Shown here in pieces: positions 1 through 37,430 of a DNA stretch of 37,430 bases. Numbering within the stretch: the first letter of the stretch is position 1; every line of letters begins with the position of its first letter. Both the position numbers and the translations under genes were made by a program. Source of the stretch: a virus; IMG/VR virus record IMGVR_UViG_3300029953_001734, positions 1 to 37,430 of that record; one strand, 5' to 3'. The notes under the pieces are model-generated. The model was not told the DNA's origin. It worked only from the letters and a program-made list of their open reading frames with translations, and ran no database searches.

Positions 1-873
1 TTAATCCAGCGGCAACACCACCATCCCGTACACATTATAAACAGTACATCCCACAGCAGGCTTCATCAAAAAGATATTAATATCACCCGTATTCGATATC
101 GCCACCTGCGCCTGTCTTATCCAGCTCACACCAGCATCATCCTTCACCGTGTTATTACTCCCATCCTGCGCGCCCACACCAATTATAAAATCTATATCGT
201 GCCCGCTATTATAAAAACCCGCAGGCATCGTCTGTATCACATAAGCAGTAGCAGCAGGCGCAGCCACAAGATTATACGGATCATTCACCGTTAATGAAAA
301 TCTCAGCAATAACGTATTCGCAATGGTATCCTTCTTATAATAAATACTCCCCGTCACACCACCCACACCGCTCGCAGTTGCCACCGCCAGTGTAGCCCAT
401 CCCGGCCTGTAAGCCTGCCCAAGTGCCACGCCAACACTCACCGCCTCGCTCATCAAAAAGGCATCACTGCTATTAGCTGTGCCTATTGGCTGCGCCTGCA
501 AACTTATCGTTACATCCTCCACCACATTCGGTGTGCTGCCGTTATTAAAGGTCAACGGCGTTGCAGTCGTTGTTATCAGCGAATAGCAGGCATTCACACT
601 CTCATCCACCAGCACTGGCCCACTTGCAGGCACCCGTATAGCATTACCCTCATACCACATCCATCCCGCCGCTATTGAGTAGTTATACTGCGTGCCGGTT
701 ACGAGTGTCCTCGTTATTGCGCATCCATAAATGATATATGGCGTATTACCCGTCAATCCATTGGCAGCAAACATCGCAGCAAACATTTCCTGGTATGCCT
801 GCTGTATAAACCCCAGCCTGTTCTGTGTCCACGGCATCCCGCCCGGTTGCGTACAATCTAAATTCTTACTCAT
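1..873 (-). CDS. Putative tail fibre / tail-tip protein
   Basis: A complete 290-residue reading frame whose TAA stop is at the window edge. The N-terminus (MSKNLDCTQPGG...QAYQEMF) and the beta-rich, Gly/Ala/Thr-rich body resemble the distal tail or fibre proteins found at the end of Bacteroidota phage tail operons; that is inference from composition and position, without a catalytic motif. It is the last leftward gene seen, after the baseplate J- and I-like genes, where Mu carries its fibre genes. The ATG has no Shine-Dalgarno site but a CTTTTAAC leader 17 bases upstream, the same spacing as other structural genes here. Unlike the large fibre at 4633-6450 it has no signal peptide. It could also be a fibre adaptor or collar protein. 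Confidence 0.5.
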   Translation of the reverse strand: MSKNLDCTQPGGMPWTQNRLGFIQQAYQEMFAAMFAANGLTGNTPYIIYGCAITRTLVTGTQYNYSIAAGWMWYEGNAIRVPASGPVLVDESVNACYSLITTTATPLTFNNGSTPNVVEDVTISLQAQPIGTANSSDAFLMSEAVSVGVALGQAYRPGWATLAVATASGVGGVTGSIYYKKDTIANTLLLRFSLTVNDPYNLVAAPAATAYVIQTMPAGFYNSGHDIDFIIGVGAQDGSNNTVKDDAGVSWIRQAQVAISNTGDINIFLMKPAVGCTVYNVYGMVVLPLD

Positions 874-906
874 TTTTTATCTGTTAAAAGGTTATTTAAT
901 CACCGT

Positions 907-946
907 TATTACTACTATTAAACACCAGTGGCGTTGGCACCATTCA
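907..946 (-). repeat. Four-copy stop-codon-associated element, copy 1
   Basis: On the minus strand this copy contains GGTGCCAACGCCACTGGTG, preceded by TGAAT, and continues with TTTAATAGTAGTAA, which copy 3 shares. It starts 9 bases after the TAG of the upstream gene. An ATG inside it opens a 15-codon frame (minus strand, 943 to 896) starting MVPTPLV and ending in TAA before the tail-fibre gene. The other copies are at 13024-13061, 28177-28218 and 32688-32711, all in the same orientation relative to transcription. Confidence 0.85.
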
Positions 947-955
947 GCCACATCA

Positions 956-1315
956 CTACACTGCCCATTGCTCATCTATGAGCATGCCTATTGCAATTAC
1001 CTTATGCTTTACTAGAAAGCTGCAAATGTTCTCCATCTTCAGCCTTTTGATCGTTTTCTTATCGTTGATAATATTCATCGAGTTGAAGTTCTCATGCCAC
1101 AATAAAAGCAGTTGATCAAAGCTCAACCCTGCATACCTGCTTTTTAGTTCGTCTATAATCTTGGTGTCATATTCGCCATTCATTTTCTGGCCATCCTTTA
1201 TCATTGCATATACAATAGGTGCGCACCTTATAGTTTTTACCGTTTCATTATCAAGAAGCGTTTTGTCTACTATCTCCTTTAGCGGCAGGTTCATTGCCAA
1301 TCCTTTCTTTGCCAT
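956..1315 (-). CDS. Hypothetical protein, possible cargo (moron) gene
   Basis: A frame of about 119 residues beginning MAKKGLAMNLPL; an ATG three codons upstream (1324) is also possible. The product looks like a soluble, helical, Lys-rich protein with no signal peptide, membrane segment or motif I recognise. It sits between the gpI-like baseplate gene and the terminal fibre gene. It is bracketed by two different short repeats: a GATTAGCTGAT-type repeat upstream and copy 1 of the four-copy element directly after its stop. That bracketing suggests an inserted accessory gene rather than a core tail component, but this is inference. Confidence 0.55.
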   Translation of the reverse strand: MAKKGLAMNLPLKEIVDKTLLDNETVKTIRCAPIVYAMIKDGQKMNGEYDTKIIDELKSRYAGLSFDQLLLLWHENFNSMNIINDKKTIKRLKMENICSFLVKHKVIAIGMLIDEQWAV

Positions 1316-1354
1316 AATGCTCAATGTTTTTATCCTTAGTTAAATTATGTTCCC

Positions 1355-1388
1355 CATCAGCTAATCAGCTAATCATCCCATCAGCTCA
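1355..1388 (-). repeat. Tandem CAGCTAATCAGCTAATC-type repeat
   Basis: A short A/T-rich tandem repeat (CAGCTAATCAGCTAATCATC then CATCAGCTCAT) fills the gap directly after the TGA of the gpI-like gene. It resembles the repeat at 27248-27277, which also directly follows a stop codon. Confidence 0.65.
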
Positions 1389-1910
1389 TCAGAAATAAAC
1401 CACCGTATAATTATTCTTACCTGGCAACCGGTACTTATTTACCAATCCCCTCAGGTAGTTCACATCATATCCCGGCATCCCTGCCACAGCACTCGGCACA
1501 TTCACCACAAACTGCACACCCAGCGAATACGTCTCTATATCAGTATACAGCGGCACAGGATCAGGATCTGGAATCACACTATCGCCCACTTCACTGTCCA
1601 GGTCTATAAATACCGGCTTATCCTCATCGTCGAGGTAGCTGTAAATCGGGTCCTCATACGGCCCGTCACTTATGAAAATGCCGCGATCCACCGGGTCAAA
1701 CGTATCATTCAGCGCAGCCTGCATATAGCATACCTGGCTGTTATGCCCCAGATAATACAATGTAGACGCTTTAAACGCATTAAATTGCCCTTGCAGATAC
1801 ACCACAGGGCTCACCAGCACCCGCAGCCATGCCGTCATCACCTGCTGGCGCAAACGCACCGGCACATTCAGGTCACTCACCACATCTATATCCACATCAT
1901 ATACACTCAT
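1389..1910 (-). CDS. Baseplate protein in the gpI position
   Basis: A 173-residue soluble protein. The first 65 residues (containing VRLRQQVMTAWLRVL and FNAFKASTLYYLGHNSQV) resemble a protein often encoded near the end of Bacteroidota contractile-tail operons. The C-terminal half is acidic. It follows the baseplate J-like gene, separated only by the small secreted-protein gene, which is the position of gpI (gp48 in Mu) in P2/Mu-type tails. The role as a baseplate-periphery protein linking J to the fibres is inferred from gene order. No enzymatic motif is visible. Confidence 0.55.
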   Translation of the reverse strand: MSVYDVDIDVVSDLNVPVRLRQQVMTAWLRVLVSPVVYLQGQFNAFKASTLYYLGHNSQVCYMQAALNDTFDPVDRGIFISDGPYEDPIYSYLDDEDKPVFIDLDSEVGDSVIPDPDPVPLYTDIETYSLGVQFVVNVPSAVAGMPGYDVNYLRGLVNKYRLPGKNNYTVVYF

Positions 1911-1913
1911 AAA

Positions 1914-2162
1914 CTATCTTTTTTTAACCCAAAATTTTTGATCGTGACGAATGGCCTTTAACCCTTCATATGTTAATCGTTGGCACTCCATGACGTTTTT
2001 CCGCATCGGGTAATACAAACTATCATGCGCCATATACAAGCACGTAAGGCTATCAGCCAAATATCTCTCCTTTGCCTCCTTCACATCTTTACGCGAAACA
2101 TGCGCAAACGTTGCTTTACTCACAAAGCATAAGAGAACGAGCATTATTATTATCTTTTTCAT
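1914..2162 (-). CDS. Small secreted protein inserted between baseplate genes
   Basis: 82 residues. The N-terminus is a clear Sec signal peptide: MKK, a hydrophobic core (IIIMLVLLCFVS), and a probable cleavage site after KATFA. The mature part of about 61 residues is charged and helical with two cysteines, and ends in KKR. It interrupts the usual J-I gene pair and is preceded by a TTTTCAAAT-type repeat. A periplasmic or surface role, for example altering the lysogen envelope or excluding superinfection, is plausible for such an insertion but not shown by any motif. I do not recognise the family. Confidence 0.6.
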   Translation of the reverse strand: MKKIIIMLVLLCFVSKATFAHVSRKDVKEAKERYLADSLTCLYMAHDSLYYPMRKNVMECQRLTYEGLKAIRHDQKFWVKKR

Positions 2163-2168
2163 TTTCGG

Positions 2169-2203
2169 ATTTTCAAATTTTCAAATCAACACATTTTCAA
2201 ATT
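2169..2203. repeat. TTTTCAAAT-type intergenic repeat
   Basis: Two TTTTCAAAT units, a CAACACA spacer and a third unit fill the gap between the J-like stop (2206) and the next start. Related copies are at 3046-3080, 8819-8853 and 11296-11331. Such repeats are, from general knowledge, common between genes in Bacteroidota genomes. Confidence 0.75.
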
Positions 2204-2205
2204 AC

Positions 2206-3036
2206 CTACACCCCATAAGGCACATAAGTAATATTCGCATTAAAGTAACCCTCATCCACCACCAGGTATCCTGCATCAGGCGTATATATTGGGTTCACGC
2301 TCACATACGGCGTAGCCCCATAGTTAGCCTGCGCCACATTATTCTCCGCTATTATCACACCTGGCACAGCTTGTATCGCTGCCACCATAGCATTATATAT
2401 CAGCACCCCGTTAAAAGGCAGTGCGTCCACAAATGCGTTCAGCGCGTCCAGCACCGGCGTGTTCTCAGTCCCGTCTATCCTTTCCCCAGTCGCGGTCAGC
2501 ACAGTCGGGTCATAATAGATCGTCCAGCCCGTTTGCAGGTTATCGCCATTACCGCTCGTTATCTGTAGCCGCACGCCTGCATCCTTCACCTTCCCCATAT
2601 AAGTTGTTAGTCCGGTAAGCTGCCCGCTGCTCAGTGGCCCCAGCACACCGCCCGTCAGCGTTGCCACTTTTATCCGCACCAGGTTCGGGAGCTCCACCGC
2701 TGCCGCAAAGTTCACTACCAGCACCGTCGGATCAGCCGGAGGCACCACAGCATATACATCGCTGTCAGCAGGCAGGCTCACCCCATATTGATAGGCCATT
2801 GCCTTAGTCACATACCATTGCAGCGTATGTGGCTTCTGTGCCGCCAGTATCGCCAGCACATTGGCCACAAACACATCAAACAATGTTTCCAGTACCCACT
2901 GGCAGCTCGCCACCACCCACGTCCACAGTAGCCATATCGCCACATTACTGGTGCTCGTAAGTGTGGGGGCCAATACCGGGTCTGCATTCTTCGCTGCAAC
3001 CAGTGCCGCCTGTATCTGTGCTATACTCCTTGCCAT
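2206..3036 (-). CDS. Baseplate J-like wedge protein
   Basis: 276 residues. The start (MARSIAQIQAALVAAKN), the Trp-rich segment at about residues 34-50, and the C-terminal pattern around VLIYNAMVAAIQAVPGV followed by a beta-rich tail match the short Bacteroidota form of baseplate J/gp47-like proteins. In contractile tails this protein forms the baseplate wedge that triggers sheath contraction. Order fits: spike, fibre, gpW-like and LysM-like genes upstream and a gpI-like gene downstream. A TTTTCAAAT repeat lies on each side. No signal peptide. Confidence 0.7.
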   Translation of the reverse strand: MARSIAQIQAALVAAKNADPVLAPTLTSTSNVAIWLLWTWVVASCQWVLETLFDVFVANVLAILAAQKPHTLQWYVTKAMAYQYGVSLPADSDVYAVVPPADPTVLVVNFAAAVELPNLVRIKVATLTGGVLGPLSSGQLTGLTTYMGKVKDAGVRLQITSGNGDNLQTGWTIYYDPTVLTATGERIDGTENTPVLDALNAFVDALPFNGVLIYNAMVAAIQAVPGVIIAENNVAQANYGATPYVSVNPIYTPDAGYLVVDEGYFNANITYVPYGV

Positions 3037-3045
3037 CTTATATTA

Positions 3046-3080
3046 ATTTTCAAATTTTCAAATCACCACATTTCCAAATC
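3046..3080. repeat. TTTTCAAAT-type intergenic repeat
   Basis: Same arrangement as the copy at 2169-2203 (two units, CACCACA spacer, a third slightly diverged unit). It lies directly after the stop codon of the gene at 3085-3699 and before the J-like start. Confidence 0.75.
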
Positions 3081-3084
3081 AGCA

Positions 3085-3699
3085 TTACAGATGCTGCAAA
3101 GTCACCACTGCACTTGCATCATAATTTATACTGCCTCCACCTGTCGCCATTACAGTTGAAAACGTGATAACACTCCCTGATTTTGTATAAATACTCACAG
3201 CCCCGGGGGCTTCCCATCCGGTGGCGCTCGCATTTATAAAGGTGTACGTTTGCAGTGTATTGTGTATATCCGTCCAGGATACTTTATATTGAAGAACATC
3301 TGTACTAATGCTGTTTACATTTAGTTGGTCAGATATTAAATAGTTACACTGGCACGTCGTCGTATAGGTTCCTATTGTCTGGGCAGCTGTAGCGCCATTC
3401 ACATTCACTACCATCACATCGTGCGATGAGCTTCCGCTGCCGGATAGCGCTCGCAATACTCCGGCTGTATCCGCCAGAGCAGTGCTGTCCTTCGTACTCC
3501 AGTTATATTCCACAATCCCACCGATCTTGAACTTCTGCGCATTAGTCCATACACCGGCACTATCTTCAAGCCCTAGCATATAGCTGCCTGTATCTACTGC
3601 TCGCAAAGGCGTACTGTCTATATTTCTGGGCGCAAAAGCCTCTGTCATCACAATGAGTGCTACCACAAGCGCACCTATCCAAAAACCTGTCTTTTTCAT
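3085..3699 (-). CDS. Fibre-like protein with signal peptide
   Basis: 204 residues. The N-terminus is a Sec-type signal peptide: MKKTGFW, a hydrophobic core to about residue 18, and likely cleavage after EAFA. The rest is Ser/Thr/Gly-rich and beta-like. It contains DSTALADTAGVLRAL, closely similar to the DTAGVIRTW motif repeated in the large fibre at 4633-6450, so the two may share a module. It lies inside the baseplate operon between the LysM-like and J-like genes. A fibre-tip or host-recognition part is the best guess, but the export signal is odd for a protein assembled onto a cytoplasmic virion. Confidence 0.5.
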   Translation of the reverse strand: MKKTGFWIGALVVALIVMTEAFAPRNIDSTPLRAVDTGSYMLGLEDSAGVWTNAQKFKIGGIVEYNWSTKDSTALADTAGVLRALSGSGSSSHDVMVVNVNGATAAQTIGTYTTTCQCNYLISDQLNVNSISTDVLQYKVSWTDIHNTLQTYTFINASATGWEAPGAVSIYTKSGSVITFSTVMATGGGSINYDASAVVTLQHL

Positions 3700-3713
3700 A
3701 ATCGTTATTTGTT

Positions 3714-4019
3714 TTAATCTGTTAATAAACTACCATCACTATCCGTCAGGTCTTCTCCATCCGTATCCGTCAGCGCCTCATAGTCGCCTAGGTTAGCTGC
3801 ATAATACCCATTGGCTTTATAGGTTGTCAGCACACTCACACCTGCGCTCCCTGCTTGCGCCAGTGCCGCCGCGCTTACTATATACATTGTCCCCGCCACC
3901 GGCACATCGCTCAGCGCCACATTATTATCCTGGCAAAACTGCATAGCCGCCTGCAATGATCCACAAGCGTTGATCACCAGATCCATCATCGTCATATTTG
4001 CGCCTGCTTGGTACATCAT
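3714..4019 (-). CDS. LysM-like / gpX-like tail protein
   Basis: 101 residues. Residues from about 12 to 50 (DLVINACGSLQAAMQFCQDN...PVAGTMYIV) follow the pattern of the short LysM-like domain of phage tail protein X: Asp plus helix, an amphipathic helix, then a Gly turn and beta strand. The C-terminus is acidic (TDTDGEDLTDSDG). In P2/Mu-type tails such proteins sit at the hub-tube interface. The start overlaps the stop of the upstream gene (TAATG), indicating translational coupling. Family membership is inferred by eye. Confidence 0.5.
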   Translation of the reverse strand: MMYQAGANMTMMDLVINACGSLQAAMQFCQDNNVALSDVPVAGTMYIVSAAALAQAGSAGVSVLTTYKANGYYAANLGDYEALTDTDGEDLTDSDGSLLTD

Positions 4020-4366
4020 TATCCAGGATAAAAAGCGTTTTCAAAAAGGTTAACCGTATTGTCTATCACACTATTCAGGTTCGGGGTCAGGTTCACTACC
4101 TCTTGGCCGTCAAGCATCAATTGTTGGGTGATGATCGTTTGTAATTGCTGCGCACCCTCATCATCTATATACAATGGCGCTCCCACACATATTGCCGGGT
4201 TCTGTTTAAACTCTCCGGGGGCATTCATGATCAGCTGCCTTTGGTGCTGTCCGGTGCTTTCCACCACTGTAAAGTCACCCGCAGCAGTGGCAAGGTCTTC
4301 GCCCAGCTCATTGCCATCGCCATCCAGCACCGGCACCAGCCCTATATCCATCATTTTTCTTGCCAT
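4019..4366 (-). CDS. Putative gp25/gpW-like baseplate protein
   Basis: 115 residues, acidic. It begins MARKMMDIGLVPVLDGDG and has a central stretch (HQRQLIMNAPGEFKQNP...CVGAPLY) typical in style of gp25/gpW/Mu gp46 baseplate wedge proteins. It lies between the spike and the J-like gene, where gp46 is found in Mu. Its stop overlaps the start of the LysM-like gene. The assignment is tentative because conservation in this family is low. Confidence 0.45.
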   Translation of the reverse strand: MARKMMDIGLVPVLDGDGNELGEDLATAAGDFTVVESTGQHQRQLIMNAPGEFKQNPAICVGAPLYIDDEGAQQLQTIITQQLMLDGQEVVNLTPNLNSVIDNTVNLFENAFYPG

Positions 4367-4367
4367 A

Positions 4368-4622
4368 CTAGCTTCCTATAAGGGTGAGTGGTTGTGATAA
4401 ATTACCTGCCACATAATTGTAGACATAGGCCACACTTGCAATTACAGGAGTATACGTCGGGCCGCTTTCTTCAATGGCGCCAGCATCTACCGGTGCTCCA
4501 TCTTCAGTCAATAAAGTCCAGGCATACGTTCTTTTCGTAGCATAGTCGTCACCTGCACAGGTTACTATAAGCTGTGTAGCCGTCAGGCCGTTGTTTGTCC
4601 ATACTTTAGGCTGTATTTTCAT
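4368..4622 (-). CDS. Small hypothetical tail-region protein
   Basis: 84 residues, predicted mostly beta, no signal peptide or membrane segment (MKIQPKVWTNNGLTATQL start). It lies between the large fibre and the gpW-like gene, with only a single base separating it from the latter. An Ig-like or carbohydrate-binding fold is conceivable from the alternating strands and the YAWTLL stretch, but I do not recognise a family. Likely a minor tail or fibre-associated component. Confidence 0.5.
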   Translation of the reverse strand: MKIQPKVWTNNGLTATQLIVTCAGDDYATKRTYAWTLLTEDGAPVDAGAIEESGPTYTPVIASVAYVYNYVAGNLSQPLTLIGS

Positions 4623-4632
4623 AATCGTATGT

Positions 4633-6450
4633 TTACCAAAATCTCTCTTGAAGCATTTGTATAAAATTCACCGCTACCGATGCTGATCCCGTACCCGTAT
4701 TGACCCATATCACCGGCTCCAGGTTTACATTTGTCGCAGGTATTTTAGTCGTAATAGCACCGCTGTACACCACTGTAGGCGCTGCCGTTTTTGTCATTAC
4801 ATCAAGCTCCATCAGTATTCCGGTAGATGTAGAAGCTCCAGCAGCTGGAGTCAGGAATATGGTAAGCCTGTACCAGTTATTCTGATTAGGTGTAATGCCG
4901 GTATTGATCTTCGCAGCCGTTCCGGATGCACCATTGGTTAGGAACTGAAATGTTCCATCTGAAACGTCCTTACTCAAACCGATAATATTAATATTAGCGC
5001 TTGGGTCAGTAGTCGCAGTAGGTGCCGCATTGCTATTGGGGTTATACCCTATAAATATTCGCTCTGTCGATGCATAAACGCCCAATCCAAACTCCACGGT
5101 TAATCTTGTGGCGCCAGAATATGCCGTATTTTGCAGCAGCACCGGGTTGACCGATGGCGATGATGCATAATACCAACCTGCCGATGAATTAACAGCCGCT
5201 GTAGAAGCTGCCTTAACAGTAAATATATTTGGCAATGCATTAGTAGCATCATAGGTGGTATTTACCACTGTGGCACTACCAAGAGAGGCGTATATTGAGC
5301 CACCTGAATATGTAAAATCTGTTCCTTCCGGAAGGAGGGATGCACTTCCCACCTGCTGATATAGTTTGCTCAACCTATGTTGGCTCAGCGATGCCTGTAA
5401 AATATACTCACCACCTAATGACGGTATTGCATGAATATCATCTTCACCCATCGCATTATTACTGTATACCTTAGCATACCCCGATGCAGGTGTAGTAGGA
5501 GCGGTATTCTGGCTGAGCATTAGAAAATTACCGTCAGTAGCGTTAAAGCAATAGGAAGAACCTCCTAAAGAACCCGCATTATTAAATTGAAATTCTCCTT
5601 GTACACCACCAACAGTTGCCCCGCTCGAAGGAGCAGCCACCCACGACAGCGCCCCGCTCACCACACCCAGCACATACCCATTAGTACCGATATTAAACAA
5701 ACTCCCATCACCCCGCACTAGCTGCGTGATCGCGCCGGTAGCCATAAAGCTATACACACCGGTGCTGGTAACGGCACTCGTCGGTGTCACAGAATATGCC
5801 GCTACATTGGACACTACCTTGATGCTTGTTACTGCATTAGTCAAATACCCCCTGCTATTCAGCCCCGCATTCGTTACCAGGAACGTAGAAGTATCGCCAT
5901 AAGTCAGGAACGTAAGTAAATCCCACGTCCTGATCACACCGGCAGTATCACCCACAGCCACCGTTGTAGCATAGCTGCTCAGCGCTGAAGAAGTTATATA
6001 CCCCCTGCTATTCAGCCCCGCATTCGTTAGCAGGAACGTAGAAGTATCGCCATAAGTCAGGAATGTAAGTAAATCCCACGTCCTGATCACACCGGCAGTA
6101 TCACCTACTGCCACCGTTGTAGCATACCCACTCAGCGCAGATGAAGTAATATAACCCCTGCTGTTTAGCCCCGCATTCGTTAGCAGGAAGGTAGAAGTAT
6201 CACCATAAGTCAGGAACGTTAATAAGTCCCATGTCCTGATCTCACCGGCAGTATCACTGGCCACACCTGTCACCCAGCTCGTATCCAAAGGAGATAAAGT
6301 ATAAGTGCCAAGCCCCGGTAAAAGATAGCTGCCATTAGCCGTGAGGTCTATACTCACCCCGTTAAGCACTATGATCCTGTGCGGCACACTCTGCCCAAAG
6401 CTGCAAAAGCAGCTCACTAAAAACAGTATGGTTAAAATCCTTTTCATCAA
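4633..6450 (-). CDS. Large tail fibre with signal peptide and 51-residue repeats
   Basis: 605 residues. Residues 1-19 (MMKRILTILFLVSCFCSFG) form a typical Bacteroidota Sec signal peptide, with a probable cleavage near FGQ. A region around residues 50-210 holds three near-identical 51-residue repeats containing DTAGVIRTWDLLTFLTYGD and TNAGLNSRGY. The rest is a beta-rich body with a C-terminal lectin-like look (GLGVYAST, YNPNSNAAP). Repeats in a fibre shaft give length and can change by recombination. It follows the spike gene, so a receptor-binding or spike-associated fibre is likely. An export signal on a tail fibre is unusual; the same is seen in several neighbours. Confidence 0.6.
   Translation of the reverse strand: MMKRILTILFLVSCFCSFGQSVPHRIIVLNGVSIDLTANGSYLLPGLGTYTLSPLDTSWVTGVASDTAGEIRTWDLLTFLTYGDTSTFLLTNAGLNSRGYITSSALSGYATTVAVGDTAGVIRTWDLLTFLTYGDTSTFLLTNAGLNSRGYITSSALSSYATTVAVGDTAGVIRTWDLLTFLTYGDTSTFLVTNAGLNSRGYLTNAVTSIKVVSNVAAYSVTPTSAVTSTGVYSFMATGAITQLVRGDGSLFNIGTNGYVLGVVSGALSWVAAPSSGATVGGVQGEFQFNNAGSLGGSSYCFNATDGNFLMLSQNTAPTTPASGYAKVYSNNAMGEDDIHAIPSLGGEYILQASLSQHRLSKLYQQVGSASLLPEGTDFTYSGGSIYASLGSATVVNTTYDATNALPNIFTVKAASTAAVNSSAGWYYASSPSVNPVLLQNTAYSGATRLTVEFGLGVYASTERIFIGYNPNSNAAPTATTDPSANINIIGLSKDVSDGTFQFLTNGASGTAAKINTGITPNQNNWYRLTIFLTPAAGASTSTGILMELDVMTKTAAPTVVYSGAITTKIPATNVNLEPVIWVNTGTGSASVAVNFIQMLQERFW
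5845..6300 (-). repeat. Three tandem 153-bp in-frame coding repeats in the fibre gene
   Basis: The phrase around CCCCTGCT(A/G)TT(C/T)AGCCCCGC recurs at about 5848, 6001 and 6154, exactly 153 bases (51 codons) apart, with most bases between conserved. The differences are mostly synonymous or give variants such as SALSGYA versus SALSSYA and LLTNAG versus LVTNAG. Confidence 0.85.
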
Positions 6451-7049
6451 TATAATATTTCACTTAATGCATTTAAATCCTGTCCCATGTTCGAATAGTC
6501 GAGCGCAAACTCAGCTATATTCTCTGGCACTCCGCTTGGCCCTACTGCCGTGTCTACCGTCAGTGCATCTATATTCGTTATGTGCGTTTGCAGGTTCTGT
6601 ATATGCGTTTGCAGCATATTGAATAGGCTGCCACTATTATTTTTAAACTGCAACTTCCCGCCATTCATCGTCATTTCACCACCATTACCATCCACCGCCT
6701 TCACAGTTCCATCTGTCACAGTCAGTACCGTCTCATTCACCGTCACCTGTACCTCATCATATGCACTCGCCCAGATCAGTTGTAATTGTCCACCCCCGTC
6801 CACTTCCGCCACAAAACAATCTGCATCCAGACTGGGCTTCACATATATGCCGTTGGTATTACTCTCTATCACATTCAGCAATATCCCTGGCGTTGGTGTA
6901 TCAGGCGCATCAGCCGTTAGTTGCACCGTACATGTTTCCGCATCATCCACACTCACCACCTTGCCACTCATTACCGGAAACCTCGTCCCTTGGCCTTTGC
7001 CTACTATCTCACGTATTTGTTCCCCTATTTCATCTCCGCGCTTGCTCAT
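6447..7049 (-). CDS. Tail spike / baseplate assembly protein (gpV/gp45-like)
   Basis: 200 residues. A helical N-terminus (MSKRGDEIGEQIREIVGKG) leads into an OB-fold-like region (about 25-100: GKVVSVDDAETCTVQL, GILLNVIESNTNG, DCFVAEVDGGGQLQL), then a beta-helical stretch with regular short strands (VNETVLTVTDGTVKAVDGNG) and a C-terminal helix. This is the domain order of P2 gpV / Mu gp45 spikes that puncture the outer membrane. Its start overlaps the stop of the upstream hub gene by 4 bases, and the fibre gene start overlaps its own stop, so the three are translationally linked. Confidence 0.7.
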   Translation of the reverse strand: MSKRGDEIGEQIREIVGKGQGTRFPVMSGKVVSVDDAETCTVQLTADAPDTPTPGILLNVIESNTNGIYVKPSLDADCFVAEVDGGGQLQLIWASAYDEVQVTVNETVLTVTDGTVKAVDGNGGEMTMNGGKLQFKNNSGSLFNMLQTHIQNLQTHITNIDALTVDTAVGPSGVPENIAEFALDYSNMGQDLNALSEILY

Positions 7050-8149
7050 GCCTGTGCGTTAGTAAATCCCACCTGTGGGCCTATTCCCACAAGCCGCTTT
7101 CCACCACTCTCCGTGCCAAAGATCACCTCGGTATCCTCAGCTATAAACGTCCCGCGCAGCTCCGGTGTCCACTGGTCCACCACATATACATTCATACCCG
7201 GCGTGCAATAAGGCACCAGTAAACCACTTATCTTACCCTCATACCCGGTATAATTCATCGTGTATTCCTTCTCCTGCGCAAAACCCTGCATCGTTGTCAC
7301 ATCAGGCACATGGCTCAGCAACTTCTGTAGCTTCCTTTGGGCCACCTTTGCTTTGCTCGCAGTGTTTATCAGGCTACCCGTTGCCAGCTTGCAGTTATAC
7401 AGCACCTGTACCGGCTCACTCGGTATCCGCATCTTCAGCCCGTTATCCCTCTTGCAGTTCCAGCCTATTTCATACCCCACGCTTGGCAGCCCCAGCCAGC
7501 TCGTTCCGTTCACAATTTTATTCCCGTTCGTCAGCGTCACACCCTGTGCGCCACCACCCGCAGCATAGGCGCTGTATGGCAGTCCACACCATAAAGTAGT
7601 CGGGTTAATAAAAAAGACTGTCAGCGTATGGTCACTCACTTCCTTTATCGTATCGCATATTTGCAACCCATTAAAATTCACAAACCGCAAACCGCCGATA
7701 TTAAAATCCACATCGCACTGCACAGTTATGCCGGTTCCCTCACACGCCATTTGCAACAAAGCCTTTGCTGTCGTTGGCTGCTTGCTCGTGTAGCTCTTAT
7801 TCACATTCAGCCTCAACTTCCGCTCATAACCCTCACACTCCACCACGAACGGATAACTCGCGCCCCTGCGCTTCACAAAACCTGTAAATTCATTATTCAG
7901 CACACCATCATACCCTAGGCTTATACTTATCGGGTCACCATCCGCAAATTGCAGCCGTGTAGTCACATTCACCGGCGCACTGCCATTCACCGGCACATAC
8001 TGCGCCTTACCAGGTATTTCCAGGAAACAAGTAGTGAGTAGCGTTCGCATACTCTTCCTGATCCGCACATTATGCACACCAGCCCACGTAAACGCACCTA
8101 CCAGTGAGCTGTTTATTGTAAATTGTCCCTGTGGTTCAAATTGCGCCAT
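7046..8149 (-). CDS. Baseplate hub protein (gpD/gp27-like)
   Basis: About 367 residues starting MAQFEPQGQF; an in-frame ATG nine codons upstream (8176) is possible but adds a hydrophobic tail. The pattern IRKSMRTLLTTCFLEIPG near the N-terminus, a GVLNNEFTGFVKR strand pair, and later domains with TAKALLQMACEGTGI fit the hub family (P2 gpD, Mu gp44, T4 gp27) that caps the tube and holds the spike. It is followed at once by the spike gene. The Mu counterpart is encoded in the same order after tape measure and gpN-like genes. Confidence 0.65.
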   Translation of the reverse strand: MAQFEPQGQFTINSSLVGAFTWAGVHNVRIRKSMRTLLTTCFLEIPGKAQYVPVNGSAPVNVTTRLQFADGDPISISLGYDGVLNNEFTGFVKRRGASYPFVVECEGYERKLRLNVNKSYTSKQPTTAKALLQMACEGTGITVQCDVDFNIGGLRFVNFNGLQICDTIKEVSDHTLTVFFINPTTLWCGLPYSAYAAGGGAQGVTLTNGNKIVNGTSWLGLPSVGYEIGWNCKRDNGLKMRIPSEPVQVLYNCKLATGSLINTASKAKVAQRKLQKLLSHVPDVTTMQGFAQEKEYTMNYTGYEGKISGLLVPYCTPGMNVYVVDQWTPELRGTFIAEDTEVIFGTESGGKRLVGIGPQVGFTNAQA

Positions 8150-8188
8150 GATCAGTATTAAAACCCATTTAAACATTGTTTTCCATTT

Positions 8189-8809
8189 TTAATTACCACT
8201 CAGCTCTATCAGGTTGAACGGCACCTCCTCCTTCATCGTTACTGTGTAAGCCTTCACATTCTTCACCCCCACCGTAAATGGTAAGTCCATATCCCTTATC
8301 GTTACCTGCTGGCTTCCGCTTTTATTTGGCCGCATCAGGAACAGGTCCGTAAGCGCACACTTCAGCGTAAACGCCGTACCGCTCTCCCATAGTCCCCGCA
8401 GCTCTGTCAGCTCATCTTCAGGTAGTTCGTTCGCGCCATCTTCATTGATGATAAAACCCTTTACGCCGATCTCTATACTGCCCCTGTTGATTATCTCGCT
8501 CACAATTCCATCCCGGTTCACCAGCTCCGTCTCCACCACCTTCTTCTTGAACCTCATGCTCACCACAGGGTTAGGCAATTCATAAGTCTGCTGGTTACCG
8601 CTGCTGTCGGTGTACACACAGGTCACCGGCAGATATATCTCAACCCCGTCCCAGTTATTGGCATACAATGGCGATCCATAATTACCCGTCTGTTTACGCG
8701 TAGCCTTAGTATCACCCGTCACAGGCTTGAATGTCGGGTCAAACGCACTCTGCGGCACCCCGAAAACATTTGTAAACAACCACGGTAATCCTAACGGTAT
8801 TTCTGCCAC
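8189..8809 (-). CDS. Tail protein between tape measure and hub
   Basis: 206 residues with a GTG start (GTGGCAGAA). Beta-rich, containing VSMRFKKKVVETELVNRDGIVSEIINRGS and a C-terminal MKEEVPFNLIEL. This pattern resembles a conserved uncharacterised tail protein (DUF6046-like) of Bacteroidota myophages. By position it would take the place of Mu gpN or of a LysM-type hub adaptor. There is no enzymatic motif. A TTTTCAAAT repeat separates it from the tape measure gene. Confidence 0.55.
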   Translation of the reverse strand: MAEIPLGLPWLFTNVFGVPQSAFDPTFKPVTGDTKATRKQTGNYGSPLYANNWDGVEIYLPVTCVYTDSSGNQQTYELPNPVVSMRFKKKVVETELVNRDGIVSEIINRGSIEIGVKGFIINEDGANELPEDELTELRGLWESGTAFTLKCALTDLFLMRPNKSGSQQVTIRDMDLPFTVGVKNVKAYTVTMKEEVPFNLIELSGN

Positions 8810-8818
8810 TTTATAATA

Positions 8819-8853
8819 ATTTTCAAATTTTCAAATTCACACATTTTCAAATT
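8819..8853. repeat. TTTTCAAAT-type intergenic repeat
   Basis: TTTTCAAATTTTCAAATT, a CACACA spacer and a further TTTTCAAATT fill the gap after the tape measure stop codon, overlapping it by two bases. Same pattern as the copies at 2169-2203 and 3046-3080. Confidence 0.75.
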
Positions 8854-10528
8854 AGTTCCCCATCGCCTTCGGTATCCGCGAAAGCACCCTATATAGCATT
8901 TCTTCAAATTCCCCTTCCACATCCTTCACTCCGTCCTTTACATTGCTAAAATAGTTTTTCATATTCTCACCTATCCTTGCGTTGATCACCAGGTGAGTGG
9001 GCCCACCACCTATGATGCTGTCGCTCATATCGCTCAGCGCATCGCTCGCATCACTCGCACCCTTCTTCACCTTATCGGTCAGCTTGCCCTTCTGCTTCCA
9101 GTATTCGCCAGGCAGCGTAGTTAGGTCACTGTCACTTATTGTCGCGGCCACACCGCCCACTGTTCCCCTGCTATTCGTGTATGCGTCAAAGTGGTATGCC
9201 GGTGGCGCTCCCGCCTTGTTACGGTTCCATATTTCCCAGCCTATTGTAGTTGCTATATAGGCCAGTGCGGCCACACCACCAGTCGCGGCCAGCATTTCAC
9301 CCGCTGCCATACCCGTCATTGCCTCCAGTCCGCCAGTTGCTGCGCCAAGGCCCTTTGCCAGGCTAAAGCCGGCTATACCTTCACCCGCTCCGCTCAGTCC
9401 GCCCATAAACCCTTTTCCGGTATTTATCACCGTCATTGTAGCATATGCGGCCACAGCCCATTTTATAAGGCTTTCTGTAGTCTTTATCCACTCTTTTATA
9501 GTGCCTGTATGTGTGCTCGTCCAGGAGATCAGGTCCACGGTCTTATTGCCCAGGTATTCTATGCCCGGCACCAGCTTATCCAGCGTTGCGGGTAGGTTAT
9601 CCAGCGCAGGTGCCAGTTTATCCAGCAGCTTGCCCATGATCGGCAGCAGTTTTATCCCAAACTCTTCTTTCGTAGCCTCAAAGTTGGTGCTGGCAAGTAT
9701 GTATTTGCCCGTATCCGTTTGCATCAGCCGCTCCTGCATATGGTCAAATATGCCGCCCTTGCCTGTCGCTATATCCAGCGCCTCGTTAAACAGCTTTAGC
9801 CCCTTCGCTCCGTCCTCCAGGCGCTCGTGCCATTGCTGCGTGCTGCCGCCATATTTCTGCTGTAGCGTGCTGATCGGGTCAAAGCCCATGCGAAGCAGCG
9901 GGAAGGTTTCATGCAGGTTCAGTTTACCCGTTCCCTTTACTAACTGGTAGGTTTGCACCAGTTGGTCCAGGTTACCCGCATCGCCACCGGCTATATCTTC
10001 AAACTGCCTTAACCTTTTATCTATCTGCTGGTTATTCAGGTGCGATGCCAGTAAGCTCTTCGCATCCCCAAACAGTTGCGTGCCATACATGCTCTTCAGC
10101 AGGTTCGCGTGCGTCTGCTCATAAAGCTCCTCGCCATGCTCAGGGCTCATGATGTTAAGCATGTTCTTCGTCTTCTGCCCCTCCATCCCCTTCGTCACAC
10201 TTTCCTTCAGGAAGTCAATACCAAAGTCCACTCCGCGCTCCACACCCCTTGTCACCATCTCGCCCGCCACAGTGCCCTTGGCCACATCCCACATGCTCAG
10301 CTGCTCCTTCTTCCGGTTCACCCGGTCCAGGTGTTCCTCCAGCTCGTCCAGGTGGCTATGGTCCACCTTTATCTTTGTTTCCTGCCCTAGCTTATCTAAC
10401 CCCCGCTTCACCACGGCGATCTTGTCGCCCATGTCACTAAAAACAGCGGAAGTCGTGACACCCACCTTACGGATATCACGACTTACAGTCTCTTTTAATT
10501 GAAGTACGAAGGTTAATAAATCGCTCAT
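8852..10528 (-). CDS. Tape measure protein
   Basis: 558 residues, long and helical: an N-terminal coiled coil (about 1-80, with LDELEEHLDRVNRKKEQL), a helical shaft, and a Gly/Ala-rich hydrophobic segment near 370-430 (INTGKGFMGGLSGAGEG, GMAAGEMLAATGGVAALAYIA). This is the usual make-up of tape measure proteins, which set tail length and pass through the tube. It follows the two chaperone frames and shares an ATGA overlap with the second. At 558 residues the tail is expected to be short, by the usual rough proportionality; the exact length is not derivable here. Confidence 0.8.
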   Translation of the reverse strand: MSDLLTFVLQLKETVSRDIRKVGVTTSAVFSDMGDKIAVVKRGLDKLGQETKIKVDHSHLDELEEHLDRVNRKKEQLSMWDVAKGTVAGEMVTRGVERGVDFGIDFLKESVTKGMEGQKTKNMLNIMSPEHGEELYEQTHANLLKSMYGTQLFGDAKSLLASHLNNQQIDKRLRQFEDIAGGDAGNLDQLVQTYQLVKGTGKLNLHETFPLLRMGFDPISTLQQKYGGSTQQWHERLEDGAKGLKLFNEALDIATGKGGIFDHMQERLMQTDTGKYILASTNFEATKEEFGIKLLPIMGKLLDKLAPALDNLPATLDKLVPGIEYLGNKTVDLISWTSTHTGTIKEWIKTTESLIKWAVAAYATMTVINTGKGFMGGLSGAGEGIAGFSLAKGLGAATGGLEAMTGMAAGEMLAATGGVAALAYIATTIGWEIWNRNKAGAPPAYHFDAYTNSRGTVGGVAATISDSDLTTLPGEYWKQKGKLTDKVKKGASDASDALSDMSDSIIGGGPTHLVINARIGENMKNYFSNVKDGVKDVEGEFEEMLYRVLSRIPKAMGN

Positions 10529-10731
10529 CTTAATGATTTTTCGCGCTCATCATCTCTGATTCGCCGCAGATGAGCCGCTTTTACTGCATATTCCTGATCA
10601 CTCGCATTTTTGTAGTCAAACCCTGGCATATAGACATCAAACATGCTCTCCAGGTATAAAAGGGAACCGGTCTCCAGGTCTTTTTCCGCTTCCCTTATAA
10701 GTTTACCATGAACACCACTGTACCGTTCATC
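10525..10731 (-). CDS. Second tail-chaperone frame (GT-type -1 extension)
   Basis: In the -1 frame relative to the gene at 10695-11042, an open frame runs from 10731, overlaps the end of that gene by about 36 bases and continues another 56 codons to a TGA overlapping the tape measure ATG (ATGA). The product reads KLIREAEKDLETGSLLYLES and ends DDEREKSLR. An overlapping -1 frame between tail tube and tape measure is the hallmark of the G/GT tail assembly chaperone pair, normally expressed by programmed -1 frameshifting. The only internal ATG is at 10644, giving 39 residues. I see no canonical slippery heptamer; the candidate near the stop is GTA AAC TTA. Expression by separate initiation is possible. 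Confidence 0.55.
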   Translation of the reverse strand, partial: DERYSGVHGKLIREAEKDLETGSLLYLESMFDVYMPGFDYKNASDQEYAVKAAHLRRIRDDEREKSLR

Positions 10732-11042
10732 TTATCCTTCACCGCGTTCATGAAGCCCAGTGCTATCTGGTCATCTGTCCGCCATAGCTCACTGCCGGCT
10801 ACAAAGGTCAGCTCCATCATATCTTCTATCGTAGCCAGTGGCTTATCGGCCTCAGCTTTACTTAGCGCACAGTTTACCTCCTGCCGCGTTGGGTTCTTAA
10901 AATAGCTGATGCACTTACCATCCGTAAGCCCATATACGCCACCCTTGTGCGTTGCCTTTAGCGCCGTTATTTCTTTATCGGTGAGCTGCCCCACCAGCTT
11001 CGCTGGCTCTGTCGCTGTGATCGGTGTATTTTTACCTGCCAT
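10695..11042 (-). CDS. Tail assembly chaperone (G-like)
   Basis: 115 residues, soluble (MAGKNTPITATEPAKLVGQLTDKEITALK...). It has a central NPTRQEVNCALSKAEADKP stretch and ends MNGTVVFMVNL. The assignment rests on size and on location: it lies after the sheath and tube genes, before the tape measure, with an overlapping -1 frame running on from its end. These proteins coat the tape measure during tail assembly and are usually absent from the virion. It is preceded by an unusual 287-base gap rich in stem-loops. Confidence 0.6.
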   Translation of the reverse strand: MAGKNTPITATEPAKLVGQLTDKEITALKATHKGGVYGLTDGKCISYFKNPTRQEVNCALSKAEADKPLATIEDMMELTFVAGSELWRTDDQIALGFMNAVKDKMNGTVVFMVNL

Positions 11043-11072
11043 AAAATATCGTTTAAACCCTATTTTTTGTAC

Positions 11073-11274
11073 CCCAAAACCCCGCTTTAAGGGCGGGGCA
11101 ATTTGGGTAATTTTTCTATCGTCTTACTTGTACGATGGGCAGACACTTTGTCTTTTAAGCCCGCTATCCCTGGTTTGTGTATTATGTGAGAGCCTCAGCT
11201 CAGTATCTTAATGGGGAGAACCGGATTTGCCAGTTCTCCCCCTGGCTTCCTATCCACCGGTCTTATTTTCCCGG
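11073..11274 (-). ncRNA. Candidate structured RNA between tube and chaperone genes
   Basis: The 287 bases between the chaperone start (11042) and the tube stop (11330) contain no convincing reading frame but at least six stem-loops: 11073-11107 (nested, CCCAAA/TTTGGG around CCCCGC/GCGGGG), 11118-11136 (ATCGT/ACGAT), 11137-11162 (GGGC/GCCC enclosing AGACA/TGTCT), 11190-11201 (GAGC/GCTC), 11213-11241 (perfect 9-bp GGGGAGAAC/GTTCTCCCC) and 11257-11274. The second and third abut and could stack. Minus strand is assumed because the operon runs that way. I recognise no RNA family. A long structured leader of the chaperone gene is an alternative. Confidence 0.4.
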
Positions 11275-11295
11275 CTTCTTTTATAACTTAAGTGC

Positions 11296-11331
11296 AATTT
11301 TCAAATTTGCACATCTTCAAATTTTCAAATT
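11296..11331. repeat. TTTTCAAAT-type intergenic repeat, variant order
   Basis: One TTTTCAAATT unit, a TGCACA spacer, then two further units directly after the tail tube stop codon. It has the same building blocks as 2169-2203 in the reverse order. Confidence 0.7.
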
Positions 11332-11761
11332 AAACAACGGCTATCGCCATCGCCAGCCCCGGCAGGTCCACCTGCATCTTCTTATCATTCTGCGCCATTT
11401 TAAACATCGCCTCGCTGATCTCGCAGCCGGTAACGCTTATCGTGCTCATTGTCCGGGCTCCTTGTGCTCTGAATACTCCTGCAACATCAAATGCCACATC
11501 CGTTATATCGTCACCACCCGCAGCCACAGCCGCCGCCCATATGCTGCGCACCGCCTCAAGCAACAGCGTTATCTTGAAGGGGTATTGCTTATTGCCGCTC
11601 TGTATGCTCAGCGGGTTCACATGCGCCGCGTGCAGGTATTCTTTATCGGTCTTTACACCCGCTTCAAAATCCGTCACCTTCGCCACCTTTACACCGCTCA
11701 CATACACATCCAGGTCATCCCATTCCTGGTCCTTTGTACTGAAAAAAGAAATTCCCGCCAT
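11330..11761 (-). CDS. Tail tube protein
   Basis: 143 residues, beta-rich: DVYVSGVKVAKVTDFEAGVKTDKEYLHAAH, then NKQYPFKITLLLEAV and a C-terminal TISVTGCEIS. It directly follows the sheath gene, the usual order for contractile tails, and has the size of Bacteroidota tube proteins. Tube subunits stack as hexamers inside the sheath. A CTTTTTAA leader lies 17 bases before the ATG. No signal peptide. Confidence 0.65.
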   Translation of the reverse strand: MAGISFFSTKDQEWDDLDVYVSGVKVAKVTDFEAGVKTDKEYLHAAHVNPLSIQSGNKQYPFKITLLLEAVRSIWAAAVAAGGDDITDVAFDVAGVFRAQGARTMSTISVTGCEISEAMFKMAQNDKKMQVDLPGLAMAIAVV

Positions 11762-11821
11762 ATTGCTATTTTAAAAAGTTATTAATTACTCGTTACAACT
11801 CTACCCGAAGGGGGAAAGTGG

Positions 11822-12988
11822 TTAAAGCCCAAATCCCAGCGTCACATTTATTGTTCCCGCATAAGCTTCGCTGTCTATCGCAAGGTTCACATTTACAGTA
11901 CCGCTCTCCACCACATTCTGTGTTGGGTCTATAAAGCAGGTGCAGCCGGTACAGTTGCCCAGCGCCGTCATGTTCTGGTTGATCGCTTCCTCAATGGTAT
12001 TGCTCAGGCTCAGTGCAAAACCCGGATCAATAAGGCCCGTTCCTGGCACACTTGGGATCTCGTCATCCACCACCTGCACAAACATGGTATAGGCAATGCG
12101 CTGCGCTTTGTCTATCACACGCCCACGGCACAAAAACACATAATCATCAGTACTCGCTGTCAGCGCCACGTCCGGGCTGAAGAAGTAGCCGTTTACATTC
12201 GCAAACGTCCGGAAGGTGATAAAGCCTTTACCGCTGATCACTGCCAGGTTAGCGCCCGCGGTTTCCACCGTAGCAGTCCCTACATATGCCTCACTGATCG
12301 GCAGCGCGCCATTACGCACCCTGCTTATTTTGCGCTGCACAGGCAGGCTGGCTATAAGCCCCAGCAGCATACCCATGTTTGCAGCCTTTCCGCTCTGGTA
12401 GTCACCCAGCAGAAAGAAGCTCCGGTTATTGGTAGTGCCGCTCGTCATGTTCGTCAGCGAGCTGTAAGTATTATTAAAGCTCGAAGCACCTATGATGATC
12501 CGCAAAGGGTTCTGGGCAGTAAAGAAAATATTTGCCAGCACAGCCGCTTTTGTCGCCCCGGTATAACACGCCGGGTTGATCCCCGCGGTAATAGACCCCA
12601 CAGTCACTACCGTATCGTCAGTTAATACCCCGGCAAACTTGATCGCGCCATTTGCGAAGTTCAGCAGCGCTATCGCACCATTCGCATTAGTGGAGTCACA
12701 CATGCCGTCCACGGTCATGGTATCAGGCACAAGCATCAGGTACAGTTGCGCACCCGTTCCGGCCATAGTATAGAAATCCTGTATCTGCCGCCATGCAAAT
12801 GGGTTATTGGCATTACTGATCCCGGCAGCGGTCACATCGGCCATGCTCGTCACCAGTATCGGCGTTCCAGCCGTATATCCGTCCGTTTCGCTCACTCCGG
12901 TCAATACCATCCCGCACACGCCATCAGCCGTTTGCAGCGTAGCGCCCAGCGCCCCATTTCCTAATGCAATATTTATTGGATTGCTCAT
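11822..12988 (-). CDS. Tail sheath protein (DUF2586-like)
   Basis: 388 residues. The start MSNPINIALGNGALG, the segments GVCGMVLTG and PFAWRQIQDFYTMAGTGAQLYLMLV, the C-terminal domain with KGFITFRTFANVNGYFFS and RVIDKAQRIAYTMF, and a final strand-rich arm fit the Bacteroidota tail sheath family (DUF2586). The sheath contracts to drive the tube through the cell envelope. It is followed by the tube gene. Upstream lie copy 2 of the four-copy element, its 16-codon frame, and a CTTTTAAT leader 18 bases before the ATG. Family recognised by pattern. Confidence 0.75.
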   Translation of the reverse strand: MSNPINIALGNGALGATLQTADGVCGMVLTGVSETDGYTAGTPILVTSMADVTAAGISNANNPFAWRQIQDFYTMAGTGAQLYLMLVPDTMTVDGMCDSTNANGAIALLNFANGAIKFAGVLTDDTVVTVGSITAGINPACYTGATKAAVLANIFFTAQNPLRIIIGASSFNNTYSSLTNMTSGTTNNRSFFLLGDYQSGKAANMGMLLGLIASLPVQRKISRVRNGALPISEAYVGTATVETAGANLAVISGKGFITFRTFANVNGYFFSPDVALTASTDDYVFLCRGRVIDKAQRIAYTMFVQVVDDEIPSVPGTGLIDPGFALSLSNTIEEAINQNMTALGNCTGCTCFIDPTQNVVESGTVNVNLAIDSEAYAGTINVTLGFGL

Positions 12989-13023
12989 AAAAACCTTAAT
13001 TAAAAGCTTATTGTTTCAACTCA

Positions 13024-13061
13024 TTTACTACTATCACCACCAGTGGCGTTGGCACCATTCA
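13024..13061 (-). repeat. Four-copy stop-codon-associated element, copy 2
   Basis: Contains GGTGCCAACGCCACTGGTG exactly as in copies 1 and 4, then GTGATAGTAGTAAA, a one-base-shorter relative of the extension in copies 1 and 3. It starts two bases after the TAA of the upstream gene. The internal ATG (minus strand, 13058) opens a 16-codon frame starting MVPTPLVVIVV that ends with TAA at 13008-13010, just before the sheath leader. Confidence 0.85.
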
Positions 13062-13063
13062 GC

Positions 13064-13585
13064 TTACTTTGCTGCGCTCATCAATGCAGCCAGGGCATCC
13101 CTTGCAGTATCCGCATCGGTCACGGCATCGTTATATGCAGCGGTAGCATCAGCAAGTTCTTTTGTTGCCTTGGTTACGGCCTTAGTGAGTGCTGTTTTAG
13201 CGGCACCCGTAGCGCTAGCGCCATCGTTCTTGGCGTTATTGGCTGTGTCCAGGTTCAGTTGCGCCTGGTCAAGGTTTGCCTTAGTGGTTTCCACATTCTT
13301 CTTTGCAGCCGCATCGGCATTCTGTGCTATTTGCAATGGCGTCAGCGCTGGGGCCGCCGTAGTTCCGGTAGCTGCTTGCGTAAGATCACCACCTTCAAAC
13401 GCCTCAGCCCTGGTCACAGGAGTCACCGTCGCTAACGAGGGTGTCTTGCCCTTGCTCAGGTTCACCCTATGCGCATTGGCATTGCTCTCCTGCTTAAATG
13501 CCAGGCCATCACCGGTAAAGTAAAGTGTATCAGTACCCGGATTACTGTTGAAATATTTCTGAACCTGTAACGTATTCTTTTGCAT
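13064..13585 (-). CDS. Hypothetical Ala-rich coiled-coil protein before the sheath
   Basis: 173 residues. The first 45 form a small folded-looking unit (YFNSNPGTDTLYFTGDGLAFK...HRVNLSKGK). A linker follows, and then about 90 residues of alanine-rich heptad-like helix (KKNVETTKANLDQAQLNLDTA, ADATAAYNDAVTDADTARDAL). It lies between the lysis cassette and the sheath, where Mu-like phages carry small head-tail or scaffold-like genes. It has a CTTTTAAT leader 17 bases before the ATG, like the capsid and sheath genes, which points to strong late expression. Function not recognised. Confidence 0.55.
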   Translation of the reverse strand: MQKNTLQVQKYFNSNPGTDTLYFTGDGLAFKQESNANAHRVNLSKGKTPSLATVTPVTRAEAFEGGDLTQAATGTTAAPALTPLQIAQNADAAAKKNVETTKANLDQAQLNLDTANNAKNDGASATGAAKTALTKAVTKATKELADATAAYNDAVTDADTARDALAALMSAAK

Positions 13586-13614
13586 AAAAACTCTATTAAA
13601 AGGTTAAATAATTA

Positions 13615-14313
13615 CTATTTAAAAAACGTTTTGTATCCCGTAAACCTCCGTATACAATACTTCACCCACGCCATCTGAGCGCTTGTAAAATCCATATACC
13701 TATCCGGTGTACCATCACATTTTGCATTCGGGAAAATATACCCATCCCACTCACCGCCATTCGCGCCAGGTATGTATATCACCTTCCAGCAGTACTTAGG
13801 TACTACCACATTGTCCGGTCCTATGGTCTTGTCCTTACCATAACCGCCACAAAACACCACAATGCTATCCGCACCCATTTCCCCACTCTTGCCCGTGCTC
13901 ACCAGGTCCCGCTCATCAGTCTCCAGCACCTTCCATATCCCACGGTTCAGTCCCGGTGCCTGCGGCAGCATATTGCTATAGTAAAAACATTCATTCATCG
14001 CCACCTCGTCACATGTATTGTCCTGGGCGCTCATCAGGTGTCCTTGGTCATACCCGCTACCATCATAATCTTTGCCCAGTGCCGTACCCGCTATCTCCGG
14101 GTCAGCCTTAAAGTTGTTCGTCCGTTTCATCGGCGCGTCACAGCTTATATACTCCGGCTTCAGGGTATACGACACCATCACCGGCTCATGAGCACTCGCA
14201 GCATATACCGTCATGTAGCGCTCATGCTTCACCACAACTGTATCCTGGGCGTTATCCTCCGGAGAGATAAACCCGCTGCCGCACATCAGTAATAAACCTA
14301 AATACGCTCTCAT
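13615..14313 (-). CDS. Secreted DNA/RNA non-specific endonuclease
   Basis: 232 residues from the ATG that overlaps the endolysin stop (ATGA); a start 19 codons upstream is less likely. The N-terminus MRAYLGLLLMCGSGFIS is signal-peptide-like. The body carries the beta-beta-alpha-Me nuclease motif in the form YDQGHLMSAQD (usual DRGH, with the catalytic His kept) followed by YYSNMLPQAPGLNRGIWKVLE, where the metal-binding Asn and the LN-W pattern are recognisable. Relatives (NucA, EndoG) cut DNA and RNA in the periplasm or outside. In a lysis cassette it might degrade released nucleic acid or cell debris at burst; that role is inferred. Confidence 0.75.
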   Translation of the reverse strand: MRAYLGLLLMCGSGFISPEDNAQDTVVVKHERYMTVYAASAHEPVMVSYTLKPEYISCDAPMKRTNNFKADPEIAGTALGKDYDGSGYDQGHLMSAQDNTCDEVAMNECFYYSNMLPQAPGLNRGIWKVLETDERDLVSTGKSGEMGADSIVVFCGGYGKDKTIGPDNVVVPKYCWKVIYIPGANGGEWDGYIFPNAKCDGTPDRYMDFTSAQMAWVKYCIRRFTGYKTFFK

Positions 14314-14843
14314 ACCTGCTCTTTTAAAACCTTTAATGCACGATCGTAAAACATTTTCCTTTCCGCCCATCCGTTCAAACCCCCATTTATTCTCCTGGTA
14401 ATTTTCTCCAGGTCTCCGGCATCTGCCAGCTCATTCAGCTTGTGCGTCTCCCAAAACCAGTAAGCGCTGCGCACTGCATTCTCCGGCGTAGCCAGCAGGT
14501 CAGGCGTTTGTATCAGTTGGTCATTGCCATACATGGCCATGCTCAGCGTCTTGTAGTTAGCTCTCCCGGTTATCTGTATCAGCCCACGGCCCTTAAACTT
14601 CACACCATCACCTTCAAACACATTGCCCAGATCCGCACGGCCCTCATAAGCCTCACCACTCGCCAACTCCCTTACAAACCTGAAGCAGCCGCTTTCATGC
14701 AGCACCTGCGCCAGGAAAGCAGCTATCCGTTCCACCGTATCCACATCGCCCTGGTACTGGCTCAAATAAGGCACAAACGTTTCCACGGCCTTCTCCGATA
14801 TGCTCGGCGCTATTCCCCGTATGATCTCGTTTGTTATTTTCAT
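14310..14843 (-). CDS. GH19-family endolysin
   Basis: 177 residues starting MKITNEIIRG; this ATG overlaps the upstream stop (ATGA), and an ATG two codons earlier is possible. It has the chitinase-like glycoside hydrolase 19 core: FLAQVLHESGCFRFVRE, with the two expected acidic residues near positions 50 and 59, then FKGRGLIQITGRANY and SAYWFWE. GH19 phage enzymes cleave the glycan strand of peptidoglycan. No signal peptide, so release would depend on a holin. It is followed at once by the secreted nuclease gene. Confidence 0.8.
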   Translation of the reverse strand: MKITNEIIRGIAPSISEKAVETFVPYLSQYQGDVDTVERIAAFLAQVLHESGCFRFVRELASGEAYEGRADLGNVFEGDGVKFKGRGLIQITGRANYKTLSMAMYGNDQLIQTPDLLATPENAVRSAYWFWETHKLNELADAGDLEKITRRINGGLNGWAERKMFYDRALKVLKEQV

Positions 14844-15127
14844 TGCCATTTATTTGTTACCGTCCTTATTATCGCCTCCAGCTTCGGAGGTAAATGTGTC
14901 AGCTCGTAGTTAGTGTCCGTTGCGTATTCCTGTAGCGCATCCAGCAATTCCTGCCGTTCCTCAACCCCTATATTGCTATCCTTCAGTATATGCTGCGTAC
15001 ACTTTTGTTCCTCTTCCCTGGTCAAACTCTCTATCTTGCTCGCCGCAGTCATCCCGCACCATACTATCACTCCACCCGCAACGAAGGCTACAAATGCCCA
15101 ATACCACTCAAAAGAAACATCAGGCAT
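14840..15127 (-). CDS. Small membrane protein of the lysis cassette
   Basis: 95 residues: one N-terminal membrane segment (about 9-30, YWAFVAFVAGGVIVWCGMTAA) then a charged helical domain (KIESLTREEEQKC, EERQELLDALQEY). It overlaps the stop of the upstream gene (TAATG) and the start of the endolysin (ATGA). Such a layout suits an inner-membrane spanin-like or holin-accessory protein, but the cassette already has a one-piece spanin candidate. No family recognised. Confidence 0.55.
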   Translation of the reverse strand: MPDVSFEWYWAFVAFVAGGVIVWCGMTAASKIESLTREEEQKCTQHILKDSNIGVEERQELLDALQEYATDTNYELTHLPPKLEAIIRTVTNKWQ

Positions 15128-15600
15128 TATGCAGCTTGGTTTTTAGCCACAGCATACAAAGTCTGCGCAGCAGTATCTGTTTCTACCTCCGTCAGTTTCG
15201 GGTCCAGTGCCAGGAACAAACCACTCATCAGCTTCAGCAATCCCGCATGCTGCATAAATGGACTCAGCGTTTGCAGGTATTTCACCAGTGCCAGCGCCTG
15301 TGCATTCAGGCTCTCGCCGCTTGCAGCATTCGCATCTATCTGCGTGATCATCGGTATAGCCACGCCCAGCGCCTTGCTGATCGCCGCTATCACTGCCGAT
15401 TCCCACACACCCGCACCTGGTATCATTTGCGCCAGTGCAGCCTCTATCACAGCCGCCTCCGGGCTTGCCAGTGAAGCCTTCACAGTCTCGCACACATGCA
15501 GCGCCTGTGGCCCATAAGTCTTCGCCACCACCGGTACCACCTTAAACAGCTTCTCCAGCTCCACCTTATCCCAGTCTATAAACTCCTGTAGCTTATTCAT
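15127..15600 (-). CDS. Hypothetical protein in the lysis cassette
   Basis: 157 residues, helical (MNKLQEFIDWDKVELEKLF). A weakly hydrophobic Ala/Ile-rich stretch lies near 70-95 (MIPGAGVWESAVIAAISKALGVAIPM), and the C-terminal helix has LSPFMQHAGLLKLMSGLFLAL. It is not a convincing membrane protein. Its stop overlaps the next start (TAATG). Proteins like this recur beside lysins in Bacteroidota phages, with unknown function. A holin regulator or antiholin is possible but unsupported. Confidence 0.5.
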   Translation of the reverse strand: MNKLQEFIDWDKVELEKLFKVVPVVAKTYGPQALHVCETVKASLASPEAAVIEAALAQMIPGAGVWESAVIAAISKALGVAIPMITQIDANAASGESLNAQALALVKYLQTLSPFMQHAGLLKLMSGLFLALDPKLTEVETDTAAQTLYAVAKNQAA

Positions 15601-15605
15601 AAAAT

Positions 15606-16199
15606 TTATTTTTTAGTTTTACGCCCTATCACAATGCCAATAAGCAAAGCGATCACAGCAAGTATTTTCCAGAATATTGTAGTGCTGAACAAAGACACCG
15701 ATACACTCGTAGTCCCTTTCACATCTGTTTTTACAGTACTGTTTTTGTCGGTAACCACATCCGTTTTGCTCTGCCGGTTATCCACCACTGTCTTTTCCTT
15801 AACATCCGCAGTTATGATCACCGTATCACTCGGCACATTCAGCGTGCCATCCAGCTCACCGGTGGCAGGGTAGAATATCCCCTTCAGCGTAGCCTTACCA
15901 AAATGCTTTGTAAAATGAATTGGCGCCGCATTCGCATGATCATGCAAGTACACCGTATCCTTAATAAGCACCGTTTTAAAGTCACTTTTAAAGCCCTTTA
16001 AAATGGCCGTAGTGTCTATTTTCGTTTCGCGCTCATGCAGTTCCAGGTGAGTAGTTATATTGCTATCAGCCTTCACCCGGTTATCACTCACCACATTCAC
16101 CTTTGCCTCACTGCTATGGCTCACCTTCGCGCTAAAGCACCCCGTCAGCAAACCGATCGCGCAGATAAACAATACGATATGTGTAAATGCGCTCCTCAT
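15606..16199 (-). CDS. Putative one-piece spanin (u-spanin)
   Basis: 197 residues with a lipoprotein signal at one end and a membrane anchor at the other. The N-terminus has a hydrophobic run ending in the lipobox LLTGC (Cys21). The middle is beta-rich and charged. The C-terminus is a single transmembrane helix (FWKILAVIALLIGIVIG) followed by RKTKK. A protein lipidated in the outer membrane and anchored by its C-terminus in the inner membrane is the architecture of unimolecular spanins such as T1 gp11, which fuse the two membranes in the last step of lysis. It sits between holin-like and endolysin genes. Assignment is by architecture only. Confidence 0.65.
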   Translation of the reverse strand: MRSAFTHIVLFICAIGLLTGCFSAKVSHSSEAKVNVVSDNRVKADSNITTHLELHERETKIDTTAILKGFKSDFKTVLIKDTVYLHDHANAAPIHFTKHFGKATLKGIFYPATGELDGTLNVPSDTVIITADVKEKTVVDNRQSKTDVVTDKNSTVKTDVKGTTSVSVSLFSTTIFWKILAVIALLIGIVIGRKTKK

Positions 16200-16426
16200 G
16201 ATTTGGTTTCGTTTTGCTCAATTATTGCATCCTTGCTCTTACTCCCTCTGCTGCTTCCCCAGGCATAACCGATCAGCAGCGCACTATTCGTAGTTAAAAA
16301 TGTCAGGATCACATCCGCACGAGATAGGTCCATGTTCTTAATAACAGCCAGATACCCAAACCCCACAATGGATAAGAGCATTATTAACAATACCGCCGAA
16401 AACAAAAAATCCTTATTGTTTATCAT
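16196..16426 (-). CDS. Holin-like small membrane protein
   Basis: 76 residues with two hydrophobic segments (about 8-28, LFSAVLLIMLLSIVGFGYLAV, and 38-56, ADVILTFLTTNSALLIGYA) and a charged, Ser/Lys-rich C-terminus. Size, two membrane spans and the place upstream of spanin and endolysin genes fit a class II holin. The stop overlaps the u-spanin start (ATGA), and its own start lies within the end of the upstream small gene. Confidence 0.55.
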   Translation of the reverse strand: MINNKDFLFSAVLLIMLLSIVGFGYLAVIKNMDLSRADVILTFLTTNSALLIGYAWGSSRGSKSKDAIIEQNETKS

Positions 16427-16592
16427 GCCTGTGGTTTTCTCTGTTTACATCACCGCCGTTCTGGTTCTGGCGCTTTTTCCACTGAATATTCATGTGCTGG
16501 TTATATGCCACATACGCACTTGCCACTATACTTGCCAGTATCCCCAGCAACTGGAAGTACTGTATAAAACTCATATTACTCAGCCAACCCAT
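16413..16592 (-). CDS. Single-span membrane protein
   Basis: 59 residues when started at MGWLSNMSFIQYF. The frame is open back to 16724, but that would overlap the tRNA gene, so an internal start is preferred; ATGs at 16634 and 16574 are alternatives. One membrane segment (FQLLGILASIVASAYVAY) is followed by a basic, Asn/His-rich tail. It heads the lysis cassette, so a holin partner or antiholin is possible. Start choice is uncertain. Confidence 0.45.
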   Translation of the reverse strand: MGWLSNMSFIQYFQLLGILASIVASAYVAYNQHMNIQWKKRQNQNGGDVNRENHRHDKQ

Positions 16593-16699
16593 TATACTAT
16601 TGCTCGTCAGGAGCAGCGTACAGGTAAGATTCATGTCATGCCCTGATGGGTTGTGTATATGGTGCATTGGATGCTGCATTGATTCAAAAAATATTTTTG

Positions 16700-16771
16700 T
16701 AGCAAGGACGGGGATCGAACCCATGACCTTCGAGTTATGAGCCCGACGAGCTACCGCTGCTCTACCTTGCG
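16700..16771 (-). tRNA. Initiator-type tRNA-Met (CAU)
   Basis: A 72-base cloverleaf without encoded CCA. The anticodon loop CTCATAA gives CAU. The gene closely matches bacterial tRNA-fMet: position 1 is C and faces U72, so the acceptor end is unpaired; the D stem has the initiator-type A11-U24 pair; the anticodon stem carries GGG on the 5' side against C-U-C, so one of the three initiator G-C pairs is a G-U. The D loop is two bases shorter than in E. coli. It lies in the late operon between the capsid-neighbour gene and the lysis cassette. Confidence 0.9.
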
Positions 16772-16778
16772 ATGTACC

Positions 16779-16798
16779 AGCCGGATCATTTACCGGCT
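16779..16798 (-). other. Hairpin upstream of the tRNA
   Basis: AGCCGG and CCGGCT form a perfect 6-bp stem with an 8-base loop, 7 bases before the tRNA 5' end on the minus strand. It could guide tRNA processing from the late transcript or be incidental. There is no T-tract. Confidence 0.4.
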
Positions 16799-16813
16799 CA
16801 ACTATCTTCCCGC

Positions 16814-17332
16814 CTAATTACCACCCCCCAGCACCGGCGTCACACTCCCTTGCCAGTTCATGGTACTGGACGCACTATTAGTAGCCACCCACATATAATT
16901 CGTATACGGCACCCCGCCAAAATTCGGGTTCACGATATAAGTTGTCGTGGTTGGCGTGGCTGTATATACAGTAGTCGGGTAAGCCGTATAAGTGTAGATC
17001 GGCGTACTGGCATAGCTGCTGCCGCCATTGCTGCTCACATACAGTGCCACAGTAACCGTTGGCGTACCTGCGCTCTTCCAGATATCATTACTGAAAGTCA
17101 GGCTCTTTACGTTGCCGCAAAGCGATGCCTGAAGCTTAAAGGTATCCGTACCTGCCCCCGCCACAGTATCGTTCTTGCCCGTAGCTATAGGGTAGGCCGT
17201 CAATGGTCCGGCAGCGTTGTTATAATACGTAGAGCTCATGCAGGCCATCAGGCCAGGAGGTGCCCATGCCAAAGCAATAACCGATGCAAAAAGCAAAATC
17301 GCAATACCGTAATTCCTTATTGTCTTTTTCAT
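16814..17332 (-). CDS. Secreted-looking capsid-neighbour protein
   Basis: 172 residues. The N-terminus MKKTIRNYGIAILLFASVIALAWA is a plausible Sec signal peptide, cleaving near AWA. The mature part is beta-rich, with many Thr/Tyr/Ser (YTYTAYPTTVYTATPTTTTY) and ends GSVTPVLGGGN. It directly follows the major capsid gene, the usual place of a decoration or capsid-accessory protein. The export signal argues against a simple cytoplasmic virion protein, unless the hydrophobic N-terminus is removed or used otherwise. No family recognised. Confidence 0.55.
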   Translation of the reverse strand: MKKTIRNYGIAILLFASVIALAWAPPGLMACMSSTYYNNAAGPLTAYPIATGKNDTVAGAGTDTFKLQASLCGNVKSLTFSNDIWKSAGTPTVTVALYVSSNGGSSYASTPIYTYTAYPTTVYTATPTTTTYIVNPNFGGVPYTNYMWVATNSASSTMNWQGSVTPVLGGGN

Positions 17333-17357
17333 AAAATATAGTTGTTTCTTTTGCCAC

Positions 17358-17405
17358 CAATAGCGCGTGCCGTTGCTGGCTACGCGCTATTGAGAATATC
17401 TCAAT
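17358..17405. other. Overlapping alternative hairpins after the capsid gene
   Basis: 17358-17392 is an 11-bp perfect stem (CAATAGCGCGT/ACGCGCTATTG) extended by GCC/GGC inside. 17389-17405 is a second stem (ATTGAGA/TCTCAAT). They share four bases (ATTG), so full pairing of one excludes the end of the other. They lie between the capsid stop and the next gene and have no T-tract on either strand. A transcript-processing, mRNA-stabilising or attenuating element after the capsid gene is the natural reading. Confidence 0.6.
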
Positions 17406-17419
17406 TAATTTTTTATGTC

Positions 17420-18577
17420 TTATATAGCCGCTGTCTGCACTATCGCACCCACGCCCAGCTCGCTGCTCCTCTTCTTGCTGGCTCCCGCACGCACCAGGGC
17501 GTTGTATACGTCACCCAGGTCTTTAGGGCTGTCAAGCTGCTCATATATCTTTATATCGCCGCTCGCCTTAGCCACACAGCCTTTCTGCCAGAAGATGATC
17601 GCTTCGTTATCGTCCGTTGCAGTTGCTGCGCCATAAGCCTTAACCACAGGCAATTCCACGTTGTTATACACACAGGTATTGCTACGCACCCATATTTTAA
17701 AGCCCATCAGACGGTCTATATCACCTGTAGCGGAGTCATATACATTGTTGGCATCCTGCCTGTATTTCGTAATGATCAGGTCATTCACGATCTGGTCAGC
17801 CGCATCTGCGCTCATAAGCATATGCCTGTCCTTTTTACCCCAGCGCTGCTTATCTGCCAGTTTCTTTGCCTGGCGAAGGTCATACAGTGTAAAATTCAAG
17901 CGGTTACCGGTTGCGCCCAGGGTATATGCCGCTGTTTTGCGGACATCTTCCAGGTCATTGTTAGTGATCCCGGAGCTGCGCAATATGTTATTGTTCGTTG
18001 CGCCGCCTAATATATTGCTGGGCAATGTTGCAGTACCTGTGGGTGCTATATTGATAATGCTCCAATCTGCCACGGTTTCCTGTAGCACCATTTCAAAGTC
18101 ATACAGCACGCTGCTCATCTTGTCATAAGAGAGCTGCACCTCTTCCGCATTCGTTATTACAAACGGTTCACTGCCCGTGAATACATGGATATTCCAGTCT
18201 ACGGTAGTATCCGTCCTTTGCCCTACAGCCAGGCCGTTACCGCCATTAAGCGGAAATGCAGGGTCCACAACTATCGTAGGCACATTACCGGCATTAGGCG
18301 TGTGTACCGTCAGGTAGTTCACAAACTCACTTTCATCCATCATCCCGCTCATAAAGTCATTATCAGGGAACAGGTTCTCCTCAATATGATCTTCCCACGC
18401 TTCCTTATTAATACCAGCGGTCGTAACACGGCCACTGGTATAGGTACGCGGGTTAGGTAGCACGAAAGCTGCTATCACCGCAGTTAACACAAGTAGTTGC
18501 ACCCATCCGCTCATTTGGCGCACAGGGCTTGCCATCGCAAAGGCAACAGCCAGTAAAAATGATCCTATTTTTTTCAT
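17420..18577 (-). CDS. Major capsid protein with hydrophobic N-terminal extension
   Basis: 385 residues. From about residue 42 the sequence (PNPRTYTSGRVTTAGINKEAWEDHI) and its later parts (YDKMSSVLYDFEMVLQETVADW, LYDLRQAKKLADKQRWGKKDR, MGFKIWVRSN, and ARAGASKKR-like VRAGASKKRSSELGVG) read as an HK97-fold coat protein. It follows the prohead protease/scaffold gene in the canonical order. Odd: residues 1-41 look like a signal peptide (MKKIGSFLLAVAFAMA) plus a second hydrophobic segment (VQLLVLTAVIAAFVL). This could be a delta-domain-like part removed by the protease, or a real export signal. CTTTTAAT leader 17 bases before the ATG. Confidence 0.7.
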   Translation of the reverse strand: MKKIGSFLLAVAFAMASPVRQMSGWVQLLVLTAVIAAFVLPNPRTYTSGRVTTAGINKEAWEDHIEENLFPDNDFMSGMMDESEFVNYLTVHTPNAGNVPTIVVDPAFPLNGGNGLAVGQRTDTTVDWNIHVFTGSEPFVITNAEEVQLSYDKMSSVLYDFEMVLQETVADWSIINIAPTGTATLPSNILGGATNNNILRSSGITNNDLEDVRKTAAYTLGATGNRLNFTLYDLRQAKKLADKQRWGKKDRHMLMSADAADQIVNDLIITKYRQDANNVYDSATGDIDRLMGFKIWVRSNTCVYNNVELPVVKAYGAATATDDNEAIIFWQKGCVAKASGDIKIYEQLDSPKDLGDVYNALVRAGASKKRSSELGVGAIVQTAAI

Positions 18578-18650
18578 AGTATATTTATTAAAAGTTTTTG
18601 TTTGAATTAAAAATTTTCATAGTGAAAGGGCCTGATCAACAGATCAGCAA

Positions 18651-19802
18651 TTACTTTTTCTTAGGAAGCTTCTCCTGGTATTCACGCTCATTGGGTAAGC
18701 ACTTATGCTCCTCCTGGTATAGTGCCAGGTAGGCATTTTCGTCCTTTGCTTTTAAACGGCCCAGTTCTCCGCTCTTCCAAAGCGCCTTATATCCTTTGGC
18801 CATAAGTGCCTTAACTTCAGGTGTATATTCAGCACTAGCTTCGCCACCACGCTCCGGAGAAGCATTGTTTATGATCGTAGTCACGCTCGTAAATCCCATA
18901 GTCTTCAGCATAGCCTTCAACCCTTCGGGATCAGTAGCATATTTCGCTTCAAACAACCGGCGCTGTTGGGCAGTAATATTATTCTTTGCTCCTTCCAGCA
19001 ATGTTGTTATCTGCTGCTTCATATTCGCAGTCTCCTGCTCCTCCATCTGGTCCAGCAGGTCAGTGTACTTTTTATTCAAGGCCAGCACACCTGCCTCTAT
19101 TGCTGCCATATCATAGTTCCTTTTCAGGCCCAGGCACGCAACAACTTCTTTACTTACTTGGATTGCTTCCATGTTATCTTCATTTTGATGATTAAATAAA
19201 CCGGTTTGGTACGCAGCATCCATGATGGCGTATACTGTAAAATCTGTAGCAGTCGCAAGGCCCTTTACTTCGTTCAGGTCATAGATATCATCCACTAACC
19301 CTAATGCCTTGGCTTCTACAGCACCAATAAAATTATCTTTACCGTTAAAAAATTTCGCTTTTATCTCGGCCTCCGGACGCCCTGTTTTAGCACAAGTCAT
19401 CGCTAGAAGGTTCGCATTATTGGCATCTACTTCTGTAGCCATTTCGCGTAGCTCATCAGCCGTGCCGCCTTCGCCGCTCCTGCCTTCATGAAGCATCATA
19501 CGCGCAAACTTGCTCATATACACCTTATCACCGGCCATAGCTATATAAGCACCCATACTTGCTGCCATACCGTCAATGTAAATATCAACAGGTACAGCGC
19601 ACGCCTTTATAGTATTGTATATGCCAGTTCCGGCTCCAATACTTCCACCGGGAGTATTCATACGTAACTGTATCCGCTCACATCCCGAACCCTCATAAGC
19701 CTGTAATTCATCAGCTATACGCGCGGCCATATCATCATTGATCATGCCATAGGCATAAACCTTTGGTGTATAATTTGCTGTATTTCTCTTAGCTGTTGGC
19801 AT
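18651..19802 (-). CDS. Prohead protease (ClpP-like, S14) fused to scaffold
   Basis: 383 residues. Residues 1-200 form a ClpP/SppA-type serine protease: the MNTPGGSI oxyanion motif (49-55), nucleophile Ser82 in GMAASMGAYIAMAGD and His105 in ARMMLHEGRSGEGG. Residues from about 230 to 383 are helical and charged (LNKKYTDLLDQMEEQE and onward), like the scaffold domain fused to such proteases in Mu-like and lambdoid heads. It cleaves scaffold and sometimes coat protein during prohead maturation. It is the first gene of the leftward late operon, and the capsid gene follows. Confidence 0.85.
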   Translation of the reverse strand: MPTAKRNTANYTPKVYAYGMINDDMAARIADELQAYEGSGCERIQLRMNTPGGSIGAGTGIYNTIKACAVPVDIYIDGMAASMGAYIAMAGDKVYMSKFARMMLHEGRSGEGGTADELREMATEVDANNANLLAMTCAKTGRPEAEIKAKFFNGKDNFIGAVEAKALGLVDDIYDLNEVKGLATATDFTVYAIMDAAYQTGLFNHQNEDNMEAIQVSKEVVACLGLKRNYDMAAIEAGVLALNKKYTDLLDQMEEQETANMKQQITTLLEGAKNNITAQQRRLFEAKYATDPEGLKAMLKTMGFTSVTTIINNASPERGGEASAEYTPEVKALMAKGYKALWKSGELGRLKAKDENAYLALYQEEHKCLPNEREYQEKLPKKK

Positions 19803-19812
19803 GTATTTCGTG

Positions 19813-19889
19813 TGGTATGGGTGTAAAATTGCACACTCTCAAACCCGCTTCCAAACGCACTTTTAGCCATCGTGCAACTATCCATACCA
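19813..19889. promoter_or_regulatory. Bipartite dyad in the divergent late control region
   Basis: TGGTATGG (19813-19820) and TTGCAC (19829-19834) are matched in inverted order by GTGCAA (19872-19877) and CCATACCA (19882-19889). The dyad begins 11 bases before the protease start. It could be a paired binding site for a late activator acting on both directions or a leader RNA stem. The chance of two ordered matching arms of 8 and 6 bases in such a short space is low. Confidence 0.5.
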
Positions 19890-19950
19890 TGATGATACAA
19901 TTACTTGCACCGCCATGCTTTTCTAATTAGTTAAGCTTTACGCGCGAGGG

Positions 19951-19958
19951 TACTTTTG
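19951..19958 (+). promoter_or_regulatory. Candidate promoter -7 box for the terminase operon
   Basis: TACTTTTG matches the Bacteroidota -7 consensus TAnnTTTG exactly and lies about 80 bases before the terminase small subunit start. No strong TTG-type -33 box is seen at the expected spacing. It would drive the rightward head block. Confidence 0.4.
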
Positions 19959-19973
19959 TTTCACACACGCGCT

Positions 19974-19990
19974 CCCCGCCATCGGCGGGG
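19974..19990. other. GC-rich hairpin in the divergent region
   Basis: CCCCGCC-ATC-GGCGGGG, a perfect 7-bp stem with a 3-base loop, between the candidate promoter and the terminase start. It is followed by a host-type repeat. No T-tract, so not a standard terminator. Confidence 0.55.
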
Positions 19991-20000
19991 ATGGGGTTAG

Positions 20001-20026
20001 CGTCATTGCGAGGAACGAAGCAATCT
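20001..20026 (+). repeat. Host-type dispersed repeat at the left border of the head block
   Basis: CGTCATTGCGAGGAACGAAG followed by CAATCT is a sequence I know as a widespread dispersed repeat in bacterial genomes. It lies just before the terminase genes. Read as protein it gives the familiar spurious LRGTKQS string. A related repeat lies beyond the other end of the block at 26014-26040, in the same orientation. Confidence 0.75.
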
Positions 20027-20038
20027 CAATCAGATACT

Positions 20039-20494
20039 ATGGAAACACTCACCAACAAGCAGAAAAAAGAATACGCCAAAATCCTGTATCTCAATACAGC
20101 AATGACGCAAAAAGAGATCGCCGCCAAAGTCGATATTTCTGAAAACTCAATGAGCGCCTGGGTCAATGATGACAAGTGGGATGCACTCAAAACAGCCCTT
20201 TCCATCACCCGCGAAAGCGAACTGAAATCCCTGTACAAGCAGCTCTCACTGCTCAACAAGCAAAATGAGGCTTGGCTCGAAGATGATGATCCAAATACAA
20301 ACCCCGACTATGATGCTGTGCGCAAACTCACCAAATCCATATACGAGCTGTCCGAAAAACAGAGTGGCGTAGGTGAGATCATATTGGCGCAGATGGATTT
20401 TATAACCTTCGTGCAGCAGCAGAACATGGAGCATGCACAGCTCATCAACAACTATTCCGATGCATTCATTAAAACACGTTTAAACAAGATTTAA
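20039..20494 (+). CDS. Terminase small subunit
   Basis: 151 residues from METLTNKQ. The open frame extends 16 codons upstream through the dispersed repeat, but that extension is not credible as protein. Residues 1-60 carry a helix-turn-helix (TQKEIAAKVDISENSMSAWVNDDKW) as in gpP-type terminase small subunits that bind phage DNA. The rest is helical (LYKQLSLLNKQNEAW). It overlaps the large subunit start by one base (TAATG). First gene of the rightward block. Confidence 0.75.
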   Translation: METLTNKQKKEYAKILYLNTAMTQKEIAAKVDISENSMSAWVNDDKWDALKTALSITRESELKSLYKQLSLLNKQNEAWLEDDDPNTNPDYDAVRKLTKSIYELSEKQSGVGEIILAQMDFITFVQQQNMEHAQLINNYSDAFIKTRLNKI

Positions 20495-22095
20495 TGAAGG
20501 CTGCACAAGAAAAAAAATTAGCCCTCCAATGGCAGAAATACACCGAGAACATCCGGAAAGCCACACCCATAAACATCAGGGATACAGCCGAAGAGATTAA
20601 CGCACGCAAAAAACGCCTCGAAGCCCCTGGCAACCGCGAAGCCTGGATAAAATATTATTTCGATAAATGGTGCTTTGCCGAACCCGCAAAATTCCAGATC
20701 GCTTCCTCCGATCGCATAGAGGCCGCCTATGATAACATGGTAAAAAAGGGATCAGGCAAATTCCGCCAGTCCCGCCCTTGGTTCCGTGGCGCTTCTAAAT
20801 CATCGCGCCGCATGATGGAAATGTTTTACCTCATTTTTGTAAAGAAGTTCCCCGCTAATGTACTCCTGTGTTCCAAATCAGAAAAGAATGCAGCTAAGCT
20901 GTTAAAGCCATATATCGGTCACTTCGAGGCTAACCAGCGCATCATACAGGATTATGGCAAGCAGCAAAACCTCGGCTCCTGGACCTCAGAGCATATCACC
21001 ACGCTGAAAGACATTGCATTTACCGCCGTTGGTAGAGGGCAATCACCCCGTGGTGCCAAAGAAGACGAGCTGCGTATCAACTGTGTATTACTCGATGATA
21101 TTGACGATGACGAGCTATGCCGCAACCCTGATCTGCTCAATGAAGCCGTTGAATGGGTGGAAGAGGCCGTTATTCCATGCGTGGAGATCAGCAAACCCTA
21201 CTTTATATTCTGCGACAATAACCTCATTGCGGAAGATTCTATCGCCATGCGCCTCCTGGAAAAGGCCGATGATAAAGAGATCGTCAACATCCGCGATGAG
21301 AACGGCAAAAGCTCATGGCCCGAAAAGAATACCGAGGAAATGATAGACGATATGATCAACGGCATATCCTACGCCTCCTCACAAAAAGAATACTTCAATA
21401 ACCCCATGTCCCAGGGCAAAACATTCCCGGAGGTCAAATGGGGCAAATGTCCCCCAATATCCGATGCGCCTTTTATCGTCACCTATGCCGATCCCGCGCC
21501 ATCAAATAAAGATCGCCCTGGTCAGAAGTCCGGCCTTACTAACTCACGCAAGGCAGTATTCATAATGGCACGCATCAAAGACGACTACTACATATACTAC
21601 GGCTTCCTCGATGTAATGTCCAACAGCATATTCATGGCATCCATGTATGAATGCCGCAATTATATCAAAAACCATTGTGACAACAAACCCGCGCCGCCTT
21701 CCTATTACTTTATAGAAAACAACACCCTGCAAGACCCATTTTATGAGCAGGTGCTGCTCCCTCTCATGTACCAGCTGGGAAGTGATTATGGCGGCGTGCT
21801 GCCCATCTCTCCGGACATAAGGAAAAAGCCCGAAAAATGGCCCCGCATAGAGTCAGCGCTGGAACCCATTAACCGCCTTGGACATCTGATATTCAACATA
21901 GATGAAAAAGACAATCCTCACATGCAGCGCCTGGAAGCTCAGTTCATAGCAGCAAAACCCACAAGCAAACAACTGGATGGCCCCGATGCCATTGAGGGAG
22001 CAAAATTTATCATTGACGAAAAACAAGCACAGTTCCGCCCCGGCTCCATAATGTTCCAGCCCAGGGAAAGACAAAGCAGCAAATACGGTTACTAA
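20494..22095 (+). CDS. Terminase large subunit (Mu gp28-like)
   Basis: 533 residues. ATPase half: Walker A-like RGASKSSRR (about 98-106) and Walker B VLLDDIDDDE (about 198-207). Nuclease half: begins near 328 with VTYADPAPSNKD, where Asp333 is the expected first metal ligand, and ends with LEAQFIAAKPTSKQLDGPDAIE, carrying further acidic residues. It packages DNA into the prohead; in Mu-like phages it also cuts flanking host DNA. It is followed by gp36-, portal- and MuF-like genes. Confidence 0.85.
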   Translation: MKAAQEKKLALQWQKYTENIRKATPINIRDTAEEINARKKRLEAPGNREAWIKYYFDKWCFAEPAKFQIASSDRIEAAYDNMVKKGSGKFRQSRPWFRGASKSSRRMMEMFYLIFVKKFPANVLLCSKSEKNAAKLLKPYIGHFEANQRIIQDYGKQQNLGSWTSEHITTLKDIAFTAVGRGQSPRGAKEDELRINCVLLDDIDDDELCRNPDLLNEAVEWVEEAVIPCVEISKPYFIFCDNNLIAEDSIAMRLLEKADDKEIVNIRDENGKSSWPEKNTEEMIDDMINGISYASSQKEYFNNPMSQGKTFPEVKWGKCPPISDAPFIVTYADPAPSNKDRPGQKSGLTNSRKAVFIMARIKDDYYIYYGFLDVMSNSIFMASMYECRNYIKNHCDNKPAPPSYYFIENNTLQDPFYEQVLLPLMYQLGSDYGGVLPISPDIRKKPEKWPRIESALEPINRLGHLIFNIDEKDNPHMQRLEAQFIAAKPTSKQLDGPDAIEGAKFIIDEKQAQFRPGSIMFQPRERQSSKYGY

Positions 22096-22106
22096 AACAG
22101 TAAATT

Positions 22107-22619
22107 ATGCCAGCATACGCACCAATACTTACGCCTTCTGATCTCACCAATGCATATCCGGAGATAGTTGCAGAGATCACCCGCAACACCGGCGATATAG
22201 ATACCAATACCCTTGCTCTGGAGGCAATCGCCACAGCCATTGACGAAGTTAAAATGTACCTCACCCGCTACGATCTGGTGCAGCTCTTCGGTGATCCCAC
22301 CGTTACAGAGGCAAACCCCTCCGGCATTGCTGCCTCCTTTTCAGACAATAAGCTGAACCGCATGGTGAAGACCATAGCCATTTGGGAGCTGATGCAGCTC
22401 GCAAATGCAAACATCATGTATGAAATGATGGAGTCAAGATATAAGATGACTGTGGCCACACTAAAAGACATACAGAAAGGCGTTGCAGACCCCAAGTGGC
22501 CTTACCTCGATATCACCACCGAGACCTCATCACCGTCCGATGAAGTATATGCCATTTCACAAAAGAAGCGCAATAACACCGGTTTCGAACAGACCGACAA
22601 TACTAACTGTCACCATTAA
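22107..22619 (+). CDS. gp36-like head protein (DUF1320)
   Basis: 170 residues. The pattern of an N-terminal FLTPSDL-like stretch (PILTPSDLTNAYPEIVAEITR), ALEAIATAIDEVKMYLTRYD, then KTIAIWELMQLAN and KDIQKGVADP fits DUF1320/Mu gp36, a head-tail joining component found in Mu-like phages. It lies between terminase and portal genes, a slight shift from Mu. The C-terminus is Asn/His-rich and probably disordered. Confidence 0.7.
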   Translation: MPAYAPILTPSDLTNAYPEIVAEITRNTGDIDTNTLALEAIATAIDEVKMYLTRYDLVQLFGDPTVTEANPSGIAASFSDNKLNRMVKTIAIWELMQLANANIMYEMMESRYKMTVATLKDIQKGVADPKWPYLDITTETSSPSDEVYAISQKKRNNTGFEQTDNTNCHH

Positions 22620-22627
22620 TATACACT

Positions 22628-24070
22628 ATGGAAAAGAAAGTGACTACAGCCGAAAAAGGGCGTAAAAAGAATTCGAAAGTACCCGCAGATGCTATTAGCA
22701 AAGCAGATCAGTACGGCGGTTCAGGCAACCCTGAGTCCACATTGGATGCAAATGCCCCGATCGAAGGCAGACGGGTTCAGTATGTCACCCCTAAGCTCTT
22801 CCTGCGCTCAGTAGATCGTTCCCCTAAAGACCTGCTCACATTACAGCAGGCATTAGTAGCCGCTGAGTCAGTATATTATCCCAATCAAACACGCCTCTTC
22901 GATATATATTCAGAGGCGCTTCGCGATGGCCACCTCCAGGGCATACTTAAAAAACGTATCGCCCAGGTTGTAAACAAAAAGCTCATTTTCAAAAGAAATG
23001 GGGAGGAAGTACCTGAAATGACTAAACTCATCAGGTCTCGTGCTTTCAGGAAGGTTATAAAGGAATTGATGCTGCGCAAAATGTGGGGATTGCGCGGTAT
23101 GGAATTTATCCCTGGCAAAAAGCTCGCGTTCAACGAAATAGACCCCAAGCATATAAAGCTTAAAACCCAAAAGGTCACTTTTGAGCAGTTTGGCCTTGAT
23201 GATGGTATCAGCTATACGGACATAAAAAACTGGTGGATACTTGGTGACCATCACGACTTCGGGCTGTTACTTTATCTATCCTATTATGTAATGCTCAAGC
23301 GGGGTGCCGTGGGCGATTGGGCCTCTTACATTGAAATGTTCGGCTCTCCTGTCATGATCATGAAGTATAAAGGGTATGACACGCAGGCGCAAAAAGCAGC
23401 CGAGCGCATACTCAATACAGCCGGCAACTCCATGAAAATGGCGCTCCCTGAAGAGATGGGCTTCGATATGAAGGATGGTAAAATGTCCAATGGCGATGGA
23501 AAACTCCAGGAAACATTCCGGCTTGCAATGAATCAGGAAATGTCCCTGATCATGTTGGGCAATACCGAAACTTCCGCTTCCGGCCAGCACGGTTCCGAAG
23601 GCAAAAGTAAAACCCACTCCCTGGAGCAAAAGGAAATCATGAAGGAGGATATGGATGATATGGTCGATGACCTTAATTCTGATCACTTCATCGATATATT
23701 AAGTTCATATAACTACCCCGTAGAAGGTGGCGCTTTCGAATATGACAAGGAAGTGGATATTGATTACCTCAAGGACTATGTTCCTGTAGTTACACAGGCT
23801 ATAACACAATGGGGACTTCCAATATCTAAAAAATGGGCTTACGATCTCCTCGGCATACCTGCCCCCGAAACTGAGGCAGATACCATACAGCTCTTTCCCG
23901 TCCTCGGCCAGGAACCAAACCCCGAACCCGATGAGGAAGACGGCAAACCCAACCCCGCCAATAAGCCAAAAACCAAGCAGAAGCCCAAAACTCCCAAGGC
24001 TCTATCGCTTAGCGATGTATCAGCAATGATGGATGAAAAGCTAACAGCTTTTTTCGGCCCCGCCCGTTAA
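22628..24070 (+). CDS. Portal protein (Mu gp29-like, DUF935)
   Basis: 480 residues. Recognisable segments include YYPNQTRLFDIYSEALRDGHLQGILKKR at about 80-105 (shown here only in part as a motif), the KMWGLRGMEFIPG and HDFGLLLYLSYYVMLKRG stretches, YIEMFGSPVMIMKYKG, and LGNTETSASGQHGSEGKSKTH. These match the DUF935 portal family. The portal ring is the DNA entry and exit channel of the head. The C-terminus has a Pro/Lys/Asp-rich linker (PNPEPDEEDGKPNP). It ends with a small hairpin (24062-24080) over its stop codon. Confidence 0.85.
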   Translation: MEKKVTTAEKGRKKNSKVPADAISKADQYGGSGNPESTLDANAPIEGRRVQYVTPKLFLRSVDRSPKDLLTLQQALVAAESVYYPNQTRLFDIYSEALRDGHLQGILKKRIAQVVNKKLIFKRNGEEVPEMTKLIRSRAFRKVIKELMLRKMWGLRGMEFIPGKKLAFNEIDPKHIKLKTQKVTFEQFGLDDGISYTDIKNWWILGDHHDFGLLLYLSYYVMLKRGAVGDWASYIEMFGSPVMIMKYKGYDTQAQKAAERILNTAGNSMKMALPEEMGFDMKDGKMSNGDGKLQETFRLAMNQEMSLIMLGNTETSASGQHGSEGKSKTHSLEQKEIMKEDMDDMVDDLNSDHFIDILSSYNYPVEGGAFEYDKEVDIDYLKDYVPVVTQAITQWGLPISKKWAYDLLGIPAPETEADTIQLFPVLGQEPNPEPDEEDGKPNPANKPKTKQKPKTPKALSLSDVSAMMDEKLTAFFGPAR

Positions 24071-24150
24071 TAAAACGGGCATATCAACCCTGCGCACAAT
24101 GCGGAGGCAATATAGTTGCAAAGTTGGGCGATAACAATACCTTTGAGAAT

Positions 24151-24906
24151 ATGAAAATATCGGATTCATTTTCTCTTAACGATTTGTATTTAAAGCTACT
24201 TCAAACACTCTTTAACGGTGAAAAAATAGATCTTCACGAACCCACCATGCTCGAAAACGTCAAAACCTACATGGAAGGCGTTTATGCGGGCTTTGGCGGC
24301 GACTTCTCCGCTTTTGAGTATGACAGCCCCGACTACAATAAACTAGCCCATTTAGAGGCTAACGTTTACCAGTTCTCCGGTGCTAAGAATTATCAGATGC
24401 TCCGCGATCTCACTGATGCCGTAAATGGCAATGCGACATTTAAGGAATTTAAAGATAAAGCCCTTACTATCCTGGATGAATACCAGGGCAACTGGCTCCG
24501 CACGGAATACAACGCTGCCGTGGCCGGATCACAGATGGCCAGTAAATGGGTAGACTTCTCAGCCCATCCGGATAGTACGCTCCAGTATCGCACAATGGAA
24601 GATGATCGTGTCCGGGAAGAGCATGCTGAACTCAATGGCACCGCCAAGCCCGTCGATGATCCTTTTTGGGATACCTACTTCCCGCCAAACGGCTGGAACT
24701 GCCGCTGCACCGTCATTCGTAATGATGATGCATACAAGACCCCTGCAAAACAAACACCGTACCCGGAGATACCTGTAATGTTCCAGGTCAACCTCGGTAA
24801 AGAAGGCTTGGTATTTCCCAAAGGCAGCGCTTACTATATCGGCTTGCCAAAAGAAATAAAGGAAAAGATAACATCTATGATCCCCGATCGCAAAAAAGAC
24901 AAATGA
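24151..24906 (+). CDS. MuF-like head morphogenesis protein
   Basis: 251 residues from the ATG (MKISDSFSLN); a TTG nine codons upstream is open but less likely. The C-terminal SPP1 gp7/MuF domain is clear: WLRTEYNAAVAGSQMA, HAELNG, and FPPNGWNCRCTV with the paired cysteines near 183-186. MuF proteins act as minor head proteins at the portal and may enter with DNA. The stop overlaps the gpG-like start (ATGA). Confidence 0.8.
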   Translation: MKISDSFSLNDLYLKLLQTLFNGEKIDLHEPTMLENVKTYMEGVYAGFGGDFSAFEYDSPDYNKLAHLEANVYQFSGAKNYQMLRDLTDAVNGNATFKEFKDKALTILDEYQGNWLRTEYNAAVAGSQMASKWVDFSAHPDSTLQYRTMEDDRVREEHAELNGTAKPVDDPFWDTYFPPNGWNCRCTVIRNDDAYKTPAKQTPYPEIPVMFQVNLGKEGLVFPKGSAYYIGLPKEIKEKITSMIPDRKKDK

Positions 24907-25373
24907 ATGATCCGCTACAAATACCACTTCAGCGTCTCGCCGCGTCAGTAAGTTCGCTGATGCCCGACCTCGTAGATACTGTCGGTACGGTAGGTTTAAA
25001 ATTTATTGACGACAACTTTCGACTTCAGGGTTACCAGGGCTTTACCTTCCAGCCTTGGGCAATACAGAAAAGACCTAATTATCCGCGCCCCCACAAAATA
25101 CTCATTCTTACCGGCTACTATCGCAGATCGTGGCGCAAACAAGACAGTTCCGATTATACAACCCTTATGACTGATGCACCACAGGCACGCGCGCTCAATG
25201 AAGGGGTACGCGGCCCGGTATATAGCCGTTCACCAATGGGCACATTTGGAAAAACGGTTACCAGGAATATGAATACACCACCGCGTCCGGTGATCGGCCC
25301 GTCACCGGTACTTACGCAGCAATGCGAAGCGGCCATTGTTAAAAAGCTCATAAACAACATAAAACATGAATAG
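24903..25373 (+). CDS. Virion morphogenesis protein (Mu gpG-like)
   Basis: 156 residues. MPDLVDTVGTVGLKFIDDNF, FQPWAIQK and HKILILTGYYRRSWRKQD followed by a globular end fit the phage virion morphogenesis / tail completion family (P2 gpS, Mu gpG). In that family it completes the tail or head-tail joint. ATGA overlap with the MuF gene and overlap with the next gene show tight coupling. Confidence 0.7.
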   Translation: MNDPLQIPLQRLAASVSSLMPDLVDTVGTVGLKFIDDNFRLQGYQGFTFQPWAIQKRPNYPRPHKILILTGYYRRSWRKQDSSDYTTLMTDAPQARALNEGVRGPVYSRSPMGTFGKTVTRNMNTPPRPVIGPSPVLTQQCEAAIVKKLINNIKHE

Positions 25374-25929
25374 TCCAGTCGGCAAACTCTTCCTCTCCAT
25401 CCAGCAGCAGATCAGCGCGCTCGTAGACGGCAATGGCAATAAATACTTTGGCCTCGTAGATCAGGACCTCGGCCAGCTCGAAGCCCACAATGGCGATATG
25501 CGCCCACCTGTAGGCTTCCCCACGCCCTGCGTACTTATAGACATTGACAACATGGACTTCAAAAGCCTCGGCGCAAACACCCAGGAAGGGAAAGGCACTA
25601 TATCGCTCCGCATAGGGTTCCCGCCATTCAGCAGCGGCAGCAGCATTACCCCTATTCTGTATCGCGAGAAAGCCCTGTATTATTACGATTTGGAGCAGTT
25701 CCTCCATCAGGCCATACAAGGCACCACACCGGGTGCCCAGGAAGGGTACAGTTCCCTGTTAGATATTTACGGTGCTTACGTTCGCATCTCTGCCAAGACC
25801 GAGCGCCGCACCGATCTCATCCGCGTCCGCCAGCTCACCTACTCTCTAGGTATGACAGACGATACCACCATCAATCTACCCATACCCGCACCCGTCACCC
25901 CTAATATCACTACCACCTTTGCTGAATAA
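25366..25929 (+). CDS. Putative tail terminator / head-tail joining protein
   Basis: 187 residues. Start MNSPVGKLFLSIQQQISAL, then a beta-alpha globular body (TPCVLIDIDNMDF, GKGTISLRIGFPPF, REKALYYYDLEQFLHQAI) and a C-terminal VRQLTYSLGM strand. Position after gpG corresponds to Mu gp37 (DUF1834) or a tail terminator, which match in size and fold type. Assigned by context. Its stop codon overlaps the A-tract that forms the T-tract of the convergent terminator. Confidence 0.5.
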   Translation: MNSPVGKLFLSIQQQISALVDGNGNKYFGLVDQDLGQLEAHNGDMRPPVGFPTPCVLIDIDNMDFKSLGANTQEGKGTISLRIGFPPFSSGSSITPILYREKALYYYDLEQFLHQAIQGTTPGAQEGYSSLLDIYGAYVRISAKTERRTDLIRVRQLTYSLGMTDDTTINLPIPAPVTPNITTTFAE

Positions 25930-25956
25930 AAAAAGAGTCCAGTGTTACCTGGACTC
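25928..25956 (-). terminator. Intrinsic terminator of the early operon
   Basis: GAGTCCAG (25935-25942), a 6-base loop and CTGGACTC (25949-25956) form an 8-bp stem. On the minus strand it is followed by seven T. It ends the leftward early operon and separates it from the convergent head block. On the plus strand the stem lacks a T-tract but could still slow polymerase. Confidence 0.85.
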
Positions 25957-26013
25957 CCTTGTCGGCGGGTCATGGCATTACCCACGCCCTCACTCCAACT
26001 ATCTTTACTTACT

Positions 26014-26040
26014 TGTCATGCTGAGGCAACGAAGCATCTT
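26014..26040 (+). repeat. Host-type dispersed repeat at the right border of the head block
   Basis: TGTCATGCTGAGGCAACGAA followed by GCATCTT. It is related to the repeat at 20001-20026 (shared GTCAT, GAGG, AACGAAGCA and TCT) and of a type widely dispersed in bacterial genomes. It lies between the convergent terminator and the last early gene. Confidence 0.75.
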
Positions 26041-26046
26041 CACTCG

Positions 26047-26316
26047 TTACCACTTCTTTGCCTTTTCCATAGCTGCTCTTGCAGCTCTTATATCGTCCAT
26101 ACTAAAATTCATCCGTGCAGACGGAATTTCAATAACCGAAAGTTTTCCAGTGGATGTATCCTCTTCCCAATATTCTACAGGCTTCCCGTCTACAAAATAA
26201 TACCGGGTCCCCAAAGCTCTTATCCCATTATCAAGATCACAAAAGGCAGTTCTGGTAACGCAAAACTTACCGTCAACTATCTTTTCATTTACTATATATT
26301 CCTGTTTTTCCTGCAT
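26047..26316 (-). CDS. Hypothetical protein, last early gene
   Basis: 89 residues: MQEKQEYIVNEKIVDGKFCV, then GTRYYFVDGKPVEYWEED and a helical end (MDDIRAARAAMEKAKKW). Soluble, no signal. It is the last gene before the terminator. No family recognised; small early genes in this position of Mu-like phages vary. Confidence 0.55.
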   Translation of the reverse strand: MQEKQEYIVNEKIVDGKFCVTRTAFCDLDNGIRALGTRYYFVDGKPVEYWEEDTSTGKLSVIEIPSARMNFSMDDIRAARAAMEKAKKW

Positions 26317-26321
26317 ACCAT

Positions 26322-26462
26322 CTATATTTTAAAAATCCACTTAATAAACCCTACCACCAATATCCCCGTCAGCACTATCAGCCCCAATATCACCGGCCCA
26401 TGCATATACTCACCATATCCATCCGGGTAATGCCTCGGCTCCTTCCATTCACGCTTCCTCAT
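26322..26462 (-). CDS. 46-residue membrane protein
   Basis: A short frame with an ATG overlapping the upstream stop (ATGA) and a TAG at 26322. It starts MRKREWKEPRHYPDG and has one membrane segment (PVILGLIVLTGILVVGFI) near the end, followed by KWIFKI. The coupling to its neighbour supports it as a real gene despite its size. Early-expressed small membrane proteins often act in superinfection exclusion, but nothing here shows that. Confidence 0.6.
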   Translation of the reverse strand: MRKREWKEPRHYPDGYGEYMHGPVILGLIVLTGILVVGFIKWIFKI

Positions 26463-26869
26463 TCCCTGTATTTATTTACAACCTTCACACTCATATTATT
26501 GGCATCACTATAATCGCCTTCCACTCGCGTCTGCGTCACCACATATACATACGCCATACCATCCCGCACACGCCATTTCACCACCTCCATTTTCTGCGCC
26601 GGGTACCATTGCTGCGCCACAATATCTATATCCTCACGACTCTTACCATATTCCATTTTCAGAAATACCGTAGCCCTTATCTCCGTTTTGCGCAAAGTAT
26701 CCTCTAACGTCGGCACAGCCGCCACTGGTGCTGTCGTGTTCACCGGCACAACATCCGACACCCTTGCCGCATCCTTTTTTTCAGCATCATCTATGCTGCT
26801 GCACCCCCTCACAGCAATTATGATCGCACCCACCACCGCAATAATTAGTATCACTTGTTTCATAAGCAT
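26459..26869 (-). CDS. Membrane-anchored protein, possible lipoprotein
   Basis: 136 residues from MLMKQVILI; ATGs at 26899 and 26863 are alternatives. A strong hydrophobic segment (VILIIAVVGAIIIAV) is followed by RGCSS, a weak lipobox-like site. The exposed part has a Thr/Pro/Val linker and then a domain with RATVFLKMEYGKSREDI and VVKWRVRDGMAYVYVVT. Early-expressed, with the small membrane gene coupled to it. A cell-envelope function in the lysogen or early infection is inferred. Confidence 0.55.
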   Translation of the reverse strand: MLMKQVILIIAVVGAIIIAVRGCSSIDDAEKKDAARVSDVVPVNTTAPVAAVPTLEDTLRKTEIRATVFLKMEYGKSREDIDIVAQQWYPAQKMEVVKWRVRDGMAYVYVVTQTRVEGDYSDANNMSVKVVNKYRE

Positions 26870-26889
26870 ATTTTTTATAAAGTTAATAA

Positions 26890-27222
26890 TTACCTCCAAA
26901 CATAATCCTGGTATTTTTCCCGCAACGCCTTTGCGTCCAGTGGCTCCTTACGTATCCGTTGCAGCACATCCCGGTTTTCCTCTATTATTTTGCCTATCGT
27001 GTAGTCGCTCAGGTAAAAGGTCCGCACCAGCTCCTTCACCACAAACTCATACTTCATATCTGGCCTGTTAGTCCCTATATACACAAACCGGCGCAGTATT
27101 AGCTCATTGCGCCCTGCCAGCAACTCCGCGTCCCGCCCTTGCTTTTTTTCTCCTTCAGCAAGTTCCAGTACTTCATCTTCCTCAAAAAGGGTCTTAAAAA
27201 CCCCACCGCCACGTATACCCAT
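26890..27222 (-). CDS. Putative transcription regulator (Mor-like position)
   Basis: 110 residues. The C-terminal two thirds (LILRRFVYIGTNRPDM, VVKELVRTFYLSDYTIGKII, ENRDVLQRIR) look like a compact HTH, with YLSDYTIGKIIEEN as the probable recognition helix. In Mu the middle-operon activator Mor follows gp16 and switches on late genes; this gene directly follows the gp16-like gene. A 16-base dyad ends at the base just before the start codon, in keeping with self-regulation. The assignment is by position and helix pattern only. Confidence 0.45.
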   Translation of the reverse strand: MGIRGGGVFKTLFEEDEVLELAEGEKKQGRDAELLAGRNELILRRFVYIGTNRPDMKYEFVVKELVRTFYLSDYTIGKIIEENRDVLQRIRKEPLDAKALREKYQDYVWR

Positions 27223-27238
27223 AGTAAAACATTTTACT
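27223..27238. promoter_or_regulatory. Dyad upstream of the putative regulator
   Basis: AGTAAAA-CA-TTTTACT, a perfect 7+7 dyad directly before the ATG at 27222. It could be an operator for this gene's own product or mask its start in RNA. Confidence 0.45.
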
Positions 27239-27247
27239 CGTTACAAA

Positions 27248-27277
27248 ATCAGCTGATCATCAAATCAGCTGATCATC
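27248..27277 (-). repeat. Tandem TGATCAGCTGATT repeat after the gp16-like stop
   Basis: On the minus strand TGATCAGCTGATT occurs twice, separated by TGA, starting at the stop codon of the gp16-like gene. It resembles the repeat at 1355-1388 and belongs to the group of short repeats that follow stop codons here. Confidence 0.65.
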
Positions 27278-27692
27278 AAATCTCAATAAGCAGGTCCTTT
27301 AAAACGATCTCAAACTGGCTCACCAGCTTCGGCAGCTCCGCCAGCGTATAAGCATTTAGCCCCTTGTGTTTGTACCCGAATTTCTTACACCACCCATCCA
27401 GCCAGTTCACCACAGCATACTTTTGCTGCTTCGTAGCGCTGCGCCCCAATCCCGCCCGTTCATAAGCCATAGCAATGATCTTCTTACGCATCACATCAGC
27501 CTTCACCTCATCAGGGTCCAGGCTTTTCAGGTGCTTGATCATAGCAATACCCTCCGGCACCGTCATTTCGCTCACATGCTTCGTCCTGAAGTCAGTAAAC
27601 CCCATCACCATCACCTCCGGATCAGCCACAACCATCTTACCGATCATCGCCTTTATGCACCTCACCTGCGCAGTACTTATTTTATTTTCCAT
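27276..27692 (-). CDS. Mu gp16-like protein (DUF1018)
   Basis: 138 residues. The pattern ISTAQVRCIKAMIGKM at the N-terminus, RKKIIAMAYERAGLG in the middle and VNWLDGWCKKFGYKHKGLN near the C-terminus is the DUF1018/gp16 family found in nearly all Mu-like early operons, often close to the late activator. Molecular role is not established; a regulatory function has been suggested. Strong marker of a Mu-like prophage. Confidence 0.8.
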   Translation of the reverse strand: MENKISTAQVRCIKAMIGKMVVADPEVMVMGFTDFRTKHVSEMTVPEGIAMIKHLKSLDPDEVKADVMRKKIIAMAYERAGLGRSATKQQKYAVVNWLDGWCKKFGYKHKGLNAYTLAELPKLVSQFEIVLKDLLIEI

Positions 27693-27696
27693 ATCT

Positions 27697-28167
27697 CTAA
27701 CTATTGATTGAGTCCCAATTCGTTTCCCAGCACTTATTCTTAAACCATGTCTCCGGGTTCATCTTACTCTTCCACTGGCACCTGCTCAGGTGCCGCAGGT
27801 AAGCAGGTAGCGCAGATATACACCGCTGCCGCTCAGCCTTACTCAAATTCCCCCATGCCTTCAGGCACCGTGCCTTATTTATCGGCTGTCCAAACGGCCA
27901 CCAGAAGTCATTTTCAAAATCCAGCTCCACTTCACCCTCCGCAAACTTCACCTTACCCGTCATCGGCCCCCATCCCTGTTCAAAACCCGCACCGTAACGC
28001 ACAGGCACACACGATACCACAAACTGCTTCTGCCGGTCATCTAGGCACGCCCCTCGCAAGTCCACAACCAGTAGCGGCGCAGAAGACTCAGCGCCCACAC
28101 CCGGCTCACCGTATGTCAGCTCCATCGCCCCGCTAAACTTATCCCCCGTTACAAGTATCTTTTTCAT
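27697..28167 (-). CDS. Hypothetical early protein with replication-protein-like C-terminus
   Basis: 156 residues from MKKILVTGDK. The frame is open 16 codons further, to the ATG inside copy 3 of the four-copy element, which would add the MVPTPPVFNSS extension. The C-terminal third (FWWPFGQPINKARCLKAWGNL, ERQRCISALPAYLRHL, MNPETWFKNKCWE) has the pattern seen at the end of many phage replication and DNA-binding proteins (a Trp-rich helix set ending in a P-x-TW motif). Function not recognised beyond that. It lies between the gp16-like and MazG/MazZ-like genes. Confidence 0.55.
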   Translation of the reverse strand: MKKILVTGDKFSGAMELTYGEPGVGAESSAPLLVVDLRGACLDDRQKQFVVSCVPVRYGAGFEQGWGPMTGKVKFAEGEVELDFENDFWWPFGQPINKARCLKAWGNLSKAERQRCISALPAYLRHLSRCQWKSKMNPETWFKNKCWETNWDSINS

Positions 28168-28176
28168 TGTCCAAAC

Positions 28177-28218
28177 GTTTTTACTACTATTAAACACCGG
28201 TGGCGTTGGCACCATTCA
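28177..28218 (-). repeat. Four-copy stop-codon-associated element, copy 3
   Basis: Same core as the other copies with one change (CACCGG for CACTGG) and the TTTAATAGTAGTAA extension of copy 1. It abuts the TGA of the upstream gene. Here the internal ATG (28215) reads in frame into the next gene without a stop, giving MVPTPPVFNSS as a possible N-terminus. Confidence 0.85.
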
Positions 28219-28689
28219 TCATTCGTGCACACCCAGCTCTTCCAACCGCTTATTTATAGCATCATGCTGCATATTCACTTCGTAACCACCACCATACAAG
28301 CCATGCTCATCCAGCAGCGCCGTCTTTTGCTTATACAAAGCCTGTATTTCCCCCTGCCTTATTTCCTCATCACTCTTTATATGTCTGTAGCTCCCATCTT
28401 CATTATCCTTCCAGTTGCGGCCTTTGTTGATCTGCAACTTATAGTCAAAAGCATTCAACACCTCAAGCATACTTATCCCTTCGCGGTGGGCGCTGTCAAT
28501 AATGCATCCGAGTATATCAGCATATTCAATCGACTTGGCCCAACCACCGGCATTATTATCAATGTCACTGATCACCTCATCTATCTCCCGCTTCGCATGC
28601 AGCAAAGCGCCCTTACTCGTTCCCTTCGGAAATGTTGCCGATGTCCACTCCAGGTGTTCGGCTGTCAATTGCTCAAATGATTTAGGCAT
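28219..28689 (-). CDS. MazG/MazZ-like dNTP pyrophosphohydrolase
   Basis: 156 residues, all-alpha. Metal-binding pattern of the MazG superfamily: HAKREIDEVISDID (E35, E38, D42 region) and EYADILGCIID (E55, D58), followed by LNAFDYKLQINKGRNW. The start EHLEWTSATFPKGTS and the overall order fit the DUF550 dATP/dGTP diphosphohydrolase group, which includes MazZ. These enzymes convert (d)NTPs to monophosphates. No PurZ or Z-specific polymerase is present here, so a 2-aminoadenine genome cannot be claimed. It may shift the nucleotide pool during infection or act against alarmones. Confidence 0.75.
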   Translation of the reverse strand: MPKSFEQLTAEHLEWTSATFPKGTSKGALLHAKREIDEVISDIDNNAGGWAKSIEYADILGCIIDSAHREGISMLEVLNAFDYKLQINKGRNWKDNEDGSYRHIKSDEEIRQGEIQALYKQKTALLDEHGLYGGGYEVNMQHDAINKRLEELGVHE

Positions 28690-28701
28690 GTTATATATTT
28701 T

Positions 28702-29052
28702 TTAATCAAACAATCTCTGTAAATTCTTTTTCTTTTCCCTGTTACGTCTGGCATTCTCCATATGCCTTGGCCGGTCATAATTCAGGTGGCAGCGCTGGCA
28801 CCATGCCCGCAATCTTTCCAGTTGCACATTATGGTTCTCTTTATCATGGTCCAGGTGCGCAATAGTTAGCACCACTATACTCCCGTTATCAGGCCGGTTA
28901 CTATGGTTCTTAAGCCTGCAATGCTCATTTTCACACCTCGCCTCAGTTACTATTTTCCCATCCCCATCCCGCACCTCACCCGCCCGTTTCAGCACAGCCG
29001 GTCTTATCTCACTAAACCAATTACGCGGATATTCAGAATAATTGATCGGCAT
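28702..29052 (-). CDS. HNH endonuclease
   Basis: 116 residues. Zinc-binding cysteine pairs C40/C45 and C85/C88 surround the HNH core AHLDHDKENHNVQLERLRAWC, with catalytic His near 69, Asn near 75 or 91, and His89 in CHLNYDRPRH. Such small HNH proteins in phages nick or cut DNA, assist packaging, or work with a modification enzyme. The ATG overlaps the stop of the methyltransferase gene (TAATG), so the two are co-translated. A restriction-modification-like pair is possible but not proven. Confidence 0.75.
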   Translation of the reverse strand: MPINYSEYPRNWFSEIRPAVLKRAGEVRDGDGKIVTEARCENEHCRLKNHSNRPDNGSIVVLTIAHLDHDKENHNVQLERLRAWCQRCHLNYDRPRHMENARRNREKKKNLQRLFD

Positions 29053-29795
29053 TAATCTATTATTTGGTGATTATAATTAGCCTTATAAAATGCATATGCA
29101 AATCCCATAGGCGTGTTACTTCTCAACTCCTTAGTCTTATCAGATTTACCGCCTAATTTTTGAGTATATGACCCTTGCGGAGCACATTTAACTGGTTCTA
29201 TTGGCTTTTTGACCGGCATGGTAAATTCGCCCCATAACCCTGTTTTTTTGTTGTATGCATTGCAATCAATAACGAGCTGCGTTTCCTCCCACGTTACATC
29301 TTTACCATCCTTCTTACGGATGCGGTCTAACTCCCTCTTCTGCTTTGTCGTAATATTCAGATATCCGGCATAGTCGCACGGGTTAAAATAACGGGGCGAT
29401 CCTATGCCTGTCAGTTTACCGATTCTGCCGACAGGGTTTTCGAGTGTCCAGAAAAATGTACCACCGTTTTCATAAAACTCTTCGTCTGTAGGTCTGAATA
29501 AATCCACAAGCCTTTGACACTGGTTAACAAGCGCCACACTCTTTGCTGTGGTTCCATCGGCATCTTTCTTTCCCCAGTACTGTGCACCGGATACCGAAAA
29601 ATCCGTACAGGGAGCAGCTATTAAAACACCATCTACATCCTCAAAAAGATCAAGAGCAGTTTCCGCGCTATCAATTAAATTAATATCCATAAACTCAGAT
29701 AGCTTAATATCCCAGCAGATCACATTCCATCCCTTTTCTTCAAAAGGACGTGACCAATTGCCTGAACGATCAAATAAACTGAGTAATGTTTTCAT
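29052..29795 (-). CDS. DNA cytosine-5 methyltransferase-like protein
   Basis: 247 residues. Motif I-like LLSLFDRSGNWSRPFEEKGW, motif IV with the catalytic Cys63 (IAAPCTDFSVSG), motif VI-like WTLENPVG (E119) and a C-terminal SNTPMGFAYAF patch. It is shorter than typical Dcm/HhaI enzymes (about 330 residues), so the target recognition domain is small. It probably methylates phage or host cytosines, protecting DNA from restriction. Its upstream leader has a CTTTTTAA box. The HNH gene is coupled downstream. Confidence 0.75.
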   Translation of the reverse strand: MKTLLSLFDRSGNWSRPFEEKGWNVICWDIKLSEFMDINLIDSAETALDLFEDVDGVLIAAPCTDFSVSGAQYWGKKDADGTTAKSVALVNQCQRLVDLFRPTDEEFYENGGTFFWTLENPVGRIGKLTGIGSPRYFNPCDYAGYLNITTKQKRELDRIRKKDGKDVTWEETQLVIDCNAYNKKTGLWGEFTMPVKKPIEPVKCAPQGSYTQKLGGKSDKTKELRSNTPMGFAYAFYKANYNHQIID

Positions 29796-29856
29796 AATTA
29801 AATTTTTTAAAAAGACGCCGCCACCTCACACCCCCATGATCCGGCAGCAGCGCCCA

Positions 29857-30069
29857 TCACACAATCGTACTATTATCACTACTATTCGCCTCCAGCACAG
29901 GCCACTTAAACCAGCTCACCACACCATTCCACCACCGGCGCAGCTGCTCTCTGCGTTTCCGCCGCCTTATGGCCTTATCAAGCTCTTTAGCGCTCTGCAT
30001 TATATCCAGCAGCCTGTTATGCTTTTCCTGCTTCAGAGTCAGCCTATATTTTACATTTGCGTTTGCCAT
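29857..30069 (-). CDS. Small basic hypothetical protein
   Basis: 70 residues with a highly basic middle (AIRRRKRREQLRRWWNGVVSWF) and a Ser/Asp-rich end. Probably helical and nucleic-acid or membrane-surface binding. It directly follows the Gam gene. The 61 bases between it and the methyltransferase start contain nothing recognisable. Confidence 0.5.
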   Translation of the reverse strand: MANANVKYRLTLKQEKHNRLLDIMQSAKELDKAIRRRKRREQLRRWWNGVVSWFKWPVLEANSSDNSTIV

Positions 30070-30089
30070 GATATCAGTTTGGTTAGTAA

Positions 30090-30593
30090 CTATTTGTCCA
30101 CTTCAGTCTTTACCGGCTCCAGGAAGAAGCTCTCCTCCTTGTCCACCTTGAAGCCCAGCTTCTCCATGCCTTTCGGTTTTTCCTTTACGATCAGCACCTT
30201 ATCCATTGCCGGAGTGCTCCGCACATATTTTTCCCAGGCTTTACGCTTTGACATTACCAGCGCAATTTTCTTTTCATCAAACCCGTCCAGGATCATCACC
30301 TTCGGTTTGCCATCCCGGAAGCCCACGTTAGCGCCAAACGCCTCCATGCTCTTATCTTTCGGGAAAAGTTTCACCCTGTTTTCCTCGCAGTACTGCTTTA
30401 CGATCGCAAACTGTTTTTCCTTCTCTTGCATCAGTTTTTCAAACTGCGGATTATACTTCAGGTTGATTGGTTCCAGCTCCTTGTCCCGCTCTGCTGCAAG
30501 GCTGCATGCCTGGTTATCATTATGCACATAACCCTTTAGTGCTGTCTCATACGCTTCCTGCGTTACTACTTGTGTTGCGATCGCTTTTGCCAT
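30090..30593 (-). CDS. gam: Gam-like host-nuclease inhibitor
   Basis: 167 residues. The central coiled coil (ERDKELEPINLKYNPQFEKL, EKEKQFAIVKQYCEENR) followed by FPKDKSMEAFGANVGFRDGKPKV is the pattern of the Mu Gam family (PF07352), which binds double-strand DNA ends and shields them from exonucleases; it is related to Ku. It is in the usual early-operon location. Confidence 0.85.
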   Translation of the reverse strand: MAKAIATQVVTQEAYETALKGYVHNDNQACSLAAERDKELEPINLKYNPQFEKLMQEKEKQFAIVKQYCEENRVKLFPKDKSMEAFGANVGFRDGKPKVMILDGFDEKKIALVMSKRKAWEKYVRSTPAMDKVLIVKEKPKGMEKLGFKVDKEESFFLEPVKTEVDK

Positions 30594-30618
30594 CTTTTTT
30601 TTATTGTTTAAACCGTTA

Positions 30619-30795
30619 TTAATACAGTATTTTCAACAGTGTATTTACTTCCTGCACCATTTCCTGCCTATGCTCAAATACACTAATTTTAAAACCTTTA
30701 TCCTTAATGCCAGGAATCGTTTCTTTATATATTGCCAACATTGCCAGTAAATCATCAAGCCGCTCATTTGCCTTCTCCTTTGTAAACTTGCTCAT
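30619..30795 (-). CDS. 58-residue hypothetical early protein
   Basis: A short frame starting MSKFTKEKANERLDDLLAML and ending LLKILY. Its ATG overlaps the stop of the upstream gene (ATGA), which supports it. It is helical and charged, with no motif. It lies just upstream of gam. Confidence 0.6.
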   Translation of the reverse strand: MSKFTKEKANERLDDLLAMLAIYKETIPGIKDKGFKISVFEHRQEMVQEVNTLLKILY

Positions 30796-31151
30796 AAACT
30801 ATCTTTTATCAGTTTTTTCATTGCCCCTTTGAAATTTGGGTTTTTCATCTCCTTGTCCAGCGCATTAAATATTTCCTGTATTACACGTCCTTGCAGAGGG
30901 GTAAGAGCAATATCCTTCGGTGCCCAAAGCTGCATAAAAGCCAGCGCCTCAGTACCACACAGCGTCATCGTATAGCTCGTTACATCCACATGCCTTTCCC
31001 CCATCTTTTCCCGCAGCTCAGTTATATGCCCCATCAGAAGCAGTTCATGGCTGTTTTCAGGCGTATAGATAGTTAGCAAGCCATCATAAACCATGTATAG
31101 CTCCTTAAAATCCCGCGCATTCATTTTAATTTTGATCAGTCCCTTTGCCAT
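30792..31151 (-). CDS. Hypothetical early protein
   Basis: 119 residues: MAKGLIKIKMNARDFKELYM, a central HELLLMGHITELREKMGER helix, then LCGTEALAFMQLWAP and a Lys-rich end. Soluble. It follows the DnaA-domain gene by a single base and is coupled to the next small gene. Conserved-looking but not recognised; a nucleic-acid or replication accessory role is possible from context only. Confidence 0.5.
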   Translation of the reverse strand: MAKGLIKIKMNARDFKELYMVYDGLLTIYTPENSHELLLMGHITELREKMGERHVDVTSYTMTLCGTEALAFMQLWAPKDIALTPLQGRVIQEIFNALDKEMKNPNFKGAMKKLIKDSL

Positions 31152-31152
31152 A

Positions 31153-31581
31153 TCAGTATTTATTATTTTCGGCTACCTTAAGTGCCTGGTTATACGTTTC
31201 ACAGAAAAATTTCTCCTTTGTAAAAATTCTTTTTCGCGCCATAAACAGGGAATGCATTACAGCAGTGTGCTCCCTATAGCCTGTGATCCTCCCCAACTGC
31301 ACCAGCGTCAATAGCGGAAAAGTATCACGCAGTATAAGGCAAGTGATCTGGCGAAGCCTTACGTAGTCCTGTCCCCGGTAGCTTATAAGCAGGTCATTAT
31401 ATTCCATACCTACCCCTTTCGCAATATCATGCGCCAGCGCCATTGCAGATTTTTCCACATCCATTACCGGCACCAGTCTGTACATTTTCCCCGTTAGCAA
31501 TCCCAGTTCATGCTCAGCATGCTCTATAATGCTATTTATCCGGAGCGACATATCGTTATTCACCACCTCCATCTGTTCCAT
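31153..31581 (-). CDS. Free-standing DnaA domain IV-like protein
   Basis: 142 residues. From about residue 62 (YNDLLISYRGQDYVRLRQITCLILRD..., then LVQLGRITGYREHTAVMHSLFMARKRI) it matches DnaA domain IV: the basic loop, the helix-turn-helix, and the signature GxREHTAVxHS corresponding to the DnaA GGRDHTTVLHA motif. There is no AAA+ domain. DnaA domain IV binds DnaA boxes, so this may recognise a phage or host origin sequence or act as a regulator. Located two genes after the RecA-like ATPase. Confidence 0.7.
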   Translation of the reverse strand: MEQMEVVNNDMSLRINSIIEHAEHELGLLTGKMYRLVPVMDVEKSAMALAHDIAKGVGMEYNDLLISYRGQDYVRLRQITCLILRDTFPLLTLVQLGRITGYREHTAVMHSLFMARKRIFTKEKFFCETYNQALKVAENNKY

Positions 31582-31582
31582 A

Positions 31583-31858
31583 TCATTCCGGTATTATGGG
31601 CACATACCTGCCCGGCAGGTTTTTACGTTCCTCTATCGTTGGTGCTTTGAAATAAACCATCGGCTGGCTCTGCCCCGGTAGCATCATATACCCGCATATC
31701 TGCGGATGGTTAATGCTCTTCAGCCACTTATTTATGTGCGCATAGCCTATCTTGGCGTTCATCATATGCCGCACAATGCTCCTCGCCAGCCAGCCTATTA
31801 CAATACCTGGGCGTTTCTCCACCCACTTTCTTACAAACTTTTCTACCAGTTTTTTCAT
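31583..31858 (-). CDS. Hypothetical basic early protein
   Basis: 91 residues. A very basic N-terminus (MKKLVEKFVRKWVEKRPG) leads into a helical part (WLARSIVRHMMNAKIGYAHINKWLKS) and a Pro-rich C-terminus ending GRYVPIIPE. It is placed between the RecA-like ATPase and the DnaA-domain gene. Not recognised; the charge suggests nucleic-acid contact. Confidence 0.5.
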   Translation of the reverse strand: MKKLVEKFVRKWVEKRPGIVIGWLARSIVRHMMNAKIGYAHINKWLKSINHPQICGYMMLPGQSQPMVYFKAPTIEERKNLPGRYVPIIPE

Positions 31859-31875
31859 CTTTTATAGTTGTTTTT

Positions 31876-31913
31876 TAATCCTGCAAATCCTTAAATCCTG
31901 CAAATCCTGATCA
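31876..31913 (-). repeat. AGGATTTGCAGGATT-type repeat
   Basis: On the minus strand the TGA of the RecA-like gene runs into CAGGATTTGCAGGATTTAAG and a second AGGATTTGCAGGATT. A related copy (AATCCTGAAAATCCTGATCA on plus) is at 33137-33156. This type of repeat is common between Bacteroidota genes. Confidence 0.7.
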
Positions 31914-32624
31914 TTTTTTAAATTGATTAACCTTCTTTTTACCCCAATACCCCCATGCGCCCTTCGTTGCATCCTCACCCTCCCAGATCACATAAGGCTT
32001 ATTGCCGCCATACCTGCTCTTCACAAAAGCCACAAACCCCTCCACACGCACCTTTATATCCACGTCAAACTCTATTTTGCAAGCCAGCTTACCATCCGGC
32101 TTCGACCCCTTATTATGGCTGATGAATATGAACCCCTTATTCGGAAAATGCTCCTTCAGGTATTTGTAATCATCCATATTCATATGCACATATTGCAGGC
32201 TGTCTATCACCACAAACTTTGCGCTCTTCTTTTTCTTCAGCTTCACTACCAGCTCCTCGAATGTCAGGTTATGGTCCCAAAACGTTATTTTACCGCTATG
32301 CTCATCCAGCGTCAGGTTTTCTTCAGCGTTCTTCTGCATCGTTCGCCGGTGTCCCTCCTCCAGCGCCCAGTACAGCACATCCCCATACCGCATAATTATC
32401 TTCAAAAACTGCATCGTCAACCTGCTCTTACCATTGCTGCTCGGACCGTATATGATCATCAATATCTGCTCAGTCATCTCCCCGAAACTCCTTTTCAATG
32501 ATTCCGGCAACCCCTCCAGCATCTTATACTTCTTCTGAAACAACTGCTTTAACCCCAAACCCTTTGCCTTTCCACTTGCCGCCCTTTTTCTCTTTACCGG
32601 TTGTATAGCTTCATCTACCTGCAT
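31911..32624 (-). CDS. RecA/RadA-like P-loop ATPase
   Basis: 237 residues. Walker A GPSSNGKS (60-67), a Glu-containing ALEEGHRR strand end near 88-94, Walker B KFVVIDS (136-142) and a later ISHNKGSKPDGK loop characteristic of RecA-fold replication ATPases (RepA/DnaB/RadA group). The C-terminus (VRVEGFVAFVKSRYGGNKPYV) completes the sheet. Likely a helicase- or recombinase-type motor for phage DNA. The ATG follows directly the TAA of the 27-codon frame carried by copy 4 of the element. N-terminus is Lys/Arg-rich. Confidence 0.75.
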   Translation of the reverse strand: MQVDEAIQPVKRKRAASGKAKGLGLKQLFQKKYKMLEGLPESLKRSFGEMTEQILMIIYGPSSNGKSRLTMQFLKIIMRYGDVLYWALEEGHRRTMQKNAEENLTLDEHSGKITFWDHNLTFEELVVKLKKKKSAKFVVIDSLQYVHMNMDDYKYLKEHFPNKGFIFISHNKGSKPDGKLACKIEFDVDIKVRVEGFVAFVKSRYGGNKPYVIWEGEDATKGAWGYWGKKKVNQFKK

Positions 32625-32687
32625 TTATACCTGATAGTTGTCTGTGTTAAAAAATACCATTGTCCCGGCCTCCGGCCCACCATTCAC

Positions 32688-32711
32688 CACCAGTGGCGTT
32701 GGCACCATTCA
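32688..32711 (-). repeat. Four-copy stop-codon-associated element, copy 4
   Basis: Same core as copies 1 and 2, then diverging after GGTGGTG. It starts one base after the TAG of the upstream gene. The internal ATG (32708) opens a 27-codon frame starting MVPTPLVVNGG whose TAA (32625-32627) directly abuts the ATG of the RecA-like gene. Confidence 0.85.
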
Positions 32712-32712
32712 C

Positions 32713-33117
32713 CTACCGTAGCTCCTTCACCAGTTGCCTGCACCAGCTTTCCTCCAGTGCCACACCATACTTATTCACGCACTGAGCCAGGTCTACCGGA
32801 TGATGAGCTATATTGTATATCTGCCGCCGTCCGTGCAGCCCGTTAAGCATGGATTTTTTATGTTGCTTTTCACACGCCTGCAAAAAGTCCTTTTCCCTTT
32901 GCCACCAGTGCAGTTTCCACCAACCCCAGTATGCTGCACTCTCTTCAAGCTGCCGTATGGCCCCTGCATCACCCTTTAGCACCGTCTCCAGGTATATCAG
33001 ACCGCATTCATACTTGAACATCGTATATACCATCAGGTCCCATTCCAGCAGCTCCATCACCTCATACATCGCCGCCGCCATATATGCCTGCATCCGTTTA
33101 GCTTGTGTTAGTGCCAT
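32713..33117 (-). CDS. Hypothetical Trp/Met-rich early protein
   Basis: 134 residues, helical, with a conspicuous AAYWGWWKLHWWQREKDFL segment and many Met and Tyr residues near the N-terminus (MQAYMAAAMYEVMELLEW). No membrane prediction. It is the first gene after the MuB terminator and precedes copy 4 of the repeat. Not recognised. Confidence 0.5.
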   Translation of the reverse strand: MALTQAKRMQAYMAAAMYEVMELLEWDLMVYTMFKYECGLIYLETVLKGDAGAIRQLEESAAYWGWWKLHWWQREKDFLQACEKQHKKSMLNGLHGRRQIYNIAHHPVDLAQCVNKYGVALEESWCRQLVKELR

Positions 33118-33136
33118 AAAATTCTGTTTATCCTTT

Positions 33137-33156
33137 AATCCTGAAAATCCTGATCA
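33137..33156. repeat. AATCCTGAAAATCCTGATCA repeat
   Basis: A single copy of the GGATTTTCAGGATT-type repeat abutting the T-tract of the MuB terminator. Related to 31876-31913. Confidence 0.55.
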
Positions 33157-33208
33157 AAAAAGGGGGCTTCCATAAAGTATCCGCTCAACATAATTTATTT
33201 CCGCCCCC
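33156..33208 (-). terminator. Intrinsic terminator after the MuB-like gene
   Basis: On the minus strand GGGGGC (33208-33203) pairs with GCCCCC (33167-33162), with inner ATAAA/TTTAT pairing and a long loop, and is followed by six T. It lies 10 bases after the MuB-like stop and would separate the transposition genes from the following early genes, fully or partly. Confidence 0.7.
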
Positions 33209-33217
33209 GATCCACAA

Positions 33218-34153
33218 CTAAGCCGCCAGGTTGTATATCACTCTAAACTCCTCAGCCGTCAGCGGCACACCACGCACATCTGTCTCGCGCAGCGCAGGCT
33301 CCAGGTAGTCATGTAGCTCACCGTAATTATCACACTGCTTTATCAGCAGCTTCTGCAACTGCGGCTCTATACCCAGCTCCTTAAAGAACGGCTCAAAATT
33401 CACCACAGGGCTCACCTTCTGTATACCCGCCTTAAACCTCCTGTAATACTGCGGTCCGCCCTCCATATTGCTATTCTTAGCCCGTTCCATCTTCGCCAGC
33501 AGTTGCGGTGTGCCTATCTGTATCAGCGTCGCATATCCGGTCAGCCCGTCAAACAAACCCTTCATCATCTTCACCAGCGCATGCTCCATGTTCTCCGCCT
33601 CGTCAAAGATGATCGTAGGCTTCAGCCCCGCACGCTTCATTTCGCGCAGCTTCATTACTATCGTTATCATACGCATAGCCTTGCTGCTCTTCTGCGGCAG
33701 GTTCAGCTTGTCCAGCAGCATGTTCACCACATCATGCAGCTTTACCATACTGTTTATCGTGATCACAAACACATCCTTTGGGTACTCATTCTGAAACCGG
33801 TCTACACAAAACGACTTGCCCAGGCCCGTATCGCAGATGATCGTAGTAGCACGCCCGTTATCCCTTGCCGTTTCCAGGCTCGTCATGATGTGGCGCATCT
33901 GCTTGGTCGGTACAGCCTTCCAGTACTTTTTCTCCAGGCTCACGCCCACCGCATCCGCCAGCAGCAGCCACCATTTGTCTTGTATGTCAGTTTCCTTCTC
34001 GCCCACCATCACCGTTAGCTTACCATTCAGCATGGCGCTCAGATAGCTCTGGTTCACCCCGCTCAGCTTCGACAGGTTAGCGGCAGTCATTTCTTTACCG
34101 GCCATATAGCTAATGGCCGATTCCATGATTTGTGTTTTAATTTGATTAGTCAT
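33218..34153 (-). CDS. MuB-like transposition target-capture ATPase
   Basis: 311 residues. The N-terminal HTH (MTAANLSKLSGVNQSYLSAML, about 22-42) is followed by an AAA+ domain with Walker A CDTGLGKS (107-114; the first Gly is Cys), Walker B IIFDEAEN (181-188), and a C-terminal helical domain. MuB binds target DNA, activates MuA and gives target immunity. Immediately downstream of the transposase, as in Mu. A start at the ATG nine codons downstream is possible. Confidence 0.85.
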   Translation of the reverse strand: MTNQIKTQIMESAISYMAGKEMTAANLSKLSGVNQSYLSAMLNGKLTVMVGEKETDIQDKWWLLLADAVGVSLEKKYWKAVPTKQMRHIMTSLETARDNGRATTIICDTGLGKSFCVDRFQNEYPKDVFVITINSMVKLHDVVNMLLDKLNLPQKSSKAMRMITIVMKLREMKRAGLKPTIIFDEAENMEHALVKMMKGLFDGLTGYATLIQIGTPQLLAKMERAKNSNMEGGPQYYRRFKAGIQKVSPVVNFEPFFKELGIEPQLQKLLIKQCDNYGELHDYLEPALRETDVRGVPLTAEEFRVIYNLAA

Positions 34154-34208
34154 AAATTTGTCTTTTGTATGTGAAAAGAATGGCCCCGCCTCACGGGGCT
34201 GTTTTTAT

Positions 34209-36434
34209 TTATTGTAAATACTTATCAATATTTGTTATCTTATTCATCCGCTCCTCCACCTTCAGGTCAAACACCTGCTCCTCCACATTCACCGGTATCT
34301 GCTTACTGCCCCTGCCACCTGCGCCCAGGCGCTTGGCATCCTGCATCTTGTCCTTTTGCTGTCCATTATAGGTTAGCATTAGCTTCAGGTCCATTTCCTC
34401 TGCATTGTCCAAGCTAAAGGGTGTATGCTCTATCACCTCGGCAGCTATCCGTGCATCGCTGGCGTATAGAGCCGTTATATCGTCCATGTTTTCCTTGTTG
34501 AAGTGCCTTACCCGCATCCGGTAGGCTACATCTTCCGGCGTGGTGCTATGTAGGTCCATCGGCAGTACGCGTTTCTGCTCCAGCACAAACCTCATTTTTG
34601 CATCAGGGCTTACCGCCAGTACCCTGGTCAGGTTCTCAGGGTCACCTATTAGTTGCCAGTCCAGGTGCATGTTTGCCCTAAAGCCCTTGTCAAATGAATC
34701 AAACGTGTATTCCTGCCCGTTTATCTGCTTTATGATCCCTTGACCGGTTATCTTATTTGTTTTGCCCAGTGCCACCCCAAATACTTGTAGGTAGTCAGCG
34801 CCACCCATCAGGGTCATACCGTTTTCAGCTTCCGGCATCTTGGCAAACCCCGCCATAAATCCCTCCAGCTTACCCGCACGCTCCATTTCCACCATCCGGT
34901 CTATCTGCTTTACCAGTCCCGCCCTGTCCGGTGCCTGGTTCTTGATCAGGTCCAGGTATTCCTTATTCACCTGGTTCGTCTTTTTAGCATCCACGTTAAA
35001 GCCCGTCCAGAACTTCGTTTTCTGCGCCCGTTTCTTATTCAGGTGCCCGAAGTATCTTTCTATCACTTTAGCCTTACTATTACCCACCTCAGCTGGAGTG
35101 AAGTACAGTGACGCCATCACCTGGTAAAAAGGTGTCAGGTTCTTGATCTGGTAATTATCGCTTTGCAATTGCAGCGGCCTGCGCGGTGCCCCGAAGAGTT
35201 CATTCATATGCAGCACCGCGTTCCGGCATGCCTGCCGTATCAGGTCCACATTCTCCCGCTCACCTATAGCGTACCCAACAGGGTATTTGTTAAACGGATC
35301 AAGCACACACACCATAACAAGGCGTTTATACTCCACTCCCTTCGGTCCACGCTCCTGAAACATCATTTCCACGGTCCAGCCGTCAAGCGTCCAGTAATAA
35401 AGAGGGTAGTCAGGCGCTTTACGCTTATTCTGCATCGCTGTTTTACTCATGTATGCACGCTTACCCTGCCTTCCGGCAATCAATAGATGCATGTTTTCCG
35501 TAATTATTTGGTGAAGACGTGCGCGGGATAACGTTTTCCAGCCATTTGCCGCAAAACACAGATTCACCATTTCTGCAACCTGCCCAGCGTCAAAATTTTG
35601 CGGCTTTGCGCACAGGGAGCGGATTATAGCCATTTGCTTTTCAGCAAGATCAGGGCAATACCCCCCCTTTTTCTCGGCACTTTTTGGTACTTTAACCAGG
35701 CTTTTAAGGTCATTTAAACCCTCATTTTGTATCAAAAGCCCCTCATTTATCCCCGCTGCTTCCGTCAAAAAAGCTTCATTTACTCCCTCGGTCACAGCTT
35801 CCTTTCCCAGTTTACTGGCGTTCTTATTACCATAAAGCGGGTCTATCAGGCTCTCATAATCACCCAATTTGTACGCATTCACCTTAGTTATCAGGCGTTG
35901 GTAAGATGAAGGGAAGTCCCCCGGCAGCACATCCAGTCCCGCATATCCCTCCATCTTACCCCTATTCTTTTCCACAGTTATCAGCTCGCTCACATGGCTG
36001 TAAAACTCCGTTAGCAGCAATCCCAGTTCACGTTTCACAACCGCCTTATTCCCATTCACACCCTTTAACATCATCAGCCATCCAGCCGCCCTGGTATACT
36101 GGTGCACTCTATCTACCGGCAGGCTAAGGTTGGCACCATACCGGTAACTCATAAAAAACTCATTCGCCTTCCAGTCATTCACCACCATATTCAGTATCGG
36201 CTCCCTCGCCACCATATCATACGGGTTCCCAAACCTGATCTCCACCTTCCGTTTCCGCTCATCGCTCATCGCCTCATAACCCACCAGCACCTTCCGCTTA
36301 TCAGCCGGGTCATCTATAAAATCCCAACACTTAGTGCCCTCACTTTTCGCCTTCCATAAATAACCCTCACTGGCAATGCCACACTCCACGCACTCACTTA
36401 TCGTCAGGTAAACTTTCTGTTGTATCAATTTCAT
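34209..36434 (-). CDS. MuA-like DDE transposase
   Basis: 741 residues. The N-terminal part carries DNA-binding helices (TISECVECGIASEGYLWKA near 11-29; an HTH near 262-315). The catalytic domain is clear: D351 in YYWTLDGWTVEMM, D426 in LQLQSDNYQ and E459 in SKAKVIERYFG, a DDE triad on an RNase H fold. A Mu-C-type beta-barrel region follows (about 570-660, NGQEYTFDSF). It binds the prophage ends and performs replicative transposition. Upstream are the Ner-like gene and operator region; downstream is MuB. Confidence 0.9.
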   Translation of the reverse strand: MKLIQQKVYLTISECVECGIASEGYLWKAKSEGTKCWDFIDDPADKRKVLVGYEAMSDERKRKVEIRFGNPYDMVAREPILNMVVNDWKANEFFMSYRYGANLSLPVDRVHQYTRAAGWLMMLKGVNGNKAVVKRELGLLLTEFYSHVSELITVEKNRGKMEGYAGLDVLPGDFPSSYQRLITKVNAYKLGDYESLIDPLYGNKNASKLGKEAVTEGVNEAFLTEAAGINEGLLIQNEGLNDLKSLVKVPKSAEKKGGYCPDLAEKQMAIIRSLCAKPQNFDAGQVAEMVNLCFAANGWKTLSRARLHQIITENMHLLIAGRQGKRAYMSKTAMQNKRKAPDYPLYYWTLDGWTVEMMFQERGPKGVEYKRLVMVCVLDPFNKYPVGYAIGERENVDLIRQACRNAVLHMNELFGAPRRPLQLQSDNYQIKNLTPFYQVMASLYFTPAEVGNSKAKVIERYFGHLNKKRAQKTKFWTGFNVDAKKTNQVNKEYLDLIKNQAPDRAGLVKQIDRMVEMERAGKLEGFMAGFAKMPEAENGMTLMGGADYLQVFGVALGKTNKITGQGIIKQINGQEYTFDSFDKGFRANMHLDWQLIGDPENLTRVLAVSPDAKMRFVLEQKRVLPMDLHSTTPEDVAYRMRVRHFNKENMDDITALYASDARIAAEVIEHTPFSLDNAEEMDLKLMLTYNGQQKDKMQDAKRLGAGGRGSKQIPVNVEEQVFDLKVEERMNKITNIDKYLQ

Positions 36435-36452
36435 GTTATTGCAATTAGTTAG

Positions 36453-36686
36453 TTATTGAAAACACACCACCAATTCCCTGTCCTGGTCAAAAGGAACCAG
36501 GCTTTTTACCACCTGCATCAATTTATTTTCGCCATCCTGTAAAAACATATATGTCGTCATAACTTCTTCATTATTACGGGTTCCGTTAATTACAGCATAC
36601 ACAGTGTCCGTATCTACACCGGCTATTTCAGCCGTTTTTTGCACCATTGCTGCCTTGATTGCGCTTCTTTTACGTTTTTTATCCAT
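36453..36686 (-). CDS. Ner-like small HTH regulator
   Basis: 77 residues when started at MDKKRKRSAI; the frame is open 47 codons upstream but that would cover the operator region. KTAEIAGVDTDTVYAVINGTR is an HTH-like segment. The rest is a short helical domain. It is the first gene of the early operon, divergent from the repressor, the position of Ner in Mu, which limits early and repressor transcription. Assigned by position and HTH pattern. Confidence 0.6.
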   Translation of the reverse strand: MDKKRKRSAIKAAMVQKTAEIAGVDTDTVYAVINGTRNNEEVMTTYMFLQDGENKLMQVVKSLVPFDQDRELVVCFQ

Positions 36687-36693
36687 ACTTTTG
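36686..36693 (+). promoter_or_regulatory. Candidate repressor promoter -7 box
   Basis: TACTTTTG matches TAnnTTTG and lies about 90 bases before the repressor ATG, overlapping the first codon of the Ner-like gene. A convincing -33 box is not seen. Confidence 0.3.
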
Positions 36694-36706
36694 TTCCCCT
36701 CTGTTT

Positions 36707-36770
36707 TGTCGGCTATAAACCGACACAAAGTAAAAACAAGTTTTTCGTTTAAACGAATAATTCGTTTAAT
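36707..36770. promoter_or_regulatory. Early operator region with two inverted repeats
   Basis: TGTCGG-CTATAAA-CCGACA (36707-36725) and the perfect 14-base palindrome TTCGTTTAAACGAA (36744-36757) followed by a further half site TTCGTTTAA (36761-36769). They lie between the divergent Ner-like and repressor genes, the usual site for phage operators. Which protein binds which site is not known. A near-match to the Bacteroidota -7 box (TACTTTG) lies on the minus strand between them. Confidence 0.55.
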
Positions 36771-36783
36771 ATTTTTTTGTATA

Positions 36784-37275
36784 ATGAGTTTTATAAAAGA
36801 AAATATAACTTTCTTAAGGAAGGCCAATAAGTTTACACAGGCTAAGATTAGCCACCAGCTTGGTATTCCAGTAACTACATATGCCAGTTACGAATACGGA
36901 AAAGCAGAGCCTGATGCCGAGACATTATTAAAAATTTGCGATATATTTGGAGTAGAAAACGTTACAATAGTAACGAGTAAATTGTTTGAGGGTAAGGTAA
37001 ATAAAAACGAAAAACTCGCATCTTTCAATACAAAAGGTAAGCTAAATAGTAAGGGAAACGGTAAGCTATACGATCAAAAACCGGCTAATTACACTGCCGC
37101 TCATGAGCCTCAATCCACCTATGGTTATCACAATAGATCACACCAAAATACAGCAGATATAGACGACCTTAAAGATGATATTATAGAATCCCTTAAAGGA
37201 GAGGTAAAAACGCTACAGAAGGCGCTTTCACTCGCTGAAAAGACCATTAAACTACTAGAAAACAAGGCAAAGTAA
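36784..37275 (+). CDS. XRE-family prophage repressor
   Basis: 163 residues starting MSFIKENITFLRK. Residues 1-65 form a Cro/C1-type HTH (TQAKISHQLGIPVTTYASYEYGKAEPDAETLLKICDIFGV, here named for position). A flexible Lys/Asn/Gly-rich linker follows, and then a C-terminal coiled coil (IIESLKGEVKTLQKALSLAEKTIKLLE), likely for oligomerisation. No peptidase motif of LexA/CI type, so induction would not go by self-cleavage. Divergent from the early operon: best candidate for the lysogeny repressor. Confidence 0.75.
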   Translation: MSFIKENITFLRKANKFTQAKISHQLGIPVTTYASYEYGKAEPDAETLLKICDIFGVENVTIVTSKLFEGKVNKNEKLASFNTKGKLNSKGNGKLYDQKPANYTAAHEPQSTYGYHNRSHQNTADIDDLKDDIIESLKGEVKTLQKALSLAEKTIKLLENKAK

Positions 37276-37358
37276 CCTCCCGGTCCAACCCCCATCCACC
37301 CGCCACCATTTAAACCCCTTTTAAATCCAATTGAAATACAACCAAAATCAAACCAATT

Positions 37359-37376
37359 AAACGCTTCGTTTTTTTT
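37359..37376 (+). terminator. Possible terminator of the repressor gene
   Basis: AAACG-CTT-CGTTT with eight T following the CG of the right arm. The stem is short (5 bp), so strength is uncertain. It lies about 85 bases after the repressor stop. Confidence 0.45.
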
Positions 37377-37398
37377 GCCACATATATCAATAAAATAC

Positions 37399-37422
37399 AA
37401 AAGCCGCTCTGATGGCGGCTTT
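37399..37422. other. Hairpin near the right window edge
   Basis: AAAGCCGC and GCGGCTTT form an 8-bp stem with a 7-base loop. It has an A-tract on the left and TTTC on the right, so it could be a bidirectional terminator. No gene is seen beyond it; whether this is still prophage is not decidable. Confidence 0.5.
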
Positions 37423-37430
37423 CTGTGCAT

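Follow-up and report, generated by a model that had tools for sequence, protein, structure and literature searches.

The window analysed here is the whole of virus record IMGVR_UViG_3300029953_001734 (positions 1 to 37,430). Judged from its genes, this 37,430-base record is a Mu-like transposable phage of Bacteroidota. The right end of the window encodes a transposase and a DNA transposition protein, and its structural genes encode a terminase, a portal-like protein, a protease, a major head protein, a DUF2586 tail sheath, a tape measure protein, and a baseplate hub. The terminases closest to that of the phage, at about 50 to 54% identity, came from genomes of the family Chitinophagaceae.

Four gene junctions in the window carry a repeated element with a 19-nt core that occurs on the minus strand only and nowhere else in the record; across 100 dinucleotide shuffles, there were no matches to the core with up to three mismatches. 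Copy 1 (902 to 957, minus strand; core at 923 to 941) lies between an accessory open reading frame (ORF) of 122 amino acids (956 to 1324) and a fibre-region gene (1 to 873). Copy 2 (13008 to 13064, minus strand; core at 13038 to 13056), which represents a subfamily with a one-base deletion (GGTGGTGATAGTAGTAA), lies between the ORF at 13064 to 13585 and the tail sheath gene (11822 to 12988). The entire gap between a dATP/dGTP pyrophosphohydrolase-like gene (28219 to 28689) and the gene at 27697 to 28167 is occupied by copy 3 (28166 to 28224, minus strand; core at 28195 to 28213, with one substitution), and the ATG of the next gene is located inside the 3′ end of this copy (GGACAATG). Copy 4 (32659 to 32722, minus strand; core at 32688 to 32706) is found between the ORF at 32713 to 33117 and an ATPase gene (31911 to 32624).

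A preliminary description of this DNA reported four near-identical minus-strand copies, each preceded by TGAAT and placed 0 to 9 bases past a stop codon, and our analysis confirmed both statements. TGAAT lies ahead of the core in all four copies, and the distances from the stop of the upstream ORF to TGAAT are 9, 2, 0, and 1 bases for copies 1 to 4. Homology among the phage copies reaches past the core (..GTTTAATAGTAGTA..TTGGACAA), and copies 1 and 3 have 43 nt in common at 95%. Using R1, a sequence-only profile of the longer repeat described below, we aligned the four copies from model positions 15 to 23 through 70 to 80, with scores of 40 to 54 bits (48.4 bits and an E value of 1.3e-13 for copy 1; 44.6, 54.4, and 40.6 bits for copies 2, 3, and 4). 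Given that these matches begin at model positions 15 to 23, the phage copies have no clear 5′ arm.

The core belongs to a dispersed intergenic repeat of about 80 nt in Chitinophagaceae chromosomes. Its consensus reads GCTNAATAG, about 11 nt, TGAAYGGTGCCAWCGCCACTGNNGCTNAATAGTAGNA, about 5 nt, and GCTTGGACAATAA; in order, a first GCTNAATAG arm leads, across about 11 nt, to the core, behind which come another GCTNAATAG arm, then TAG, and finally a GCTTGGAC end. A 24-mer searched with up to three mismatches was present in 19 of 396 genomes sampled from the family to which the best terminase relative (G001) belongs, and a reversed control of the same 24-mer was present in none of the 396. R1 counts, which are lower bounds because the scoring covered 150 candidates in each genome, gave at least 116 copies in G368, at least 31 in G332, at least 28 each in G356 and G313, at least 17 in G339, and at least 15 in G031. 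The distribution is patchy and points to bursts: besides G368, carriers hold from at least 1 to at least 31 copies, most genomes have none, and even within the genus of G368, 10 of 13 genomes were without copies and two had seven diverged copies. Of 296 genomes sampled across the phylum, only 4 gave an R1 match, and 3 of these also belong to the family set. We found no published description of this repeat in the open-licence literature, and no Rfam entry matched it.

Conservation within the repeat is concentrated in the core (94%, compared with 68% for the arms), a contrast that may partly reflect ascertainment, since the search started from the core. We saw no copies in which good arms accompanied a degraded core, and for this reason the near-invariant core is a likely candidate for a recognition site, which is also the likely reason for its conservation.

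The chromosomal copies avoid genes. Only 4 of 101 host-copy midpoints fell inside ORFs of 120 amino acids or longer, though such ORFs cover 74% of the same fetched loci. Neighboring genes showed no strand bias (++ 26, −− 23, +− 20, and −+ 17, in a tally that relies on crude ORF calling and includes the four window copies), the distance to the same-strand upstream stop varied widely, and we found no recurrent neighbor gene, the largest cluster accounting for 5 of 93 loci. The preliminary description had reasoned that a core scattered at random across host genomes would be a generic host repeat. This expectation, set out there as a refutation of a phage-specific reading, is largely borne out: in host-family genomes the core is a dispersed, intergenic repeat with no strand bias relative to its neighbors.

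Presence and absence of the element at the same site were compared in relatives for a chromosomal and for a phage junction. At one junction in G368, the same two flanking genes were found in congeners, and the spacer is shorter by approximately the length of the element (about 80 nt) in the five with clean alignments (G290, G141, G205, G319, and G687); in G252 and G686, other sequence is present. Relative to these congeners, the element is an insertion in G368. This comparison, which involves a single junction with diverged flanks, shows a gain of sequence rather than exact insertion boundaries. The phage case is copy 4: in the related prophage stretch L206, homologues of the genes flanking this copy overlap (TGATG), with no element between them.

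Homologues of most of the phage's structural and transposition genes exist in related Mu-like prophages, and R1 found nothing significant in 20 fetched stretches of these prophages. In the relatives, the fibre-region gene directly follows the homologue of the ORF at 1389 to 1910. Neither the ORF that precedes copy 1 (956 to 1324) nor the pyrophosphohydrolase-like gene that precedes copy 3 has a homologue in the related prophages. That copies 1 and 3 follow accessory genes raised the idea of an integron-like gene-plus-attC cassette, which we rejected: orientations in hosts are mixed, and the genes on either side of copies 2 and 4 are conserved phage genes. Queries with the sheath and the ATPase found no close relatives of the phage in viral contigs.

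Individual phage copies resemble separate host subfamilies. Copy 2 has 37 identical bases in common with the chromosomal copy L034 and no more than 28 with any other phage copy, and copy 4 has 28 identical bases in common with L034. The substitution in copy 3 (CACCGG) also occurs in the host copy L033. The one-base difference in copy 2, to which the preliminary description drew attention, does exist, but it marks a subfamily and is also found in the chromosomal copies L033, L034, and L136. Because the phage copies have these separate host-subfamily likenesses, duplication within the phage is unlikely to have been their source.

The element was also detected in seven other stretches of phage contigs (L222, L223, L225, L226, L227, L228, and L229), of which L226 and L228 belong to one 72.6-kb contig and L228 and L229 have the same sequence around the element. 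L227 carries a full copy, antisense to both flanking genes. In two related but diverged phages (L223 and L225), the element occupies the same position upstream of a baseplate gene that we label gp25-like from its sequence rather than from a profile search. The core is better conserved between these two phages than the surrounding spacer, and the shared position together with the better-kept core hints at selection. Two other matches were set aside: L005, the sole match of an exact-core scan of IMG/VR, falls within a coding region of an unrelated contig and was attributed to chance, and L224 was dropped because its match falls within a large ORF.

A second host-type intergenic repeat, the ATTTTCAAATTTTCAAAT family (direct-repeat family D2), is exemplified in the window at 11282 to 11333 on the minus strand, with other sites at 2154 to 2205, 3031 to 3082, and 8804 to 8855. 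The ATTTTCAAATTTTCAAAT motif is repeated in G399 (29), G271 (11), and G001 (10), and a reversed control gave almost none.

Several readings of the four copies as signals of the phage itself were considered. If a phage repressor bound the cores, which lie in one orientation at gene ends, and blocked transcription elongation in the prophage, the copies would form a stoperator-like operator array. That the four asymmetric sites share one orientation relative to transcription and are distributed over early and late operons would suit such an array, as would the core kept at the same position in the two related phages. However, the sequence is present in much greater numbers in host chromosomes, where it takes all orientations. 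Rather than being confined to a phage group, the sites are mainly chromosomal and are absent from prophages of the same Mu-like group, the phage copy in L227 is antisense to its genes, and the copies in the window mirror host subfamilies; we consider an operator array very improbable. Still more remote is the idea that the element encodes a translated leader (MVPTPLV...) or an alternative N terminus of the next protein, which we regard as extremely unlikely. Each phage copy does contain an ATG with an open frame, and the frames are as the preliminary description gave them: 15, 16, and 27 codons, with read-through in copy 3 and a TAA that abuts the next ATG in copy 4. Among the host copies, neither start codon nor frame is conserved: no core position varies more than the T of the ATG (55 T, 35 C, 9 G, and 1 A), the ATG is found in 54 host copies out of 100 and lost in the other 46, and frame lengths are scattered from 6 to more than 60 codons. 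Furthermore, the L206 homologue of the gene at 27697 aligns from residue 17, which places the start at the downstream ATG in the 3′ end of copy 3. These observations bear out the earlier suggestion of conservation at the nucleic acid level rather than of a peptide.

A structured RNA in mRNA, serving as a 3′-untranslated region (3′-UTR) stabilizer, a processing site, or a translational coupling signal, is also unlikely. The core could form a short hairpin (UGGUG-CCAA-CGCCA), and in G368 a hairpin whose sequence is conserved comes after many copies and may be a terminator-like feature added locally. Against this, we detected no covarying pairs, either with RNAalifold on 17 copies or with an all-column covariation analysis of 100 copies; the first pair of the core hairpin is often broken without compensation, and shuffle z-scores were about zero. 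An alignment-free test of arm pairing gave results near chance, and its one nominal signal in fifteen tests (outer arms, copies outside G368, P = 0.004) is confounded by base composition that differs between genomes. An outer AGCT/AGCT stem noticed by eye had no statistical support. The Rfam search returned no hit to the element at the gathering score in the window, nor in 10 element loci up to an E value of 5, and host copies occur in both orientations, also between divergent genes. Mobilization as a classical REP by a RAYT (Y1) transposase is, in our estimation, very unlikely as well, although copy number, intergenic placement, and species-specific bursts are REP-like traits and a copy in G399 has a RAYT-like gene 145 nt away. 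That gene has different inverted repeats of its own on its flanks, and the element is absent from 19 other Y1 loci, so that a Y1 gene was near the element at only 1 of 20 loci and no mobilizing gene was found. Y1 transposase genes were present in 8 of 10 tested genomes, but none was detected in G227 (at least 7 copies) or G339 (at least 17 copies), and the element has no 5- to 13-bp palindrome with a foot tag. A somewhat less remote alternative, although still improbable, is that a host-family repeat with a near-invariant, candidate protein-binding core was recruited by phages as a functional gene-junction site; a host-factor-dependent transcription signal or 3′-end signal would be one example. 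Recruitment, if true, would account for the high density in the phage, the uniform orientation, and the conserved place upstream of the gp25-like gene. The density of 4 copies in 37 kb (one per 9 kb) exceeds that of every sampled host genome, and the chance of all four copies pointing in the same direction is 1 in 8.

The explanation that we favor, and consider probable, is that all four copies belong to a dispersed, nonautonomous, REP/MITE-like family of Chitinophagaceae intergenic repeats, approximately 80 nt long, and are lodged at junctions between phage genes. Weighing against it are the lack of a mobilizing gene, a target-site duplication, and a sharp boundary among our findings, the missing clear 5′ arm of the phage copies, their high density and common orientation, and the shared position upstream of the gp25-like gene. 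Of the readings put forward in the preliminary description, none (stoperator, translational coupling, peptide leader, or phage module joint) found support, and the core is instead part of a dispersed host-family repeat. The near-invariant core is probably recognized by a protein acting in trans, such as a recombinase, a transposase, or another DNA-binding protein. We infer that the repeat is actively mobile; copies spread in bursts within individual lineages and would persist only where genes stay unbroken. In this compact Mu-like phage, gene junctions would be the tolerated places, which would explain why each copy lies directly after a stop codon; the nearness of the copies to stop codons follows from the short gaps between phage genes. 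Copy 3 also forms the stretch immediately before the next start codon. The phage probably gained its copies by separate insertions or by recombination, in a host related to G399 or G271.

These findings describe a previously unnamed repeat family, which reaches high numbers in certain Chitinophagaceae chromosomes and also occurs in several phages, and they show several host-type intergenic repeats at the gene junctions of a Mu-like phage. The near-invariant core could serve as bait in a search for the protein that recognizes or mobilizes this family, and with the element, metagenomic phages can be linked more readily to their hosts.

Among known systems, the cluster A mycobacteriophage stoperators (PMC9283540, PMC6550527) are short asymmetric sites that are oriented with transcription and scattered in a phage genome, as the element is in the window. 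Stoperators are phage repressor sites; the element is instead commoner in host chromosomes and absent from related prophages. The Porphyromonas gingivalis MITE (PMC4596501) is likewise a short, nonautonomous, dispersed repeat of a Bacteroidota lineage. Presence and absence at the same site is MITE-like, with active movement itself inferred, but 105 aligned copies revealed no evident terminal inverted repeats, and no target-site duplication or sharp boundary was recognized at the one G368 junction, where the flanks are too diverged for boundaries to be placed. REP families are of the GTAG and CGTC types, of which CGTC, but not GTAG, has been reported in Bacteroidetes (PMC3733652). REP/REPIN repeats (PMC3733652, PMC3116915) resemble the element in being short, intergenic, noncoding, nonautonomous, and patchy between species, with up to more than 100 copies per genome; the high copy number in G368 and the near absence of copies from large ORFs agree with this picture. 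The element is longer (about 80 nt), with a possible 4- to 5-bp hairpin that lacks covariation in place of a clear palindromic stem-loop, without a GTAG/CGTC foot tag or a RAYT gene flanked by the repeat, and it is distinguished from REP/REPIN by a conserved 17-nt core between two GCTNAATAG arms.

We detected a second dispersed repeat, ATTTTCAAATTTTCAAAT..., at junctions between phage genes (2154-2205, 3031-3082, 8804-8855, and 11282-11333). Its ATTTTCAAATTTTCAAAT motif also occurs in multiple copies in three other genomes (G399, G271, and G001); in G399, a pair of these copies falls within the region of the Mu-like prophage of that genome. A third repeat, which is TGATCAGGATTTGCAGGATTAAAGGAT-like, is present in two copies (31877-31913 and 33120-33156), both at gene junctions, and an AGCTGAT-rich simple repeat at 1335-1400, separating ORFs 956-1324 and 1389-1910, looks like a further intergenic filler repeat. 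The 605-aa ORF at 4633-6450 contains three 153-nt tandem repeats (5832-6290), with 73 to 92% identity to the first unit. The phage also carries a tRNA-Met gene (anticodon CAT) on the minus strand at 16699-16771.

Copy 3 of the element lies at the end of an accessory block (28219-29795) that encodes a dATP/dGTP pyrophosphohydrolase-like protein and a DNA methyltransferase and also contains a small ORF; no homologues of this block were found in the related Mu-like prophages.

In one host genome, G368 (stretches L074 to L113), many element copies are followed downstream by a hairpin of nearly fixed sequence, either GGCTACCGTGTAGCC or GGCTACCATGTAGCC. G399, a Chitinophagaceae-family genome, encodes a RAYT-like Y1 transposase (L154:1308-1981), and the gene is bordered on both sides by 44-nt inverted repeats that resemble GTAG-type REPs.
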